Virus record (IMG/VR): IMGVR_UViG_3300009126_000404
Location: 62,001 to 126,000 of that record
Length of the DNA: 64,000 bases
From: a virus
Strand: one strand, 5' to 3'
The stretch's first letter is position 1, and each line of letters opens with the position of its first letter. The translations under genes and the position numbers were made by a program. This document shows, in pieces, positions 1 through 64,000 of this stretch. Below the pieces are notes generated by a model. That model had not been told where the DNA came from and did no database searches. It worked only from the letters and a program-made list of their open reading frames with translations.

Positions 1-1
1 G

Positions 2-295
2 GGTTTTGCTTTCCTACAACCAATTGATAAACAACCTTACTCAACTTATATAGATTTTAGAAATTTAAGCAAAGAAACAAAAGAACGAATAAAAAAAGAA
101 TGGGCAGATTGGGAAGCCACTAATCCACCTGTATTAAACACTGTTTTAAAAGACCTACTAATAGACGCAAAAGGCTATATAGACGAAAAAGGAATTTTAA
201 ACGAACCATTAACAAAAGAACTAATGTTAGAAAAACATCCTAATGCTAGATTATGGAAACACTTTAACGAAGATTTAACAAATTTGGAGATATAA
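2..295 (+). CDS. C-terminal fragment, possibly a radical SAM protein
   Basis: The frame is open from base 2 to the TAA at 293-295, giving the last 97 residues of a protein whose start lies left of the window. No catalytic motif is present. The ending (a KHFNEDLTNLE-like segment) resembles the DLD-L-R endings of several radical SAM proteins in this cluster, for example the genes ending at 6475 and 19343, so it may be the tail of another member. This rests on a weak visual match. It ends immediately before the ATG of the nucleosidase gene and is probably in the same transcript. Confidence 0.5.
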   Translation, partial: GFAFLQPIDKQPYSTYIDFRNLSKETKERIKKEWADWEATNPPVLNTVLKDLLIDAKGYIDEKGILNEPLTKELMLEKHPNARLWKHFNEDLTNLEI

Positions 296-871
296 ATGAA
301 ATATTTACTAGTTGCACTTGAAACAGAGGTGCCAAACATTGAATTACCAGATGATTATACATTAATGATTACAGGCGTAGGTAAAGTAAATGCTACTGTA
401 ATGGCTACTTTTGCAGCTCTCAACAAAGACTGCGAATGTATTATTAATTATGGAACAGCAGGAACTTTTAATCCTGATTTAGTTGGCAAACTATACAGAA
501 TTAGCACAGTCAAACAGCGAGATATGGATGCTCGTCCAACATCACCATTAGGAATTACACCATACGAAAACACAAAATTTAATGGTGACTTGCAAATTTA
601 CAAAGGAAGTAAATTTACATTAAGCACAGGCGATAACTTTGTAAAAGAAAAGCCTGAAATAAAAAGTGATTTCGTAGACATGGAAGGTTATGCTATCGCA
701 AAAACAGCAGGTATGTTTAACAAGCCATGTATAATGCTAAAATATGCAAGTGACTTAGCTGATGAACAATCGCCAGAAGAATGGCAAGCCAATCAAGCCA
801 AAGGAAAAGATATGTTTCTAGCATGGCTGTCAGATATGGAAAAGGAAATTCAAAAACTAAAAGATGAGTAA
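296..871 (+). CDS. mtnN: 5'-methylthioadenosine/S-adenosylhomocysteine nucleosidase (MTAN)
   Basis: Hydrolyses the N-glycosidic bond of SAH, methylthioadenosine and, in known MTANs, 5'-deoxyadenosine, releasing adenine. At 191 residues it is shorter than the bacterial enzyme (about 230) but keeps the hallmarks: an ETEV segment at residues 9-12 like the N-terminal acidic catalytic motif, GVGKVNAT at 27-34, STGDNF at 110-115, VDMEG at 127-131 (ribose-binding Met-Glu) and the SD pair at 152-153 matching the catalytic Asp. It follows a clipped gene directly and overlaps the next radical SAM gene by 8 nt. The context suggests it clears radical SAM by-products, which inhibit several radical SAM enzymes. 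The family call is strong; the role is inferred. Confidence 0.9.
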   Translation: MKYLLVALETEVPNIELPDDYTLMITGVGKVNATVMATFAALNKDCECIINYGTAGTFNPDLVGKLYRISTVKQRDMDARPTSPLGITPYENTKFNGDLQIYKGSKFTLSTGDNFVKEKPEIKSDFVDMEGYAIAKTAGMFNKPCIMLKYASDLADEQSPEEWQANQAKGKDMFLAWLSDMEKEIQKLKDE

Positions 872-2126
872 AAACGATTCAGGCTTTTGTGCATTACCAT
901 TTGTGCAATATAGCACCTATAACGGAGGCCGTTTTAGGCTATGTTGTATGGCTAAGGAACCTAAAGAACTTGTTAATCAAGAAGAACTAGGCATAGATGG
1001 TACATGGAATCATAATTATATAAAAGATGTAAGACGTAGAATGACTGCTGGTGAGAAACTACCAGAATGTATTGAATGTCATCATTTAGAACGTAACGAC
1101 ATAATGAGCTCACGCCAATGGGAAAACAAAGTGTGGGCAGATGTTATTGACGATGTAGTAGCCAAGGCATCCGTTAATGATTGGGAGATTGATCAACCCT
1201 TACAATTTGATTTTAGACTTGGTAATTTATGCAATTTGCAGTGTCAAATGTGTAACAAAGAAGCATCTCACTTAGTGAGTGTGGAACGTGCGGCAATGGT
1301 ACAAAGCGGACTCGGAGCGAACCATCCTGATTGGGACGGCATGATTGCAGACAAAAAAGAAGCATTACTTCAACCAGGAATAGAATGGGAAAGTTTCGAA
1401 AGAATGCTACCATATGCTCGTAAGATAAAGTTAATAGGTGGTGAACCAACAGTAGCGGCTGATATGTTCAAGTTGTTAGATATTGCTACTGAAACTGGAC
1501 ATGCAGATCATATAGAATTAAGTTTTTATACAAACATTACTAATATGCAAGACAAATGGCTTAACCAGTTAGCCAAGTTTGAAAAAGTAATTGTTAATTG
1601 CTCATTGGAAGGAATGGGAGATATGAATGACTATCTAAGACCCCCTTCCAAATGGGCTTCTGTTTGGAATAACTTTGATAAGTTAGTAAAGTTTTCTGAT
1701 ACTAAAGAAGGTAAACGTATAAAGCCTCGGGTTACTACAGTAAACCAATTAACTAATGCATTACATACAACAAAATTTTGGAAGTATATGCATGATTACC
1801 AAATGACTAGTAATAGAGGTATTGGAATGAGTTCCAATCAATTAGTGGAGCCAAACTATTATAGTATGGCATATGCTCCTGATTGGTTAAAATGGGAACA
1901 ACGTGAGCAAATTTTAGAATTCCTCGACAGTATTAAAGATAGTCCACATTTTAAGCAGTACGAAGAACCTCTTATGGAAATTGTTAATTTTAGTCTTGAT
2001 CCTAAACACAAGTATGATCCTAAAGTTATACAACAATATATTAAAGTTACAGAGAATTATGATAAACATAGGGGACACGATATTAACAAAGTGTCACCAG
2101 AATTTTCTAGACTTAAAAATATTTAA
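864..2126 (+). CDS. Radical SAM protein with N-terminal twitch-like domain
   Basis: 420 residues. An N-terminal cysteine domain (C9, C27-C28, C69-x2-C72) precedes the radical SAM core, whose 4Fe-4S motif CNLQCQMC supplies C123, C127 and C130; GGEP lies near residue 195. The order is the reverse of usual SPASM/twitch enzymes, where the auxiliary-cluster domain is C-terminal; I recall an NCBI family of 'twitch domain-containing radical SAM' proteins with this layout. The substrate is unknown. Start ATGAGTAA overlaps the stop of mtnN by 8 nt. The 3' end overlaps a convergent gene by 14 nt. A PEF motif near the C terminus recurs in relatives. Confidence 0.88.
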   Translation: MSKNDSGFCALPFVQYSTYNGGRFRLCCMAKEPKELVNQEELGIDGTWNHNYIKDVRRRMTAGEKLPECIECHHLERNDIMSSRQWENKVWADVIDDVVAKASVNDWEIDQPLQFDFRLGNLCNLQCQMCNKEASHLVSVERAAMVQSGLGANHPDWDGMIADKKEALLQPGIEWESFERMLPYARKIKLIGGEPTVAADMFKLLDIATETGHADHIELSFYTNITNMQDKWLNQLAKFEKVIVNCSLEGMGDMNDYLRPPSKWASVWNNFDKLVKFSDTKEGKRIKPRVTTVNQLTNALHTTKFWKYMHDYQMTSNRGIGMSSNQLVEPNYYSMAYAPDWLKWEQREQILEFLDSIKDSPHFKQYEEPLMEIVNFSLDPKHKYDPKVIQQYIKVTENYDKHRGHDINKVSPEFSRLKNI

Positions 2127-2943
2127 TACGTTCTGCTATACATAGCTCAGGTTTGAGCAAACTCTCATTTAATATATCAGCTTCAAAGCATTGTAACTTT
2201 GTGCCATATACAATTTGGTGTGTAATCCATTGTGCATTAAAGAACCAAATATCACCTGGATCAAATGTAATATAATGTAACGGGTGATGAAATTGATCCC
2301 ATTTCTGTTCGTTCCAAACACAACGATTACGAATTTCTGTTATAAAAGAATGTATATTTTCTTTATCAAGTTCACCTAATTTAAAGTCATCATAATATTC
2401 TTTATATAGTTGTTCTACGTCTGGACCAAATGTTAGTACTCTTGAACGTTTTTTGTCTAGTTGTACAAACATACGTATTTGTTGCTCGTTGCCAGTATGC
2501 TGTTCGTCTAGTTCATCTAAATGTAATTTATTTTCTACTAATGTATTATATCTATGACTAAGCATACGTTCACTTGTTTTATAATGTGGGAACAACATAT
2601 TAAATATTTCATTCCAGCCTTCTTGTGATTGTTTATGTTTTTTATGAAATACATCTATTTGTTCTTCAGTCCAATCACGTTCATCACGTAGTCTGTCACG
2701 TTTTTTAATATGACTATTATACCATGGCATAATCCATTTATTATCTGGAATAGTCCAATCTGGTAAGTCGTCATAGTATTCGTAGTCTAGGTTTGGTATA
2801 GTTAGATTCTTAATAACTACAGGCCAGCCGCTCTCAAAAGCAGTATACAGCCTATAATTGTCTTCTAAATCTTGGGTGTTAGCGTCGAATATATTGACGA
2901 TAAAATCATCTTTTGCTCTAATATCTTTAGCAATACGGGTCAT
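2113..2943 (-). CDS. Putative 2-oxoglutarate/Fe(II) oxygenase-like protein
   Basis: 276 residues, the only - strand gene inside the left operon. The C-terminal part has DPGDIWFFN at 228-236 followed by H242 in WITHQIVYG. This pattern is typical of the last strands of the double-stranded beta-helix in 2OG-Fe(II) oxygenases, where the His is the distal metal ligand. The proximal HxD is not obvious, so catalytic competence is uncertain. It converges on and overlaps the end of the upstream radical SAM gene by 14 nt. A CATAAATA box 35 nt before its ATG and the RBS-like TGGAGG point to its own late transcription. Confidence 0.6.
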   Translation of the reverse strand: MTRIAKDIRAKDDFIVNIFDANTQDLEDNYRLYTAFESGWPVVIKNLTIPNLDYEYYDDLPDWTIPDNKWIMPWYNSHIKKRDRLRDERDWTEEQIDVFHKKHKQSQEGWNEIFNMLFPHYKTSERMLSHRYNTLVENKLHLDELDEQHTGNEQQIRMFVQLDKKRSRVLTFGPDVEQLYKEYYDDFKLGELDKENIHSFITEIRNRCVWNEQKWDQFHHPLHYITFDPGDIWFFNAQWITHQIVYGTKLQCFEADILNESLLKPELCIAERIKYF

Positions 2944-2964
2944 ATAACCTCCATTAAATCTTTA

Positions 2965-2972
2965 GATAAATA
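2965..2972 (+). promoter_or_regulatory. T4-late-like promoter box GATAAATA (+)
   Basis: GATAAATA lies 67 nt before the amidinotransferase ATG, in a 96-nt divergent gap. T4-type late promoters have only a TATAAATA -10 element. The mirrored box on the other strand supports a divergent late-promoter pair. Confidence 0.5.
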
Positions 2973-2978
2973 CTAATA

Positions 2979-2986
2979 TATTTATG
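2979..2986 (-). promoter_or_regulatory. T4-late-like promoter box CATAAATA (-)
   Basis: Reads CATAAATA on the - strand, 35 nt upstream of the ATG at 2943. Similar boxes lie 37-38 nt before the genes starting at 26906 and 39382, so the spacing recurs. Confidence 0.55.
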
Positions 2987-3039
2987 CAAGTAAATTCTGG
3001 GCGTCAACCATTAAATAATTCAAACATAAAAGAGAAAAT

Positions 3040-4125
3040 ATGACAAAAGCAGTTAACGTATGGAGTGAATTTCAACCACTTAAAAAAATAATACTTGGTG
3101 CACCGTTTCCACCTGAAACATTTGATTGGCATAAAGACGAGGAAACTCGTACTGTTATGCGTCAAATATTCAAAGAAACCGCAGAAGATATTGAAATACT
3201 TGCAAAATTATTAGAAGATAGAGGTATTGAGGTACTGCGTCCTAGTAATATTTTTACAATTACAGGTGAAGAACAAATACAATTACCTTGGATGCATTGT
3301 GGATTTCCTAACCACCCACTAATGCCACGCGATACATTAATGCCTTATGGTAACAGTATATTTGAATTATTTACAGGTAGCGATAATCGTTACTTTGAGA
3401 ATCTGGCTTACTATGATCATTGTTCGCAATGGTTTAAAGAAGGAGCCGATTGGGTTAGTATGCCAGGAGTATTAGTAGAGAGTGGTAAGAAATATGACCA
3501 CTTTGTTGCAAACGATCGAGTACTTTATCACGCGGCAAATATGATAAAGTGCGGACGCCATGTGTTATTCAGCCAGCCGTATGAGGGCGATAGCAAACGT
3601 GGTAGGGGTACGGAACTGGGCCGTGAATGGATCCAACGTGAAATAAAGTTGAGATATCCTAATACCGAATTTTTGGACATTCCAGTAGGAGGACACATCG
3701 ACGGCAAGATAGCTCTACTAAAACCTGGTGTACTAATGACTTGGAATAGAAATTGGGTACCTGATGAAATGAAGCATTGGCACATTATTGAAGTAGCAGA
3801 TGATTTTGATATGCCTGAAGACTTTCAACAAACTCGTAAACGTAGATTCCACAAAGACTATGTAAGCAAATGGTTAAGCCATTGGGTAGGTTGCCCAGAT
3901 GAAAGTGTGTTTGATGTTAACGTATTATCGTTAGATGAAAGCACTGTTATTTGTACAGGCAAAAATGAACAAGCATTTGCAGAAATGGAAGCACATGGAA
4001 TTGAACCAATATACTGGAACTTTAGACATCAGTACTTTTGGGACGGAGGCATACATTGCCTAACAAGCGATATTGTAAGAGAAGGCAATTGCAACGATTA
4101 CATAACTAACAAGAGATATTATTAA
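3040..4125 (+). CDS. Amidinotransferase-like pentein enzyme
   Basis: 361 residues, full length for glycine/inosamine-phosphate amidinotransferases. Family signatures are PRDT..YGNSIFE at 96-108, GGHIDGK with His219, and GGIHCLT with Cys340, matching the catalytic His and Cys. Known members move the amidino group of arginine to an amine (glycine or an aminocyclitol) through an amidino-cysteine intermediate. Acceptor specificity cannot be read here. The gene begins the second part of the radical SAM operon, after a divergent promoter region, and its TAATG is shared with the next gene. A role in decorating a small molecule, sugar or protein side chain with a guanidino group is inference. Confidence 0.88.
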   Translation: MTKAVNVWSEFQPLKKIILGAPFPPETFDWHKDEETRTVMRQIFKETAEDIEILAKLLEDRGIEVLRPSNIFTITGEEQIQLPWMHCGFPNHPLMPRDTLMPYGNSIFELFTGSDNRYFENLAYYDHCSQWFKEGADWVSMPGVLVESGKKYDHFVANDRVLYHAANMIKCGRHVLFSQPYEGDSKRGRGTELGREWIQREIKLRYPNTEFLDIPVGGHIDGKIALLKPGVLMTWNRNWVPDEMKHWHIIEVADDFDMPEDFQQTRKRRFHKDYVSKWLSHWVGCPDESVFDVNVLSLDESTVICTGKNEQAFAEMEAHGIEPIYWNFRHQYFWDGGIHCLTSDIVREGNCNDYITNKRYY

Positions 4126-5225
4126 TGAACTGGTATAGACAAATACATAAACTACAAATAGACGTAACTAGTCACTGTAATGCAAGATGTGGTGCATGTA
4201 TAAGAAATATAAGTGGCGGGAAAACAAGACCTGGATTAAAACTATCTCATTTTGATCTTGATGTATGGAAAAGAATGGCAAGAGAAGATACCAAAGGTTG
4301 GTGGGTTAGACAATTAACATTAAATGGAAATTGGGGCGACCCGATGATGCACCCAGATTTAGTAGAAATGCTAGAATTTTGGATAGATCAACATCCAGAA
4401 AGTTTTATTTCAATTGCAACAAATGGAAGTATGCGTGGAACTCAATTTTGGGCAGACCTTGCTAAAGTATTAAGACAAGGTTCTCATCATAAAATTGATT
4501 TTGCTGTAGACGGAATGGAAGATACTCATCATTTATATAGAAGAAGAACCGTGTTTTCTAAATTAACAGAAAATATTAAAAGTTTCACTGACGCAGGTGG
4601 AAACGCAAATGTACAAATGACTATGTTTGAACATAACAAACATCAAATTGAAGAAGTTAAAGAATTATCAAGGCAGTTAGGAGTACGAGAGTTTGTCGCA
4701 AGAAGAAGTCACAGTGCAGAAATGCAAATTATAGATGAGGGTGAAGACTATCATATAAGTGGATATTATCCATCAAATGATAAAAATTATATTGTTGGAA
4801 CCGATAAACCGCAAATGTCAGCACGGTTTGAAGAAAATGACCATCCAGTAAGTGATAATAGAGATAGAATATGGCTAAGGGCAAATGACATATTTGAAGA
4901 ATTAAACGAAAATCATATACCAAGCAAATGTCCATGGAAGGACGAAGGTGAAGTACAAATTGATCCATGGGGTACTGTATGGCCGTGTTGTCATATAAGT
5001 TTATATGGTGGCGATAGGGCATCAGAATCTATGTCTATAGCTAGTGACTTTAGCCAAGAAGCAGAAGATGATAATTTAATTAATAAAGGTCAGAGAGATA
5101 ATAACTTACATGATAATTCGTTAAAAGATATATTAAACGGCTATTGGTTTAATGATATATTAAACAATGCAATAGAAAATGCAGATTGGAAAGTATGTAG
5201 AAAGAATTGTGGGGTGTGTAAATAA
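4125..5225 (+). CDS. Radical SAM protein with C-terminal SPASM domain
   Basis: 366 residues. The core motif CNARCGAC gives C18, C22 and C25 right at the N terminus. The C-terminal third has the SPASM pattern (CPW, then WPCC, then CRKNCGVCK at the very end), which normally binds one or two auxiliary 4Fe-4S clusters. SPASM enzymes commonly modify peptides, tRNA or carbohydrates; the substrate here is unknown. Start and stop each share one base with neighbours (TAATG), so translation is probably coupled to the amidinotransferase and the next radical SAM gene. Confidence 0.9.
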   Translation: MNWYRQIHKLQIDVTSHCNARCGACIRNISGGKTRPGLKLSHFDLDVWKRMAREDTKGWWVRQLTLNGNWGDPMMHPDLVEMLEFWIDQHPESFISIATNGSMRGTQFWADLAKVLRQGSHHKIDFAVDGMEDTHHLYRRRTVFSKLTENIKSFTDAGGNANVQMTMFEHNKHQIEEVKELSRQLGVREFVARRSHSAEMQIIDEGEDYHISGYYPSNDKNYIVGTDKPQMSARFEENDHPVSDNRDRIWLRANDIFEELNENHIPSKCPWKDEGEVQIDPWGTVWPCCHISLYGGDRASESMSIASDFSQEAEDDNLINKGQRDNNLHDNSLKDILNGYWFNDILNNAIENADWKVCRKNCGVCK

Positions 5226-6475
5226 TGTACGTTAATCCAATGTTAAACGATACTCGCTATCCAACGTGCCTTGCACCTTGGAACGCATTGACTATTAAAT
5301 GGGGTGGTAATGTATTGCCGGACATTATCTATAATGGAAAATTTGGTAACATTACAAAACAAACATTACCTGAAATTTTGAATAGTGACGAAGCAGTAGC
5401 ATTAAGAAAGTCACACGCAGATAGAATAGTACCTAAGGCATGTTTGGCGTGTACTAAAAAAGAACAAAGCGGCAAAAGCCGTAGAATGTATTTTTGGGAT
5501 AAACTAGATGAAGATGTAAAACGTGGTAGTATTAAAAATACCGTAGACAGTAAGCCCGATATACGTTATTTAGACTTTACAATTAGTAATAAATGCAACC
5601 TAGCATGTATACATTGTAACCCATTTGTTAGCACAGGTTGGACCAAAGACGGAAAGAAATTAAACAAAGAAGCACCAGAATACTGGACTCAACAACAAAT
5701 TGGTTATCACGGTGTGGAAGATATGTCATTCCTTGATAACTTATTTGCAGACCCAGAATATTTTCGTAACTTACAGTGGGTAGCACTAAGAGGCGGCGAA
5801 CCTTTATATGATGAAAGTTGTAAAGCAATATTACAATGGTTTATTGATCAAGGACTAGCAAAAAACATTATGTTAGATATTAGTACAAATGCAACAGTAT
5901 TTGATGAAGATTTTCAAAAAATATTTAAACATTTTAAGCACATTGAATTACTTATTAGTATAGAAGCAGTTGACGAATTATATAGTGTAGTACGTGGTGG
6001 ACAATACACATTTGAAGATTTAGAAAGAAACATAGAAAAGTTTTACGAATACCCAAACATTGAAGTTGTGTTTGCCGTGACAGTTATGCTAACAAATGTA
6101 TTTGGGTTAGATAAAGTATGGAATTGGTTTAAAGAAAAACATGTACATAGAGCAAGTATAAGCATGAGCAACGTAGTAGTAAATCCTACATACCTCAATA
6201 TTGCATTCATGCCAGACGTATTAAAGTACATTATGTATGATAAATTACTACAGATTCCAGATCAAAGCATTTGGCCTAAAGGAAGTTATCATGCAGATGA
6301 AATACATTATCAAACAGGCATCCATGCTATTCGTGACGGATTACAAGTTGAAGTAGACGAAGCAGAACAAAAAAAGCAATGGAATTGGTTTGTTAAGTAT
6401 ACTGAAGACTTGGATAGATTACGTGGCACAGACACGTTTGCACTAATAAAGGAATTAAAATTATATAATGAATAA
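5225..6475 (+). CDS. Radical SAM protein, N-terminal twitch-like domain lacking the CC pair
   Basis: 416 residues. Core motif CNLACIHC supplies C124, C128 and C131, and RGGEP follows near residue 190. The N-terminal domain keeps C15 and the later CLAC (C73, C76), but the adjacent Cys-Cys pair seen in all nine relatives in this window is replaced by Asp-Ile at about residues 33-34. The auxiliary cluster may therefore be missing or bound differently. Shares TAATG with the preceding SPASM gene and overlaps the aminotransferase-like gene by 8 nt. Confidence 0.88.
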   Translation: MYVNPMLNDTRYPTCLAPWNALTIKWGGNVLPDIIYNGKFGNITKQTLPEILNSDEAVALRKSHADRIVPKACLACTKKEQSGKSRRMYFWDKLDEDVKRGSIKNTVDSKPDIRYLDFTISNKCNLACIHCNPFVSTGWTKDGKKLNKEAPEYWTQQQIGYHGVEDMSFLDNLFADPEYFRNLQWVALRGGEPLYDESCKAILQWFIDQGLAKNIMLDISTNATVFDEDFQKIFKHFKHIELLISIEAVDELYSVVRGGQYTFEDLERNIEKFYEYPNIEVVFAVTVMLTNVFGLDKVWNWFKEKHVHRASISMSNVVVNPTYLNIAFMPDVLKYIMYDKLLQIPDQSIWPKGSYHADEIHYQTGIHAIRDGLQVEVDEAEQKKQWNWFVKYTEDLDRLRGTDTFALIKELKLYNE

Positions 6476-7373
6476 CCCAGACTTTGGAAAAACAGGAAAC
6501 AGTGTATGGAACCAACCATATTTTGATTATTTAAATGAAACATTCTTTCCTAATATAGATATATCAACACTAGCTGATGAATCTAACATTATGTTGGATA
6601 GATATCAAGGATGGATTGAAAGCAGTAAACTAAACAAGTTTAATGGACTAGATGCATTTCCTTATCGTTTTGCAAGTGTAGGAACTACACAAACATTAGA
6701 TTGGTGGCATTACTATTGCTCAGTAAATAATCTTAACCTTAAAATGTTTAGAGGCGAGTACCCGTATAATAGAGATGTTTATATGCAAAAGAAAATAGAA
6801 TGGTCACATAGTATTGACGACATAGGATTAACACAAGGCGATGCAGTTTTAGTAAGTGTACCATTTAGTGGTACTGGGCGTGTTCCTGAAAGGTGGAACG
6901 ATATAATTAAAATATGTAATCAATTAAAAATTCCAGTACTAGTAGATTGTGCATGGTTTGGAACTTGTTTTGATATTGAAATAAATTTAGATGAACCGTG
7001 TATTAAAATGGTTGTGTTTAGTACTACAAAAGGATTAAGTTGTGGTAACTGGCGTAGTGGTATTGTATTCTCACGTATAAACGAAGGTAGTTTAGAAGTA
7101 CAAACAGATTGGAATCATGGAAATCATTTAGCGACAGCAATTGCTAACAGGCTTATGGAAAAATTTGGACCCGACACTATTCCTAAAAAATATTTAGATT
7201 CACATATTGCTGTATGTGAACATTATGGATTTGAAATGACAAACACAGTACATATTGCACTAGCACCAAAAGGACCTAAGTATGATGAGTTTCATAGAGA
7301 TGGAATATATAACAGAATTAATATTGCAAAAGCATTAAAACGTCACAAAACAAAAGGAAACTTTTATGAATAG
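6468..7373 (+). CDS. PLP-dependent aminotransferase-like protein (fold type I)
   Basis: 301 residues, short for the family (usually 350-400). Recognisable segments are VLVDCAWFG at 157-165, where D160 would pair with the pyridine nitrogen, and STTKGLSCGNWRSG at 185-198, where K188 would form the Schiff base. The N-terminal substrate arm and most of the small C-terminal domain look reduced, so activity is not certain. Overlaps both neighbours by 8 nt in the radical SAM operon. It could supply an amine group, for example to a sugar, but nothing in the sequence fixes the substrate. Confidence 0.7.
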   Translation: MNNPDFGKTGNSVWNQPYFDYLNETFFPNIDISTLADESNIMLDRYQGWIESSKLNKFNGLDAFPYRFASVGTTQTLDWWHYYCSVNNLNLKMFRGEYPYNRDVYMQKKIEWSHSIDDIGLTQGDAVLVSVPFSGTGRVPERWNDIIKICNQLKIPVLVDCAWFGTCFDIEINLDEPCIKMVVFSTTKGLSCGNWRSGIVFSRINEGSLEVQTDWNHGNHLATAIANRLMEKFGPDTIPKKYLDSHIAVCEHYGFEMTNTVHIALAPKGPKYDEFHRDGIYNRINIAKALKRHKTKGNFYE

Positions 7374-8505
7374 ACTACCTAGTAATGCCTGTGCTTATCC
7401 ATTTAAAGCAGAGATGCTTATGCATGGACAACCTTCTACACCTTGTTGTAGATTCCATAATAGGTTTCTTACAGATAGAGGGTTTGATGAGATACGTGAA
7501 ACAATGATGCGTAACGAATGGCACCCTGGTTGTTATAAATGTAAGTCAGATGAAGAAATGAAAGGTAGCAGTATGAGAACTGAAGCTGATGAATTCTTTG
7601 ATGACTTTACAGATACAATACGTTTAGAATATTTAGAAATAACAGTAGGTAGGCTTTGTAACTTGGCTTGTTTAAGTTGCGGAAGTGACTTTAGCCACAC
7701 CTGGGATAAAGATGAACTTGCATTAGGTATTAGTGATGAGGCAAAAATAAAGAAGTTAAAGGAAGTACAAGAATACGACTTAGATAATTTAGACTTAGGT
7801 AAATTAGAGCATGTTAAGTTTATTAAAGTAACAGGTGGAGAACCATTTTTGCATAGACAGTTTTTAAACTTAGTCGTTAGATTAGCGGACAGCGGACTAG
7901 CAGGACAGATCGACTTAGAAATATTTACAAACTGTACATGGTATCCAGCAAAACTAGAATTAGATGCATTGTTAAAATTTAAACGTATACAACTAAGTCC
8001 TAGCATTGATGGAGTTGAAAGTACAAACGACCTTCTACGTTACCCTAGTAAATGGAATAAAATTGAGACTACACTTGACAAGTGGATAGAGCTTAAAGAC
8101 GCTACAGGACGCTTAAAAATAGCTACAGCCACCACTATAAGCGTCATTAACGCTCCACAGATGCATGAGTTTATACATTGGGCAAGAGTGCATAAAGGAA
8201 TAGGAGTAATGCTACAAACAGTATATGAACCTCATTATTTAAGTGTTGAGCATTGGAGCAATGAATATAGAAGATTATTAAAACTAACAATAGATCAACA
8301 ATACATGGGTTTTAATAAAAATAGCAATAAGTTTGATGCTAGTTATAAACTATTAAACAATTTGTGTTCTGTTGTAACTAATGCACAGAATGATAAAACA
8401 GAAGAATACATAATAGAGCTAAAAAGAATATTAGCACATCGTGGACAAGATATAAGCATGGCTCCTAAGTTTGCTAATATATTAAAGTATATGAATTATG
8501 ATTAA
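7366..8505 (+). CDS. Radical SAM protein with N-terminal twitch-like domain
   Basis: 379 residues. N-terminal cysteines C9, C27-C28, C56 and C59; core motif CNLACLSC with C98, C102 and C105; GGEP follows about 60 residues later. The whole N-terminal domain is compact. The ATGAATAG start overlaps the aminotransferase-like stop by 8 nt and the end overlaps the next radical SAM gene by 8 nt. No substrate can be inferred. Confidence 0.88.
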   Translation: MNRLPSNACAYPFKAEMLMHGQPSTPCCRFHNRFLTDRGFDEIRETMMRNEWHPGCYKCKSDEEMKGSSMRTEADEFFDDFTDTIRLEYLEITVGRLCNLACLSCGSDFSHTWDKDELALGISDEAKIKKLKEVQEYDLDNLDLGKLEHVKFIKVTGGEPFLHRQFLNLVVRLADSGLAGQIDLEIFTNCTWYPAKLELDALLKFKRIQLSPSIDGVESTNDLLRYPSKWNKIETTLDKWIELKDATGRLKIATATTISVINAPQMHEFIHWARVHKGIGVMLQTVYEPHYLSVEHWSNEYRRLLKLTIDQQYMGFNKNSNKFDASYKLLNNLCSVVTNAQNDKTEEYIIELKRILAHRGQDISMAPKFANILKYMNYD

Positions 8506-9727
8506 TAAAGAAAAACTAAAACAAAGTAAAACATTTTGTATGTTACCATTTATGCATATCTACGGAACTGCAGGTGGAAACATAGTGCCTTGCTGTGAGG
8601 CGCAGGAGATACCATTGAATAAGAAGAATGAAAGTGCTCTGGATAGTTGGAATAATGAAAACTACCGAGAGCTAAGACGTGCTCTGGCATCGGACGAAAG
8701 ACCAGAACGCTGTAACGTGTGCTGGCACAACGAGGATAGTGGCATTGTGAGCAATCGTCAACAATGGGAAGATGACAATTGGGATGAATTTGCCAATGTC
8801 ATAGAAGTTAATGATGACTATAGTGTTAACAATAGCCCTAAGTGGATTGAACTCAAAGTTAGTAACTTCTGTAACCTAAAGTGCATTATGTGTAGCACAC
8901 ACAGCTCTTACAAACGTGTTAAGGATTTAGATATAATAACAAAGTATCAAGAAGCTGGGCACGAAACTAGATTACTAAGGCCAACAACACTATTTGACAG
9001 TTTAAATGAATGGCCCGAACTATGGGACCATGTTCATACATTACAATTTACAGGTGGTGAGCCTATTATTAATAAAGAGCATTATGACTTATTAGATTCT
9101 ATACCTCAGCAATTAAAGAAAAATATTAAATTACGTTATGCTAGTAATTTAAGTTATATAAAATTTAAACAATATGATTTAGTTAAAATTTGGAATGAAT
9201 TTAAAAGTGTAAATATTAAAGTAAGTATGGACGGTATTAAAGGTGTGTATAACTTTATACGCCAAGATGGTGATTGGGATAATGTATATGCTAATATGCT
9301 GGTCCTTAACGCCGAACCAACAATAGACGTAGCGGCTGGTATTACAATACAAGCACATAATATATTTCACTTACCAGAGTTTTATACATTTTGGAAAAAC
9401 AGTGAAGTTGATTTGAGATTTATTACTGCTAACATTTTGCAAACACCTAGATACTTAGCACCAAGTGTCTGGCCAGCAGAATACAGAGAAGCAATTATTA
9501 ATAAGTTAAAAAGTGCATTAAATGAACATCCAGAAATGCAAAAGTTTATAACGTATATGGAAAACAACCAGCCTAACATACGTGACTATGCAAAGATGAG
9601 AAAATATAATAGAGATTTAGAAGAAAGATACCCAAAGGATATAACATTAAAATCAATGGTAAATGACCATTTGGGTATGCAACCAGAAGATATGAAAGCA
9701 GTACATGAAAGGCTAACAAATGATTAA
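8498..9727 (+). CDS. Radical SAM protein with N-terminal twitch-like domain
   Basis: 409 residues. N-terminal domain cysteines C14, C32-C33, C72 and C75, then the radical SAM motif CNLKCIMC at C125, C129 and C132, and FTGGEP. Closest in layout to the genes at 864 and 20052. Both ends overlap neighbours by 8 nt; the next gene is a small ABM-domain protein, suggesting joint translation. Confidence 0.88.
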   Translation: MINKEKLKQSKTFCMLPFMHIYGTAGGNIVPCCEAQEIPLNKKNESALDSWNNENYRELRRALASDERPERCNVCWHNEDSGIVSNRQQWEDDNWDEFANVIEVNDDYSVNNSPKWIELKVSNFCNLKCIMCSTHSSYKRVKDLDIITKYQEAGHETRLLRPTTLFDSLNEWPELWDHVHTLQFTGGEPIINKEHYDLLDSIPQQLKKNIKLRYASNLSYIKFKQYDLVKIWNEFKSVNIKVSMDGIKGVYNFIRQDGDWDNVYANMLVLNAEPTIDVAAGITIQAHNIFHLPEFYTFWKNSEVDLRFITANILQTPRYLAPSVWPAEYREAIINKLKSALNEHPEMQKFITYMENNQPNIRDYAKMRKYNRDLEERYPKDITLKSMVNDHLGMQPEDMKAVHERLTND

Positions 9728-10001
9728 AGTATTTTTTATAGCAAAGATTAAAAATTTTAACGATGACTATTATGATTATAGTAAACGGGTCAGAGAAAAA
9801 GCAGAAACACTTCCTGGCTTCATTGATATAATATCTGAAGAAAAAGATGATGTTGAAATAACAATTAGCTCATGGAAAACTAAAGAAGATGTTGAAGCCT
9901 GGAGAAAAGATCCTTTACACATGGAAGCAAAAGCAAGAGCACATGAGTGGTATTATTGGGTTAAAGGAATACATGTAGAGGCAGTAGATGAAAAAAGGTG
10001 A
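9720..10001 (+). CDS. Antibiotic biosynthesis monooxygenase (ABM) domain protein
   Basis: 93 residues, the size of a single ABM/dimeric alpha-beta barrel domain. The pattern LPGFIDI..., then SSWKTKEDVEAWRKDP and a final HMEAKARAHEWYYWV is characteristic. Family members are cofactor-free monooxygenases or heme-degrading enzymes, and some have no known activity. Its place between radical SAM and unknown paralogue genes suggests a redox tailoring step, but heme-iron release is an alternative that would fit the iron theme of this phage. Confidence 0.75.
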   Translation: MIKVFFIAKIKNFNDDYYDYSKRVREKAETLPGFIDIISEEKDDVEITISSWKTKEDVEAWRKDPLHMEAKARAHEWYYWVKGIHVEAVDEKR

Positions 10002-11274
10002 GAAGGATTGGGATTATCAATTTGTTAGTGACTGTGAAGTTGTAAATGTTTTTATACCAAAAAACACACACCTTAGCGGACATGAAGAATTAAAACAAAA
10101 ACTACAAATGCTACAGCAAGTAGAGTGTGACAATCACTTGACTTCTAGCATAGTGAATTTGTATAATACTAGTAGCATTGAATGGATAGAACATGTTAGA
10201 AAAATGGGACACAAATATGTTGCATTTTGGTTCGACGGATGCTGGCCTAAAACGGATGGACTTGAAAAGAAAATATTAAACTATATAAAACGTTTGGAAA
10301 AGAAAGACTGGATTACAGCAGTACATCCAAAGTTTTTAGATAGTTTAATGTTGTTGAATATAGATGAATTTATTGCCTGGCCAGCTAAAGCACCTAACTT
10401 TGGAAATTATGAGTTTTGGGCGGAAAATTGGATAAGTGATTGTACTGTAGAATTAAGTCTAACAATACAAAGAAACATTGTAGTAGGTGCTCCACAAACA
10501 GATCCACAGAACTTTTTAAATGGGTTAATGGGTAAAAAGTACACAGATCACACGATAGCAAGAGGGGCCAGAGTTATTATTAAACGTAAGAATATACCCA
10601 GTAGCCCTGTATATTTTGTTAATACAGAGCCAAGTAGTCCTAAGGTAGCAGAACACATAAAAAACACGGTATTTAAGCAATATGTGGGTGCTACAGCCGG
10701 GTTTAAACTGCTATATTACGCATATACGTACGGTTTAGATATAGATAGTACAAAGTTCGTATGGTACGATTTTGACGCACACAGCATTGAATTTAAGCGT
10801 CTAATGGTGGAAAAATGGGACGGAAATGACTATCCAACGTTTGTTAAACAATGGTGTGAAGATAACCCTGATGCAAATACACAATTATTGCGATTTGTGA
10901 GTAAACAATGGTTAAATATAGTAGAACAGTTCGGTGGTATGGATAACTGGCTGGATTTTTGGATACAAGTAAAACTATGTAAACATGAATTTTTAAAGGT
11001 AGATCTTGTCCAAGATCATGACAAAATAACAAAATTATTAGACAATAATTCAAGTACGTTTTTCTGGGCAAGTAACATATACAGTTATGTATTATTAAAA
11101 GTTATGAGTGAACCATTTACACTAGAAAACAGTTTTGCTAATCTAATAACAAGATTACAAGAAATAAACAAATGCTGGTTTTCAGGTACAGACCCCAATG
11201 ATAATGATTTAACCTGTGATGTAAAATGGGTACTTGGATACAGTACAAATGATAGTATAGGAACAGGAATATAA
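9988..11274 (+). CDS. Unknown protein, member of a tandem paralogue pair (first copy)
   Basis: 428 residues, not recognised. It shares a collinear framework with the next gene: a VAFWFDGCWP segment near residue 70 (VAVFWAEGSWP in the partner), a VYFVNTE segment, a conserved 'DY/DF followed by K-M-x-x-WDG' block near residue 270, and a C-terminal L-H-F-VDL-DHDKI block. No Fe-S cysteine motif, signal peptide or membrane segment was seen. The start overlaps the ABM gene by 14 nt and the end shares TAATG with the paralogue. Confidence 0.8.
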   Translation: MKKGEKDWDYQFVSDCEVVNVFIPKNTHLSGHEELKQKLQMLQQVECDNHLTSSIVNLYNTSSIEWIEHVRKMGHKYVAFWFDGCWPKTDGLEKKILNYIKRLEKKDWITAVHPKFLDSLMLLNIDEFIAWPAKAPNFGNYEFWAENWISDCTVELSLTIQRNIVVGAPQTDPQNFLNGLMGKKYTDHTIARGARVIIKRKNIPSSPVYFVNTEPSSPKVAEHIKNTVFKQYVGATAGFKLLYYAYTYGLDIDSTKFVWYDFDAHSIEFKRLMVEKWDGNDYPTFVKQWCEDNPDANTQLLRFVSKQWLNIVEQFGGMDNWLDFWIQVKLCKHEFLKVDLVQDHDKITKLLDNNSSTFFWASNIYSYVLLKVMSEPFTLENSFANLITRLQEINKCWFSGTDPNDNDLTCDVKWVLGYSTNDSIGTGI

Positions 11275-12677
11275 TGGCATCAGAATCAAAACTAACAATA
11301 AGAGAAAAAGAGATATGCCACATATCACTGGAAGGTGTAATGTGTAGAGAGCTTGAAGAAAAAGCATCTGATGATTATATATCTGTGTTAAAAATGGCAA
11401 CTGATTGGAATATAAATCTTAGTACAAATGGGTCTTATATACATAGAGTTATAATAGAACAAATAGATTCAGTACTATTAGATTTAAAACACCTTGGGTT
11501 TAAAGTAGCGGTATTTTGGGCAGAAGGCAGTTGGCCAGATGATAATGATATTGACAAAGAAATATTAAAATCAGTTAAAGAATGGGATAAAGAAGAATGG
11601 GGCTGTGCAGGACATATTTTAGATAGGCCGGGCAGATGTAGACCTACGTTCCACCATCAATGTGTTATTGTTAATTTACGAAAACTTACAAAAAGTATAC
11701 AATGTCCTGTACCTCTATATGAAGCAAGTAAAGAGCACTTTCATGATGACTATACTCCTAAATGGATTAAACCAGTATCAGAAAAATATTTACCAGATAG
11801 TAATTGGAAAAGTTACGAAGAAGCGAAGAAGCCATATAACTTGTTTAACTGTTTCTTACGAACATCATTGGAATATGGACTAAAAGTTTTTAACGTAGAT
11901 TATAATATACGAGGTCTTAAAGTATGCACATATCCTGAAGATGACATTGAATGGACAGAGGGTGAAATATTTAAAAAGTATCTTCATGCAGATAGTATAT
12001 ACGACATACAAGATAACTATCCAGATAAGAAACCTTTACTTGAATTTAAAATACAAGATTCGGCTGTTTTATATGTTCTTAATACCGAGACAGTACCACA
12101 TGTAATTGTAGATGATATACAAGTAATGGTATGCCCATGTAGTGGATTACATCAATTTAAATATATGGAACCAAGTCTTAATGTCATGGAAAAAGTAATA
12201 TGGGCAGACTACAGTCCATACGCAGTTAAGTGGATGGAAATATTAGTATACGAATGGGATGGAAAAGATTTCCATAAGTTTTTTGAAAATAATAAGAGTA
12301 GACTGAACTTTGACGGCACTTGTCATTATGGTTTTGGAACCTGGGAAAAGTTTTTAGATAGCTTTGAAAACGAAAACAAATGGTTATCAGTATGGAGTAA
12401 AATAAGAAATTTAGAACATCAATTTGAAGTAGTTGATCTTATTAATGATTATGATAAGATTGTAGAAATGATACCACATAATAAAAATGTTTTATTACAA
12501 TGTAGTAATATATTCTTATATGAATCAAACTATTTTAATAAAGGACTTCAAACAACTTTTAATGGAATAGATTATGTAAGAAAAGTACAAAGTATTTCAA
12601 ATATAGTTTATCTTAATGGCGACCTAAATGGAAATTACTATAATATGACAAATATAAACAGGCAGAAATGGATATGA
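11274..12677 (+). CDS. Unknown protein, member of a tandem paralogue pair (second copy)
   Basis: 467 residues, paralogue of the preceding gene. Corresponding blocks are VAVFWAEGSWPDD, VLYVLNTETVPH, WADYSPYAVKWMEIL with YEWDG, and FEVVDLINDYDKI. It is diverged in sequence but not in order, indicating an old duplication, perhaps giving a heterodimer. Coupled by a 1-nt overlap upstream, and overlapping the hydroxylase gene downstream by 4 or 10 nt depending on the start used. Function unknown. Confidence 0.8.
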   Translation: MASESKLTIREKEICHISLEGVMCRELEEKASDDYISVLKMATDWNINLSTNGSYIHRVIIEQIDSVLLDLKHLGFKVAVFWAEGSWPDDNDIDKEILKSVKEWDKEEWGCAGHILDRPGRCRPTFHHQCVIVNLRKLTKSIQCPVPLYEASKEHFHDDYTPKWIKPVSEKYLPDSNWKSYEEAKKPYNLFNCFLRTSLEYGLKVFNVDYNIRGLKVCTYPEDDIEWTEGEIFKKYLHADSIYDIQDNYPDKKPLLEFKIQDSAVLYVLNTETVPHVIVDDIQVMVCPCSGLHQFKYMEPSLNVMEKVIWADYSPYAVKWMEILVYEWDGKDFHKFFENNKSRLNFDGTCHYGFGTWEKFLDSFENENKWLSVWSKIRNLEHQFEVVDLINDYDKIVEMIPHNKNVLLQCSNIFLYESNYFNKGLQTTFNGIDYVRKVQSISNIVYLNGDLNGNYYNMTNINRQKWI

Positions 12678-13438
12678 TAAACTATAATAGATTAGCATAC
12701 TACGAAGAAGCAAATACTGAAACTATAGAACATTTTGAAACATGGGAAAACATAGATGGTTACTTTGACCGTAACCCAGCAGTAGCAGATAAGTATCAAC
12801 TTCCAAGTAATGGTAACATTAATAATATTATGGATAATACAAATGTGCCATGGGTTCATATTCCAGAAATACCAGTACCGTGGAAAGATATACAGAAAGA
12901 AGCAATGCATTTATTAGAAACAGAATGTTTTAGTTTGCATAGAGCAAACAGTGGCGGAGGTTGGTTAAGTCTATGTATTCATGGAATGAGTAGTGTACAT
13001 ACTAACGTTCCTGAAGATTACAATTTACCAGATAGTGCAGAAGAGGATCTAAGCACTTGGACTGATATTGCAAAATTTTGTCCAATAACAAAAACATGGA
13101 TGGAAGACGAGATGTTATATGATAAATTTACTCGTGTTAGATTTATGGCAGTGTTGCCAGGCGGATGGATTATGCCACATAGTGACACTGATAGACTAGC
13201 AGGATTAGGAGCCACTAATGTAGCAATTAATAACCCAGATGGTTGTGCGTTAGTTATGGAAGAATATGGCACGATGCCATTTACACCGGGTAGTGTTTTT
13301 AAAATAAACACAGGACATGTACACTCGGTATGGAATCGCAGTGACGAACCTCGAATACATATGATATTTGATGGTGATACAAGTGATGAATTTAAAAATA
13401 AAGTGAATGAGAATTATGCCAAAATGTTTAATGTTTAA
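12668..13438 (+). CDS. Aspartyl/asparaginyl beta-hydroxylase-like oxygenase
   Basis: 256 residues. Motifs of the Asp/Asn hydroxylase branch of 2OG-Fe(II) oxygenases are present: LPGGWIMPHSDTDR with H171 and D173, then TGHVHSVWN with H217/H219, then EPRIHMIFDG with R229 as a likely 2OG-binding arginine. Known relatives hydroxylate protein side chains or free amino acids. The first ATG is 12668; an ATG at 12674 would give the common 4-nt ATGA overlap and removes only two residues. Placed among radical SAM enzymes, it may act on the same target. Confidence 0.82.
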   Translation: MDMINYNRLAYYEEANTETIEHFETWENIDGYFDRNPAVADKYQLPSNGNINNIMDNTNVPWVHIPEIPVPWKDIQKEAMHLLETECFSLHRANSGGGWLSLCIHGMSSVHTNVPEDYNLPDSAEEDLSTWTDIAKFCPITKTWMEDEMLYDKFTRVRFMAVLPGGWIMPHSDTDRLAGLGATNVAINNPDGCALVMEEYGTMPFTPGSVFKINTGHVHSVWNRSDEPRIHMIFDGDTSDEFKNKVNENYAKMFNV

Positions 13439-14468
13439 AAATGGAATGACTATAGGTCCTATTGGTAACGTTAGGCCTTGTTGTATGTATATAAACACAG
13501 ATATCAGACAACGATATAATGAACATGGTTGGCGGGAAAAGTTTGACGAATTATATGAACAAAGTCTCGATAAATGGTTGCCTAACTGTTATGAATGTAA
13601 AGCAGAAGAAGATCGAGGAAAACAAAGTTTAAGACAACGAGCAAATGAATGGTTTGATGGAGAAGAAGGAATACAATATTGGGATTTAAAATTACATAAC
13701 ACTTGTAATCTTACTTGTGTAATGTGTAATCCAGTAAGCAGTAGTAAGTGGCAAAAGTTAGTTACTGAAAACCCAGACGAAGAATGGTTAGATATTGTAA
13801 AAAAAGACGCTAAGATGAAAACAGGGTGGCATAAAAATATACTTCCATTAATTATGGAACGACTTTATGACACAAAATATTTAAAATTTACAGGTGGTGA
13901 GCCTTTATTAATTCCACACGTAAGAAAGATTATTAAACGTTTATATGACGATGGAATATCTCCAGGTGTGCATTTAAGTATTATTACTAATGGTACTATT
14001 CCAATAGATGAAGAAATGTTAAAAATGCTATTAACATTTAAACAGGTTTCTTTATTAGTAAGTATAGATGGTATTGAAGATAGATTTGAATATATTAGAG
14101 CAGGTGCTAATTGGAAAGAAGTAGAAACAAACTTGAAAGAATTTAGTAATATCTCAAAACAAAATAATAATTTTGCTCTATGTATACTTTACTTGCCTAT
14201 GACAATAAATGCGGCACAAAATGAGACATCAGCACAATGGGCAAAAGATCTCGACATTACATTTTCTAAAAGTGTAGAAATTTATAAACCTGAATATTTG
14301 ACTTATCGTAGTTTAAACAATAAACTAAGAGAAAGATACAATATAAAAACTGATTATGAATATGATGAGAACGTATTTAAGGAGTTACTTAAACACATGG
14401 AAATTAAAGATAGATTAATGGGTACTAACTTTAGAAGTGCCTGTCCGGAGTTATTTGAAGATGAGTAA
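13416..14468 (+). CDS. Radical SAM protein with N-terminal twitch-like domain
   Basis: About 350 residues. Counted from the ATG at 13416, the N-terminal cysteines are C4, C22-C23, C58 and C61 and the core motif CNLTCVMC gives C97, C101 and C104; FTGGEP follows. An in-frame ATG also exists at 13407; 13416 is preferred because it puts the first domain cysteine near the N terminus, as in relatives, but this is not decisive. The C-terminal CPEL segment encodes a GGAG that sits as ribosome binding site for the next gene. Confidence 0.85.
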   Translation: MPKCLMFKNGMTIGPIGNVRPCCMYINTDIRQRYNEHGWREKFDELYEQSLDKWLPNCYECKAEEDRGKQSLRQRANEWFDGEEGIQYWDLKLHNTCNLTCVMCNPVSSSKWQKLVTENPDEEWLDIVKKDAKMKTGWHKNILPLIMERLYDTKYLKFTGGEPLLIPHVRKIIKRLYDDGISPGVHLSIITNGTIPIDEEMLKMLLTFKQVSLLVSIDGIEDRFEYIRAGANWKEVETNLKEFSNISKQNNNFALCILYLPMTINAAQNETSAQWAKDLDITFSKSVEIYKPEYLTYRSLNNKLRERYNIKTDYEYDENVFKELLKHMEIKDRLMGTNFRSACPELFEDE

Positions 14469-15678
14469 AAAATTACCAAGCGATACATTTTGTGTATTAC
14501 CGTTTATGCACGTAGCAGTTAATCCTGGCGGAGGGTTTCGTGTGTGTTGTAACAGTAACCCACAAAACAATAAAGTATTAAAAGATGATGGCAGTGGAAA
14601 AGCATATCGTATATTTAAAGATGATGTCAACGAGATGTGGAGCAGTCAATGGATGAAAGATATTCGTAAACAATTCATAGATGGAGAACGTCCAAAAACA
14701 TGTCAACGTTGTTTCCGTGAAGAAGATGCAGGCATACGTAGTCCACGTATTGGATACAATGAAAAGTGGTATAAAAAAGATGTAAAAGTAGCAGAAGAAA
14801 TTCCATTAGATATACGTTATGTAGATTTACGTTTAGGCAACTTATGTAACTTAAAATGTCGTATGTGCAATCCGTGGAGTAGTAGTATGTGGGTTAAGGA
14901 TTGGAATAAAGTAACAGGTACAGCAAAACTTGAACCAAACGATCCATTAAACAAAGAACAATTAGAATGGTTAGATGTTATGCAACAGTGGCCAGATCGT
15001 GAACAAACAGGATTAAACTTTGTTGAAATTGCACACACCATTGAAGAAATTTATTTAACTGGCGGAGAACCCACACTTGCTGTAAGTCAATATGCATTAT
15101 TTGATTATTGTATTAAAAACGATTTAGCAGGTAACATTAGATTAAAATATAATACTAACCTTACAAATATTCCACAAAAAATGATAGATTACTGGAAACA
15201 CTTTAAAGGAGTACAACTTAATACAAGTATTGATGCAACTGGTGCCAGAGATAGATATGTTCGCTATCCAAGTAACTGGGCTAAAATAGAAGAAAACTTT
15301 GACAAGTTAAATGCACTACCAAACGTATATATTCAAGTACATTGTACAGTACAAGTATTAAACATGTGTGCAATGAGTGAACTGTTTGATTGGACACGTA
15401 GTAAGGGTGTTCCCGATAAAGATATATATTTGAATATTCTTAATCATCCAGAAATGTATAACATTCGCACATTACCATTAATGTTAAAACAAATAGCAGA
15501 AGATCGTTTACAACCTTACTTGGATATTCCAAAAGTAGCAGATACAATAAAATATATGTGGGCTGAGAACTGGTATGAAGATAAGTGGCAAGAATTTATT
15601 GATTATAATAAGAAAACAGATGAATTACAAAAAGGTAATTTACTAGATGTATGTCCGGAGTTCAAACCTTATGTCTAA
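14461..15678 (+). CDS. Radical SAM protein with N-terminal twitch-like domain
   Basis: 405 residues from the ATG at 14461. N-terminal cysteines C11, C29-C30, C81 and C84; core CNLKCRMC at C129, C133 and C136; LTGGEP follows. This start is chosen over an in-frame ATG at 14437 because it recreates the ATGAGTAA 8-nt overlap and has a GGAG at good spacing. Near its own end, CPEF again encodes the GGAG for the next gene. Confidence 0.88.
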   Translation: MSKKLPSDTFCVLPFMHVAVNPGGGFRVCCNSNPQNNKVLKDDGSGKAYRIFKDDVNEMWSSQWMKDIRKQFIDGERPKTCQRCFREEDAGIRSPRIGYNEKWYKKDVKVAEEIPLDIRYVDLRLGNLCNLKCRMCNPWSSSMWVKDWNKVTGTAKLEPNDPLNKEQLEWLDVMQQWPDREQTGLNFVEIAHTIEEIYLTGGEPTLAVSQYALFDYCIKNDLAGNIRLKYNTNLTNIPQKMIDYWKHFKGVQLNTSIDATGARDRYVRYPSNWAKIEENFDKLNALPNVYIQVHCTVQVLNMCAMSELFDWTRSKGVPDKDIYLNILNHPEMYNIRTLPLMLKQIAEDRLQPYLDIPKVADTIKYMWAENWYEDKWQEFIDYNKKTDELQKGNLLDVCPEFKPYV

Positions 15679-16813
15679 AACATATTGCAACGAACCATGG
15701 AAAACAATTCACTATGATAATATTGGATCATTGGGACCTTGTTGTACATACAGAGGCAAAAGAGATAAAAGTCTAGAAAGCGTACAAGATTATTTAAACA
15801 GTGATTGGTTAAAAGAACTTAAACGTAAAATGCTTAATAACGAAAGAGATGAAGGTTGCTATAACTGTTGGGTTAAAGAAGATAAAGGTGAAGATAGTCA
15901 ACGTTTACAACAAAATAGAAAAGACGGCGTATTAACTGAAACAGACATAAAAAGAGTTTGGTTAAGTTTTGGAAACATATGCAATAAAAATTGCAATATA
16001 TGTAGGCCAGCTAGAAGTAGTATAATAGCAAAAGAATATAAAAAATTAGGCAGTGATCATGAGATATATTCTATAGATAAAGATCCTGCAATATTACAAA
16101 AAGATTTTAGTGGTATATATTTGGACAAATGGGAAAATTATATAGATGCATTAGACAATGCTCACACAATAAACTTAGATGGCGGCGAACCATTTTTTAC
16201 AAAGCAGTGTACAACTATATTAGAGACTCTTATTAAAAAAGGATCTACTAATAAGAAAATAAAATTCTCAACAAACGGAAGTGCAAATGAAAAACATTAC
16301 AAACTACTGAAACAATTTAAACAAGTAGATTTTGGTCTTAGCATAGATGGAATAAGAGAATTATACAGTTTAGTAAGAAGCCCACATCATTGGAATTGGT
16401 GGGAAAAACAACATAGACTAATGGAACAACAAACTAACCTAAGTTGGACTTATCTTGCAGTAGTGCATTGTTTTAACATACATCAACTACCAGAAATGAT
16501 AAGATATTTTATTAAAAATAATCCAAATACAGATTCAAGGTTTCATTTTACAACTATTGTATCAAGACCATATTTAGGTACACATATTGTTCCTAATTAT
16601 ATAATAGAACAAACAATAAAAGAACTCGACTTATTGGAAGGCCAATTACATAAAAAAGAACAAGTAAATATTAATAATGTTAGGCACCACTTAGTGTATA
16701 GTATATTAAATAAATCAACGGAAGATGAGATTAATTTTAAAAAATTTGTAGACATATTTGGTCCTATTAAAAAGTTAGATTATCAAAGTTATTTGCCATG
16801 GAGTATTAAATGA
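15671..16813 (+). CDS. Radical SAM protein with N-terminal twitch-like domain
   Basis: 380 residues from the ATG at 15671 (ATGTCTAA, 8-nt overlap, GGAG upstream), preferred to an in-frame ATG at 15647. N-terminal cysteines C6, C24-C25, C63 and C66; core CNKNCNIC at C104, C108 and C111; DGGEP follows. The motif spacing is the same as in siblings although the sequence around it is quite diverged. The end overlaps the SDR-like gene by ATGA. Confidence 0.87.
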   Translation: MSKTYCNEPWKTIHYDNIGSLGPCCTYRGKRDKSLESVQDYLNSDWLKELKRKMLNNERDEGCYNCWVKEDKGEDSQRLQQNRKDGVLTETDIKRVWLSFGNICNKNCNICRPARSSIIAKEYKKLGSDHEIYSIDKDPAILQKDFSGIYLDKWENYIDALDNAHTINLDGGEPFFTKQCTTILETLIKKGSTNKKIKFSTNGSANEKHYKLLKQFKQVDFGLSIDGIRELYSLVRSPHHWNWWEKQHRLMEQQTNLSWTYLAVVHCFNIHQLPEMIRYFIKNNPNTDSRFHFTTIVSRPYLGTHIVPNYIIEQTIKELDLLEGQLHKKEQVNINNVRHHLVYSILNKSTEDEINFKKFVDIFGPIKKLDYQSYLPWSIK

Positions 16814-17376
16814 AAAGCATAATATGTACAGGAAATCCAGAATTTGGCGTAGCAAGTGCAATAGCTGAACGTTGGCCAGAAACAGAATTTGTTAGTAGAA
16901 CTAATTGGGATTACGATTTAACACAAGATAGTTATAAAAAGAAACTAGCAGAAAAGGCTCTTAATTATGACGTCTTTATTAACGGATCTGCACTATGGCA
17001 GTACCATCAAACTTTGCTACTAGATGTAGTCTATAAAACCGCCCAAACCAATCGCAAAAGACTACATATAGTATGTTTAGGTAGTACAACAGACAGAGCT
17101 ACTAAAGGCTCTGATTGGCATTATCAGCAAGAAAAGAAGGCTTTACGTAGTACAAGCAATGCATTAGGCTTAAAAAGCATATGGGCTGGTGGTCCTAAGG
17201 TTAGTTATATTACATTTGGTACATTAGAAAACAATGCACACAAACACCCTGGTCGAAAAGTAATGAAATTAAACGATGCTGTAGATATGATTGAATATGT
17301 AATTAATATGCCATATCATTTAAATGTAAATGAACTTAGCATTGACCCTATACAAACGGAGTGGCCAAATGAATAA
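16810..17376 (+). CDS. Short-chain dehydrogenase/reductase-like protein
   Basis: 188 residues, short for an SDR (about 250). A start resembling the Rossmann beta1-alpha1 turn (CTGNPEFGVASAIAE, 6-20), a GST segment at 91-93 and Y105-x3-K109 resemble the SDR Ser-Tyr-Lys arrangement. The glycine-rich loop is not canonical (GNPEFG rather than GxxxGxG), so nucleotide binding is unproven. It lies between a radical SAM gene and an SGNH-like gene with 4- and 8-nt overlaps. An oxidoreductase step on a sugar or small molecule would fit, but this is inference. Confidence 0.55.
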   Translation: MKSIICTGNPEFGVASAIAERWPETEFVSRTNWDYDLTQDSYKKKLAEKALNYDVFINGSALWQYHQTLLLDVVYKTAQTNRKRLHIVCLGSTTDRATKGSDWHYQQEKKALRSTSNALGLKSIWAGGPKVSYITFGTLENNAHKHPGRKVMKLNDAVDMIEYVINMPYHLNVNELSIDPIQTEWPNE

Positions 17377-18196
17377 AATAGGAATATTTGGTGATAGTTT
17401 TGCTGTACCTGATGTAAGGGCGAAATGGGATGGAAATATTGTTAAGATTTCTAATGTTAATTGGATGGAATTAATAGGAGCACAAACATATGCCTATGGC
17501 GGTACTGATGTAGCATATAGTTTTTTAGAATTTGAAAAGCATCATAGTAAATATGATCAAGTTATTTTTGTATTAACTAATCCAGGCAGCAGAATAACTC
17601 TCAAACATCGCGACTTTATACTAAATTCATGTGATCAAGAGTATAGCATTAGAGCCATAGAAAGATTAAAGAAATCAGATGACTATGATCCTATACTTAA
17701 TCATATACATTTATCTTTAATTGAATGGCACAAAATGCAAACACTTGACGCTTTTGCAGAAAGAGAAACTTTATTTTGTAATTTAATGGTAGCACGAATA
17801 AAACAATTAAGACCAGATGTTAAATTTATACAAGCATTTGCTTGGAATAATATTGAACACATTGGCGACAATAAATATATTCCTTCTACTAGTTGTTTAG
17901 TTGACATTACCCATTACGAAAATAAAATATTTAATTGGGAACATCCTACATCAGAAAATAGTGGATGGTATTGCTCTGATAAAAAAGGGGATATTAGAAT
18001 TGGGCATATAACATGTGAGTCACATGTAATTTTAGCAGAACTAATTAAAAAATGGCTAAAAACTGATAAAATGTTTTTTGACTTTGATATAAAAGAATTT
18101 CATAATATTAAACCTGACGAGAAGCTATACAATACGGCTTTTCATAAAAGTTATGAAGACTGGTTAGCATATTGTAAGGAGCATAAAAATGAGTAA
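17369..18196 (+). CDS. SGNH/GDSL hydrolase-like protein
   Basis: 275 residues from the ATG at 17369, chosen over an in-frame ATG at 17330 because ATGAATAA gives the recurrent 8-nt overlap. GIFGDSFA places the block-I Gly-Asp-Ser at residues 8-10. A late RIGHITCESH segment could hold the block-V His. Family members are esterases and acyl or acetyl hydrolases, often on cell-surface polysaccharides. No signal peptide, so action would be cytoplasmic. Confidence 0.6.
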   Translation: MNKIGIFGDSFAVPDVRAKWDGNIVKISNVNWMELIGAQTYAYGGTDVAYSFLEFEKHHSKYDQVIFVLTNPGSRITLKHRDFILNSCDQEYSIRAIERLKKSDDYDPILNHIHLSLIEWHKMQTLDAFAERETLFCNLMVARIKQLRPDVKFIQAFAWNNIEHIGDNKYIPSTSCLVDITHYENKIFNWEHPTSENSGWYCSDKKGDIRIGHITCESHVILAELIKKWLKTDKMFFDFDIKEFHNIKPDEKLYNTAFHKSYEDWLAYCKEHKNE

Positions 18197-19343
18197 ATTT
18201 TGTTATATGCCTTGGAATGCAATCACGTTAACCGCTAATGGTGATATTAAACCATGTTGCCAATTTAGTAATAAAGGACGTATGCCTAATACTGAGCATA
18301 ATACAATAATGGAAAATTTTAATAGTGAACGTATGCAAGGATTACGCAAAGATTTCCTACAAGGTATAGAAAACAATGCATGTAATAGTTGTTGGGAGAG
18401 AGAAGATTTAGTAGGCCAAAGTAGACGCTTATGGTTTAACAAAAAGTTTCTCAATAATGAACCTAAGCCAACTACACATGATGTACCAAACCCTACATTC
18501 TATCAAGCAGATATTAACTTGTCAAATGTATGTAATTTAAAATGTCGTATGTGTGGAAGTTGGGCAAGTAACAGTTGGTTTGAAGAAGAATTAGCGTTAG
18601 CCAAAATAGACAAGCGTTATGAAAAGAATACACGTCCTGTTCCATTACAACAATATGAATTAGAAGATTTACGTAATATGCTACCTCATTTAAAGAAAGT
18701 AAAACGTATAGACTTTAAGGGTGGCGAACCAATGATGGCAAAACATCATAATCAATTTTTGGAATGGCTAATTGAAGAAGATATGACTGACGTAGAATTA
18801 TTCTACACTACAAATGGTACAGTACAAAATCCTAAGATTTTAAAATTATTAAGCAACTTTAAACGTGTCAGCATATGTTTCAGTATAGAAGGCACAGGTG
18901 ATTTATATAGTTATATAAGAGGTGGAAAATATACTATAGAAGATTTTGAAAACACACTAGCAGTATATGATAAATTAGAAAACGTACAAATAATGTTTAA
19001 TGTAACATTGCAAAATTATAACGTTTTCAACTTACCAGACTTGCATTTTTTCTTACATGATTTGGAAGATAAATATGATAGAGTAAGTGCAAATAACAGT
19101 TTCACTACTATCTGTAACAAACCAGCATATTTAAGTCCAATGAATTTACCCGATGATTTAAGAGATAAAGCAATTGGAAGATTATCTTTGTTTAGTGATT
19201 TTGAAAAGTTAGTTGAAAGTATGAAACAAAGAACATTTAATCCAGAGCTATGGGAAGTGTTTATTAACTTTACAAATGATTTGGATAAAATGCGAGGAGA
19301 TAGTGTAGTGAAAGCAGTACCACAACTAAAGGAACATTTTTAA
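18189..19343 (+). CDS. Radical SAM protein with N-terminal twitch-like domain
   Basis: 384 residues. N-terminal cysteines C5, C23-C24, C65 and C68; core CNLKCRMC at C115, C119 and C122; KGGEP follows. ATGAGTAA overlaps the previous stop by 8 nt, and TAATG joins it to the next, SPASM-less radical SAM gene. Confidence 0.88.
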   Translation: MSKFCYMPWNAITLTANGDIKPCCQFSNKGRMPNTEHNTIMENFNSERMQGLRKDFLQGIENNACNSCWEREDLVGQSRRLWFNKKFLNNEPKPTTHDVPNPTFYQADINLSNVCNLKCRMCGSWASNSWFEEELALAKIDKRYEKNTRPVPLQQYELEDLRNMLPHLKKVKRIDFKGGEPMMAKHHNQFLEWLIEEDMTDVELFYTTNGTVQNPKILKLLSNFKRVSICFSIEGTGDLYSYIRGGKYTIEDFENTLAVYDKLENVQIMFNVTLQNYNVFNLPDLHFFLHDLEDKYDRVSANNSFTTICNKPAYLSPMNLPDDLRDKAIGRLSLFSDFEKLVESMKQRTFNPELWEVFINFTNDLDKMRGDSVVKAVPQLKEHF

Positions 19344-20059
19344 TGTTAGTAGGTATAGAAGATAATTTTGCACCCAAAGACGAACTACTTCGTGTAGAAT
19401 GGAACTTGGGTAAACGTTGTAACTATAACTGTAGTTATTGTGGTAATGAATTACACAATAAAACCAGCGACCATATGAGTTGGGAAGTATACACAGGCAC
19501 AATAGATAAAATTGTGGAAGCATCTAATGGTAAGAAAATTAAAATAAGTTTTACTGGTGGTGAACCTTTTGTACATCCTAAGTTTATTGATATGCTAAAG
19601 TACGCTAAAGAAAATGGAGTGTATCGTTGCAGTGTAACTACTAATGGAAGTCCGCCTCCTAAAATATATAAGAAAGCATTAAAATATTTACATTATGTTA
19701 TAATCAGCTATCATTTCGAATTTGCATCTCACGATAAAGTTATTAATAATATTACAGGTATGTGGGAAGAAATACAAGAATACAGAGCCAAAGATCAATA
19801 CAAAGGTATGCACGTACACATTATGGCATTACCTGGGCACATGAAAGAATGGAAAGAAATTATAAACGAATTAAAAGAATGTGGAGTAGAATATACAGTT
19901 AGAAAAATTAGGCCACGTGTTAATGAAGACCGCACAGGATGGAATAAACCATATGCTGACGGTATGCTAGGGCAACATCCCAAGCATGAAGAAACTGAAA
20001 AGTTTGCTGGACAATATTATAGTGCAGAAGAAGAAAAATGGTTAAACGAAAATGTCTGA
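19343..20059 (+). CDS. Radical SAM core protein missing its SPASM domain (split gene, part 1)
   Basis: 238 residues. CNYNCSYC gives C26, C30 and C33 and FTGGEP follows, but no auxiliary-cluster cysteines remain at the C terminus. Its order of motifs follows the intact SPASM enzyme at 22852-24021. The tail (YYSAEEEKWLNE) lines up with the point just before that enzyme's SPASM domain, and the missing domain is encoded by the small gene at 21229-21558. A complete twitch-type radical SAM gene lies between the two parts. Confidence 0.85.
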   Translation: MLVGIEDNFAPKDELLRVEWNLGKRCNYNCSYCGNELHNKTSDHMSWEVYTGTIDKIVEASNGKKIKISFTGGEPFVHPKFIDMLKYAKENGVYRCSVTTNGSPPPKIYKKALKYLHYVIISYHFEFASHDKVINNITGMWEEIQEYRAKDQYKGMHVHIMALPGHMKEWKEIINELKECGVEYTVRKIRPRVNEDRTGWNKPYADGMLGQHPKHEETEKFAGQYYSAEEEKWLNENV

Positions 20060-21242
20060 AGATAAAGTAAGAGAGTGGTTAATGAAACCCGGTAATAATT
20101 TTTGTGCGTTGCCATTTACACATATGGCAATAGAAGCCAATGGCGATATAAGACCTTGTTGTATGGGCGATGAATTTGATTTAAACATTAGAAATAAAAC
20201 AATACAACAAGTATACAACGACCCAATAAGACTACAATTTGTAGACAGTTTTAAACGCAACGAACAACATCCTGCATGTCATCAATGTTGGAAAGATCCA
20301 GAAATAAGAACTACTTTTTCAACATCATCTGTTGCTATGGAAGTAACAAAACAAGCAATGAATGGAATAACACCTAAGCATGAATTAAAATGGTTAGAAA
20401 TTAAACCAGGAAATAGATGTAACTTAAAATGTAGAATATGTGGAGTACATAATAGTAGTACCTGGGCAAAAGATACTGCGGCAATGGAAGAGCCCAAAGT
20501 AAAGTTTAAAAACAGCGAGTCATTTAAATATACACAATCGTGTGATTGGATCGATGATCCAAAATTTTGGAATGATGTAAATCAATTAGAATCATTAGAG
20601 TACTTACATTTTATGGGTGGCGAGCCGTTTATGGTTCCTGAGCATTTTCAATTAATAGAACGTTTAGTAAACGATCCTGACATTGATACTAGTAATATTA
20701 TAATAGGATACAATACAAACGGAACATATTTTCCTAGCAAAGAAAACTTTGAACTATACAAGAATTTTAAGCAAGTAAAATTTGCAATAAGCATAGATGA
20801 TATTAATGAGAGATTTAACTATCAGCGTAAATTAGCTGAGTGGGAAGAAGTAAAAAATAATATTAAGAATTTTCAAAAATTAGATAAAAGCCAATATCTT
20901 GCACATTTGGATCCTACTATAAGTATATTTAATATATTTTATTTAAATGAGATTTGTACAGAATTTAATAATTTAGGATATTATGGTTTTACTAACCAAC
21001 GACATTTTGTAAATAGTGGTCCTGATTGTATTCATACGCTACCTCAATATATAAAAGACATTATTACAGAAAAGTATAAAGACAGTGATAACATATGGAT
21101 TAAACGAGCCGTAAACTATATGAATAGTCAAAAATCAGATTATAGCTTATGGGAGGATTTTAAAATAAAGACTAATAAATTAGATTTATTAAGAAAAGAA
21201 AACTTCCAACATACATTTAAGGAATTTTATGAGCAATTTTAA
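20052..21242 (+). CDS. Radical SAM protein with N-terminal twitch-like domain, inserted in a split gene
   Basis: 396 residues. N-terminal cysteines C18, C36-C37, C76 and C79; core CNLKCRIC at C123, C127 and C130; MGGEP follows. It sits between the core and SPASM parts of another radical SAM enzyme, with an 8-nt overlap on the left and a 14-nt overlap on the right. It is intact, so the insertion preserved all three reading frames. Confidence 0.88.
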   Translation: MSEDKVREWLMKPGNNFCALPFTHMAIEANGDIRPCCMGDEFDLNIRNKTIQQVYNDPIRLQFVDSFKRNEQHPACHQCWKDPEIRTTFSTSSVAMEVTKQAMNGITPKHELKWLEIKPGNRCNLKCRICGVHNSSTWAKDTAAMEEPKVKFKNSESFKYTQSCDWIDDPKFWNDVNQLESLEYLHFMGGEPFMVPEHFQLIERLVNDPDIDTSNIIIGYNTNGTYFPSKENFELYKNFKQVKFAISIDDINERFNYQRKLAEWEEVKNNIKNFQKLDKSQYLAHLDPTISIFNIFYLNEICTEFNNLGYYGFTNQRHFVNSGPDCIHTLPQYIKDIITEKYKDSDNIWIKRAVNYMNSQKSDYSLWEDFKIKTNKLDLLRKENFQHTFKEFYEQF

Positions 21243-21558
21243 AAATATTATTGTACACTATAAAGATGGTACAAGCAAAGAAGATAACGTAAACAGTGTC
21301 ATGGCACGTGATGAAAATGACTTCCGTGGTTGGGAATGTTGGGCAGGTGTACAAAATATTACTATCAGTAATACAGGTGATGTGTTTAGAGCTATATGTA
21401 AAGTAGGAGGCAAACTAGGAAACATTTATGATGGATTCGAAATGCCAAAAGAAACTATTATATGTAATAAGCCTAGATGCATATGTGCGGCAGATGTGCA
21501 ACTATCAAAAGCATTGCCAGATCATGTACATAGATTAAGAGTAGGTAAAGATGGATAA
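21229..21558 (+). CDS. Stand-alone SPASM domain (split gene, part 2)
   Basis: 109 residues with C37, C57, C79, C84 and C86. The RGWECWAG...GKLGNIYDGF...C-x4-CIC pattern matches the C-terminal SPASM region of the neighbouring intact enzyme (KGWECSSG...QPLGNIETGF...). It has no radical SAM core. Most likely it associates with the protein at 19343-20059 to rebuild a two-chain SPASM enzyme; it could also serve as an independent Fe-S or carrier protein. Start ATGAGCAA overlaps the previous gene by 14 nt. Confidence 0.8.
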   Translation: MSNFKNIIVHYKDGTSKEDNVNSVMARDENDFRGWECWAGVQNITISNTGDVFRAICKVGGKLGNIYDGFEMPKETIICNKPRCICAADVQLSKALPDHVHRLRVGKDG

Positions 21559-22855
21559 TTATAAACAATTTTATGATCACGCAGTAGGTAAGTTAAAAGG
21601 TTTACCAGTAGATAAAAATACATTTTGTCCATTACCGTTTGTTCATGTAAGCACTACACCACATGGTGAAGTAAAACTATGCTGTAGATCTCGCCCACCA
21701 AAAGGAGGAAAAAATGTGAATAATCCTAATGTCAAAGATGATAACTTTGATCTTAAAGATTATTGGCATAGTGAGTATATGAATGAAATACGAGATGATC
21801 TTATATTAGGAAATAAACCACAACAATGTCAGAATTGTTGGAAGATGGAAGATATGGATATTGTTAGTCTACGATTAAACAAGCTCACTGATTTAATGGG
21901 CAATAAAACTTATATAAAAAATATAAAACATTACTTAAAGCATAGAGAAGTTGAATTTAAAATTCCTCTTATTGAACTTAAATTAAGTAATGTATGTAAT
22001 TTTAAATGTCGTATGTGCTGGCCAAAAGATAGTTCAAAATGGATGCAAGATTGGGATAAATTAAAAAAATTCTACGATAAAAAAGATCAAACCTTTATTG
22101 AAACAATTATAGATGCAAACGACTTAAGAACAACTAGAGTAATGAATTTATATGAAAAAGATGAACAATTTGTTGGACACTTAGTTGAGCTCATGGAACA
22201 TATTGAAGAACTTGAATTTGCTGGTGGCGAACCTCTAATGGATCCAATCCATTATCGTATATTAGATAGCATACCTCATCCTGAAAATGTAACTTTAAAA
22301 TATAGTACAAATCTAAGCATTATGAAAATGGGTAAACATAGTATAATAGACTTATGGAAGAAATTTAAAAGTATTAAACTCACTATTAGCATAGACGGAT
22401 ATAAGGAACTTAATACTAAAATAAGAAGAGGTTCTGATTGGGACCTGTTAAAAAAGAACATTAAACTTGTAAAAGAGAATTTAGACAATTTAGACGTTAT
22501 TAAAGGAACCACGTGTATAAGTGGAATGAATGCACAAGAATTAGGTAAAACAGCAGAAGCAATTGAGTTTGAATTAGGCATATTATGGCATACAAGCCGT
22601 ATGCAAAGCCCGGATTTCCTACATGCAAATGTTCTGAGCCCTATACAGCTGAAAGAAGGAATAGACGGCTTAAAACGGGTATTTGATAGCTTAAACACGG
22701 CGAAAAACCGCCAATCTGCTGGACGCTTTATGTTAGAAGCTCACTTAAATGGAGCTATTAGTTGGCTACAATCATGCATAGATAATAACAAACATACAGA
22801 GAAATATGAGCAATTTTTAAAGTTTAATAACACGATAGAGGATATGGATAAATGA
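21551..22855 (+). CDS. Radical SAM protein with N-terminal twitch-like domain
   Basis: 434 residues, the longest of its type here. N-terminal cysteines C26, C44-C45, C93 and C96; core CNFKCRMC at C149, C153 and C156; AGGEP follows. Extra length lies in the N-terminal leader and in the linker before the core. 8-nt overlap upstream, ATGA overlap downstream. Confidence 0.88.
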   Translation: MDNYKQFYDHAVGKLKGLPVDKNTFCPLPFVHVSTTPHGEVKLCCRSRPPKGGKNVNNPNVKDDNFDLKDYWHSEYMNEIRDDLILGNKPQQCQNCWKMEDMDIVSLRLNKLTDLMGNKTYIKNIKHYLKHREVEFKIPLIELKLSNVCNFKCRMCWPKDSSKWMQDWDKLKKFYDKKDQTFIETIIDANDLRTTRVMNLYEKDEQFVGHLVELMEHIEELEFAGGEPLMDPIHYRILDSIPHPENVTLKYSTNLSIMKMGKHSIIDLWKKFKSIKLTISIDGYKELNTKIRRGSDWDLLKKNIKLVKENLDNLDVIKGTTCISGMNAQELGKTAEAIEFELGILWHTSRMQSPDFLHANVLSPIQLKEGIDGLKRVFDSLNTAKNRQSAGRFMLEAHLNGAISWLQSCIDNNKHTEKYEQFLKFNNTIEDMDK

Positions 22856-24021
22856 CAGATAAAGACTTAAAATGGAGTGAATACGATTTTACCGCTACAC
22901 CGTATGATGATATTGTACGAGTAGGGCAACGTACAATGCTGTACCGTGATTTATTTACAGTTAGTTGGTTGTTAGGTAGATTCTGTAATTATAAATGTTC
23001 TTATTGTTGGCCTTATGCTAGAAGTGATAGGAAAGACCATAGACCAACTAAACTTAATTTAAAAACTATTGATGAAATAAAAAGACAAGCACGTGAACGT
23101 GGTTTTAATAGTTTTCATTTTAGTTTAAGTGGAGGTGAGCCAACGTTCCATCCAGGTTATCTTGATATGCTTAAACATCTAAGCGATGATGTACACAATA
23201 CAAATTATACAAGTGTGCATATGACTTCAAACTGTAGCCGTAACATGAAATGGTTCCAAACATATGTAGAATATGCGGCTAAGTTTCACCGTGCAAGTAT
23301 TACAGCAAGTTTACATACAGAGCATGTTAATACACCTAAAAAAATGCAAGACTTTGCAGACAAGTTAATATTTTGCCAAGAACATGACGTGCAGGTTACA
23401 ATTAATCAAGTTATGGTTCCAAATTGGTTTGATAGAGATTGGGAAAATGCATTGTTCTTTCATAATCAAGGAATCAATGTAACACTTAAACCTCAATCAG
23501 ATCCTACTGCAAGTAAAATTGTAGATGGGTATACTGATGAGATGTTAAAAAGATTACATAACGGAATGCCACAACGTGGATACACAGAAGTTAAAGCAAA
23601 ACAAACACAATTAGTAAAACGTCCTAAGCCAGAATTTGAAATTGACTATGATGATGAATATAGAAAACAAAGTGCTAATGTTCCTTGGCATATGCAAATA
23701 GAATTTAGAGATAGCAAAGGTAAACCTTGGTATATGGACCAAGCAGAACGATTCAATGCTTTTAATTTTAATAACTTTAAAGGTTGGGAATGTAGTTCTG
23801 GTTATCGTAGTATAATTATTAGAGAACCCGATGGAAGTGTAAAACGTTCATACAGTTGTATGGATCAACCTTTAGGGAATATTGAAACAGGATTTAAATT
23901 GTTTGATGGCCCTACTAAATGTATAACTGGTGCTTGTGTTTCAAGTGCTGATAGTAAAATACCAAAAAGAGCACCTGGAACTAAAATGGGATTGTGGCCG
24001 GGAGATAAATCATTTGGATAA
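22852..24021 (+). CDS. Radical SAM protein with C-terminal SPASM domain
   Basis: 389 residues. Core CNYKCSYC at C45, C49 and C52, LSGGEP near residue 95, then a SPASM domain over about the last 80 residues (GWEC, SYSC, then a final C-x4-C pair). It is the intact relative of the split pair at 19343-20059 and 21229-21558. ATGA overlap with the preceding radical SAM gene. Confidence 0.9.
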   Translation: MTDKDLKWSEYDFTATPYDDIVRVGQRTMLYRDLFTVSWLLGRFCNYKCSYCWPYARSDRKDHRPTKLNLKTIDEIKRQARERGFNSFHFSLSGGEPTFHPGYLDMLKHLSDDVHNTNYTSVHMTSNCSRNMKWFQTYVEYAAKFHRASITASLHTEHVNTPKKMQDFADKLIFCQEHDVQVTINQVMVPNWFDRDWENALFFHNQGINVTLKPQSDPTASKIVDGYTDEMLKRLHNGMPQRGYTEVKAKQTQLVKRPKPEFEIDYDDEYRKQSANVPWHMQIEFRDSKGKPWYMDQAERFNAFNFNNFKGWECSSGYRSIIIREPDGSVKRSYSCMDQPLGNIETGFKLFDGPTKCITGACVSSADSKIPKRAPGTKMGLWPGDKSFG

Positions 24022-24271
24022 AGAATGGAAAGATTTTATTGATACACAAAGACGAGGTGAGAATTGGGACCGATCTTCAATCTACGCTGTTGGATTTCCT
24101 AAGGAAATAAGAAAATGGACATGGTTACCAAAACGTATGACTAGTAAAAAAATTGTATGGATTGGATATTATTATGAGATTTTTAAAACTTTTAGTACAG
24201 GTAAATCTGAATATTGGCTTAGAACTAAGTATTCAGAACATGAATATTTTTTTAAGAAATTAAAGAATTAA
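24014..24271 (+). CDS. Small unknown protein with TTG start
   Basis: 85 residues, rich in Trp, Tyr, Lys and Arg, no recognised domain. The only ATG start in this frame lies 92 nt inside the preceding gene. A TTG at 24014 gives TTGGATAA, the same 8-nt overlap used across this operon, with GGAG about 10 nt upstream at 24001-24004. Last gene of the + strand operon; its end overlaps the convergent metalloprotease gene by 4 nt. Confidence 0.65.
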   Translation: MDKEWKDFIDTQRRGENWDRSSIYAVGFPKEIRKWTWLPKRMTSKKIVWIGYYYEIFKTFSTGKSEYWLRTKYSEHEYFFKKLKN

Positions 24272-24723
24272 ATTTGTGTCCAGGCTTTTTTAGCCCAACC
24301 GTTTTCTTGAGCCCAACGTACGAATAATCCTACTTCCATCCCATTCGCTTCTATTTCCCAAGGTAAATCCCAATAGTCAGTTTTCTCAGGTACAGAAGTG
24401 CCTTTCCACTTATAATATTTTTCATCGTGAACCCAATCGTTCATTTCATTACGTGCATATTGCTTTACGTGAACCATTTCGTGTGCAACAGTTTCGAGCA
24501 TTTTACGTAAACCTTGATTATTACTAATTTCTATTTCAAAATCTCTAGGTGAATTACGTAAACAATAGCCATCTGCATCTTCTTTTTTCTCTATATTTTT
24601 AATTTGAACTTCTATTTCTAAAGTTCGCATTCTAGGCATTAACTTATTAATGCAGTATTCTACCATTGAATGAACTTTTTCTTGCTGGCTTTTAGTGCCA
24701 CCCGTCACTTCGATGTAGTTCAT
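24268..24723 (-). CDS. HExxH zinc metalloprotease-like protein
   Basis: 151 residues. VAHEMVHVKQY at 79-89 provides the metal-binding H81, E82 and H85; the later DLPWEIEANGME segment could supply a third ligand, as in SprT/ImmA-like minimal peptidases. No signal peptide, so probably cytoplasmic. Downstream of the 71-residue gene and its sigma70-type promoter, so probably early. The target is unknown; host regulator cleavage is a guess. Confidence 0.7.
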   Translation of the reverse strand: MNYIEVTGGTKSQQEKVHSMVEYCINKLMPRMRTLEIEVQIKNIEKKEDADGYCLRNSPRDFEIEISNNQGLRKMLETVAHEMVHVKQYARNEMNDWVHDEKYYKWKGTSVPEKTDYWDLPWEIEANGMEVGLFVRWAQENGWAKKAWTQI

Positions 24724-24728
24724 ATTGC

Positions 24729-24944
24729 TTATCTCTCAAGAACTAGATATTCACCAAAATAATTATCAAAAACTTGAACTAAGTTTTCGTAATCTCCCTC
24801 TGACATTTCTGTTATAATAGTTTTGTAATCTAAACCAAGTTCTTTTCCATATCTTTTAGCATAAGCCATTAAGGCAAATGCATTGCCATCTGGACCAGTT
24901 AAATCTATAACTATCTCATTTTGTGGTTGTTTTTCTCTAATCAT
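24729..24944 (-). CDS. Small unknown phage protein
   Basis: 71 residues, mixed helix with a VIDLTGPDGNAFALM segment and an acidic C-terminal half. No domain recognised by name. It is the first gene after a perfect TTGACA-17-TATAAT promoter and has an AAGGACGG ribosome binding site; the metalloprotease gene follows 5 nt later. Confidence 0.75.
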   Translation of the reverse strand: MIREKQPQNEIVIDLTGPDGNAFALMAYAKRYGKELGLDYKTIITEMSEGDYENLVQVFDNYFGEYLVLER

Positions 24945-24976
24945 TTTAACCGTCCTTTTTTAATTTCTATACTACT

Positions 24977-25005
24977 ATTATAACAAGATTTCTTGGCTAT
25001 GTCAA
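24977..25005 (-). promoter_or_regulatory. Sigma70-type promoter, TTGACA-17-TATAAT
   Basis: On the - strand the -35 is TTGACA (25000-25005) and the -10 is TATAAT (24977-24982), spacer 17. Consensus in all twelve positions. It drives 24944-24268. The spacer contains the palindrome AAGAAATCTT-like half shared loosely with other promoters here. Confidence 0.9.
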
Positions 25006-25020
25006 CCTGTTTAATCACAA

Positions 25021-25042
25021 AAAAACCCTTGTATATCAAGGG
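25021..25042 (-). terminator. Intrinsic terminator (- strand)
   Basis: CCCTTG (25026-25031) pairs with CAAGGG (25037-25042) around a 5-nt loop. On the - strand the stem is followed by seven T. It lies 3 nt after the stop of the tiny gene ending at 25046, closing the membrane-protein operon just before the next promoter. Confidence 0.8.
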
Positions 25043-25045
25043 CTT

Positions 25046-25144
25046 CTAAATTAAATCATGCTTTAAAATATATATCCAAGCTCTAGCCTGTTCTTTTGTA
25101 TATCCATTTTGACGCATATGCCTATATATTCTGCAAATGTGCAT
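25046..25144 (-). CDS. Tiny basic protein (32 aa)
   Basis: A 32-residue frame with AGGA about 9 nt before the ATG; helical, basic and aromatic (a YTKEQARAWIYIL segment). Its stop lies directly before the terminator hairpin, which supports a real last gene of the operon. No function recognised. Confidence 0.45.
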   Translation of the reverse strand: MHICRIYRHMRQNGYTKEQARAWIYILKHDLI

Positions 25145-25155
25145 ATCACCAGTTC

Positions 25156-25215
25156 CTAGGGCTTAGTAACCTGTATTCGTTCATCTTGGTAGATAATGTC
25201 TCTGTAGACTCTCAT
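25156..25215 (-). CDS. Possible 19-aa peptide
   Basis: Starts in an ATGA overlap with the stop of the membrane protein gene and encodes 19 residues. The overlap and the short gap to the next tiny frame are the only support. Confidence 0.3.
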   Translation of the reverse strand: MRVYRDIIYQDERIQVTKP

Positions 25216-25796
25216 GGTATATCATTGTCATTATAATTACGAGGTCTATTTTCGCCTTCATCTGGCTGATCATGTATATTTTCTATCATTCTATGGTCTA
25301 CACCACTATTTTCTAATGTTTGTTTTTTCTCTGGTAATGGATGACGTTCAATATCATCAAAATGTATTCTATTAGGATCATGTGATAAATCTCCTGTATC
25401 AGGCTCTCCCTTTTTGAACTCTCCTTCCATTCGCTGACCTTTCATCATTGCTTTCAGTAATCTATCCATTTCTTTAGCATTGGCAGTTGTATAAGGTATA
25501 ACATAATATGTAGGTTCTGTTTCACCAAGATGTCTTACTGTAAAGAAGATTTCTGGTTTTTGCACTTCTACCCATACAACTTCTACGTTGCCCTCGGGTA
25601 GGCTATTAATAGGAGTTCCTTGTAATGCAAATAGTGTATAACTAGTATATATACTAGCCACTAACGCAAGTGGAATAAGAAAAAATGTTAAAACATTGTT
25701 TTTTCCTAATTGTATTAACGCATATACAGTAAGTACCGCCAATGCAAAAAGCAAACCTATAGATCCATAAATCATATTTCCAGTAAGTATATCCAT
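25212..25796 (-). CDS. Membrane protein linked to an ExbB/ExbD-like pair
   Basis: 194 residues. Two hydrophobic segments at about 8-30 and 33-57 are followed by a polar region of about 135 residues ending in an acidic, Asn/Asp-rich tail. No enzymatic motif. It is the third gene of a 1.7-kb set with the ExbD-like (2-nt gap) and ExbB-like genes and probably forms part of the same membrane complex. Confidence 0.75.
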   Translation of the reverse strand: MDILTGNMIYGSIGLLFALAVLTVYALIQLGKNNVLTFFLIPLALVASIYTSYTLFALQGTPINSLPEGNVEVVWVEVQKPEIFFTVRHLGETEPTYYVIPYTTANAKEMDRLLKAMMKGQRMEGEFKKGEPDTGDLSHDPNRIHFDDIERHPLPEKKQTLENSGVDHRMIENIHDQPDEGENRPRNYNDNDIP

Positions 25797-25798
25797 TA

Positions 25799-26473
25799 TT
25801 ATTCTCCGCCTACTCCATAGGTTCCTATATAATCTGCATCTACACTTTCTCTACTATGTCCTCTAGTTGGTACTACATCTTTAAAATGTTTAAATATTGA
25901 CCTTACTCTGCCATTAGCTTCTACTGTAAATGCTGGCAATCTATTTATTTCTCTATCCACCATAAGTACTCCACTTAAACTATATAGTTGTCTAAATGGA
26001 TTAACTTTTATAACTGTAACTGTATAAGGAATAGATATTTCTTTTTTATGATATGCATGTACTACAACAAAATAATCACCAGGTACAATACCTCTAATAG
26101 TTGTAGTTTCTCTATTTACCTTAACAATATGTGTAACACCGTCAATAACAATTTTGTCATTTGTTGTACCTAAATCATCTCTGTCTAAATGTAATGGTGT
26201 GTTTTCTCTATTGCTAAATCCTACTGGAAGTTTATCGTCCAACTGGACCCATAAATCCACATCATCTGTAGCATCCTCGTCCCATTCAAGCACAATAATA
26301 AATTCTGCTTTAACTGGAATATCTGCTTTTTTTGCTATAGGATTAATAAGAAGAAATGCTATAACAAATAGCATAACAAAGCCAATTAAAACATTAAATA
26401 AAAGATCATTAAATGCTAAGTTAGAACCTGTTCGTCTTTTTTTTCCTGAAAAGAAGTTTTCGTCTTTATGCAT
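25799..26473 (-). CDS. ExbD/TolR-like membrane protein with extracytoplasmic domain
   Basis: 224 residues. A short basic N terminus, then FNDLLFNVLIGFVMLFV: D23 at the head of a single transmembrane helix (about 24-45), as in ExbD/TolR/MotB proteins where the Asp carries protons. The large C-terminal domain has DVDLWVQL at 71-78 and a later PGDYFVVVHAYHK stretch resembling DUF2135 (YfaP-like) domains. Overlaps the ExbB-like gene by 8 nt. The order ExbB-like then ExbD-like is that of proton-motive stator pairs. Confidence 0.68.
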   Translation of the reverse strand: MHKDENFFSGKKRRTGSNLAFNDLLFNVLIGFVMLFVIAFLLINPIAKKADIPVKAEFIIVLEWDEDATDDVDLWVQLDDKLPVGFSNRENTPLHLDRDDLGTTNDKIVIDGVTHIVKVNRETTTIRGIVPGDYFVVVHAYHKKEISIPYTVTVIKVNPFRQLYSLSGVLMVDREINRLPAFTVEANGRVRSIFKHFKDVVPTRGHSRESVDADYIGTYGVGGE

Positions 26474-26906
26474 ATTCTTGCTCTTGTATAATTACTTGCA
26501 CTTTAACACCCAAACTGGCTACCAAGCCACATAATGTTGTTAATAGAGCAGTACTCATACCAGCCGCCATGTCAATAATAACCCGTTTCATGCTTTCTAC
26601 ATTATTAGGGTCTATCTCAGTAAAACTACTGCCAAGCATAAGCATGAAACCAACAACGGTTCCTATCATACCAACGGTCATACATGACTCGCCAATGAAC
26701 CATGGGGTTTCAAAATCATTTCTATCTTTGAAACTTCTGTAGCCGATACTTGCTGTTGCAATTAGCCACATTGTCATAATAACAAAACTTAGTCTTGTTA
26801 TGTCATGTTCTAGAAGGAACGGTATTGCATTATAATAAACTGCGGTTCCAAATCCGATTAACTGCATGACAACAATCAACCACCAAACTAAAAATCTCTT
26901 CTTCAT
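26466..26906 (-). CDS. ExbB/TolQ/MotA-like proton channel protein
   Basis: 146 residues with four hydrophobic stretches. The MotA/TolQ/ExbB core is visible as TVGMIGTVVGFMLML (77-91) and AAGMSTALLTTLCGLVASL (114-132), including the conserved Gly-Thr and Thr-Thr polar positions of the channel. Shorter than TolQ (about 230), lacking the cytoplasmic loop. With the ExbD-like neighbour it should form an ion-driven complex in the inner membrane. A GATAAATA box 38 nt upstream and a GAGAGG Shine-Dalgarno suggest late expression. Confidence 0.7.
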   Translation of the reverse strand: MKKRFLVWWLIVVMQLIGFGTAVYYNAIPFLLEHDITRLSFVIMTMWLIATASIGYRSFKDRNDFETPWFIGESCMTVGMIGTVVGFMLMLGSSFTEIDPNNVESMKRVIIDMAAGMSTALLTTLCGLVASLGVKVQVIIQEQEYA

Positions 26907-26944
26907 TCAACTTCCTCTCATTTAAAAGTAACTTTAGTTACTAA

Positions 26945-26952
26945 TATTTATC
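26945..26952 (-). promoter_or_regulatory. T4-late-like promoter box GATAAATA (-)
   Basis: Reads GATAAATA on the - strand, 38 nt before the ExbB-like ATG and touching the stop of the upstream gene. Spacing equals that of the boxes before 2943 and 39382. Confidence 0.55.
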
Positions 26953-27198
26953 TTATACTTCTTTAGATAAACGAAAAAGCATTGCCTGTTCTTCCTCAAA
27001 CAGTAAATAAACTTGAACAAATGCACTTTGGTCGACACACGTATCAAAGTCTTTATATCTACTAGTTTCAGTAAATATTACTCTTTTAGGTTGATATTCT
27101 TTTACTAATTGCTGTACTTGTTCTATTGTTCCTGAGACCTTGTATGATATTTGCTCTCCAAAGTATTCTAAACTTTTATCAATTTTTATTGGCCTCAT
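26953..27198 (-). CDS. Unknown small protein
   Basis: 81 residues; an N-terminal SLEYFGEQISYKVSG segment and a central KRVIFTETSRYKDF stretch. Soluble, no motif recognised. Overlaps the preceding 321-residue gene by 20 nt, so co-translated with the gp44 group. Confidence 0.7.
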   Translation of the reverse strand: MRPIKIDKSLEYFGEQISYKVSGTIEQVQQLVKEYQPKRVIFTETSRYKDFDTCVDQSAFVQVYLLFEEEQAMLFRLSKEV

Positions 27199-28144
27199 TA
27201 CACAATATATTCGTTAAAAAATCGCTTCTAGTAATTATTTTCAATCTATCTTTTGTATCAGCTTTAACAAATATATCATGGAACTCTTCGAGTAATTCGA
27301 GGTTCGGTGAAATCTCTAAGCTGTCACATACGTATTTATAGTATTCAGTACCGGTATTAACATTAGCTGTTAACTCATTTACTTCAAATAATATGACATT
27401 GCTTATCTCTGAAAAATCGTCAATATTCCCTACTGACAAAAATTCTTTGGTGAAAAGGTTTACACCTTCTTCTATTGTGTAATCAAGACCACGCTCTAAC
27501 GCCATATTACATAACGCAATTGGCTTGTCCTTGATAAAGTTGGCTGCCTGACTAGGCTTCCGATGTGATATTTTTCTCCCCATTTTAGACAAAAACATAT
27601 CAAATGATGTATATGTATCTTGATCTAAATTATAACGGAAAGTTAACTTTCCTAGATTATCTTCATTAATAATAGTGGTATTATCTGGATTATACCTAAC
27701 ATTATGATCATATATGTATAATGGGCGTGGTTGCTTTGTAAAATACATACATTGATTAGGGTGTTTAGTTGCTAAGTTACCTATTTCGACACTACCAGGT
27801 AAACAAAATTTAAAATCACTATTTAATATAGGTTCATTTTCTATATCTGTACAATCACTTAATAATTCTTTTAATAATTCTAAATAATTTTCGTGGTTTA
27901 TTGTGTCCGCATAATTAGGTAATAAATTAACAATACCAACTACTCTCTCTGCATTCTGATCAGCATTGCTAATCATTAGCTCTTTATTTCTATATAGAAA
28001 GCATCTTTGTTCTGCTATTTCATTTAGGTGTTGTGGGAACGCTCCTACCTCTTCTGAATAGGTCAATAAGTGTTGTAATATACTTGATTGACCACATGTA
28101 TCTTTGTAGTTTACATTAAGTAAAAGGTTAGGTATTTTTTCCAT
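27179..28144 (-). CDS. Unknown protein next to clamp loader gp44
   Basis: 321 residues, no motif recognised. It overlaps gp44 by 17 nt. In T4 the gene next to 44 is 62, the small clamp-loader subunit (187 residues), but this protein is much longer and I see no convincing gp62 resemblance. It may be a replication partner or an unrelated insertion. Confidence 0.75.
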   Translation of the reverse strand: MEKIPNLLLNVNYKDTCGQSSILQHLLTYSEEVGAFPQHLNEIAEQRCFLYRNKELMISNADQNAERVVGIVNLLPNYADTINHENYLELLKELLSDCTDIENEPILNSDFKFCLPGSVEIGNLATKHPNQCMYFTKQPRPLYIYDHNVRYNPDNTTIINEDNLGKLTFRYNLDQDTYTSFDMFLSKMGRKISHRKPSQAANFIKDKPIALCNMALERGLDYTIEEGVNLFTKEFLSVGNIDDFSEISNVILFEVNELTANVNTGTEYYKYVCDSLEISPNLELLEEFHDIFVKADTKDRLKIITRSDFLTNILCNEANKN

Positions 28145-29063
28145 TTAGTGTTCTTGCAATTTCTACCATAGTAGCACTTAGATTAATCTCTGGATCTGCT
28201 ACTTGAGTATGTTTAATCATACCCTCTCTAATTGCTAGTACACAACTATCATATTGGAAATTATCATTAGTATACAAATCTAAGTTTCTGTATAACCATG
28301 TAAATATCTCATTGTACTCGTCTGCTCTAGCACTTCCAATAATAAGTTTACGTGCATCTTGTATTTTTCCTTCTTTGAATAATTCTACCATTTTAACACG
28401 CCATTCTGCTGTATTACTACCATCTTCTGGTAGAGTGAGCTCATTATCAATAACACTCATTTGTACTGTATTAATAGTTTTACGTAAATCAGGATAATTA
28501 GCACGAACCATTGCATCTAATGTATCTATATCAAACTTAACATTATTTTCTGCTAAAATTTCACCTACTCTAACAGTAAAATCAGTTTGATCTAATTGTT
28601 CTATATGGAATCCTTGACATCTACTATGCAATGCTGGAATAATCATGTTGGGCCAATTACAAGTTAAGATAAACCTTACACTTGCATGATATTGTTCCAT
28701 TACACCACGTAATGCCGCTTGACCTTCTGGACTAATATGATCGGCCTCATCAAGTAGAATGATCTTAAAGTCACCCCATGGCATAGTTTCACTAAATGCA
28801 CTAATTCTTTTACGAATCATTTCAACACCGTTATCACGACTCGCATTAATATACAGTACATCAGCACCTTCTACTTTAAGTTCTGATATAAGTACCTTTG
28901 CTAGTGTTGTTTTACCTGTACCTGGACTACCACTAAAAAGTAAATGTGGAATGCCTCCATCATCTATCCAACTCTGTACTTGTTTACGTTGTGAATTGTC
29001 TCTAAAGACATATTCTTCGACCTTATTCGGTCTATACTTCTCAACCCACAAATCAGTTGCCAT
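28128..29063 (-). CDS. gp44: Sliding-clamp loader large subunit (gp44-like AAA+ ATPase)
   Basis: 311 residues, about the size of T4 gp44 (319). Walker A GSPGTGKT at 45-52, Walker B ending in DEAD at 105-108 and the SRC arginine-finger motif at 147-149 identify the RFC/DnaX/gp44 family. It loads the polymerase clamp on primed DNA with the small subunit gp62. Clamp gp45 is not in the window. Followed at 4 nt by the phosphoribosyltransferase upstream and overlapping the 321-residue gene downstream. Confidence 0.92.
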   Translation of the reverse strand: MATDLWVEKYRPNKVEEYVFRDNSQRKQVQSWIDDGGIPHLLFSGSPGTGKTTLAKVLISELKVEGADVLYINASRDNGVEMIRKRISAFSETMPWGDFKIILLDEADHISPEGQAALRGVMEQYHASVRFILTCNWPNMIIPALHSRCQGFHIEQLDQTDFTVRVGEILAENNVKFDIDTLDAMVRANYPDLRKTINTVQMSVIDNELTLPEDGSNTAEWRVKMVELFKEGKIQDARKLIIGSARADEYNEIFTWLYRNLDLYTNDNFQYDSCVLAIREGMIKHTQVADPEINLSATMVEIARTLNGKNT

Positions 29064-29066
29064 TAA

Positions 29067-29579
29067 TTATTCCTCTTTTTGCTTGGTATATTTAATATTC
29101 ATTGTTTCATATTTCTCAAAAGGTTGATGAATCCAAGGTGACCCTTTTAAGTAATCTACTGCATAATATGGTTTAAATTTTGATACTGCTTTTGACCATA
29201 TAACCGCTGTTCTAACTTCTTCCATATAAAACCCATAATAATGTTCAAGCCATTCGAGAGTTTTCTCAAGTGTTACACCTGAATCTGCTAAATCATCTAC
29301 TAATAAAACTCTTGAACCTATATTAGGTGTTGTTTTTGCAAGATCTCTGCTAAATGTAATACCACCTTGCTTATCTTTAATACCTGTACCGCTGTATGAT
29401 TCAACTGAAATTATTGCTAATGGTACATCAAAAATACGAGCTAGTACATCTCCCACTCTTAGTCCACCTTTTGCTATACAAACTATTTGATTAAAGTTAT
29501 ATCCATCAGTATGGATTTGCATTGCTAACTCTTCTACTTTTTTATTATATTCATCCCATGTCACATATAAATCTGCCAT
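29067..29579 (-). CDS. Purine (xanthine/hypoxanthine-type) phosphoribosyltransferase
   Basis: 170 residues. VLLVDDLADSGVTL is the PRPP-binding motif of type I phosphoribosyltransferases (two acidic residues, then the SGxT loop), and the preceding VCIAKGGLRVGDVLAR strand-turn is typical of hypoxanthine/xanthine/guanine enzymes. It would convert a purine base plus PRPP to the nucleotide. Base specificity is not decided by the visible residues. Prs at 30158 supplies PRPP. Confidence 0.82.
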   Translation of the reverse strand: MADLYVTWDEYNKKVEELAMQIHTDGYNFNQIVCIAKGGLRVGDVLARIFDVPLAIISVESYSGTGIKDKQGGITFSRDLAKTTPNIGSRVLLVDDLADSGVTLEKTLEWLEHYYGFYMEEVRTAVIWSKAVSKFKPYYAVDYLKGSPWIHQPFEKYETMNIKYTKQKEE

Positions 29580-29588
29580 GTCTATCTC

Positions 29589-29729
29589 CTACAATAGTTT
29601 ACCTATTTCTATTCCAACAACTAATCCGATTCCACCAACCAGAAGTAGCATCATTTGATTTAATTGTTTATGAATCTTACGAATTTTAGTCATTGTATTA
29701 TCTAAATCTTTAAATTTATCTTCAGTCAT
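29589..29729 (-). CDS. Small membrane-anchored protein (46 aa)
   Basis: A 46-residue frame: basic helical N-terminal half with heptad-like hydrophobic spacing, then a C-terminal hydrophobic helix (MMLLLVGGIGLVVGIEIG). AGGAG precedes the ATG. Sits in a close-packed operon. Function unknown. Confidence 0.6.
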   Translation of the reverse strand: MTEDKFKDLDNTMTKIRKIHKQLNQMMLLLVGGIGLVVGIEIGKLL

Positions 29730-29743
29730 ATACCTCTCCTTAG

Positions 29744-29923
29744 TTAAATTATGCCGTTTTCCCAATTCTCAGCACAATCTTCTGCGTAACGTTTACTATG
29801 ATCACCCATTGATCTTTCTTCTACCAATTCGTCACCCACATACATTTTTACAACATAATGTGTTTCTTCAACTATTACTGCCTTACGATCTTTTGTTTTA
29901 AATTTTATTGGTCCAGTTTTCAT
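29744..29923 (-). CDS. Small unknown protein (59 aa)
   Basis: 59 residues, beta-rich start (VIVEETHYVVKMYVG) and an acidic C terminus with EDCAENWENG. The start forms an ATGA overlap with the preceding membrane-protein gene, which supports the call. No domain recognised. Confidence 0.6.
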   Translation of the reverse strand: MKTGPIKFKTKDRKAVIVEETHYVVKMYVGDELVEERSMGDHSKRYAEDCAENWENGII

Positions 29924-30147
29924 TTCTTATTCCCTTTAAATAAACCTGGAAATACTTTTTCTATAAGTTCCATCATACCCATAATTGCAACTACTGCCCA
30001 ACCTACAGGGCCTGCAAAAAATAAATATGTAAATATTTGCCATGTTTTTGCATCTTTGCCTACAGTTCTTTTAGCAATCATCATAGCAATTATGAACCAT
30101 AACAACATTGCACTCACAATACATATAACTTGAAAAATTAATTCCAT
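29920..30147 (-). CDS. Small membrane protein (75 aa)
   Basis: Two hydrophobic segments (about 4-26 and 41-61) separated by a short basic loop, and a Lys-rich C terminus. Lies 10 nt after Prs; ATGA overlap with the next tiny gene. Unknown role; a holin function cannot be excluded, but it is far from the lysis genes. Confidence 0.65.
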   Translation of the reverse strand: MELIFQVICIVSAMLLWFIIAMMIAKRTVGKDAKTWQIFTYLFFAGPVGWAVVAIMGMMELIEKVFPGLFKGNKK

Positions 30148-30157
30148 ATTCTATTCC

Positions 30158-31126
30158 TTATACTTTCTGTGTAAACAAACTGCTTACACTCTCTTCGTTT
30201 GATACTCGCCTAATGGCTTCACCAAACATTGTTGCCACACTTACCATTCGTGTTTTCTTACAATCATTAGGACATCTAAAATCAATACTGTCCGTGATTA
30301 CTAATTCTTCCAATACACTTTTCTCAACTCTTTGACATGCTTCACCAGTTAAAACACCATGTGTAATATATGCTCTTACACTTAATGCACCAGCATCTAT
30401 AATTGCCTTTGCCGCATTACATAATGTTCCACCACTGTCAACAATATCATCAACTATTACTGCATGACAATCTTCCACGTCACCAATAATATTCATAACT
30501 TCACTAACACCCGGTCTAGCTCTACGTTTATCAACAATAGCAATATCTCCACCAAATACTTCAGCGAACTTACGAGCTCTCATAGTACCGCCTGCATCAG
30601 GTGAAACAAATACTGTTTCGAGGTTTTTTATACTAGTTTTTTCTTTCATGCCAAAGGCTTTTTTAATATCCTTTGCAAATGAAATTCTACTAGTTAAGTC
30701 GTCTACAGGAATATCAAAAAATCCTTGGATTTGCCCTGCATGTAAATCCATTGTAAGTATTCTATTTGCACCTGCTTTAGTTATTAAATTAGCAATAAGT
30801 TTTGCTGTAATTGGTGTACGACTTGCACTTTTACGATCTTGTCTAGCATATCCGTAATATGGTATCACTGCGGTAATACGTTTAGCACTACTACGTTTAG
30901 CGGCATCAATCATAATTAATAATTCCATTAAATTATCATTTGCTGGTGCACTAATTGATTGTATTATAAAAACATCTTCACCACGTATATTTTGTAAAAA
31001 TTCTACACTACTTTCGCCATCTGCAAAGGCTTTGATTTCTGCAGGAACAAGGGTCGCAAAACAATACTCGGCAATTTTTTCTGCCATTACTATATTACTA
31101 TTTCCGGATATTATCTTTATTTTCAT
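30158..31126 (-). CDS. prs: Ribose-phosphate pyrophosphokinase
   Basis: 322 residues, full length. The FADGES segment, PYYGYARQDRK (flexible loop binding ATP), MDLHAGQIQGFF and the PRPP motif VIVDDIVDSGGTL are all in the usual order. It makes PRPP from ribose 5-phosphate and ATP for nucleotide synthesis and for the two phosphoribosyltransferases in this region. Driven by its own sigma70-type promoter at 31149-31177, so likely early. Confidence 0.95.
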   Translation of the reverse strand: MKIKIISGNSNIVMAEKIAEYCFATLVPAEIKAFADGESSVEFLQNIRGEDVFIIQSISAPANDNLMELLIMIDAAKRSSAKRITAVIPYYGYARQDRKSASRTPITAKLIANLITKAGANRILTMDLHAGQIQGFFDIPVDDLTSRISFAKDIKKAFGMKEKTSIKNLETVFVSPDAGGTMRARKFAEVFGGDIAIVDKRRARPGVSEVMNIIGDVEDCHAVIVDDIVDSGGTLCNAAKAIIDAGALSVRAYITHGVLTGEACQRVEKSVLEELVITDSIDFRCPNDCKKTRMVSVATMFGEAIRRVSNEESVSSLFTQKV

Positions 31127-31148
31127 TTAAATTCCGTTTTATTATATT

Positions 31149-31177
31149 ATAATACTATAAATTATATGATTTGTCAA
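31149..31177 (-). promoter_or_regulatory. Sigma70-type promoter, TTGACA-17-TATTAT
   Basis: -35 TTGACA at 31172-31177 and -10 TATTAT at 31149-31154 on the - strand with a 17-nt spacer, just upstream of prs and downstream of clpP. Confidence 0.75.
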
Positions 31178-31186
31178 TAAGATTAA

Positions 31187-31828
31187 TTAATAAGTGTCCA
31201 CAATGGCATCTGCGATTCCGTGCTTAACAGCTTCTTCTGCCGTTAACCAAACGTCTTCAGCTGGTAGTAATATCTCACGTATTTTCTTTTCAGTCATGCC
31301 AGTACATTTTTTATAATGTTCTACCATACGTTTTGATGAAAGTTCAAACTCTTTGACACGTGCAAACAATTCATGTTCTTTACCACCTGAACCCCAACTA
31401 TATTGATGTGATAATATACTTGTGTTTCTTGTTAGCACACGCTTACCTTTTTGTCCTGACATAAATGTAAGAATTCCACATGATGCAATCATTCCTAAGC
31501 CTACAGTTTTAATAGGTAGTGCTGAGCCTTTCATTACATCAATTAAACCAAATGCGGCATGTACACTACCACCTGGGCTATTAATAATAAGGGTAAGCAT
31601 TTTCGGACGTTCGCTATCCGGTAGTAAATTCTTTTCTATAATCCATGCCACTACTGGCTTGGTTGATTCATATGTAAAATTGTCGGCAAAATAATAAATG
31701 CCTGATTCGTATAATACCTGTCCTGGTTGTTTTGGTGGCATCGGCAATGAATTAGGTTGAGCACCACCACCTTCTTCTAATGCTTGTCCCATTTCTCCAA
31801 TTGCTTTATGTAATTTTTCAATATTCAT
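31187..31828 (-). CDS. clpP: ClpP-like serine protease
   Basis: 213 residues. Nucleophile S116 in MIASCGILT, H141 in ILSHQ and D192 in EDVWLTAEEA form the ClpP triad; INSPGGSV at 82-89 is the strand that binds substrate. No ClpX or ClpA partner is in the window, so it would need host unfoldases. In T4-like phages a ClpP-family protease could also act in head maturation (T4 gp21 is a different fold group), but adjacency to a GroES-like gene favours protein quality control. Confidence 0.85.
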   Translation of the reverse strand: MNIEKLHKAIGEMGQALEEGGGAQPNSLPMPPKQPGQVLYESGIYYFADNFTYESTKPVVAWIIEKNLLPDSERPKMLTLIINSPGGSVHAAFGLIDVMKGSALPIKTVGLGMIASCGILTFMSGQKGKRVLTRNTSILSHQYSWGSGGKEHELFARVKEFELSSKRMVEHYKKCTGMTEKKIREILLPAEDVWLTAEEAVKHGIADAIVDTY

Positions 31829-31831
31829 TTA

Positions 31832-32203
31832 TTATCCTCTCGTTGTGTCGCCCGATGGGCGTTTAGGAATCACTTTACCAGTAACCTGTAACTTTTCATC
31901 ATCCATTGGATTAGTTTCTGATTCTAGTAGGCAATCCTCATTGTCTAGCAAGTAAAGTTTTAAATCATCATCTACTTGCATTCCGTTACTCCAACGTCCA
32001 TGATCAACAAGGACGTACTTTCCTTTTGTAATCCAATCGATGTCATTTCCTACACTGTATACTTTAAACCAACGTGGCCTTACAGCATTTTCTTGTCCAT
32101 CATTTTCAGTAATGATAATCCCACCTGCAGTTTTTTTCTCACCCGGTTTGTCTACCATCTCTGCTAAGATTTTATCTCGCATTGCTCTTATTACTCTAGT
32201 CAT
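31832..32203 (-). CDS. GroES-like co-chaperonin (gp31 analogue)
   Basis: 123 residues. GEKKTAGGIIITEND corresponds to the mobile loop region of GroES, and the strands around VYSVGNDIDWITKGKYVLVDHG match the GroES barrel order. T4 gp31 replaces GroES to fold the capsid protein with host GroEL; the same role is likely here. Four nucleotides from clpP. Confidence 0.78.
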   Translation of the reverse strand: MTRVIRAMRDKILAEMVDKPGEKKTAGGIIITENDGQENAVRPRWFKVYSVGNDIDWITKGKYVLVDHGRWSNGMQVDDDLKLYLLDNEDCLLESETNPMDDEKLQVTGKVIPKRPSGDTTRG

Positions 32204-32214
32204 GTTCCCTCCAA

Positions 32215-32637
32215 TTACTGATTAATATCTTCCATACTACCATCACTGTACTCTACTTCAAAATATTGAGTACCGTCATCTCTAGTACGTCCTCTACGAC
32301 TTACTTCTGTAACTGGTTCTTTTGTTTTTGGTGTTGCTTTTGCTTTTGGTGTTGCTTGTTTCTTTGGAGCTGGTTTAGGTGGTTCAACAGTTTTCTTCTT
32401 TTCTGCTACTGTTTCATCTTCCTTAATGCTAATTTTTTCAGTGTCTGCTCCAGGTACATTATCTTTATAGAACTCTTTTGAAATCTTCTCTCTGGAGATA
32501 GTAACATTTCCTCTATTATCAATAATATCACCTCGAGCATTCATATTTAAATTGCTTACAGCTCTTGTGTCTTCGTGTTTCGCTGCCAGAGCACCCATGT
32601 CTAACATGCGACCCTTGGCGGTTTTAACTCTTTTCAT
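32215..32637 (-). CDS. Unknown Lys/Pro/Ala-rich protein
   Basis: 140 residues. A basic N-terminal part is followed by a low-complexity Pro-Lys-Ala-Thr linker (about residues 80-112) and a short C-terminal segment with RGRTRDDGTQYFEVEYSDG, which resembles a small beta fold. The linker suggests a tethered nucleic-acid or protein binder. Overlaps the DnaE-like gene by 4 nt. Confidence 0.7.
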   Translation of the reverse strand: MKRVKTAKGRMLDMGALAAKHEDTRAVSNLNMNARGDIIDNRGNVTISREKISKEFYKDNVPGADTEKISIKEDETVAEKKKTVEPPKPAPKKQATPKAKATPKTKEPVTEVSRRGRTRDDGTQYFEVEYSDGSMEDINQ

Positions 32638-33140
32638 TTTAAAAACTCCTTGATATCAAGTTCGTATTTAATGCTGTCTATATGATGTATACCCAGCAAA
32701 TACAGACAGTAACTAGCTACACTACTGCCTCTTCCTACACCTAATACAATGTTATTTTTTTCACATGTCTCTACTAAGTATAGTAAAAATTTCAGCACAA
32801 TAATCATACCGCGTTTTTCATATTCAATAAGTTCGGTATAAACCCTGTCACGTTGTTGTGCTGATGTACAACGTTCCATTAACCATTCTTGTATATTTAT
32901 AGCCATATACTCGTTTGGCATATTCCATTTACGCAAACAATCTTCTACATATGTACTAGTTGTATTTTGCGGTTTTGCGTCAATAAACTGGTCTAAATCA
33001 AATGATTGGCACCATTCGTTATATATATTTATTGGTTTTGTATCTTCTACTACAACATCTGTTACATTGTTGCCAGATAACCACCCTTTAATAATATCCT
33101 GCTCAGATACTACATATTGCTTGTTTTTATTCATTTGCAT
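32634..33140 (-). CDS. Short protein matching one segment of DNA polymerase III alpha (DnaE-like)
   Basis: 168 residues. Residues 134-168 (GVGRGSSVASYCLYLLGI, then D155-SIKYE and IKEFL) follow the conserved GRGSAAGSLVAYLLGIT-DP-KY-FERFL region of bacterial DnaE, and the preceding E-x-RG-FLLYLVE helices fit as well. The PHP domain and catalytic carboxylates are absent. Probably a domain remnant reused as a nucleotide- or clamp-binding module. Predicted TSS falls at the first ATG (33140); an ATG at 33134 with GTGGA upstream is the alternative. Confidence 0.7.
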   Translation of the reverse strand: MQMNKNKQYVVSEQDIIKGWLSGNNVTDVVVEDTKPINIYNEWCQSFDLDQFIDAKPQNTTSTYVEDCLRKWNMPNEYMAINIQEWLMERCTSAQQRDRVYTELIEYEKRGMIIVLKFLLYLVETCEKNNIVLGVGRGSSVASYCLYLLGIHHIDSIKYELDIKEFLK

Positions 33141-33146
33141 TCCACT

Positions 33147-33175
33147 ATTATATTACTTTTTCTTGTAAAAGTCAA
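33147..33175 (-). promoter_or_regulatory. Sigma70-type promoter, TTGACT-17-TATAAT
   Basis: -35 TTGACT at 33170-33175, -10 TATAAT at 33147-33152, spacer 17, on the - strand. It overlaps the 3' end of the gene at 33153-33542. The expected TSS is at or next to the ATG at 33140. Confidence 0.8.
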
Positions 33176-33542
33176 GTATTTCATCTATTGATTTAGCCTT
33201 ATATGCGGCAAGTATCTTTTTTACGTCTGCTTTAGGCTTAGCCTTAAAATCAGCAAGTATTTTATCTACATTTGGGTTAGTTACAAGATCAGGAGGTATT
33301 GCTATTTCACCTAATTCTAAAACAGTACCATCTTCTTTTTCATTTTTCTTATACGCTTCACTTTCAGCTAATTGCATTTTATGATCTCTGATTAATGCTA
33401 TAAAAATATTAATCTGATCAATAAGTCCTTCTCCCATATGAGCCCTACTAGCCGCTAATACTCTTTTAAGCATTTGCTTCTCAAACTCAATGGTTTCTTC
33501 TAGGTTTAAATCTTCAAGTGGTTTGCCTTTGTAATCTATCAT
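33153..33542 (-). CDS. Unknown helical protein
   Basis: 129 residues, strongly helical, with two similar C-terminal blocks (VDKILADFKAKP and VKKILAAYKAKS/IDEILDFYKKK) that look like a short internal repeat. Charged and soluble. No enzyme motif recognised. Confidence 0.72.
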   Translation of the reverse strand: MIDYKGKPLEDLNLEETIEFEKQMLKRVLAASRAHMGEGLIDQINIFIALIRDHKMQLAESEAYKKNEKEDGTVLELGEIAIPPDLVTNPNVDKILADFKAKPKADVKKILAAYKAKSIDEILDFYKKK

Positions 33543-33545
33543 AAT

Positions 33546-34139
33546 TTAAATATTAGCATATATATCATCATGCACTCTTTGTACATAATCATTCCAATTA
33601 GCCAACGGTTGTTCATCTAAAAACTCTAACATTAGTTTATACTCTTTTTCATCATTTGTCAATATTTTTCCAATATCTACGTAATGAACTGGAACACTTG
33701 ATTGTTCAAGATAAGGCTTTAGTTCAATACCTTCTCTAAAACAATTAAAGTTGCCATATAAATTTTCTTTCCATTCTGGCCTAATTACAGGCATTCTTTT
33801 TAACATTTTATCCATTAGTATTCCTGATTCAGAAGTAACTACAATAACCTTTTCACATTGTGTATCTTTTAGTAATTGTTCATATTGCTCTTCATATTTG
33901 TGTAAACAATGTGCTGGAAATATTTTTAAATTAACTTTACCTTTTTGTGGAGGAGTAAAAGAATCTCCAATTGTCCATTCGCTACCTAAAACACCGTAGT
34001 CAGTAATTATATTATCTTTCTTTTTTGTTTGCAAAGTAACGTTTAAATTGGCTTTAGCATGTTCAGGATGACTATTAATAAAGTAATTTAGCCAAGTACC
34101 ATGAGAACCTGCATCAAATAAGGTCCAACTTACTGACAC
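33546..34139 (-). CDS. Sulfotransferase-like P-loop protein
   Basis: 197 residues. FDAGSHGTWLNYFINSHP near the N terminus resembles the strand-loop-helix of sulfotransferase-like proteins, and HYVDIGKILTNDEKEYKLMLEFL near the C terminus resembles their closing helix. The canonical PAPS-binding PxSGT is not preserved. Similar layouts occur at 40466 and 53991. The acceptor is unknown and the assignment tentative. Confidence 0.45.
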   Translation of the reverse strand: MSVSWTLFDAGSHGTWLNYFINSHPEHAKANLNVTLQTKKKDNIITDYGVLGSEWTIGDSFTPPQKGKVNLKIFPAHCLHKYEEQYEQLLKDTQCEKVIVVTSESGILMDKMLKRMPVIRPEWKENLYGNFNCFREGIELKPYLEQSSVPVHYVDIGKILTNDEKEYKLMLEFLDEQPLANWNDYVQRVHDDIYANI

Positions 34140-34553
34140 TTATAAATCGCCTGTTTGTCTATTCTCACTGTAATGAACATCAAACTCTCCACCAGGATAA
34201 CGTGATTTTAGTTTGTGTACATTTTCTGCTATGACTTCATTAGGGTCGAGACCCAAAGCCCTACAAGAACTAATCCAATACCACATAATATCACCAAGCT
34301 CTCGTTTAGCATGAAAGATAGTTTCATCGTCCAATGGTTTACCTTGGAATATACATTTTTTAACAATTTCTGCAAATTCGCCTCCTTCACTTGCTATACC
34401 TATTGCACCAGTTAAAAGTGTTGCAATATTAACTCCTGATTCTTCTTCAAGATTTCGAATTTTATTTGCTAAGGCTTCTGTGTTACCACTTTCGCTACTT
34501 GTAACTGCCTCTACAAACTCTTTATATTTATTTAAGTCAATTTGTTTTGTCAT
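34140..34553 (-). CDS. MazG-like nucleotide pyrophosphohydrolase
   Basis: 137 residues. EGGEFAE at 56-62 and KRELGDIMWY at 83-92 form the EExxE/ExxD metal-binding pattern of the all-alpha NTP pyrophosphatase fold. Phage MazG proteins hydrolyse dNTPs, possibly adjusting nucleotide or alarmone pools; the true substrate is unknown. Shares the stop/start base pair with the IscA-like gene. Confidence 0.82.
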   Translation of the reverse strand: MTKQIDLNKYKEFVEAVTSSESGNTEALANKIRNLEEESGVNIATLLTGAIGIASEGGEFAEIVKKCIFQGKPLDDETIFHAKRELGDIMWYWISSCRALGLDPNEVIAENVHKLKSRYPGGEFDVHYSENRQTGDL

Positions 34554-34939
34554 TAGTCTACTTTTGGTAATTCTACTATAAATTTTTCATTTGTTGCAAC
34601 TTTGTCCATGTCAAAATTTACACTCTCTCCACATCCACAACTACTTTTAGCTGATGGATTTACTACTTCTAACATAGTTCCAACTATATCATGTTTTAAT
34701 TCAAGTGTTGTACCTACTAAAAACATAATACTTGAACTATCAACAGCCATCTTATATCCATTGTCCATTACAATAACATGATCTGCTTTTGTGTCAAGGT
34801 CTTTCTCTTCTTTTAACTGCCATTCATAACTAAAACCTGCACACCCGCCACCTTTAAGACCTAGTACAGGAATCTTACCTTCGTTTGAATCACTTATTCC
34901 TTTTAGATGCATTGCGGCATCGTTTGTTACATTAATCAT
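34553..34939 (-). CDS. A-type iron-sulfur carrier (IscA/HesB-like)
   Basis: 128 residues. The three conserved cysteines are C33 (GGGCAGFSYEW) and C101/C103 (SCGCGESV). A-type carriers receive iron or Fe-S clusters and pass them to apo-proteins. Beside MazG and Apt with 1- and 4-nt overlaps, and close to Nfu-like, FTR1-like and ferredoxin genes. In a phage with thirteen radical SAM enzymes a role in their maturation is a natural inference. Confidence 0.92.
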   Translation of the reverse strand: MINVTNDAAMHLKGISDSNEGKIPVLGLKGGGCAGFSYEWQLKEEKDLDTKADHVIVMDNGYKMAVDSSSIMFLVGTTLELKHDIVGTMLEVVNPSAKSSCGCGESVNFDMDKVATNEKFIVELPKVD

Positions 34940-35451
34940 TTTTCTATCTCCAGTGATGATATAAGCTCTAATGGCTCAGTATTTAAATACTTGAGGTTAA
35001 TTATTGTTACACCACCTAATACTGTTGCACCTGTTCGCTCAACTAATCGTTTAGTAGCAATCATACTCCCACCTGTTGCAACTAGATCATCTGCTATTAA
35101 AACTCTACTCGTATGTCCTAAAATACCTTGTTGCAATGTAAGTGTAGCCTTACCATATTCTAATTTATAACTTTCTCTTAGTAATCTACCAGGGTATTTA
35201 GCACCTTTTTTACGTACCATAACAAATGGAATATTTAAATCGTACGATAATGCGGCTCCTAGTACAAATCCTCTACTTTCAATACCAACTATATGTGTTG
35301 GTAAACGTTCTAGTCTAGCATCTATCTCATCTGCTAGATTTTGAACTTCTGGTATCCATAAATCACTAGCAAATAAACTATTAACATCATAAAAATTAAC
35401 ACCCTTAATAGGATAATCTTTAACTGTTCTTATATAATCTTTAATATTCAT
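34936..35451 (-). CDS. apt: Adenine phosphoribosyltransferase
   Basis: 171 residues from the ATG at 35451, which shares TAATG with the upstream gene (an in-frame ATG 12 nt earlier is less likely). GIESRGFVLGAAL, VRKKGAKYPG, YELEYG-like SYKLEYG and the PRPP motif VLIADDLVATGGSM are diagnostic. It makes AMP from adenine and PRPP. Adenine is exactly what the nucleosidase at 296 releases, and Prs makes the PRPP, so a recycling loop is encoded. Confidence 0.93.
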   Translation of the reverse strand: MNIKDYIRTVKDYPIKGVNFYDVNSLFASDLWIPEVQNLADEIDARLERLPTHIVGIESRGFVLGAALSYDLNIPFVMVRKKGAKYPGRLLRESYKLEYGKATLTLQQGILGHTSRVLIADDLVATGGSMIATKRLVERTGATVLGGVTIINLKYLNTEPLELISSLEIEK

Positions 35452-36377
35452 TATATGTTCCACTCCTTATTAATTTTGCCTTCGCTAGGTCCATTTGCTG
35501 TGAATAAGTGTGGCAATTTTGGTGATACTCGGAATCCAGCATATTGGATCCAATCCATCCATAAACTATGTGCTGATGGCACTCTTGGAAAACTGTTAGG
35601 ACCTTTAATATAATTATATAATAATGCTGAAAACATGTCTACTGGTTGTCTTATATATAGTCCATTTTTTGTAAACTCACCTCCATCAAACAAATACATA
35701 TGATCATTAGCATAAGGTGTACTATTATATTCAAAAATACAATCATCTGAACATAAACAACCCGGCACCGTGTACATACCTTTAAATTCACCTTGTTTGT
35801 TTACCCAATTATGCAAAATATCTTTAAACTTTTCTTTATTAGTAGTAACCCATTCATGTCCATTAAAATATTTAATCATCAAATCCCATCTTACTTTTAC
35901 TACAAAACTATAAAAAGTTTTCTGCCAGTGTAAACTAGTTAGTAAAAACGATTCATGTGCTGACCAAACTTGTCCAACTGTTCCCTTTATTCTTTCTTTA
36001 GCAAACTCTATATAATTCGTATCTGATTTGCCTTTAAGCATATCCATATATTCTGGTTTATTATACCATTCTTGGTTTGTTTGAAAAAACTGCTCCCAGA
36101 CAGGAAAATATTGACTGCCATTCATAACATTGTGTATTGGTCTAAGATCTGTAATAGCATCCCAAATTATCTCTTGGTCATCACTTCTATATTCTGTAAA
36201 CTTATCTAATACCTCAGAATGCGGATCTTCATGATCTGCCCAAGTGTGCCCAAACAAGTCATAATCAAATTCATCAAATAAATCGAGAATTTCATAAAAA
36301 TCTTGTGTATACCTTGGATCTTTATTAAAATGTCTGGTTTGCCCACTAAAACAAATTGCTATTTTCTTTTTTTCCAT
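35451..36377 (-). CDS. Putative glycosyltransferase-like protein
   Basis: 308 residues. The opening KIAICFSGQTRHF, the FDYDLFGHTWADH segment and a later VKVRWDLMI with CSDDCIFEYN...YANDHMYLFDG follow the layout of phage and bacterial proteins annotated as glycosyltransferase-like (a strand, then D-x-D-like WD). No proven catalytic DxD. Neighbours are metabolic. The target may be a surface glycan or DNA base. Confidence 0.5.
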   Translation of the reverse strand: MEKKKIAICFSGQTRHFNKDPRYTQDFYEILDLFDEFDYDLFGHTWADHEDPHSEVLDKFTEYRSDDQEIIWDAITDLRPIHNVMNGSQYFPVWEQFFQTNQEWYNKPEYMDMLKGKSDTNYIEFAKERIKGTVGQVWSAHESFLLTSLHWQKTFYSFVVKVRWDLMIKYFNGHEWVTTNKEKFKDILHNWVNKQGEFKGMYTVPGCLCSDDCIFEYNSTPYANDHMYLFDGGEFTKNGLYIRQPVDMFSALLYNYIKGPNSFPRVPSAHSLWMDWIQYAGFRVSPKLPHLFTANGPSEGKINKEWNI

Positions 36378-36710
36378 TTATTTGTCTGCATCATAATCAG
36401 GTGGAAACCCACCATACAACCCTGAAGGGTCTGATGAATAATACGGATCATTAAACATAGGATCATCTTCACTAGTGACGCCTTTAATTTCTGGAATGAA
36501 ATGCATTAATGTACTTTCTATTCCTAGTTTAAGTGTTTCTGTACTACTAGCACATCCACTGCAACTTCCACTCATTTGCATATGTAAAATACCAGTTTCT
36601 TCATCAAAATTTAAGACGTTTACTTGCCCACCGTGTTGTGCTACATTAGGTACAACATACTGTTCCATAACATCATCTATTTCTTTTAATAATTCTTCTT
36701 TAGTTTTCAT
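36378..36710 (-). CDS. Nfu/NifU C-terminal-domain Fe-S scaffold
   Basis: 110 residues. QHGGQVNVLNFD...ILHMQMSGSCSGCASS with C50 and C53 is the Nfu domain with its CxxC that binds a bridging 4Fe-4S cluster, followed by the usual helix. The C-terminal tail is acidic and Pro/Tyr-rich. Nfu proteins deliver clusters to client enzymes such as lipoyl synthase (a radical SAM enzyme). Next to the FTR1-like permease. Confidence 0.92.
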   Translation of the reverse strand: MKTKEELLKEIDDVMEQYVVPNVAQHGGQVNVLNFDEETGILHMQMSGSCSGCASSTETLKLGIESTLMHFIPEIKGVTSEDDPMFNDPYYSSDPSGLYGGFPPDYDADK

Positions 36711-36718
36711 ATCTATTC

Positions 36719-37267
36719 CTATAATATATGTGCATGTTCTAAGGCTTCATAGCCAAACCACATTGCAAATATTAAAAATGCATAACGTGTAATATTAAAT
36801 AATGCACGAGTATCTTTGTAATTCCTTAATACTTTGTATAGCATTGCAACAAATATTACTGCAAAACCTGCACCTGTCCAACTTACTACAGTATTGTTAA
36901 TCGCCTGAAACATAAATGTAAAAACTTCCATGCTTTCGCGAAAGAATATAAACCATACTGTAAATATTCCTGCCCAAAATGTTGCTGTATTATCAGCAAT
37001 TGCTTGAACGTGCCCTTTAATATGTGCTGGTAAATTATTACTAGTAAAAAACAAGTAAAGCATTAGCCCTGATAGCATTGCATACATAATTACTTCGTAA
37101 TTCTCTAAGAATTCACCTAGTAACACACCACCTGCTAATCCACTAAGCAGTCCAACACTACCTGCGGTAATTAATTTCTTATCTAATGAAACTGTTGATG
37201 TAATCATAAACAACAAAAACATCATCTCTAAGGCTTCACGCCCTACATATATAAAACTTGCTAACAT
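36719..37267 (-). CDS. FTR1-like iron permease
   Basis: 182 residues with about five to six hydrophobic helices. Two REXXE motifs are present, R10-E11-A-L-E14 and R110-E111-S-M-E114, the iron-binding signature of FTR1/EfeU permeases, in the two-repeat arrangement of that family. Shorter than EfeU (about 276). No partner oxidase gene is visible. Inner-membrane iron uptake during infection is the simplest role. Confidence 0.82.
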   Translation of the reverse strand: MLASFIYVGREALEMMFLLFMITSTVSLDKKLITAGSVGLLSGLAGGVLLGEFLENYEVIMYAMLSGLMLYLFFTSNNLPAHIKGHVQAIADNTATFWAGIFTVWFIFFRESMEVFTFMFQAINNTVVSWTGAGFAVIFVAMLYKVLRNYKDTRALFNITRYAFLIFAMWFGYEALEHAHIL

Positions 37268-37271
37268 TGAA

Positions 37272-37622
37272 CTAATCGCCCTTTCCTGGTTTCAATGAGA
37301 GTAATTCTCTCTTATTTGGTTTATCCGCCCATTCTTTTGCGTCAGGCGGAACATCTTCTGGTCTTAGTACTGTAATATTTGGCCAAACTTCCGACATCTC
37401 AGTATTAATCTTCATCCAATAATCTAATTCTGTTCCTTCTAACGCACTGTCTGGAACAATTGCGTCAACAGGACATTCTGGTTCACAGACACCACAATCA
37501 ATACATTCGTCTGGGTTAATTACTAAAAAGTTTTCACCTTCATAGAAGCAATCAACTGGACATACTTCCATACAATCCATATGTTTACATTTAATACATT
37601 CTTCTTTAACTAAGTATGTCAT
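37272..37622 (-). CDS. fdxA: 7Fe ferredoxin (FdxA type)
   Basis: 116 residues. Cysteines 9, 12, 17, 21, 25, 40, 43, 46 and 50 match Azotobacter ferredoxin I position for position, giving a 3Fe-4S cluster (9, 17, 50) and a 4Fe-4S cluster (21, 40, 43, 46); the CPVDCFYEG segment is diagnostic. It could reduce radical SAM clusters. Shares its start base with the pepA stop. Confidence 0.93.
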
Positions 37623-38992
37623 TAGTAACTCATATCTTCATCAATATTATACCAAAATATCTTTTCATTAGCAATGATATTAAAAAGTGTTTGCACACCA
37701 AATCCTGCCGCACCTTTTGGAGTAGTTGTTGATCCTTTTTTTGCCCATGCCATGCCAGCAATATCTAAATGAGCCCAAGGTGTTTTCTTATCAACAAAGC
37801 GATATAAAAATTCTGCGGCTGTTGTTGAACCACCATATGCTCCACCAATATTCTGCATGTCAGCTATATCTGAATCAATCATTTTGTTCCAATTCTTGCC
37901 CATTGGCATACGAAAAAATTCCTCATCTACTTTTTTACCATTTAATTTAATTGCTTTTTCTAAATCATTACTGTTTGTAAATAAGCCTGCCATTTCATGT
38001 CCAAGTGTTGCAACAATTGCTCCTGTTAATGTTGCTAAATTAATTATAGCAGATGGCTTATATTCATTTTGTACATAAGTCAATATGTCTGCGAGTACAA
38101 GTCTACCTTCTGCATCTGTATTTAAATTTTCTACTGTTTGCCCACTTAATGATGTAACAACATCACCGGGTTTAATTGCTGTACCATCTGGCATATTTTC
38201 TACTAAACCTACAATACCAACTACATTCTTTTTTATATTTTTTGAAGCAATGGCGTGTAATGCCCCAACTACCGCGGCACTGCCACCCATATCGTATTTC
38301 ATGTCACCCATGTTACGACCTGGTTTAAGACTAATACCACCGGTGTCAAATGTAACACCTTTACCTACTAATGCAAATGGAGCATCTTCTTTAGCACCTT
38401 TCATATATTCCATCACAACTACATAACTGTCTTTTTCAGAACCTTGTCCTACACTTAATAGTAAGTTAAGACCCATTTCTTCTAGTTGTGCTTGATGATA
38501 AATTTTAACTGTAACACCTAAAGGTGAAAGTTGTTCATTAATACGTCTAGCATACTCTGCTGGGTATAAAACGTTACCAGGTTCACTAACTAAATCACGT
38601 GCAAAGTTTACACTTTTTGAAATACCAGAATCTTCTGTTGAAAATTCTACACTTTTTGGATCTGTTTTATATTTGTCAAAATTATAACTTGAAAGTGCCA
38701 TACCTTCATTAATACTATCCATATGTTTTGTGTTAATATCAAAATGAATTTCGTTCGCTACATCCTTAAACTTATTATACATACTACCACCTAATTTACG
38801 TGCTTTATTGGCAGTTTTTGGCAAAGATTTAATTACTGTAATATAATCATAGTCCTTATGAGCGAACTTAATATCAATTGATTTTGTTTTACTCTTAATA
38901 GCAAGTTGTTCTGATGCTCTTTTAACAGAATCACCTAGTTTTTTTGCCTGCTTACTACCTGAAAGTACTATAATTGCTTTGGTTAAAGCCAT
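37622..38992 (-). CDS. pepA: Leucyl aminopeptidase (M17 family)
   Basis: 456 residues. The C-terminal catalytic domain contains [25 protein letters not shown] and [12 protein letters not shown], the metal-binding and bicarbonate-binding signatures of M17 enzymes. The N-terminal domain is reduced relative to E. coli PepA (503). It would release N-terminal residues from peptides, perhaps recycling amino acids or processing a modified peptide. Own sigma70-type promoter; AAGGAG ribosome binding site. Confidence 0.92.
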
Positions 38993-39021
38993 AAATCTCC
39001 TTATAATAGAATCTTATACAT

Positions 39022-39050
39022 ATTATAAAAGAAATACCTATTTTTGTCAA
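39022..39050 (-). promoter_or_regulatory. Sigma70-type promoter, TTGACA-17-TATAAT
   Basis: -35 TTGACA at 39045-39050, -10 TATAAT at 39022-39027, spacer 17. It should transcribe pepA, fdxA, the permease and the Fe-S genes as one operon. Confidence 0.88.
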
Positions 39051-39075
39051 TGATATTCTTTGTTTAATGGGAATA

Positions 39076-39106
39076 TTTACTTAGCCGCATAGTACGGCTA
39101 AGTAAA
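39076..39106 (-). terminator. Strong hairpin after the 88-aa gene, probable terminator
   Basis: A perfect 12-bp stem, 39076-39087 with 39095-39106, 7-nt loop. The T run that follows is weak on both strands, so a pause, RNA-stability or factor-assisted terminator role is possible. It separates the late gene at 39116 from the pepA promoter. Confidence 0.6.
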
Positions 39107-39115
39107 TTAAGTTTA

Positions 39116-39382
39116 TTAGCCTCGGGAATTAATTACCCAAGATGTTCCTGCACCAGAACCAGGTCCGTCGTCTACAGATGTTTCAGCTTCGTGTGCCGCA
39201 CATTCTGCTTCGTCAGCATACGTTATATTGATAATAACGCCTGTACTGTCTTCGGTTAAAGCGATTGTCGAGTCGAACTCTCTTTGAGTTCCACAAGGAC
39301 CGTGTGCAGTGATCCATGCGTCAGTATCTGCATATACTGTGCCTGCGTCTGATGTAATTGTATAATTTTTAACAAATGCCAT
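39116..39382 (-). CDS. Unknown secreted-looking or virion small protein (88 aa)
   Basis: Beta-rich, acidic, rich in Thr, Ala, Gly and Asp, with three cysteines and a GSGAG turn. It is monocistronic: a late-type CATAAATA box and AAGGAG ribosome binding site in front, a strong hairpin behind. This suggests a highly expressed late product, possibly a head or tail decoration protein. Base composition is noticeably richer in G+C than its neighbours. Confidence 0.72.
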   Translation of the reverse strand: MAFVKNYTITSDAGTVYADTDAWITAHGPCGTQREFDSTIALTEDSTGVIINITYADEAECAAHEAETSVDDGPGSGAGTSWVINSRG

Positions 39383-39419
39383 GTTTATTTCTCCTTAAGG
39401 TATATTTACTATACTACAT

Positions 39420-39427
39420 TATTTATG
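39420..39427 (-). promoter_or_regulatory. T4-late-like promoter box CATAAATA (-)
   Basis: Located 37 nt before the ATG of the 88-residue gene, the same spacing as two other such boxes in this window. Confidence 0.6.
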
Positions 39428-39447
39428 ACAATTGGCTAATATACCGA

Positions 39448-39475
39448 TTGACAAACGGATAAATATGTATATAAT
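39448..39475 (+). promoter_or_regulatory. Sigma70-type promoter, TTGACA-16-TATAAT (+)
   Basis: -35 at 39448-39453 and -10 at 39470-39475, 28 nt before the ATG at 39503, which has a TTGGAGAG ribosome binding site. A GATAAATA box also lies in the spacer (39458-39465), so early and late use are both possible. Confidence 0.8.
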
Positions 39476-39502
39476 AAAATAACAACAATTGGAGAGATTA
39501 TT

Positions 39503-39793
39503 ATGCAAAAATGGTTTAATTGGAGTCATTTAAGAAACACAGAAAAATATAATACTAAAATCCGTGGAAACGCAATAGTGTTATATTTTAAACATATGTG
39601 GATTGGATTTAGAGAAGCAGGTAAGCAATTATTACTTGCATTTGCTAGTTTTATACATGCTATATTTCCACCATTATTCGATTTTAAGTTATTAGATATA
39701 GTAATTAACCAAACAATTGGATTATATAAGTATCTGCCACACCACCCTGGATGGAAAAGATTAAAAGATGAACTTAAGAACAATTCTAAGTAA
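39503..39793 (+). CDS. Small membrane-associated protein, DUF6356-like
   Basis: 96 residues. The pattern 'H-x-FKHMW..FREA...LLLAFASFIHAIFPPLFDFKLLD' resembles my memory of DUF6356 proteins, which have one long hydrophobic helix and occur near capsule or lipid genes. No catalytic residues. First gene of a three-gene + strand operon with the adenylate-forming and sulfotransferase-like genes. Confidence 0.6.
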   Translation: MQKWFNWSHLRNTEKYNTKIRGNAIVLYFKHMWIGFREAGKQLLLAFASFIHAIFPPLFDFKLLDIVINQTIGLYKYLPHHPGWKRLKDELKNNSK

Positions 39794-40478
39794 TGGATGC
39801 ACAATAAGTACCAGCGGCACCACAGGTCCTAAGAAGCCTATATGGCAAAGCCCAGAAAAGATTTACTTTGCAAACAAAGCGGCCGTAAGATGTCAAAAAA
39901 TTACTGAAAAGAGTAAAATCTTAACAGTATGTACATTAGATCATGCAGGTGGGTTGTTCGCACAAACACTTCCTGCAATAAGTGTTGATGCTCATGTAGA
40001 CATAGAACCATATAACCCATATACATGGATTAAAAATATTCAAAACGGATATACGCATAGCCATTTAACACCTAACATGGCTAGAGGTATTATGGCTACT
40101 AAAACATTTAAAAATGGATTTGATTTTAATGGAATAACTATTATGTGTGGTAGCGATAGAGTGCATAGTAATATTATTAAAGCATTTATTGACAAAGGTG
40201 CTACATTTATCGTTAATTGGGGCATGAGTGAAGTAGGGCCAGTTGCTATTAATAAAATATTTAACAAAGGTGATACAGTAGTAGAACATGAAAGCATTAT
40301 GGGAGACACTATTTACTGTGATACAAAAATCATAGATAATGAACTTCATGTTAAAGGTGACATTTGTGTTTTTGACGATTGGTTTGCTACAGGTGATTTA
40401 GTGGAATACAAAGATAGTACTTATTGGTTTCTAGGAAGAAAAAATAATACAGAGGAGAAACAAAGATGCGTAAATTAA
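39768..40478 (+). CDS. Minimal adenylate-forming (ANL superfamily) enzyme
   Basis: 236 residues, under half the usual length. The AMP-binding core is visible: STSGTTGPKKP at 14-24 (P-loop A3), NWGMSEVGP at 150-158 (A5), FATGD at 206-210 (A7) and FLGRKNN at 221-227 (A8 hinge). The N-terminal half before the P-loop and the C-terminal domain with the catalytic lysine are absent, so it may adenylate without thioesterification or be a remnant. Starts 26 nt inside the previous gene; no better start was found. Confidence 0.8.
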   Translation: MNLRTILSNGCTISTSGTTGPKKPIWQSPEKIYFANKAAVRCQKITEKSKILTVCTLDHAGGLFAQTLPAISVDAHVDIEPYNPYTWIKNIQNGYTHSHLTPNMARGIMATKTFKNGFDFNGITIMCGSDRVHSNIIKAFIDKGATFIVNWGMSEVGPVAINKIFNKGDTVVEHESIMGDTIYCDTKIIDNELHVKGDICVFDDWFATGDLVEYKDSTYWFLGRKNNTEEKQRCVN

Positions 40479-41251
40479 AAAACAAACATGTATTTGTTAG
40501 TTTTGAACCTGGTGCACGTGGACATAAACTTGCTAGAGTAATAGCAACAATGCCTTGTATGCATTGGTATAGTTGTGAAGAGAATGGAATTAATCCATGG
40601 AATGTGTCTAAACCACATTTATCAGCTAGACAAAGACAATTAAGCAGATACCATTTTGATAGAATAACTCCAAAAGGTAAACTTCCTCCTCCACATGATT
40701 ATGTAGAAAAGTATATGCCTAATGAAAAGCATTATTATAAATTGTTTGATGAATTATTTGAAAAAAATGGCGGTGATGATATTATTAATAATGGTGAAAG
40801 AGTACTATTTTGTACACATAGTATGCCTGCTAAAATACTAGAATATTTTCCTCACAGTTTGATTTTTAATATTATACATGATCCAGAAACTACAACAAAC
40901 AGATATATTGACCTTGTTACGCAATTTCCTGCATATGTTAAACACTATGGCGTAGTTCCAAAGGATAACGAATACTTAGCATTTTTAAAAATATTGCACG
41001 GTAGAAAGAATGATCTAAATGTAGCTGATGTATGGGCATTTGAAAGAAAGAAAAAGTTTTATGAACCTGCAATGGAAGATAGACTTAGAAAAGAAACATA
41101 TGCTAAAATGCTTTCAAGCAACATATTTCGTAAAGCAGTTAATCATGAACGTGTAATGAACATTCCACTAGGTAAATTCAATTATAAAGAACTGAAAGAA
41201 TGGTTAAGGGTTAGAACTACAGAAACAGAAGATCAGGTTCTAATTTCATAA
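40466..41251 (+). CDS. Sulfotransferase-like protein
   Basis: 261 residues. HVFVSFEPGARGHKLARVIA at the N terminus has a strand, a small-residue loop and a helix as in sulfotransferase-like phage proteins, and the ending FNYKELKEWL suits the family's last helix. No firm PAPS motif. Overlaps the adenylate-forming gene by 13 nt, suggesting a shared pathway, and converges with the next gene. Confidence 0.45.
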   Translation: MRKLKNKHVFVSFEPGARGHKLARVIATMPCMHWYSCEENGINPWNVSKPHLSARQRQLSRYHFDRITPKGKLPPPHDYVEKYMPNEKHYYKLFDELFEKNGGDDIINNGERVLFCTHSMPAKILEYFPHSLIFNIIHDPETTTNRYIDLVTQFPAYVKHYGVVPKDNEYLAFLKILHGRKNDLNVADVWAFERKKKFYEPAMEDRLRKETYAKMLSSNIFRKAVNHERVMNIPLGKFNYKELKEWLRVRTTETEDQVLIS

Positions 41252-41751
41252 TATCTTTTCTGATTTAACTTCCATATAACTTGTGGTACATAAAAAACTT
41301 CTTCCTCGTTAACATAAGTCAAAACTCCTTGCTTTTCTAAAACAATTGCACTTCTATGTATACGACTCATCTTACCACTTCTATCATTATTATCATATGG
41401 ACTAGTAGTAATATAGATATTAGGATTATTTGCCCATTCAATTTGTAATGGTAAATGATCATTAAATCCATAATTCTGCTTTTGATATTTACTTAATCCA
41501 TCAAGTTTTTTTAATTCAATTTGAGCTCCACGAAACAATGCACGATATCCATCTTTAAAAGGATGTATACCACTAATTGCTACCAAACGATTATTATTAT
41601 ATGTGCCCCACCAACTACCACCAGTTTCCATACACCACTCAAATTTTAGAGCATGTAAACTGTTATTGTTGGTGTAATTTCTGTTATCACATTCTTGCAT
41701 GAAGGTTTCAAGCTCATGTGAATTAGTTAGAATCTGCTTGGTGCTTGGCAT
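41233..41751 (-). CDS. Unknown protein, possibly acyltransferase-like
   Basis: 172 residues. A GTYNNNRLVAISGIHPF segment followed by LFRGAQI recalls the central strands of GNAT N-acyltransferases, but the acetyl-CoA loop is not visible. Convergent overlap of 19 nt with the + strand gene. CATAAATA lies exactly 5 nt before its ATG and no ribosome binding site is seen, suggesting a leaderless late mRNA. Confidence 0.6.
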   Translation of the reverse strand: MPSTKQILTNSHELETFMQECDNRNYTNNNSLHALKFEWCMETGGSWWGTYNNNRLVAISGIHPFKDGYRALFRGAQIELKKLDGLSKYQKQNYGFNDHLPLQIEWANNPNIYITTSPYDNNDRSGKMSRIHRSAIVLEKQGVLTYVNEEEVFYVPQVIWKLNQKRYYEIRT

Positions 41752-41756
41752 ACTGT

Positions 41757-41764
41757 TATTTATG
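41757..41764 (-). promoter_or_regulatory. T4-late-like box CATAAATA directly before an ATG
   Basis: Five nucleotides separate it from the ATG at 41751. In T4 the box spans -13 to -6, which would put +1 at the A of the ATG. Confidence 0.4.
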
Positions 41765-41765
41765 C

Positions 41766-42602
41766 TTATTTTTGAAGGTAAAAATAACCCGGTGATGTAC
41801 TTCGTTTAACTTTGGTTACTTTTCCAATATGATTAAGATCGAATTGAGTTGATCCTACTTGTATATGTTCCTGTTGTAAGTCTTGCCAAGCATCAATGGC
41901 ATAAGATCTCCACATATTTTTATAATCTAAAAATTCTACGCCTTCACTAAATCTCATAAATTGCCAATACTTATCAGTATGAATATGATTCCAATCCCAT
42001 TCATGATCCATATGTTTTGTTTTTATGCATTCAGTTTCTAATTTAGGAAAAGCCGCATATGTTTCTATTTGAAGTTTATGGCGTGTACTAATACCATGCA
42101 TTTGTGGATTGATATGAAATTCATTATGAGCAGTTTTCCTATCTTTAATAATAAAACAATCACCTGGTGGTTGAAATCCTGGCTCGTCAAAGTGAATGTA
42201 AATAGTTTTTATTTGTTCGTAACCACATAACCATAATGCCATAAGTCTGCCACTACCTGGATGTACTCTATATCTATTATGCCAAGGTTCATGTAAAATT
42301 TGTGGATTATATGTTAATTCGTTATGTTGGATTAATTCGCATAGATAGAATATTTTGCTTACATCTTCCATTACATCTCTATATTCCATTGAATTATCAG
42401 TAATACCTGCATCAGCAAATTCCATTACAGCCTCAAATGGAACACGTCTAAAATCTTCCAATTTACTTACTATATCATCTTCAGGAGAATGTAATATGTC
42501 CCAATCTACATAACTAGACGCAAGAAACCCACCCAATCTGTGATGATTCTTAAGCCAATGATCAAACATGTATTCTCCTGTTATGTCTTTTAAGTGTTTC
42601 AC
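41766..42602 (-). CDS. Unknown protein with a VHPGSGRLMAL motif
   Basis: 278 residues. The segment HNRYRVHPGSGRLMALWLCGYEQI looks like a conserved active-site or ligand loop, since it is compact and rich in His, Gly and Arg, but I cannot name the family. Several His and Trp cluster in the C-terminal half (HMDHEWDWNHIH). ATGA-type overlap with the SGNH-like gene upstream. Function unknown. Confidence 0.72.
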   Translation of the reverse strand: MKHLKDITGEYMFDHWLKNHHRLGGFLASSYVDWDILHSPEDDIVSKLEDFRRVPFEAVMEFADAGITDNSMEYRDVMEDVSKIFYLCELIQHNELTYNPQILHEPWHNRYRVHPGSGRLMALWLCGYEQIKTIYIHFDEPGFQPPGDCFIIKDRKTAHNEFHINPQMHGISTRHKLQIETYAAFPKLETECIKTKHMDHEWDWNHIHTDKYWQFMRFSEGVEFLDYKNMWRSYAIDAWQDLQQEHIQVGSTQFDLNHIGKVTKVKRSTSPGYFYLQK

Positions 42603-43303
42603 CCTTCTGACAAAATTCCAGCTATGTTAGTATGCCAATCTGGTCCAGGATGATCGTTATCTCTTGCCAATGAAAAATTTGCCTTTGACAAGTCAAGTAT
42701 TTCTTTCTGTCTTAATACAATATCATTGTTTTCACAAAAATTAAACAACATTAATTTGTTCTTTTGATAATTATAATGATCACTTTTATCATTCATTAAT
42801 GTTAGATATGAACTTAACCAAGTTGGTGACTTTAATTCTTCTTTAATTGCTTCTTCTGACAAATTTCTAAACTTTTCTAATGCACCGTTTTCGTGTATAT
42901 GCTCTCTACGAGCCTTAAATGTCCACATAACGTATATTTTCTTTGGTTTAAATGTTTTACAATATGTTATGGCTAGCCTTGCTATTTGATCGTTACTAGC
43001 ACCGCTTAAACCGCAATTTACAGCGTCTAAGAGTACAGGATAAGGGTCATTTATACCATATCCAAATGTATAACTACACCCAAATGCCGCTGATGCTCCC
43101 ATTGCTGGAACTAATTCACCTCTATAACGCCAATCATTAATGTAATACTCTACACTCTCTTCTTGCCAACCTGGTGCACAACCTAATTTCTTTTCACCTT
43201 CATCAAGCCAATTTCTAGTACCAGGATCATCATGCCCTAATGTAAATGTACTGAACCAATCTTTTTCAAGATAACGTGCTTCTTTAAAGTCTGTGTGATC
43301 CAT
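42599..43303 (-). CDS. SGNH hydrolase-like protein
   Basis: 234 residues. AAFGCSYTFGYGINDPYP resembles block I of SGNH hydrolases with Cys in place of Asp before the Ser; GLSGASNDQIAR could be block II/III; NDHPGPDWHTNIAG holds the late Asp/His pair. Likely an esterase or deacetylase relative. The unusual GCS raises doubt about activity. Overlaps both neighbours by 1-4 nt. Confidence 0.6.
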   Translation of the reverse strand: MDHTDFKEARYLEKDWFSTFTLGHDDPGTRNWLDEGEKKLGCAPGWQEESVEYYINDWRYRGELVPAMGASAAFGCSYTFGYGINDPYPVLLDAVNCGLSGASNDQIARLAITYCKTFKPKKIYVMWTFKARREHIHENGALEKFRNLSEEAIKEELKSPTWLSSYLTLMNDKSDHYNYQKNKLMLFNFCENNDIVLRQKEILDLSKANFSLARDNDHPGPDWHTNIAGILSEG

Positions 43304-44037
43304 TAACTATCTTCCTTATTTAAATTAATATCGCCTTCCTTACCAGCAGTTATAATCTTCTTATAATGCTCAAATGCCTCATCAAACGAATCAAAAACAG
43401 CACGACAATAAAATTTTCGTTCTACAAACTTACCACCAAGTATTTCTTTAAGTATTGATGTTACTTCTGGGTAGTTAGAGAAGTCATCATCTAATGGCTT
43501 TCCTTTAAGTTCAATTTTAACATCAAATTGTCCTTTTGAACCTGAAGCACCTACAATGATATTAAAATTTGAAAACATTGCTCCTGAATATGCCCAAGTT
43601 TGACAAGCAATCTTAAACCATTCAGGATGTTCTTCTTTTTTCTGTTCAAAGAACTCTCTCCAATGATCATTGTCTCTTTCAATCTTACGAACTTTGTTTA
43701 CATCTTCATCACTATCAAGTCCTAAATCAACTTCTGGATATCCACTAATTTCCATAAACTTAGTTCCACGAGCTATTAAAGTTTGATCTTCTTCAGCTTG
43801 ATCGAACCATTCACCATCAAGTCTATTCGGAAGTATTGCGTGTAACTGTTTTTCAACTTTATTTGTGTCGTCACCTGTTTCAAAGGCTTTAACAATAGTA
43901 TAACCTATTGTCATTTTAGTATTATTAAGTTGAGATTCTCGTTGACTAAGATCAACAGTTCTACCTATTTTAATTTCATTAGCATTACTAATGTCCTTAC
44001 CATGCCTGTGAAAGTACTTTCCGAAATAAATGTACAT
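43303..44037 (-). CDS. GIY-YIG-like (T5orf172/MUG113 type) nuclease-domain protein
   Basis: 244 residues. The N-terminal IKIGRTVDLSQRESQL (22-37) and the later KVEKQLHAIL...GEWFD are the core of the T5orf172 branch of GIY-YIG folds. The second half has no known motif (DVNKV to the end). It could be a homing-type or restriction-evading nuclease. Lies between an SGNH-like gene and the SleB-like endolysin. Confidence 0.72.
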   Translation of the reverse strand: MYIYFGKYFHRHGKDISNANEIKIGRTVDLSQRESQLNNTKMTIGYTIVKAFETGDDTNKVEKQLHAILPNRLDGEWFDQAEEDQTLIARGTKFMEISGYPEVDLGLDSDEDVNKVRKIERDNDHWREFFEQKKEEHPEWFKIACQTWAYSGAMFSNFNIIVGASGSKGQFDVKIELKGKPLDDDFSNYPEVTSILKEILGGKFVERKFYCRAVFDSFDEAFEHYKKIITAGKEGDINLNKEDS

Positions 44038-44048
44038 TTAACCTCCTG

Positions 44049-44708
44049 TTAATTCCATCTATAAAATATATGTGAACCTATTTGTACAACCTTCATCATT
44101 CCACGATCATTTATCCAATATGGAGAAACAGAAGTAGTATGATAATGTGTTGCTCCTTCTGTAATATCTACTACAGAGTCTGATTCATAAACACTAAGAA
44201 CTAAATGTGCAATTTTTTCTGCTATATGAAGTGATTCTTCATCATACATTGTATCTTCCCTACCATCGCAATACCAACTAAATTGACATTTATTAATAAC
44301 AGGAAAATAAATACGTTCTTCTTCTGCTAAGTCTGTATGTTGTCTAGTTTTCCAACTCTCTCTAGTAGGACCTTGCTTAACAACCTCACAAACTGTATTT
44401 GGATAACGCCAATCTCCAACACGATTCATCACTACCATAGTTGTAGCATACATACCTGCATATCCATCACTACGTGCTTCGTGATACATATTCTCAGTCA
44501 AGCATTTTATATCTGCTTGTGTATAAAATTCAGTATTAAAACTATCATTAAGATAATCATCACTATTGAGAACTTCATGATAATCGGGAGCGATACCTGT
44601 TGTATCTGCGGCTAAGTCTGGTGCAGGCCAAATAAGTGACCCAAATGCGAATATTAAAATAGCAATCATAGTAAGACCGTTAACTGCCCAACCTAGTATT
44701 TTAACCAT
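44049..44708 (-). CDS. SleB-like cell-wall hydrolase (endolysin candidate)
   Basis: 219 residues. A hydrophobic N-terminal helix (about 7-27) with no basic leader longer than Lys4 is followed by an Hydrolase_2/SleB domain: CLTENMYHEARSD with E77 as the probable catalytic glutamate, NRVGDWRYPNTVCEVV, CQFSWYCDG and a late THYHTTSVSPYW. SleB domains are lytic transglycosylases. The N-terminal helix could act as a signal anchor, as in SAR endolysins. A consensus promoter lies in front. Confidence 0.85.
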   Translation of the reverse strand: MVKILGWAVNGLTMIAILIFAFGSLIWPAPDLAADTTGIAPDYHEVLNSDDYLNDSFNTEFYTQADIKCLTENMYHEARSDGYAGMYATTMVVMNRVGDWRYPNTVCEVVKQGPTRESWKTRQHTDLAEEERIYFPVINKCQFSWYCDGREDTMYDEESLHIAEKIAHLVLSVYESDSVVDITEGATHYHTTSVSPYWINDRGMMKVVQIGSHIFYRWN

Positions 44709-44738
44709 AATTTTGCCTCTTTTTTAGTTTATGTGTAT

Positions 44739-44767
44739 ATTATACGGCAAGATATCTTATTTGTCAA
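44739..44767 (-). promoter_or_regulatory. Sigma70-type promoter, TTGACA-17-TATAAT
   Basis: -35 at 44762-44767, -10 at 44739-44744, spacer 17 ending in ATCTTGCCG next to the -10. The same spacer end appears in the promoters at 46058 and 48264. Confidence 0.88.
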
Positions 44768-44777
44768 GTTTTTAAAC

Positions 44778-44817
44778 CACAAAAAAACCCTTGATTTGCA
44801 ATACAAAACAAGGGTTT
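44778..44817 (-). terminator. Intrinsic terminator (- strand)
   Basis: AAACCCTTG (44785-44793) pairs with CAAGGGTTT (44809-44817) around a 15-nt loop; on the - strand seven T follow. It closes the holin-candidate transcript just upstream of the endolysin promoter. Confidence 0.8.
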
Positions 44818-44850
44818 AAAAGAAGTTTCGCTCATTAAATGAGCTAACTT

Positions 44851-45072
44851 TTAGTCACGATCAAACAATTTCCACACGATTACTGCAGAAATAAGACCAA
44901 CTAGACCAGCATTCCCAAGTTGTTGAACTATTCCAATGACGGTACCAATCACATCACCACCAAGGAAAGGAACACTACCACCGAATACGACTTGTAAAAC
45001 GATCGCTAAAGATATCAACGAAACGCCAATACCTGTTGCGGCCGCAACGCCGTTTGTGATTTTATCTATCAT
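44851..45072 (-). CDS. Small two-helix membrane protein, holin candidate
   Basis: 73 residues with two hydrophobic helices (about 13-31 and 39-68), rich in Gly, Val and Ile, and a short charged C terminus. Size, topology and position just upstream of the SleB-like endolysin fit a holin. Sequence alone cannot prove this. RBS TAGGAG before the ATG; a terminator follows. Confidence 0.65.
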   Translation of the reverse strand: MIDKITNGVAAATGIGVSLISLAIVLQVVFGGSVPFLGGDVIGTVIGIVQQLGNAGLVGLISAVIVWKLFDRD

Positions 45073-45349
45073 ATGTTTCTCCTATTTTTTTTATTTTAAC
45101 GTAACCATTTTCTTGATTTTTTGTATCTTAGGCTCGGCGGTCACTACCGGCACTTATTCTAACTTACTTTCAATTATAAAAAATCGCTTTTTTACAATCT
45201 ATCCTACGCTTTTTAGTGCGGTCGTTTGGACAAACCCGCCTTCCTTGAACCATAATATTGAGATGAAAAGTATCTCCATCGCAACCATTACGTTTTCTTT
45301 TAAATCTCAGTATTTATTTGCAATTTACCTGAACTTAAATACAGGCTTT
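45073..45349 (-). other. 277-nt non-coding gap with possible structured RNA
   Basis: No convincing reading frame on the - strand. On the - strand the region contains several small inverted repeats: GAGAT with ATCTC, GTTTG with CAAAC, and CGGT with ACCG, and it is G+C richer than its surroundings between about 45130 and 45240. No consensus promoter was found. It could be the leader of the holin candidate mRNA, a small RNA or the relic of a gene. Confidence 0.4.
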
Positions 45350-45523
45350 ATTTAAAATAAACTACTGTGATATCTTCTCTTTTATTTTTTGTGATAATTT
45401 TGCCTCTGCCGCTACTTCTGCTAACAGTTGGACTTCTTTAGGTTTAAGGTGTGGTGACATTTTCTTAATCTTTTTTGTCCACTCCTCAGTTAATTTTTGT
45501 AATTGTTTTTCGTCTTTTTTCAT
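45350..45523 (-). CDS. Small charged helical protein (57 aa)
   Basis: A 57-residue frame beginning at a TAATG shared with the stop of the upstream gene. Very rich in Lys and Glu (KKDEKQLQKL..., KPKEVQLLAEVAAEAKL) and predicted helical. No motif. The shared start/stop supports expression. Confidence 0.6.
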
Positions 45524-46029
45524 TATGCCGCTTTCTTAAATTCGTTTTCCATACTGTATGGAAGACCAAGTGAGAAACAAACATAACCTGCATCGGCTTC
45601 ATCGGCAAGACCTTCGCCTTGTAAAATCCACTTAATAGCAGTTTTACGATCATTTGCTCCATCAATAATAGTTTGAGTAATACGATCTTCAAATTCTTTT
45701 ACACGAACTTTTTCTTCTTCTGCTTCGGCTTCCATTACTTCATCAGCCGCTTTACCATAATGCTCGATTGCTTTTTTAAGTTCAGCATCTGACATAGCTG
45801 AAGTATTTAAACTTCTAGCATAACTCTTAGAATAAGCAGTTGAAGCCAACTCATAAAGAGTAGTTTCGTCTTGATAACGATCATACTCAGCAGGAGTATA
45901 AATTCCATACTCTGCCCAATGTTTAGGATCAGTAACAACCATACCAGACCATCTATTTTTAGGGTCTTCGTCAACCCAAGCCTGGGATTTAACGTTTATT
46001 GCTTCAATGTGTTGTACTAATGCATTCAT
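45523..46029 (-). CDS. Unknown soluble protein
   Basis: 168 residues, mostly helical, acidic, with an EAEAEEEKVRVKEFEDR stretch likely to form a coiled coil. No enzyme motif recognised. First gene after a TTGACA/TATTAT promoter with an AAAGGAAA ribosome binding site. Early expression is probable. Confidence 0.75.
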   Translation of the reverse strand: MNALVQHIEAINVKSQAWVDEDPKNRWSGMVVTDPKHWAEYGIYTPAEYDRYQDETTLYELASTAYSKSYARSLNTSAMSDAELKKAIEHYGKAADEVMEAEAEEEKVRVKEFEDRITQTIIDGANDRKTAIKWILQGEGLADEADAGYVCFSLGLPYSMENEFKKAA

Positions 46030-46057
46030 AATATTTCCTTTTTTTAACTATACTTAT

Positions 46058-46086
46058 ATAATACGGTAAGATGGGTTACTTGTCAA
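46058..46086 (-). promoter_or_regulatory. Sigma70-type promoter, TTGACA-17-TATTAT
   Basis: -35 at 46081-46086, -10 at 46058-46063, spacer 17 ending in ATCTTACCG adjacent to the -10, like the promoters at 44739 and 48264. Confidence 0.82.
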
Positions 46087-46097
46087 CCTTTTTTTAC

Positions 46098-46286
46098 CTA
46101 ATTTCTTACAATTATTAGGTTTTCTTCAAGAATAATCCCTTTATCTTGTGCCTCAGGTACCTCTTTGATACTATCTATAAGGTCTTTTGTAGTAACTTCA
46201 CTAATATTTATAACAAACTTATACACAAGAATTGCTAAAATAACCCCTATAAGTAAGATTAATATTGAGTTAAATTTCTCTATCAT
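46098..46286 (-). CDS. Small single-pass membrane protein (62 aa)
   Basis: An N-terminal hydrophobic helix (about 8-27) then a charged tail. ATGA overlap with the gene at 46283-46561. Function unknown. Confidence 0.6.
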   Translation of the reverse strand: MIEKFNSILILLIGVILAILVYKFVINISEVTTKDLIDSIKEVPEAQDKGIILEENLIIVRN

Positions 46287-46561
46287 TGAGGCCTACCTAA
46301 ATGTAAAACCACATCATTGTCATAATATACTGCAAATGTATCAGCAAATTCCTTAATCATATGAGATTGAGGTCTATTATAACTAGGTGTACTTGAACCT
46401 CTGAACTTAATTCGCCTATCTTTGCTAGGTAGCAATCTTGTCACTTTACCATACAATGACATAGGAATGCCTTTGAATGTGCTACTCTCAGAATTAGGAC
46501 TAATATACTTTCGTAATAGTTTCTTATTCTCTTCGTTATAGTCTGCCCAAATTGTTATCAT
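46283..46561 (-). CDS. Unknown protein sharing a segment with its neighbour (92 aa)
   Basis: Basic in its first two-thirds, then HMIKEFADTFAV, which is identical to a segment of the adjacent gene and is encoded by a 38-nt exact repeat. It continues with an unrelated ending. Overlaps both neighbours by 4 nt. Confidence 0.62.
   Translation of the reverse strand: MITIWADYNEENKKLLRKYISPNSESSTFKGIPMSLYGKVTRLLPSKDRRIKFRGSSTPSYNRPQSHMIKEFADTFAVYYDNDVVLHLGRPQ
46328..46365. repeat. 38-nt direct repeat, copy 1
   Basis: Identical over 38 nt to 46696-46733, about 370 nt apart, in the same reading frame of two adjacent genes. Flanking bases differ. Confidence 0.9.
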
Positions 46562-46779
46562 TTTATCTCCTTACTATAATTTTTCCACCACTTCTCAAAA
46601 TAATTCTCAAAGTTAATCTGTTCTGCTTCTTCAGGAATATCAGTTCCACTATACATAAAATCAAATATCATTTGTTTAATTTCTTCTTTGTCCATTACTG
46701 CAAATGTATCAGCAAATTCCTTAATCATATGAGTTAAACTCCTATTAATTTGGTGCGGCTTATCAGTCTTGGCATACAC
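46558..46779 (-). CDS. Unknown protein sharing a segment with its neighbour (73 aa)
   Basis: Carries HMIKEFADTFAV after a short basic start, then a different acidic, aromatic second half (FENYFEKWWKNY). Upstream lies a small G+C-rich hairpin region. Function unknown. Confidence 0.62.
   Translation of the reverse strand: MYAKTDKPHQINRSLTHMIKEFADTFAVMDKEEIKQMIFDFMYSGTDIPEEAEQINFENYFEKWWKNYSKEIK
46696..46733. repeat. 38-nt direct repeat, copy 2
   Basis: Second copy of the repeat at 46328-46365; both encode HMIKEFADTFAV in frame. Confidence 0.9.
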
Positions 46780-46794
46780 CTGTTTTAACTGACT

Positions 46795-46850
46795 AACTTA
46801 GCTCACCCTCATGTGGGCAACACGGCCCGCCTTTGTGAGTACCACATAAA
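46795..46850 (-). other. G+C-rich hairpin region
   Basis: In an AT-rich surround, CTCAC at the left pairs with GTGAG at the right and GGGC with GCCC inside, on the - strand between two tiny genes. No tRNA-like arms could be completed. It may be an mRNA processing or stability element. Confidence 0.35.
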
Positions 46851-46853
46851 CCA

Positions 46854-46964
46854 TTATACTCCTACTCCTAATAATGTTAAAATTATTGATAATGCGATTA
46901 GCGAACCAAATATTATGATGATCCACATCACGTAATAAACAATAGTTTCTATAATAAAATTCAT
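46854..46964 (-). CDS. Tiny membrane peptide (36 aa)
   Basis: A 36-residue frame that is almost entirely one hydrophobic helix (WIIIIFGSLIALSIILTLLG). A GGA precedes the ATG. One of three consecutive membrane micropeptides. Confidence 0.5.
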   Translation of the reverse strand: MNFIIETIVYYVMWIIIIFGSLIALSIILTLLGVGV

Positions 46965-46965
46965 A

Positions 46966-47034
46966 CTAAATTTCCATTGTCATTAATACAACAATAACCT
47001 GCAAGGTTAGTATTATAAGTGCGCCTTCTAACAT
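46966..47034 (-). CDS. Tiny membrane peptide (22 aa)
   Basis: A 22-residue hydrophobic frame with GGAG six nt before the ATG, 1 nt away from the following tiny gene. Length alone gives little support; ribosome binding site and packing are the arguments. Confidence 0.4.
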   Translation of the reverse strand: MLEGALIILTLQVIVVLMTMEI

Positions 47035-47035
47035 A

Positions 47036-47158
47036 TTATGCTCCTATGTATGGTGCAAATGCTACTTTGCCCCAAAATATAAATTTTAACATCAGCAACA
47101 TTGCTAATGTTATAAATCCAAGCATAATAAAAATCTTCATTTTTACTGACAATCTCAT
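47036..47158 (-). CDS. Small membrane peptide (40 aa)
   Basis: 40 residues from an ATG that overlaps the upstream TGA (ATGA). A basic start then a hydrophobic helix (IFIMLGFITLAMLLML). The overlap with a longer gene makes it the best supported of the three micropeptides. Confidence 0.55.
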   Translation of the reverse strand: MRLSVKMKIFIMLGFITLAMLLMLKFIFWGKVAFAPYIGA

Positions 47159-47508
47159 ATTGCTTGGCCCTCTGTTTGTTCCTTAATCCACCTTTCAACA
47201 AAAATAGTATCTTCATAGTTTTTTATCTTTACACTATTATCAACTATCTCAGGTGTTATAAGTTTCAACTCTAAAAAATCTACTAGCATATCCTCAAAAG
47301 GAATATTGTTAGATTTTGCCCAACGTAGAACCTTGTGTTCTTTTAAACGGCCTTCAAATCGTTTTTTACCTGTATACTTTTCAGCAAGTTCGCTCATGTC
47401 GTCAACTGACAATGTATCTATAATACAATCAGCAAACAATAATTTTAAGACACTGTGATCATTTCCTGTCCACGTTTTATCTATACCAAATCTTCTATTC
47501 ATACCCAT
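47155..47508 (-). CDS. Unknown small protein (117 aa)
   Basis: Helical and mixed charge, with LKEHKVLRWAKSNNIPFEDMLVDFLELKLI in the centre (helix-turn-helix-like spacing, not a confirmed DNA-binding motif). Four nt from the upstream gene. Confidence 0.7.
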   Translation of the reverse strand: MGMNRRFGIDKTWTGNDHSVLKLLFADCIIDTLSVDDMSELAEKYTGKKRFEGRLKEHKVLRWAKSNNIPFEDMLVDFLELKLITPEIVDNSVKIKNYEDTIFVERWIKEQTEGQAI

Positions 47509-47512
47509 AATA

Positions 47513-47932
47513 TTATCCTACGTGTGAAAGAGATGACATACCTTCTGACATCTCACAAATATATCCGTTAAGAATACTATCTTCGTATTCTTTTGTTCCT
47601 TTAGGTGGCATTGGGTGAAGAACCATGTTCTCGTTCCAATACTTGGTGATTTCTTCATAAGTTTTAAATTTAACTGGTGGGCTTGTATGTCTGCTTACCC
47701 AACTGTTACCTTCAAAAGTTAAAAAACGTCCTGCAACAAAGTCTCCTGTTTCAGCAGGTGTACCTTCGTTTTTTACACTCCACTCAAATACATAAAGACG
47801 ACTTGTTGATTTTTCTAAGCCCAACATTAGAGTTTTAGGAATAGTAACTCCACGTGTTTCATAAACAATTTCAACTTCTGCATAAGAAGGCTTTTTAAAT
47901 AAATCAACAAAAGGTTTAATATCTGCTTTCAT
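47513..47932 (-). CDS. Unknown protein (139 aa)
   Basis: Predominantly beta with a VEIVYETRGVTIPKTLMLGLEK start and SWVSRHTSPPVKFKTYEEITKYW later. No known motif. Part of the early operon led by 48234. Confidence 0.72.
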   Translation of the reverse strand: MKADIKPFVDLFKKPSYAEVEIVYETRGVTIPKTLMLGLEKSTSRLYVFEWSVKNEGTPAETGDFVAGRFLTFEGNSWVSRHTSPPVKFKTYEEITKYWNENMVLHPMPPKGTKEYEDSILNGYICEMSEGMSSLSHVG

Positions 47933-47940
47933 ATAATCTC

Positions 47941-48234
47941 CTAAGAAAAAGTAATTCCAAAAAACTCAGTAGCAATACCAATATCTTTAACTGGTGCTCT
48001 ACCATCAGCACAACATACCTCATCATCACCAAATAACTCATCACCTGCTGGTATAACATCTTTAACAATCCAGTCTAAATGTTCAATTGCCGCATCAACT
48101 CTATTAAGTGCATCTTGTATACCAAATGCTTTTACATAAACACTATCAACGTGTGAACAATTCGCTTCTCTAGGGCGAATTCCAACCATATATTTTGTTT
48201 TAAAACTGTTTAAAAATGCTTTTGAGTTTTTCAT
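47941..48234 (-). CDS. Unknown protein (97 aa)
   Basis: First gene behind a consensus promoter, with an AAGGAAGG ribosome binding site. Contains a CCADGR pair and a helical middle; no identified domain. Probably early. Confidence 0.7.
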   Translation of the reverse strand: MKNSKAFLNSFKTKYMVGIRPREANCSHVDSVYVKAFGIQDALNRVDAAIEHLDWIVKDVIPAGDELFGDDEVCCADGRAPVKDIGIATEFFGITFS

Positions 48235-48263
48235 ATCCTTCCTTTATTGTTTAATATAACTAT

Positions 48264-48292
48264 ATTATACGGCAAGATGTCTTGATTGTCAA
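48264..48292 (-). promoter_or_regulatory. Sigma70-type promoter, TTGACA-17-TATAAT
   Basis: -35 at 48287-48292, -10 at 48264-48269, spacer 17 ending in ATCTTGCCG. Nearly identical from the spacer end through -10 to the promoter at 44739. Confidence 0.88.
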
Positions 48293-48309
48293 CCTTTAAC
48301 GGCGGCTAC

Positions 48310-48344
48310 AGCCCTTACTGTATAAGGGCTTTAATTTTTTTTTT
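48310..48344 (+). terminator. Intrinsic-terminator-like hairpin facing the + strand
   Basis: AGCCCTTA (48310-48317) pairs with TAAGGGCT (48323-48330), 5-nt loop, followed on the + strand by a T-rich run. All genes nearby are on the - strand, so it would stop antisense transcription rather than a known gene. Confidence 0.6.
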
Positions 48345-48391
48345 GATTTTTTTTGGATTTTTTGGTGAAAAATTGGTGAATTTGGGCAGAT

Positions 48392-48646
48392 TTACCCCCA
48401 ATCTTTTTTATCTCCAGCCGCTTCGTTATCAGCATAGCCGGCTTTATATGCAATAATTTCATCTTCTGTCATATTTTTTTCTTCTACCATTGGACTATTA
48501 TGTGTTCCACCAGTAAAATAGTGTGGGTTGGAACCACGACCATAATAACTATCAGCACCACCTCTGTCATAAGGACCACCATGTCGTCTTTCGTGTTTTA
48601 TAATGCTATCTATTTGTTTTTGTATATCTAACCCTAAATCATTCAT
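48392..48646 (-). CDS. Unknown small phage protein (84 aa)
   Basis: Gly/Tyr/His-rich centre (GGPYDRGGADSYYGRGSNPHYF), then an acidic helix MTEDEIIAYKAGYADNEA. The centre looks intrinsically disordered. ATGA overlap with the glucosaminidase gene. Function unknown. Confidence 0.7.
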   Translation of the reverse strand: MNDLGLDIQKQIDSIIKHERRHGGPYDRGGADSYYGRGSNPHYFTGGTHNSPMVEEKNMTEDEIIAYKAGYADNEAAGDKKDWG

Positions 48647-49221
48647 ATTATACTCCTTTGTATTAGTTGGTTAAAAAATTCTTTCTTATACAAACCTAGT
48701 ATTACAGATTGTAACAATCTTACATACTCTTTTCCTTGTTCGCTCCAAGGTTCTAAATACAATGTTAAACTCATTGCTAATTTCTCTGATCCAATTTGAA
48801 ATTCTAACTCATTTCTAAAAGGTTCATAAGCAGGATATGTGTTTAAAATGTGTAAATAATGTGTTATACTATCGCACCAGCTTTTATATATTCTTAGCCC
48901 CCATTTTGCATTTGGAGCACCTTTTGCTTTCATTTGTGGGACTGTTTCATCCCAAGTTCTTATACCAAATAAATTGTTTCCTTCTACTGCAAATCTACTT
49001 TTACCCCAGGCACTTTCATGTGCGGCTTGAGCAATAATAAGCTCTAATGGAACTTGCTTAGATAATGGATATTTTTCTTCATCTGTGTATAACTTATCTA
49101 CACAACTTTTAATTTCATATGCGAATTCTTTATTTGTTATTTCGGGTGGTGACAATGCTTTTGCATTTGTATAAAAGAATAAGGCCCACATAACGCCTGC
49201 TAAAATAATTAAATATTTCAT
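48643..49221 (-). CDS. Exported glucosaminidase-like (GH73/Bax-type) hydrolase
   Basis: 192 residues from the ATG at 49221. An ATG at 49230 lies too close to the -10 to be transcribed. A signal peptide (MKYLIILAGVMWALFFYTNA-KA) precedes a GH73 domain: AQAAHESAWGKSRFAVEGNNLFGIRTW with the catalytic Glu in the HES segment, then YKSWCDSITHYLHILN. The family cleaves peptidoglycan glycan strands. The gene is a second lysis or entry enzyme beside the SleB-like protein. Confidence 0.85.
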   Translation of the reverse strand: MKYLIILAGVMWALFFYTNAKALSPPEITNKEFAYEIKSCVDKLYTDEEKYPLSKQVPLELIIAQAAHESAWGKSRFAVEGNNLFGIRTWDETVPQMKAKGAPNAKWGLRIYKSWCDSITHYLHILNTYPAYEPFRNELEFQIGSEKLAMSLTLYLEPWSEQGKEYVRLLQSVILGLYKKEFFNQLIQRSII

Positions 49222-49232
49222 TTTATACATAT

Positions 49233-49261
49233 AATATACAACAAATAACCCTATTTGTCAA
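49233..49261 (-). promoter_or_regulatory. Sigma70-type promoter, TTGACA-17-TATATT
   Basis: -35 at 49256-49261, -10 at 49233-49238, spacer 17. The predicted TSS near 49226 leaves only about five leader bases before the ATG at 49221. Confidence 0.72.
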
Positions 49262-49264
49262 TAG

Positions 49265-49453
49265 CTAATTTTTCGCAGTTTTACTGGGTTTTTTATCTAA
49301 ATCTTCCTTTAAATCGCTTAAAATCTTGTGTTTTATGGGTGCTACAGCAACATCTCCAGCAGTAACACTAACTACACCACCTACAGTGAATAAAGTAGGG
49401 CCACAAGCGGTTAGTAGCAATAAAGCCAGTAATATAAAAAATATACGGATCAT
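49265..49453 (-). CDS. Small lipoprotein (62 aa), spanin or entry-exclusion candidate
   Basis: A lipobox LLTAC with Cys17 follows a hydrophobic leader, so the mature protein of about 45 residues would be anchored in the outer membrane. The length suits an outer-membrane spanin; superinfection-exclusion lipoproteins are an alternative. Shares its first base with the stop of the polymerase gene; next to the glucosaminidase promoter. Confidence 0.72.
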   Translation of the reverse strand: MIRIFFILLALLLLTACGPTLFTVGGVVSVTAGDVAVAPIKHKILSDLKEDLDKKPSKTAKN

Positions 49454-52146
49454 TAAAATTCAAATAGATTGTTGAAGGTGTTTTTAGCCGCGGCTTTATC
49501 TAAATCCCACTTCATTACACCTAATAAGTTTTCCAATTTTTTAGTAACTACTACTCTTTCCATATGTTCATCATCAAATGGAAGATCTAAAAACCACTGT
49601 GGAAGCCGTGTTTCATCTGTAGGATAGGCTACACTTGTCATACCTAATGGATTATCTTTTATTCTACAAACAATAGTTTTCATACCATCTGTAATTTCAT
49701 TAGCATAATTATCACTGTTAATTTCACGTAACTTATTCCAATTAAGTGCCGCGGTAACATGGCCAGGCATTGGTGGCTTTTTAATGTCTGCCGTTGTTTT
49801 GTTATTGTTATGTGCTACTTTACGATCTCTTTCAAACTTTGCCATTTTACCTCTATATGCAGTCAAGTTATTAACACGTTTAGGACTACCTTTTTCCCAA
49901 CTAGGCTTGGCTCTATATTCTTTACGAAACTCAATAATTTTATCAATTATTTCTTGTTCTTCACTACCAGTTAGCACATCGAGCAATACGTCTTTTAAAA
50001 AGTCTTGCATCCAAGGTGGAGTATCACTTCTCTTTAAATCTAATCCCATTGCTTTGATATAACCAGGATTACCATCTACATCTTCACGTTTACCTTCGTT
50101 ATCAAATACTAACATTGCGTAACGTTTCTTTGTAATAAAAATACCTGCACTTCCAACCATTTCTTTGTCTGCTTGAATAATACTACCCAAGTCTAATGTA
50201 GTATGAAATGTTCTACTCATAAATCCTGGAAATGTTTTACTTACTTCTTGACATACTGCATCATAATAAGCAATAATATTATCCCTATCCCAATTAATTT
50301 CATTTTTATCAATCTGTTCCTTTAATAAAGGATATGAACTAAAATATGTAGAGTCAGTATCTCCATATACAATTGCTTTACCTTGATGATCATATTCTCC
50401 AGCAATAATTTTATTAATTTCAGCCGCCATATGTCTTGCAATACAACGTCCTGTAAGTGTTGTACTTTGTCCTAATCTACTATCAAAAAATCTACTACCT
50501 GGGTTTAATAATGCACCATACAAACTATTTAAATTAATCTTTTTAACTAACTGTCGTTTGTCCCAAAATGCAAACTCATTGCCGCCTTTTTCACGTGCCG
50601 CTGATGCTTTTGCTTGTAACTCTCTACGATCTGCATACCAACGTTCTAGCAATCCAGGAATAATACCTTTTTTCTCATATGTAAATATTGTACCATTTGC
50701 ACTAATAATCCAAGGTTGCCCACTATTAAAAATAATCTCATATATTTCAGCACCTGTTGCTTTAAAACTAGTTCCATCTTCAAAATCAAGATGTAACATT
50801 TCATCTATATTTTTATCTATTACTAATTCATATTCTCTACACGCGAACTTTCCTTCCCATGCTTCAGCAACTGTTCTTGCATTTTGAATCATTTCTTTTG
50901 TGTGTGTATGGCGAACTTGCCCAACAATAGTTTCTGTACTCATATTGCAACTACGTAAAATACTAGGATATAGACTGTTTAAGTCAATACTACCTATCCA
51001 TTTATGCATTCCTTTTTTAGGATATGCAACATATGCACCAGCCGCCGTTGTTGTATCTCTGTCATAACGTTTATCTGGTACAATCATACCTTTAGTGTGT
51101 GCTTCATTCATAATAGCCTGGTCTGTTTGTGCAACAGCACCCATTGTTGTTTGTAGCAAAACTGTATTAGAATGTGCTAACACATTCGCTAAATCAATAA
51201 ATTGTAATTTAGCATCTAGTTTAACTAATAACTCAACGTCTTGTCTAGAATATGCAATAAACTTTTCAAAGTCATTGTTATAAAGTTGATCTAATGTTCC
51301 TTCGTAATCTACTTTGCGTTCTCCTACTTCGTATTCACCAATTGCATCTAGACTATAACTATGCATTTCATGGTATGTATACTTTCTATACAATTGCATA
51401 TAATCCATATGTACACGACCATATGTATCATATGTTTGTTGCTCTGCACCATAACGTTCGAATTTACGTTCTCTTGGTAACATATCCCATAAACAGAATT
51501 TACGTGTGTGGCTTTTAGACAACACTCGTGATACTCTGTTCACCAAATATGGAATATCAAAACCTTCACTATTCCATCCACTTAAAATATCAGCATCATC
51601 AATTAAATCCAAAAATGCTAATAGCATTTCTTTTTCTGTTGCAAACAAAATAGTATTTTCAAATTTATTAGTAATTTCTTTTGCCTCTTCTAGGTTCATT
51701 GACTTAGGACCAAGAGCAAGACAAATAGTCATATCCATCCAATTACAATGTAAACTAATTGCTGTTAATGGATTAAAAGGATCTTCCGGTGGAGCAAATC
51801 CAACTTCTTTATTAAAATCAGTCTCAATATCAAAAAAGCAAACATTTAACTTAGGAACACTAGTAGGGTCATAATTTTCAGCGAACGTTTTAAAAATAAC
51901 ATTTACATCGCTCTCATATAAACCTTTATGTCCATGAATCTTCTTTTCTGTGTTAAACTTTTTACTTGTGTTACATACAACACGTTCTAATTTCTCACCA
52001 AATATACTTGTGTACTTTCCATTTTGATCTCTATAATAAAATGTATACTTGGCAGGAATTTCTTTAAATTCTCTTTTACCATCTACACGTTCTACTATAT
52101 GTATAATGTCTTTGGCCTTGTCATGAAATGCGTCTACATAACTCAT
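49453..52146 (-). CDS. gp43: DNA polymerase family B (T4 gp43-like)
   Basis: 897 residues, similar to T4 gp43 (898). Exonuclease motifs: FDIETD with D106/E108, WNSEGFDIPYL at 191-201 and YSRQDVELL at 299-307. Polymerase motifs: DLNSLYPSI at 388-396, NLNSLYGAL at 538-546 and YGDTDST at 594-600. All catalytic residues look intact, with proofreading. It should replicate the phage genome with the gp44-type clamp loader. It follows the zinc-ribbon gene with an ATGA-type overlap. Confidence 0.97.
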   Translation of the reverse strand: MSYVDAFHDKAKDIIHIVERVDGKREFKEIPAKYTFYYRDQNGKYTSIFGEKLERVVCNTSKKFNTEKKIHGHKGLYESDVNVIFKTFAENYDPTSVPKLNVCFFDIETDFNKEVGFAPPEDPFNPLTAISLHCNWMDMTICLALGPKSMNLEEAKEITNKFENTILFATEKEMLLAFLDLIDDADILSGWNSEGFDIPYLVNRVSRVLSKSHTRKFCLWDMLPRERKFERYGAEQQTYDTYGRVHMDYMQLYRKYTYHEMHSYSLDAIGEYEVGERKVDYEGTLDQLYNNDFEKFIAYSRQDVELLVKLDAKLQFIDLANVLAHSNTVLLQTTMGAVAQTDQAIMNEAHTKGMIVPDKRYDRDTTTAAGAYVAYPKKGMHKWIGSIDLNSLYPSILRSCNMSTETIVGQVRHTHTKEMIQNARTVAEAWEGKFACREYELVIDKNIDEMLHLDFEDGTSFKATGAEIYEIIFNSGQPWIISANGTIFTYEKKGIIPGLLERWYADRRELQAKASAAREKGGNEFAFWDKRQLVKKINLNSLYGALLNPGSRFFDSRLGQSTTLTGRCIARHMAAEINKIIAGEYDHQGKAIVYGDTDSTYFSSYPLLKEQIDKNEINWDRDNIIAYYDAVCQEVSKTFPGFMSRTFHTTLDLGSIIQADKEMVGSAGIFITKKRYAMLVFDNEGKREDVDGNPGYIKAMGLDLKRSDTPPWMQDFLKDVLLDVLTGSEEQEIIDKIIEFRKEYRAKPSWEKGSPKRVNNLTAYRGKMAKFERDRKVAHNNNKTTADIKKPPMPGHVTAALNWNKLREINSDNYANEITDGMKTIVCRIKDNPLGMTSVAYPTDETRLPQWFLDLPFDDEHMERVVVTKKLENLLGVMKWDLDKAAAKNTFNNLFEF

Positions 52147-52259
52147 ATTTTTTTACTCACTTTTTTAAATCCCCAATCAACAAGATATTTGTGTCCACAA
52201 TTAATACATGGTCGAGGCACTGGTGAAACAAACCTATGACCACATTGTAAACATTCCAA
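52143..52259 (-). CDS. Zinc-ribbon micro-protein (about 38 aa)
   Basis: Two CxxC pairs (ECLQCGH and PCINCGH) form a zinc ribbon. No in-frame ATG lies between the polymerase and the methyltransferase; a TTG at 52259, just after the methyltransferase stop, is the likeliest start, since the nearest ATG (52403) would overlap the methyltransferase by 143 nt. Ends in a 4-nt overlap with the polymerase. May bind nucleic acid. Confidence 0.5.
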   Translation of the reverse strand: MECLQCGHRFVSPVPRPCINCGHKYLVDWGFKKVSKKI

Positions 52260-52260
52260 A

Positions 52261-53379
52261 TCATGTATTATTTTTTTCAAAAACGTATACTCCTTCGAAT
52301 TTTTCTCTACCTTCTGTTTTAAAGTTTCCAACACCAGGACGGGTGTTAAGCAACATCTTAATTGTGTTTGTATGTTTGAATCCAATCTTTTCAGCAAGTT
52401 CAATCCAACGATCTACAACGAAATATTCTTTATTACCATAACTTTTATAGTCTGCAATGTTTGTTGCAAATATTCCATCATCATTAAGACCCTTATGTAT
52501 ATTTTTCATTGTAGGAGCAACATATCCATCAAACCAATCATCCATGCTAGTATATTTAACCATACATTGTGTAGGCTCATCACTGTATTTTTCTAAATTA
52601 AAATAAGGCGGGCTACTAAATGCTAAATCAATATCTTCACATTGATATTCTTCTGATGGCAAACAAATAATCTCAGAACTGTTAGTTAGTAAACTATCTA
52701 AGTATTTTAAATATTCAAATGTTTCTGTATTAGGGTCTGTACCTATATAACTGTAGTTCATATTACTACTTGCTATTCCTATTAACCTTCCACCATAACC
52801 ACAGCTATAATCGTAAATACGACCCCATAGCACCGGACATAAACGTTCTGCAATTGCTCTAGCATGTTGTGGCTTAAAGTTTTGTACATTCTCACCTGTT
52901 ACTAATTCTAAACTTCTACGCATTGCTGTTGGATATACTAATTTATTTCCATCTCTAAATTCAAAGCATATTCTAATAGCTCTACGCAACTTAGCATCAT
53001 CATTAAATCTATCTTTTAAACTATTTGACCCTCTTCCCTTGGGTTCTGCTGTTTGCATATTTGTAAATAAAAATCTACAAAGTGTTTGTCCTAAATTGTT
53101 ACCAAGTCCAATTACATTATTTTCTACATGACTATATGATGCTCGTTTAAATTCTTTTAATGATTGTATTAGTCCATTTTCAGTATAATATATAATTGGT
53201 ACTATACCTCTATTTCTATATATATTAAAAACTTCTTCTATAGTATTTGTAGGATCTTCGTCATATACTTCAGCGGTAAATGTATCCAATTCTGGATACA
53301 AGTCTTCATAACCAGTAAACACATCATTAAAAATATGTTCTGTTCTTATACCCCAAAAATTGTGGATATGATTAATCAC
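52261..53379 (-). CDS. DNA (amino-type) methyltransferase-like protein
   Basis: 372 residues. YDYSCGYGGRLIG at 189-201 is a SAM-binding motif I, IGTDPNTETF the following acidic strand, and SSPPYF at 255-260 the catalytic (S/N)PPY motif of N4-cytosine/N6-adenine methyltransferases. The 180-residue N-terminal part may recognise the target. Protective modification of the phage genome is likely. Note that a non-DNA substrate cannot be excluded. Confidence 0.82.
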   Translation of the reverse strand: MINHIHNFWGIRTEHIFNDVFTGYEDLYPELDTFTAEVYDEDPTNTIEEVFNIYRNRGIVPIIYYTENGLIQSLKEFKRASYSHVENNVIGLGNNLGQTLCRFLFTNMQTAEPKGRGSNSLKDRFNDDAKLRRAIRICFEFRDGNKLVYPTAMRRSLELVTGENVQNFKPQHARAIAERLCPVLWGRIYDYSCGYGGRLIGIASSNMNYSYIGTDPNTETFEYLKYLDSLLTNSSEIICLPSEEYQCEDIDLAFSSPPYFNLEKYSDEPTQCMVKYTSMDDWFDGYVAPTMKNIHKGLNDDGIFATNIADYKSYGNKEYFVVDRWIELAEKIGFKHTNTIKMLLNTRPGVGNFKTEGREKFEGVYVFEKNNT

Positions 53380-53382
53380 GTG

Positions 53383-53691
53383 CTAGGCTCCTAGATAAAA
53401 TTTAAGGATTCCTGAAGCCCAAATAAAAATTGCTATGGCATTAAGAAGAATTAATGATCTATCATGCCATAACATTCCAACTACCATCCAGCCAGCGACA
53501 CCAATAAGTGACATAACCATATTCCATGGTTCGTATCCGCCTATTCCTACTAGTGACATGCCAACAAGAAGAAAAATACTAGAGATCCATTTAATGTACC
53601 AAGATAAATCATATCTTGGTGTTACTTTTTTAATTGCTAGTTTTCTCCAATAACCTTTTTCTTCTTCCAATGGTAAATCTTGTTGTTTCAT
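53383..53691 (-). CDS. Two-helix membrane protein (102 aa)
   Basis: A charged N terminus (PLEEEKGYWRKLAIKK) followed by three close hydrophobic segments from residue 33 to the end. Shares its start base with the DsbA stop. No motif. Confidence 0.7.
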   Translation of the reverse strand: MKQQDLPLEEEKGYWRKLAIKKVTPRYDLSWYIKWISSIFLLVGMSLVGIGGYEPWNMVMSLIGVAGWMVVGMLWHDRSLILLNAIAIFIWASGILKFYLGA

Positions 53692-53948
53692 TAATCTGGT
53701 CGTCCAACACTTTCAAGTATAGTTTCTACTTGATCAAAAACATCTCTTTGTTTATGTAATTCGCCCTTGTGTGCTACTTTAATGGCTTTATTAATAATAG
53801 CAGGCTTAATGTCCATTTCTTCTGCAACGTGCTTAACTGTATCTCGTAGACCTTCATTAAGAGTCTCAACTTCTGCCATAACATGTATGCCTTCCTGTAT
53901 TAATGTTTTAAGTTTTGCTATATCGTCTTGATTGAATGTAATACTCAT
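53691..53948 (-). CDS. dsbA: DsbA-like double-stranded-DNA-binding late transcription protein
   Basis: 85 residues, close to T4 DsbA (89). The order LIQEGIHVMAEVETLNEGLRDTVKHVAEEM followed by IKPAIINKAIKVAHKG matches the DsbA family found in T4-like phages. T4 DsbA binds near late promoters. Own promoter at 53977-54005 with CTAGGAG before the ATG. Confidence 0.82.
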   Translation of the reverse strand: MSITFNQDDIAKLKTLIQEGIHVMAEVETLNEGLRDTVKHVAEEMDIKPAIINKAIKVAHKGELHKQRDVFDQVETILESVGRPD

Positions 53949-53976
53949 AGATATTCTCCTAGTTTAGTTAATGTTT

Positions 53977-54005
53977 ATTATAGACTATAACTAGGCTAAA
54001 GTCAA
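53977..54005 (-). promoter_or_regulatory. Sigma70-type promoter, TTGACT-17-TATAAT
   Basis: -35 TTGACT at 54000-54005, -10 TATAAT at 53977-53982, spacer 17, overlapping the 3' end of the preceding gene. Same -35 variant as the promoter at 33147. Confidence 0.82.
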
Positions 54006-54860
54006 TTGTTTTCTTATGATATTTTGGGTAACATCTACAACCTGCTGTACATCTTTTAAGTCAATATCGTGTTGTCTACGTACAGATTCTAGTGTTGCTA
54101 GTGCAAATAGCTTCTTTCCTTGGTTTAACTGGAATAAACCTTCATATTTTCCATATATATAACATATAGTTTTTAATTTGTTCACTACATCAAATACCTT
54201 TATATCCCATTCATGAAATCCATTTAGCATTTTATATTCTTTTACCCATGTTTTTATATTATGATTAGGGAATATACTTAATGCAAAATACGTTACATTT
54301 GGGTCGTTTAACCAATCATCCATAGCAAGTACAACGTCTGCGTGTTCAGCCCACATTACATCTTGACCTAAGAATTGGTTATATAAATATTTCCATGTAT
54401 GAGCTAAACTCACAAACTTATTCATCTCATCACTGTATTCTCTTTTTAAAAATAAATCCATATAGCTATAACAATTATTACCCATAATAGTAGTAACTAC
54501 AGTTATAGGAAGTTTGTGTTCATTTCTCCATTTAATAATATCTGCTGTATTTGTTGCATGTGTAAACAATGCTATGTGTTTGCCTGGCTGTAACTCTTCC
54601 CATTTATTACATAAATTTTGTAATGTTTCTAGTTTTATATTCTCATTATTTCTTGCATCGTAATTATATATCTTTGCAAAAGAATCTGAAACATTCCACC
54701 AATCATTAATTACAGTAGCATCTTTAAACTTCGAACCCGCCTCGTCCAGCCATAGATTATTATGTACTACATTGTAGAATTGTGGACTTTGGTTGATTAT
54801 GTATGTTAATGCACTGGCGCTGATTGCACTGCGAGTGCATACAAGGTATATTTGATTCAT
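53991..54860 (-). CDS. Sulfotransferase-like protein
   Basis: 289 residues. IYLVCTRSAISASALTYIIN at the N terminus has the strand-P-loop-helix shape with a Ser-rich loop as in sulfotransferases. Further regions (LFTHATNTADI, MAEHADVVLAMDDWL) are consistent with the fold. No confirmed catalytic His or Lys. One of three such genes in this window; targets could be the host surface or a phage molecule. Confidence 0.5.
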   Translation of the reverse strand: MNQIYLVCTRSAISASALTYIINQSPQFYNVVHNNLWLDEAGSKFKDATVINDWWNVSDSFAKIYNYDARNNENIKLETLQNLCNKWEELQPGKHIALFTHATNTADIIKWRNEHKLPITVVTTIMGNNCYSYMDLFLKREYSDEMNKFVSLAHTWKYLYNQFLGQDVMWAEHADVVLAMDDWLNDPNVTYFALSIFPNHNIKTWVKEYKMLNGFHEWDIKVFDVVNKLKTICYIYGKYEGLFQLNQGKKLFALATLESVRRQHDIDLKDVQQVVDVTQNIIRKQLTLA

Positions 54861-54864
54861 ATTA

Positions 54865-55152
54865 CTAACGTCTGTTTGTTTGTTCTAAAAACTTAACACG
54901 TTCATCAAGTTCTTCAATTTTTTTAGATATTTTAGGATTGACTTTTTTCCATGCTTCAGGGTCTTCTTGGAACCAAGTTAAATTAAAACGATTAACAAAA
55001 TAGTCTAATAGTCTTTCCCATTTGCTATATACCCAAAAACTAATTCGGGTGCCACGCATGTATGCGACAAACAATGCACCACAACAGGCTCCACCTATAC
55101 CTGTGTAAATCCACAAGCGATCTGTAGCCATGTTCTGAATTATTTCCCACAT
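54865..55152 (-). CDS. Small membrane protein with coiled-coil tail (95 aa)
   Basis: One hydrophobic helix (about 16-33), a Trp-rich central part and a C-terminal coiled coil (KISKKIEELDERVKFLEQ). Shares a base with the nuclease gene start. Function unknown. Confidence 0.68.
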   Translation of the reverse strand: MWEIIQNMATDRLWIYTGIGGACCGALFVAYMRGTRISFWVYSKWERLLDYFVNRFNLTWFQEDPEAWKKVNPKISKKIEELDERVKFLEQTNRR

Positions 55153-56249
55153 TATTTAATATACATCTGAGGAAATGGATATTGATCTGGTTTAACCATT
55201 GCAATTACGTATGCTGTATCCATATGAAACCTCATGTCCGTTTTGTCTAAATCACTTGCTTGTTGGATATACACTAACGAATCTTTGTTTTTATCAATAA
55301 ACAAAATTCCTTCCAATGCACCTTTTTCTCTTTTAATGCTAAGATAGTTGTTAACGTTTGCTTGTGCATACAACTGAAGTGCTACACCATTATTACCGTT
55401 TACTATAGCATCTGTAATAGGACCAGTGTCAACACCTTTAGTAAATATATTTTGTAAAAGATTGCTTACGTCTTTTTTAAAGGCTGATTTATGTTTTGGA
55501 TCTGTTAAAGAGTTTGCAAATCCAGTTAAGTGTTTTAGATTCATTCCCGATGCTGGTATTTTTAATCCAGATGCTTCTATTAAATCTTTGTACCTATTTA
55601 TAAATTGGTCAACTAATTGAGTATAATTAGACGTAACACTAACATCTCTATCTGTAAATCTTGCCGCACCTACACTTCTTGTTTTTACTTCTACGTTTTT
55701 GCCATCAATTATTAAATCTCCTGAGCCACCCTGTGCTCCAATGCCAGAAATAGTTTTTGAAAGTACTGCTAATGTAAACTCACCTTCTCCAATTCCATAT
55801 CCTGAAACTTGGTTAAGATCATTTACAAATTCTGTAAATGCAGGGTTTACCCCATATCCTGGAAATATTTCTTCAAATGTTGATGCACCTGGTGATATTA
55901 ATTTACCAGTATTAACTAATTTATTAGCATTCCAGTTTGTAAATAATTCTTTTATTTGAGGTCCGGTGAAATCAATTGCCGCAATAATTTTTGCTATCTT
56001 ATTAGTTGCTTTTTGTACGTCTTCATCATCTATAGCGGTAACTCTATTTAATACACTTGCTACTCTGCCACCTGCTCCAACATCACGTAATGCTTGTTCT
56101 ATTTTATCAATAACGGCGGCAGTTGCTTCACCACCTTTACCATCTACAGGAAGAGCTTGGATCTTATCTATTAGTACTTGTTGTAATTTAAGTAACTCTT
56201 TTGGTGATGCTTCATCTAGTAATTTCTCAAATAAGTGTGTTAGTCTCAT
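55152..56249 (-). CDS. PD-(D/E)XK nuclease-like protein with capsid-targeting-like N terminus
   Basis: 365 residues. GEGEFTLAVL (E155/E157), then SGDLIIDGKNVEVKTRS gives D178, E187 and K189, an E-x(n)-D-x(8)-ExK arrangement of restriction-type PD-(D/E)XK nucleases. The N terminus MRLTHLFEKLLDE resembles short T4 capsid-targeting peptides cut after [LI]xE. If both are true, the nuclease is packaged and injected. Nuclease activity is inferred from motif alone. Overlaps the 95-residue gene by 1 nt. Confidence 0.62.
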   Translation of the reverse strand: MRLTHLFEKLLDEASPKELLKLQQVLIDKIQALPVDGKGGEATAAVIDKIEQALRDVGAGGRVASVLNRVTAIDDEDVQKATNKIAKIIAAIDFTGPQIKELFTNWNANKLVNTGKLISPGASTFEEIFPGYGVNPAFTEFVNDLNQVSGYGIGEGEFTLAVLSKTISGIGAQGGSGDLIIDGKNVEVKTRSVGAARFTDRDVSVTSNYTQLVDQFINRYKDLIEASGLKIPASGMNLKHLTGFANSLTDPKHKSAFKKDVSNLLQNIFTKGVDTGPITDAIVNGNNGVALQLYAQANVNNYLSIKREKGALEGILFIDKNKDSLVYIQQASDLDKTDMRFHMDTAYVIAMVKPDQYPFPQMYIK

Positions 56250-56253
56250 TTTG

Positions 56254-56949
56254 TTAATTCCTATATTTAATAAGATCTTTTAATCTTTGTATATCTTGAC
56301 CTGAATCTTCTTTAACAGAAGACCATAATTTAATTGCTTTGTTAATAATGTTATGAGCATCATCGTCTGAGTCAAACCCATGATGACTAGCAAGGTCAAT
56401 TGAATCAGTATTGTAAATTTGTATGTCTTTAGGAATATTAAGATCTACTAGTGTTTTTACCAGTGACTCTGGGCTTGTTGTTTGATCTTCTAATTTGGTT
56501 TGAACGCCATTCCAAGTATATAATTCAACCATGCCATCATCTGCCTTAAAGGTAATACTTTTAGATGGCCTTGCTTCTTTAAAACCCTTTGTTCTACGGT
56601 CAACCGCTACTGTTTCTTCTAATTCTAAGTCGTAGTGTTTTTTATATGGGCCGGAAGCTATACTTAGGTTGCTAATATGGACTTCTATAAATTTTCCGTT
56701 ATTTAATTTAACATCAACTAATCCACCTCTTCCCATTACAGAAAATACCCTTCCGTTTTTTCCAGACTTAGTTAGAATAACTTTTTGTCCTTTTTTAACT
56801 TTATTAATGGTAAGTGGTTTAGTATTCTTCATTGAAGAATCTTTGTCAAAGTTATATGCAACATTTTTATATTGAGCATGGGTACGAGCCTCATCAATAT
56901 CTGTAGATTCATTTGCCTGCATCCAACGTGTTACTTTATATTTACTCAT
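56254..56949 (-). CDS. Unknown protein with KOW-like beta segment (231 aa)
   Basis: A beta segment IKKGQKVILTKSGKNGRVFSV...VDVKLNNGKF resembles a KOW/SH3 motif. Later part is mixed helix with a DLASHHGFDSDDDAHN acidic loop. No enzyme motif. Part of the 56-64 kb block of probable virion or virion-linked proteins. Confidence 0.68.
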   Translation of the reverse strand: MSKYKVTRWMQANESTDIDEARTHAQYKNVAYNFDKDSSMKNTKPLTINKVKKGQKVILTKSGKNGRVFSVMGRGGLVDVKLNNGKFIEVHISNLSIASGPYKKHYDLELEETVAVDRRTKGFKEARPSKSITFKADDGMVELYTWNGVQTKLEDQTTSPESLVKTLVDLNIPKDIQIYNTDSIDLASHHGFDSDDDAHNIINKAIKLWSSVKEDSGQDIQRLKDLIKYRN

Positions 56950-56961
56950 ACTTACGCTCTC

Positions 56962-57219
56962 CTATTTCTTAATTGCTTTCCAAAGTTGATTAACTAACTT
57001 ATCTTTTCTTTCTCTTCTATCTAGCTCAATTCCATAAGTTCTACCAATTTCTTCTAGTTTCACTTTGGTTAATTTTGCTAATTCTTTTTTATTTCTAAAT
57101 GCCGGTTTTATTATTATTGGGTTAGTAACGGTCTTTTTCTTAACTGTGACCTTAGGTTTTGATACAAATACTTGTTGTTTTGCACCATCGCCAAACATTT
57201 TTTTAATCCAATTAAACAT
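56962..57219 (-). CDS. Small basic protein with SAP-like helices (85 aa)
   Basis: Very Lys-rich. The second half (ELAKLTKVKLEEIGRTYGIELDRRERKDKLVNQL) resembles a SAP domain, which binds DNA. The first part is a short amphipathic and basic tail. Could be a DNA-binding internal protein. Confidence 0.62.
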   Translation of the reverse strand: MFNWIKKMFGDGAKQQVFVSKPKVTVKKKTVTNPIIIKPAFRNKKELAKLTKVKLEEIGRTYGIELDRRERKDKLVNQLWKAIKK

Positions 57220-57222
57220 ATT

Positions 57223-58590
57223 TTATTTTTCCCTCTTTCCTTTTATCCACTTAGCCTTTTCAGCTATATGATATGCTTCTTTTTTCTTATCTTCTTCAAC
57301 TCTGTCACTGTCTAAATAATTCCATAATGAATCAAGTTGCATCATTTCTTTTGGTGATAAGCGATCACCTCTTGCTACTAATTCATCAAATACTGCAATT
57401 TCTCTTTTTAATTCTTTTTTAGTCATCGCTCCAGGATGTTTACCTGAAAGTGTCCACGGTGATCTACTTGGATCTATTTCTTTTATAATTGATTCGTTTG
57501 CTCTTTTTAATGCCTTTGCTACACTTGGATGACTTGCTAAACCTTTTGCAAGTTTCTCAATAGCCGCATAAGCACCATCATAATTACCATCTCTATATCT
57601 TGGATCATTTAAAATTCCAAATGCCATTTTAATTTGTTTTGGAGAATATTCATTTAATGTATCGTCATGACGCCTGTTATTTGGTTCGAATCTAAAATCG
57701 TCGCGGTCTGCATCTGCTAACTTTAAATCGTCTGACATTGATTCAGTAGGATGATTTGCATAATTTGCTCTTATAAGACTTGGCTTTAATCCAAGTTCTC
57801 TAGTTCTAATATCATCAACAGCATTTTGAATTCTGTATGCTATCTCATTTTTAAGTTTAGAAGTCATATCTTCAGGCCTATGTTTAAATAATATTTCTAC
57901 ATACTCGTCAATTGTGTTTAAGTATCCTTCCATGTTACCCTTTGGTCCTTCTGTTACTTTTTCTCTAATGCCTCCAGTACCTATTTCATCTCTACAATCA
58001 GAACAAAGAAAATTATAAGGTTCTTCTGAGGCATGATCTGTTGAAGCTGGAATATCTTTACCACATTCTAAACATTTTACAACTTTTTCTTCTTTTACTT
58101 TTTCTGCACTTTCAGTACGATGTCGCCCAATTACAAGTTTGTCAAAAGCACTTTCCATATTGTCAACCATCGTCTCATAGCCACCAAGCATATTTCTAAT
58201 GTCATTAACCATATCGGAACTGTTATCTTTGCCTTCAATGTCTTGTAAGTTAAGAAGTATTTTTCTTACTCGCTTTAATTCTTTTCTTAAATTATGGATT
58301 TGAATACCTTTATAATCATTATAATCTTTACCTGATTTAACATTGTCATGATAAAGATCACTTGCTTCGTCCTCTTTAACACTTTCAAGCATTTTCCAGT
58401 ATTTGTTTACAATACCTCTACGTGCTTCAATTTCGTCTGGAAGAATATGCCCACGAGCATAATGATCTCCTTGAATTTGTAACATTAATTTTAGTTCTTC
58501 TTCTGTACCAAAGGCTCTGGCCATTTCCACACCATTTTCTGTGTGATAATTTTTATCTTCGTTATCTAAAAACTGAGCCTTTGTAAACAT
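57223..58590 (-). CDS. Unknown large protein with CxxC pairs (455 aa)
   Basis: A zinc-binding segment, C173-x2-C176 and C196-x2-C199 (CLECGK...CSDCRDEIG), looks like a DksA/TraR-type zinc finger inside a largely helical protein. A later block, SPKQIKMAFGILNDPRYRDGNYDGAYAAIEKLAKGL, appears a distinct domain. Shares TAATG with its neighbour. Function unknown; virion-associated is likely from position. Confidence 0.65.
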   Translation of the reverse strand: MFTKAQFLDNEDKNYHTENGVEMARAFGTEEELKLMLQIQGDHYARGHILPDEIEARRGIVNKYWKMLESVKEDEASDLYHDNVKSGKDYNDYKGIQIHNLRKELKRVRKILLNLQDIEGKDNSSDMVNDIRNMLGGYETMVDNMESAFDKLVIGRHRTESAEKVKEEKVVKCLECGKDIPASTDHASEEPYNFLCSDCRDEIGTGGIREKVTEGPKGNMEGYLNTIDEYVEILFKHRPEDMTSKLKNEIAYRIQNAVDDIRTRELGLKPSLIRANYANHPTESMSDDLKLADADRDDFRFEPNNRRHDDTLNEYSPKQIKMAFGILNDPRYRDGNYDGAYAAIEKLAKGLASHPSVAKALKRANESIIKEIDPSRSPWTLSGKHPGAMTKKELKREIAVFDELVARGDRLSPKEMMQLDSLWNYLDSDRVEEDKKKEAYHIAEKAKWIKGKREK

Positions 58591-59603
58591 TATGCTTTCG
58601 CCTCTTCTGGAATACCCATTTTAGCAGCGTCACCATATTTCTTCATAGTCTTTCTTACAATCTTTCCCATTTCCTTACCCACCACTGTTCTATTTGGATG
58701 TACACCTTTTGGTTTCTTTGGCTTTTTGGGCTTTTTTGCAGGTGTAGGAACAGGCTCAACATCTTTAGTTGGAATAAATGTTGTTGTTTGATCTTTGTGT
58801 GGATTACCACTAGTCGGTATAGCACCTGATATAGTAACACCTTCTGCTACTTTTGACTCTTTATGCTTTTTCTTAGCGTTTGCTAACGCATGTTTAAACA
58901 TATCTTTTGCTATTACTTGTAGACTATCATCACGTTTATCATCAAAATCCATACCTTCTGCTACTTCTTCTTTAGGTGTATCTGTTTTTAATTCTTTAAC
59001 TGACTTACTGGAACCAGTATCGCCAGTCTCTTGTAAGTCCAAGTCTTCAGTTTCCTCGGGATGTGAATGTGTGTTTAGTTCCATTCCTTCAGGCTCAATT
59101 TGTGCTTTCATGGCATTATATTCAGTGTAACGACGTACTGCATCCATGTCTTTGCTAGATTGAGCAATTTTACTTTGAACCCAAGGTTCTAAATCATCTT
59201 GGTCTTGAATAACACTATGCAATTTAATTGCATCACGTGCCATAAAGTAAAGTTGACTACGAGCCATAAAGCCGTCTTCATCATCACTATCTAATACACC
59301 TTCTTTAATTGTTTTTTTATTCTCTTGAACTGATTCTTGATGAGCTGGGTGAACGTCATCTTTAGCACCTCGATCATCTACTACGTGACCTATTGTACCA
59401 AAGTGTGCGTCTTCTAAAGCATCATAAAGACCTGCTAATGCTTCTGCTACATCTTTTAAATAAGATGGGTCTCCATCTATTTCCATTACAGCCATCTCTA
59501 GTTGGCCGCCTTGTTTAAAAACTTTTTCAAATTTGTCTATTTCATTCATAATACGATTAAACGTATTATCAATTTTATTATATGTTGGGTGGTTTGTATC
59601 CAT
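58590..59603 (-). CDS. Unknown helical protein with Pro/Lys-rich linker (337 aa)
   Basis: Start set at 59603: an AGAGGT lies 7 nt before this ATG and it follows the upstream stop, whereas an earlier in-frame ATG at 59627 would overlap by 20 nt. Helical N-terminal part, then a long low-complexity stretch (VPTPAKKPKKPKKPKGVHP). C-terminal basic tail, so a DNA or capsid-surface contact is possible. Unknown function. Confidence 0.62.
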   Translation of the reverse strand: MDTNHPTYNKIDNTFNRIMNEIDKFEKVFKQGGQLEMAVMEIDGDPSYLKDVAEALAGLYDALEDAHFGTIGHVVDDRGAKDDVHPAHQESVQENKKTIKEGVLDSDDEDGFMARSQLYFMARDAIKLHSVIQDQDDLEPWVQSKIAQSSKDMDAVRRYTEYNAMKAQIEPEGMELNTHSHPEETEDLDLQETGDTGSSKSVKELKTDTPKEEVAEGMDFDDKRDDSLQVIAKDMFKHALANAKKKHKESKVAEGVTISGAIPTSGNPHKDQTTTFIPTKDVEPVPTPAKKPKKPKKPKGVHPNRTVVGKEMGKIVRKTMKKYGDAAKMGIPEEAKA

Positions 59604-59607
59604 GTCG

Positions 59608-60438
59608 TTACCTCTGTTTAATGCCACGACTGTTCATACCGCCGCGTCTTCTAATTTCTTCTAATTCGTTGTACGTATCTGTTATTGCTTTTATGAATGC
59701 TTGTATTACACCAGTTTTATTAAGTTGATAATCTATATTATCCCAATCTTTTTTCGTTGCCATATCTTTAAGTGCATTAAATTTACGAACAAGATCATCT
59801 TCTATTTGATTAAGCATAAGTCTTCCATATCCTTGGATTAATACTTCTGGATTCATTGGGTCTTCTTTATTTTTTGCCCAAATGCTTTCGTTTTGTTCTT
59901 CTTTATATTGGCCGAAATCAACTGAGCCTTTAAAATCTTTATCTTTAGCCATCTTTTTACGGAAGTCTGTTACAAAATTATTAATAGTATCAGCATCTAA
60001 ATAACGAACTAAATCTTGAAATATAGGATTTTGTGCTAATTTAATTTCACCTGCACCTAATGAACCAACTAAATCATAAATTGGCTTGGCTTCACCATGT
60101 GTTGCTTCTTTAACCCAATTATCACCACTTGCATCATGTGAATCATATTTACAATCACAACCTGTATCTGGATTATCAATTTGACAACCACAATATTTAC
60201 ATTTACCTACTGCTTCAATGAAATATGGAACCATGTCTTTTGCTTCAGCATTCATAGTTCTTCTAAAACTTTTTTCATTATCCGTAAAACGTTTTCCTGA
60301 TTCTGGAGTTCTACGATGCTCATCTTCACAATCTGCTTTCCATTTTGAATATTTTGCATATTCGTCCGCAGTCATATGACTAATATCATCTTTTGTTGCT
60401 ACGTCACATGGACCTTCGTTTAATTGTGATAATCTCAT
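59608..60438 (-). CDS. Unknown protein with cysteine cluster and capsid-targeting-like start (276 aa)
   Basis: The N terminus MRLSQLNEG fits a short [LI]xE cleavable peptide as in T4 internal head proteins. C80, C83, C85, C94 and C96 (KCKYCGCQ...GCDCKY) form a zinc-binding knuckle. Mostly helical otherwise. Overlaps the following tiny gene by ATGA. Position and start suggest a packaged protein. Confidence 0.62.
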   Translation of the reverse strand: MRLSQLNEGPCDVATKDDISHMTADEYAKYSKWKADCEDEHRRTPESGKRFTDNEKSFRRTMNAEAKDMVPYFIEAVGKCKYCGCQIDNPDTGCDCKYDSHDASGDNWVKEATHGEAKPIYDLVGSLGAGEIKLAQNPIFQDLVRYLDADTINNFVTDFRKKMAKDKDFKGSVDFGQYKEEQNESIWAKNKEDPMNPEVLIQGYGRLMLNQIEDDLVRKFNALKDMATKKDWDNIDYQLNKTGVIQAFIKAITDTYNELEEIRRRGGMNSRGIKQR

Positions 60439-60629
60439 TTTAATTTCACCTCTTCAGTATAACCTACACTAGATTTTTTACGTTTGCCGCTAGTTAAATA
60501 CCCTTTAGGGTCTACTGCTCTACGTATCATCTTCTTTTTACCAAATAAAGGAAAAGTTACACTAGCAATATTACCTGCCGCTGTAGTTCCTGCATCTGCA
60601 TTTTCAGTTATAATGTCTGTAATCTTCAT
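60435..60629 (-). CDS. Small basic protein with capsid-targeting-like start (64 aa)
   Basis: Start set at 60629 (MKITDIITENADAG) rather than at an in-frame ATG 21 nt earlier, because GATAAATA ends exactly five bases before this ATG. ITE after the leader fits [LI]xE cleavage. The C-terminal half is Lys/Arg-rich. ATGA overlap with the next gene. Confidence 0.58.
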   Translation of the reverse strand: MKITDIITENADAGTTAAGNIASVTFPLFGKKKMIRRAVDPKGYLTSGKRKKSSVGYTEEVKLK

Positions 60630-60634
60630 ACAAG

Positions 60635-60642
60635 TATTTATC
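60635..60642 (-). promoter_or_regulatory. T4-late-like box GATAAATA directly before an ATG
   Basis: Five nucleotides separate it from the ATG at 60629, the same geometry as at 41757. T4 late spacing would put +1 at the A of the ATG. Confidence 0.42.
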
Positions 60643-60660
60643 AAATTCAAGAATTATTGG

Positions 60661-61422
60661 CTAGTAATTAAGGGTGACACTTAATAACTTCATAACATTT
60701 TCCCATGTTTTGGGTATATTCATAACTAAATGCATACTATCATTCTTCCAACTATGGGTTCTATGCGTCTTACGAGTATCTATATAGTATACTCCACCTG
60801 CTTTAACAGGCCAAGTATGTCCGTCTGACACCCATTCATATGCATCATGCCCAACATTTTTCGATACAAATGCACATACTCTAAACGTATCTCTTGTTAA
60901 TATTGGTTGATCTTTATGTGGTGGGAACCATCCGCCAGCACCACTATTAACAATCATTGTACGTCCTAGTGGTTTCCAATAGTCTAACAAAGGATGTAAA
61001 CTTTTACAATCTTTATATAATTGTGTAGGTTCATTAAAATCACATTCACTAAGTTGACGTCCTGTACGTCTCATTGCTTCTGGCATACTTAAACTGTCCC
61101 AAGGTTCATCACCTGGTAGTCCTACTAAACATAGTCCAGTTCTATTGTTTACTACACCTTCTCTACGTAAATATGGGACCCACTTATCGTCATATGCTTT
61201 AATTTCTTTGTTAAACCACCCTAAATCAATTTCCCATTTTAATGGTTCTACTGTACTCATTGCAGATAATTGTAATTCACATTTAATATCTTCTGCAGTT
61301 GGTTCATAAAATTCTGGATGATCTACCCACCATTCATAATGTCCTGCTTGTACTTTTTGATTTGCAGGAGGTGAAATTGATTCTAATTTTTTGCCATCTT
61401 TATCTACTTTTGAAAAATCCAT
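60661..61422 (-). CDS. 2OG-Fe(II)/Asp-hydroxylase-like oxygenase
   Basis: 253 residues. GGWFPPHKDQ with an HxD pair, then VKAGGVYYIDTRKTHRTHSW with a later His, matches the metal triad of Asp/Asn-hydroxylase-like oxygenases, as in the gene at 12668. Lies among structural-type genes. Target unknown; a virion protein or cell component is possible. Confidence 0.72.
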   Translation of the reverse strand: MDFSKVDKDGKKLESISPPANQKVQAGHYEWWVDHPEFYEPTAEDIKCELQLSAMSTVEPLKWEIDLGWFNKEIKAYDDKWVPYLRREGVVNNRTGLCLVGLPGDEPWDSLSMPEAMRRTGRQLSECDFNEPTQLYKDCKSLHPLLDYWKPLGRTMIVNSGAGGWFPPHKDQPILTRDTFRVCAFVSKNVGHDAYEWVSDGHTWPVKAGGVYYIDTRKTHRTHSWKNDSMHLVMNIPKTWENVMKLLSVTLNY

Positions 61423-61425
61423 ATT

Positions 61426-61818
61426 CTATTCCTTATCTGAGCTAATAAAACTTACTCTTAAATTTGCATTATTAGCTACTTTTAAACTTGCATTATTAGC
61501 AGGATTAATAACACACCAAAGTTGTTTATCTGCAAGTTCTTCCTTACATAATAACACTGCTTGTGTTGCTATTCCTAGATTTCTATACTTTTCATTTACA
61601 AAGTATGCTGTTTCGAAATCTTCTTTTACTTCAACAGCACCTACAAGAATTCCGTTATTAATCCATATACCCCATGTATTATAATTGGAAATGAAAGATT
61701 CTGCAACCTTTTTTGTGAATGGCCACTCTAAATAACTTAATAATGCGGTTTCTTTTGTTAGTATACTTCTTAACTGAAAAATATGTTTTAGCTCGAGTCG
61801 CCTCAACTCTATCTTCAT
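61426..61818 (-). CDS. GNAT acetyltransferase-like protein
   Basis: 130 residues. VNEKYRNLGIATQAVLL gives the R/Q-x2-G-x-A-type acetyl-CoA loop (RNLGIA) and CVINPANNASLKVANNANL the family's closing segment. Substrate unknown; N-terminal or small-molecule acetylation. Confidence 0.75.
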   Translation of the reverse strand: MKIELRRLELKHIFQLRSILTKETALLSYLEWPFTKKVAESFISNYNTWGIWINNGILVGAVEVKEDFETAYFVNEKYRNLGIATQAVLLCKEELADKQLWCVINPANNASLKVANNANLRVSFISSDKE

Positions 61819-61819
61819 T

Positions 61820-62011
61820 TTACTTATCCATCAATTTAACTATTCGAGGTTTGAATAGTTTTTGAGGCCCTTTAGTAGTTTTTAATACTGGTTGGTTATG
61901 ATCATCAATAGTAAATCCTGTTACTACTGCTTTACGATTTTTAAATCTACCTACTAAAACTTCATCGCCGATTTGGATGTTAGGTAGCTGTAATATGTCT
62001 TTTATTTTCAT
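61820..62011 (-). CDS. Small KOW/SH3-like protein (63 aa)
   Basis: QIGDEVLVGRFKNRKAVVTGF with a following LKTTKGPQKLFKPRIVKL resembles a single SH3/KOW barrel. It starts MKIKDILQ, again like a capsid-targeting peptide but without the E. AT-rich stretch upstream contains overlapping ATAAATA-like text. Confidence 0.6.
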   Translation of the reverse strand: MKIKDILQLPNIQIGDEVLVGRFKNRKAVVTGFTIDDHNQPVLKTTKGPQKLFKPRIVKLMDK

Positions 62012-62018
62012 TGGAAAT

Positions 62019-62162
62019 TTATTTATTTTCGTTAGTTACTTTAGCTAGTAATTTTTTTAATTCAAGTAATTCTTTTCGTAACTCTTTTATTTCTGCTTGA
62101 GCTTTTTTTAATTCTTCTAAGCCTCGATACCCATACTCTGTATATTCTGCTCGATCATTCAT
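62019..62162 (-). CDS. Small coiled-coil protein (47 aa)
   Basis: A 47-residue frame with TAATG sharing at its start; the middle (ELKKAQAEIKELRKELLELK) is a clear heptad coiled coil. No other motif. The overlap supports expression. Confidence 0.58.
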   Translation of the reverse strand: MNDRAEYTEYGYRGLEELKKAQAEIKELRKELLELKKLLAKVTNENK

Positions 62163-62464
62163 TACAAGCCTTTCACAGCACTTTTAATATTAATAATTTG
62201 AAAATCAGGGGATAGTTCTCCTGACTTGTTACCTTCATTTATTTCATATAATAACTTATCATTATTAATATGATCTAATACAAAATCATGTAAATGGAAT
62301 TCATATTCTCCATGTCGCCATTTTACTTCTGCGGCGCCGGCCTCTCGTGCTTTTTTAATATCCGCATAAACTCCAGCCACATATCTGTGTGGATCTAAAC
62401 ATTGAGTTGGTCCTGCGTGATGGGCAGGATCTTTTTTTTCCATTTGTACGATATATACTATCAC
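62162..62464 (-). CDS. Unknown small protein (100 aa)
   Basis: His- and Asp-rich, with an AHHAGPTQCLDPHRYVAGVYADIKKAREAG start. Overlaps the large right-edge gene by 4 nt and shares its stop with the next gene. No domain recognised. Confidence 0.68.
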   Translation of the reverse strand: MIVYIVQMEKKDPAHHAGPTQCLDPHRYVAGVYADIKKAREAGAAEVKWRHGEYEFHLHDFVLDHINNDKLLYEINEGNKSGELSPDFQIINIKSAVKGL

Positions 62465-64000
62465 CTAAATACCCTTATGTAATCTTTTATGATTTGTTCT
62501 CTATCTTTAATATTTTCAGTAAGTTTATTCTTTTTAATAACATTTATTAATCTTTTCTCAATTGCATCAAGATTTTTTTCATGTACCTTATCTTGTTCGT
62601 CTCTTTTCTTATCACCTGCATATTGCTGATTTAAAGTCTTCTCTGTTTGTGCCATTAATGCCGACATTAAATTATCTGCATGTGGATACTTTGCTTGAAG
62701 AGCCTTTAATTGATATTGAGTTCTTGCATCAAATCCTTTTAAATCTTCTTTGCCATCTCCATCTACATCTGCTTCCATGATTTCTGGGTTAGTATCAAAC
62801 CCTTTATGTGTAAAACCAGTATAATTAGAAAGAAAATTACTTATAAATTCTTCTGTGTCTTCATATGAACCTAAATGCTTACCTGGTACATTAACTATAA
62901 CAGATTTAGGTAAGTCAAGTCCTTCAGGACCTTCACCTGTTGCAGAGTCTGTATCCCATTTAATATTTCTAACCTTAAATACCTTATCTTCGGATAATAA
63001 AGTATATAATAAATGTGGTTTTGATTCTTTAACAATTTTATAATGTCTGTCAATGAAATGTGATACTCTAGATGGATGTACTTTTACAATTTTCCCATCC
63101 TTCTGAAGTGTAACAAAATCTTCCTTAGATTCTTTATAATTAGCCATGCCATATGTTGTATTAGTAGTAGCATTTCCTTGATCATCAAATGATGAAGATG
63201 TGTGTTTACTTCCTATCTTACTCAATTTTTTCAAACCTTTCTTAATTCCTCTGCCCACAGTTCTCTTCAATGATTTATGTTTAACATATGCACTAATAAT
63301 CTTATCATCCATATCGTGTAACTTCTTCCACCATGGATTATCAAGATGAGGTATTGCTATAGGATTTCTTTTATCTGCTTCTATATCACCTTCGCCAACA
63401 ATTGCTCTACCAATAGCCTGCCCAGCTAATCTTCCTTTTTGTTTATGTTTAATGTATGCATCAATAATTTCATCACCCATAAAATGTAAATCCTTCCACT
63501 CTTGAGTGTCAAGATATGGTATAGCATGAGGATTTTTCTTATCTTTTTCCATGTTACCTTCTACTAATCCTAAATTAAACAATTTGTGCGGGTTACTATT
63601 CTTACGTGCTTTAGGCATTAAGGGTTTTATTTTACCATTGCCAAACTTAGCCGCTTCTTTTTCTGTTTGTCCTGGCTTAACATCAACTGTAGTATTAACG
63701 CCTGGAACTATAACACCATCTTCATTAATACCAACTTTTTTCAAATCACTTCTAGTAATATTTCCACCATTTTCGTGGTTTATCTTTTGAAGTTTATGAA
63801 ATTGTTCTCTTGTAGGTTTAATTCCCATTCCTTTTAAATCTGAAATAGTAAATTCTTTTAAGTTTTCTAAAACTGGATCACCATTAACTTTATTAGTTAA
63901 ATCTACATTTTCATCAATTCCTGACTTATTAGCAGTAATAACCCAATCATCATAATAGCCTTCACCATGTTCATCTACAAATGCTTGTAAGATGTCATCA
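62461..64000 (-). CDS. Large unknown protein, N terminus outside the window
   Basis: At least 512 residues are visible and no stop occurs up to the window edge, so an internal ATG at 63828 should not be taken as the start. Two collinear blocks of about 51 residues (encoded near 63403-63555 and 63235-63387) share a [ED]KDKKNP-AIPYLD then W-LH-M-D-II-AY-KHK pattern, an internal duplication. Near the end, DVDGDGKED looks like a calcium-binding loop. Probably virion-associated from position. Confidence 0.8.
   Translation of the reverse strand, partial: DDILQAFVDEHGEGYYDDWVITANKSGIDENVDLTNKVNGDPVLENLKEFTISDLKGMGIKPTREQFHKLQKINHENGGNITRSDLKKVGINEDGVIVPGVNTTVDVKPGQTEKEAAKFGNGKIKPLMPKARKNSNPHKLFNLGLVEGNMEKDKKNPHAIPYLDTQEWKDLHFMGDEIIDAYIKHKQKGRLAGQAIGRAIVGEGDIEADKRNPIAIPHLDNPWWKKLHDMDDKIISAYVKHKSLKRTVGRGIKKGLKKLSKIGSKHTSSSFDDQGNATTNTTYGMANYKESKEDFVTLQKDGKIVKVHPSRVSHFIDRHYKIVKESKPHLLYTLLSEDKVFKVRNIKWDTDSATGEGPEGLDLPKSVIVNVPGKHLGSYEDTEEFISNFLSNYTGFTHKGFDTNPEIMEADVDGDGKEDLKGFDARTQYQLKALQAKYPHADNLMSALMAQTEKTLNQQYAGDKKRDEQDKVHEKNLDAIEKRLINVIKKNKLTENIKDREQIIKDYIRVFR

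Follow-up and report, generated by a model that had tools for sequence, protein, structure and literature searches.

Phages rich in radical SAM (rSAM) proteins are already known. The Campylobacter phages CP220 and CPt10 were reported in 2010 to encode 11-12 rSAM proteins, and five of the rSAM genes form an interchangeable module with an amidinotransferase (PMC2853527). A 183-kb marine T4-like genome described in 2017, TARA_ERS488813_N000010, carries 12 rSAM genes together with a gene for Fe-S assembly (PMC5332604), and in pelagimyophages rSAM cassettes lie with glycosyltransferases inside a hypervariable host-recognition island (PMC7029224).

The locus studied here is a tightly packed operon of ~23 kb in a large aquatic phage, in which 13 rSAM genes are combined with helper enzymes. 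It lies in an IMG/VR virus record of 183,842 bases (~184 kb), of which positions 62001-126000 were analysed as one window of 64,000 nucleotides; coordinates below are window positions unless marked as record positions. The likeness to CP220, an amidinotransferase among rSAM genes in a phage, is one of architecture and does not imply orthology. The CP220 module is much smaller and is followed by two nucleotide-sugar-transferase-like genes, and its amidinotransferase is 24% identical to the one found here (AMT), with the catalytic Asp kept; a search of the phage collection with the T6 protein of the present operon gave no CP220 match. In the part of the report that covers the TARA T4-like genomes no pathway is described, and the present island adds gene order, orthology and a bacterial counterpart. 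The first-pass annotation stated that no characterised phage pathway has this composition, which holds once these uncharacterised precedents (PMC2853527; PMC5332604) are acknowledged. What is new is the size of the array, its stable orthology, the widespread R2 gene, the support genes and the bacterial counterpart.

Organization of the operon

Between record positions 62296 and 86021 all genes are on the plus strand except OXa (2113-2943, minus). Neighbouring genes overlap by 1-47 nt, the sole exception being the junction that follows OXa, and since overlaps occur at nearly every junction the genes look translationally coupled. The cluster start had been placed at 864, which is too late: a nucleosidase gene at 296 belongs to the same run, and the island extends past the window edge to two further N-twitch rSAM genes upstream (the N-twitch gene T0 is at record 59640-61061).

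The radical SAM proteins

The CxxxCxxC motif is present in 13 ORFs within 864-24021, all with the radical-SAM fold, and a PF04055 profile search of the whole record found 25 domains, 13 of them in these genes, in agreement with the number first claimed. In its DNA form the motif appears 25 times across the window, ~5 times the chance expectation of 4.9 ± 2.4, and none of 100 shuffles reached 25. The PF04055 domains at 25 loci, with the CxxxCxxC cysteines and the GGE kept across paralogues (below), place these proteins in the radical SAM superfamily.

Ten of the 13 proteins exceed the curated cut-off of 170 bits for the NCBIfam model NF033640 (N_Twi_rSAM, N-terminal twitch domain), a sequence family whose model name gives no function. 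These range from 194 to 385 bits: T1 (864-2126; 287.6 bits), T2 (5225-6475; 253.4), T3 (7366-8505; 210.5), T4 (8498-9727; 313.9), T5 (13407-14468; 194), T6 (14437-15678, GTG start; 385.4), T7 (15647-16813; 218.9), T8 (18189-19343; 300.1), T9 (20052-21242; 265.2) and T10 (21551-22855; 298.5). The remaining three fall below the cut-off: S1 (4125-5225; 55.6 bits), whose cysteines include a C-terminal SPASM-like set; R1 (19343-20059; 40.6 bits; PF04055 7e-18), a bare rSAM core with no auxiliary domain; and R2 (22852-24021; 48.3 bits), which has a C-terminal Cys domain.

In an alignment of 17 paralogues the rSAM cysteines C137, C141 and C144 and the GGE at G209-E211 are invariant, as are three auxiliary-domain cysteines, C19, C89 and C92. 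The T proteins have the Cys sets of the twitch domain except for the CC pair of T2, which is replaced; T2 falls in an orthologue clade that includes a bacterium. The ten N-terminal auxiliary-domain proteins of the first-pass annotation are thus recovered, T2 lacking this pair. The N-terminal 70 residues of the T-protein profile align with the twitch domain of BtrN (E 8e-7) and its core with SkfB, anSME, BlsE and MoaA. A PDB sequence search with T6 alone retrieved nothing useful; the AF2 model of T6 (pLDDT 92.6) has viperin, BlsE, SkfB and anSME as its nearest solved folds in the PDB, and SuiB is also among those closest to the T family. Domain homology and Cys ligands together place the T proteins among the predicted twitch/SPASM auxiliary-cluster enzymes. 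PHROGs and the PMC literature on twitch-domain rSAM proteins in phages, on AG-345-D19 and on Bdellovibrio rSAM proteins supplied no function.

The small gene tw (21229-21558) encodes a stand-alone Cys-rich domain, 79-94% conserved in relatives. Over 96 aa it shares 29% identity with the R2 C-terminus (E 2e-9), which makes it the Cys-rich C-terminal domain of an R2-type enzyme in detached form. Since R1 is a bare core and tw matches the R2 C-terminus, R1 and tw are probably a two-piece version of R2, with tw as the partner of R1. A second split rSAM lies at record 37551-38490, with the core in one ORF and a Cys-rich part in a small ORF after it; the two are found together again in relatives and in the Bdellovibrionia cluster described below.

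Helper enzymes

The first in-window gene of the overlapping run encodes a PNP_UDP_1 nucleosidase (296-871; PF01048, 8e-15) of the MTA/SAH/5'-deoxyadenosine type. NCBIfam nucleosidase and MTA/SAH nucleosidase models match it below their cut-offs, the catalytic-type motifs of MTA/SAH nucleosidases (E9, VDMEG and (S/T)DxAD) are kept across 12 orthologues, and the gene holds the same position in relatives. Nucleosidases of the MTA/SAH type can clear 5'-deoxyadenosine.

The amidinotransferase-fold protein AMT (3040-4125) groups with HsvA, StrB1 and SxtG by PDB matches (5wpi, 1e-25; 1bwd, 6e-19) and profile alignment. It retains Cys340, His219, Asp98 and Asp221. The position of StrB1 Asp179, which we take to be part of the pentein-fold Cys-His-Asp catalytic triad, is His164 in AMT and His in all 14 relatives, and because the Asp of the known triad is replaced in this way, amidino transfer by AMT is uncertain. 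PLP (6468-7373) is a fold-type I PLP enzyme, aminotransferase-like (PF00155, 2.7e-5, over cut-off), with the lysine of its STTK motif invariant in the alignment; a PDB search with the PLP profile retrieved nothing useful.

Two proteins resemble Fe/2OG enzymes. AspH (12668-13438) belongs to the Asp/Asn beta-hydroxylase family (PF05118, 5.8e-13), while OXa is a possible Fe/2OG-type oxygenase judged by eye from HxD/H-like motifs; it is kept in 13 loci and had no significant match in the Pfam scan. The U1 gene (9988-11274) and its paralogue U2 (11274-12677) share invariant columns at 19-22% identity in their alignment, and both are predicted to be glycosyltransferase-methyltransferase fusions. In the AF2 model of U1 (pLDDT 78) a domain resembling GT-A glycosyltransferases precedes one that resembles a methyltransferase. 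Foldseek comparison with the PDB gave a GT8 enzyme (3tzt, probability 0.99) and a PBCV-1 glycosyltransferase (2p73, 0.95) at E about 0.005-0.01, with no match reaching E 0.001; the viral library gave a better score, GT25 at E 3e-4. A PDB search with the profile of the glycosyltransferase-like protein g15295 retrieved nothing useful.

The gene inventory first given stands; three of its helper labels are weak. The small ABM/DUF3291-like protein (9720-10001) matches PF11695 (1.7e-4) and PF03992 (4.7e-3) below both cut-offs. The SDR-like protein (16810-17376), 75-89% conserved in relatives, has a YxxxK-like motif recognised by eye and no significant Pfam match, and the variable SGNH-like gene (17330-18196) has a GDSF motif, also seen by eye, and no Pfam or PDB match.

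Support genes in the rest of the record

The record encodes what rSAM enzymes consume. A complete MetK (SAM synthetase; record 41236-42333) scores over its curated cut-off, and a full-length IscS cysteine desulfurase (record 178200-179414, minus; 746 bits, cut-off 548) adjoins an rSAM gene and the gene of a ferredoxin-NADP-reductase-like (FNR-like) flavoprotein, which is below its curated cut-off; to these is added the MTA/SAH-type nucleosidase heading the operon. IscS occurs in two of 18 records, the source record included (one of 17 related records), and MetK in seven of the 17 related records, which are fragmentary, so these genes are not established as a fixed part of the system. A UDP-sugar dehydrogenase and an NAD-epimerase are also encoded outside the operon.

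Other genes were noted in passing. Transporter genes comprise parts of a glycine-betaine ABC system (OpuAC and a permease) and a tricarboxylate transporter, TctA (record 724-2603, 9198-10637). The genes for GTP cyclohydrolase I and a PTPS/QueD-like protein (record 30708-31385, 36978-37523) may belong to deazaguanine or folate metabolism, and at record 44007-45452 a tryptophan-halogenase-like flavoprotein carries a fused WYL_2 domain. The phage's DNA polymerase shares 48% identity with its counterpart in jumbo phage Atu_ph07; a Gp23 capsid search of the record gave no match, nor did any control, and is therefore uninformative.

Conservation among phages

Because the N-twitch alignment was too divergent to scan the collection with, AMT and R2 served as queries. 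AMT was found at 24 viral loci, every one in a record with 4-21 rSAM domains. R2, the most widespread island gene, is 77-87% conserved in related phages and occurs in at least 570 viral contigs; 62 sampled R2 loci had a median of seven rSAM-motif ORFs within about 21 kb. The collection of isolated and deposited phage records gave no R2 match.

A survey of gene order in related contigs and a phylogeny of the twitch-type proteins, both put forward with the first-pass annotation, were carried out. Nearer relatives keep the order PNP-T1-OXa-AMT-S1-T2-PLP-T3-T4-U1-U2-AspH-T5-T6-SDR-T8-R1-T9-tw-T10-R2, with insertions, losses and swaps, and order is conserved in eight relatives with extended downstream sequence. 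A more distant phage group retains T0-AMT-T2-PLP-T6-R2. In a distant phage group a B12-binding rSAM protein is encoded directly 3' of R2 (L034:17726-19579). The T paralogues are mutually 20-33% identical, and in the tree they group by orthologue across genomes, with 19 label changes against 67.8 in shuffles. Values of dN/dS are 0.03-0.21 for most genes, T9 reaching 0.38 in one pair with low dS. Most array members are thus matched by a separate orthologue in other viral contigs and are under purifying selection.

A chromosomal counterpart in Bdellovibrionota

A Bdellovibrionia MAG, from a relative of the predator Bdellovibrio, contains a cluster with 20 reciprocal best hits (G040 C1:745-775 kb) on a contig of 916,837 bases. 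Identities are 47% for AMT, 37% for PLP, 45% each for T8 and T6, and 59% for tw. Ordinary bacterial genes, identified by reading the sequence, flank the cluster: carboxylase genes at one end, sigma-factor and primase genes at the other. Gene order and strands differ from those of the phage, and R2 is on another contig. Because of this chromosomal counterpart the rSAM set is not phage-only. The same cluster in a host chromosome with an ordinary role had been named beforehand as evidence that would count against the reading of the island; the chromosomal cluster exists, and no known role came with it.

Among 291 sampled Bdellovibrionota genomes an AMT of this kind is present in one and R2 relatives in 17, the latter co-occurring with T0, an S-type rSAM and a glycosyltransferase-like gene. 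Fifteen MAGs searched via their R2 loci gave 4-37 N_Twi_rSAM matches. GT2 genes, a carbamoyltransferase and a SIS-domain isomerase are found in the neighbourhood of the bacterial relatives, and in bacterial loci, as in the phage, the AspH gene adjoins the U2 homologue. One Bdellovibrionota array (L159, L160) adjoins the carbamoyltransferase, the SIS-domain isomerase and repeated QueC-like PP-loop proteins.

In the N-twitch tree the bacterial proteins are sisters of individual phage genes. In the R2 tree the phage sequences form one supported clade apart from Bdellovibrionota, with five MAG rows inside it. Loci from Gammaproteobacteria, Rickettsiales, Chloroflexi and Acidimicrobiaceae MAGs, being nested in the phage R2 clade, were rejected as cellular evidence; the 'Rickettsiales' locus L053 is probably mis-binned phage DNA, its length, range and match equalling those of the IMG/VR contig L149.

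Proposed function

The target is not readable directly from sequence, as the first-pass annotation judged. It named a surface glycan, a peptide and the phage's own nucleotides, and we infer that the glycan is the best supported of the three, a peptide less likely and phage nucleotides least. It is quite possible, if short of probable, that the operon is an assembly line for an unusual nitrogen-rich sugar or cyclitol destined for a glycan. The rSAM proteins would then be distinct ancient enzymes, not copies of one enzyme, each performing one C-H step, so that the array would functionalise a polar scaffold sequentially. PLP and AMT would add nitrogen; hydroxylation by the Fe/2OG oxygenases, O-methylation and glycosyl transfer by the U1/U2 fusions would complete and attach the product, an amino or guanidino, hydroxylated, O-methylated sugar or cyclitol. 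The phage would itself supply SAM (MetK), Fe-S sulfur (IscS) and probably electrons (FNR-like protein), and would remove the by-product with the nucleosidase. The product would most likely decorate the envelope polysaccharide of the infected cell or a virion glycan, and this may change recognition by competing phages or the host.

BtrN of the butirosin pathway oxidises an aminocyclitol. BtrN and StrB1 of streptomycin synthesis, which acts on an inosamine phosphate, are twitch rSAM and amidinotransferase homologues with aminocyclitol substrates; the twitch domain is C-terminal in BtrN and N-terminal in the T proteins. A glycan is favoured because GT2 genes lie near the bacterial relatives and because of the host-recognition islands of pelagimyophages (PMC7029224). 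Against it, the glycosyltransferase reading of U1 and U2 rests on predicted structure, and the solved relatives of the T family include the peptide enzymes SkfB, anSME and SuiB. No sugar-nucleotide synthase, flippase, polymerase or dehydroquinate-synthase-like gene was identified in the cluster, and the non-rSAM cluster genes had no Pfam match to a 2-deoxy-scyllo-inosose/inositol-type precursor synthase.

The operon might instead make a small diffusible metabolite, aminoglycoside- or guanidino-like, such as a compound or signal against competitors. StrB1, HsvA and SxtG all come from small-molecule pathways, a carbamoyltransferase stands beside the bacterial array and the record has the tryptophan-halogenase-like gene, yet neither an exporter nor a resistance gene could be identified within the cluster, a secreted product would be of little gain to a lytic phage, and glycosyltransferase-like proteins recur, so we consider this unlikely.

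Modification of a virion or host protein, or of a RiPP, with hydroxylation by AspH and glycosylation by U1/U2, would explain why peptide enzymes are among the closest solved folds and why AspH remains beside the U2 homologue in bacteria, since AspH-family enzymes can hydroxylate Asp/Asn in proteins. We give it a similarly small chance. RiPP maturation in particular was rejected: the PqqD-type recognition domain (PF05402) is absent from the record, control genomes having given matches, and the near-continuous gene overlap leaves no room for a precursor ORF.

Hypermodification of phage DNA or nucleotides appears very improbable. The GTP cyclohydrolase I and PTPS/QueD-like genes that could serve it are outside the rSAM operon, and base modification against restriction makes little sense for the chromosomal counterpart in Bdellovibrionia. 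If a selfish or neutral gene had recently been duplicated in tandem and formed no pathway, many same-family paralogues would likewise stand side by side; this reading was rejected given their divergence, their orthologue clades across phages and bacteria, the low dN/dS and the conserved order.

Returning to the glycan reading, we suggest with less assurance a wider role, in which a swappable rSAM line for glycans or aminosugars is common to many uncultured aquatic phages and Bdellovibrio relatives, the terminal R2 and variable arrays serving to diversify the surfaces of infected cells. If so, phages would hold one of the densest known radical-enzyme pathways, shared with bacteria and provided with its own SAM and Fe-S supply, and it would offer a route to new C-H chemistry. 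R2, T6, AMT and PLP form small expressible sets, with which the hoarding of rSAM genes by Campylobacter and marine phages becomes testable, and the Bdellovibrionota counterparts provide a possible cellular system.
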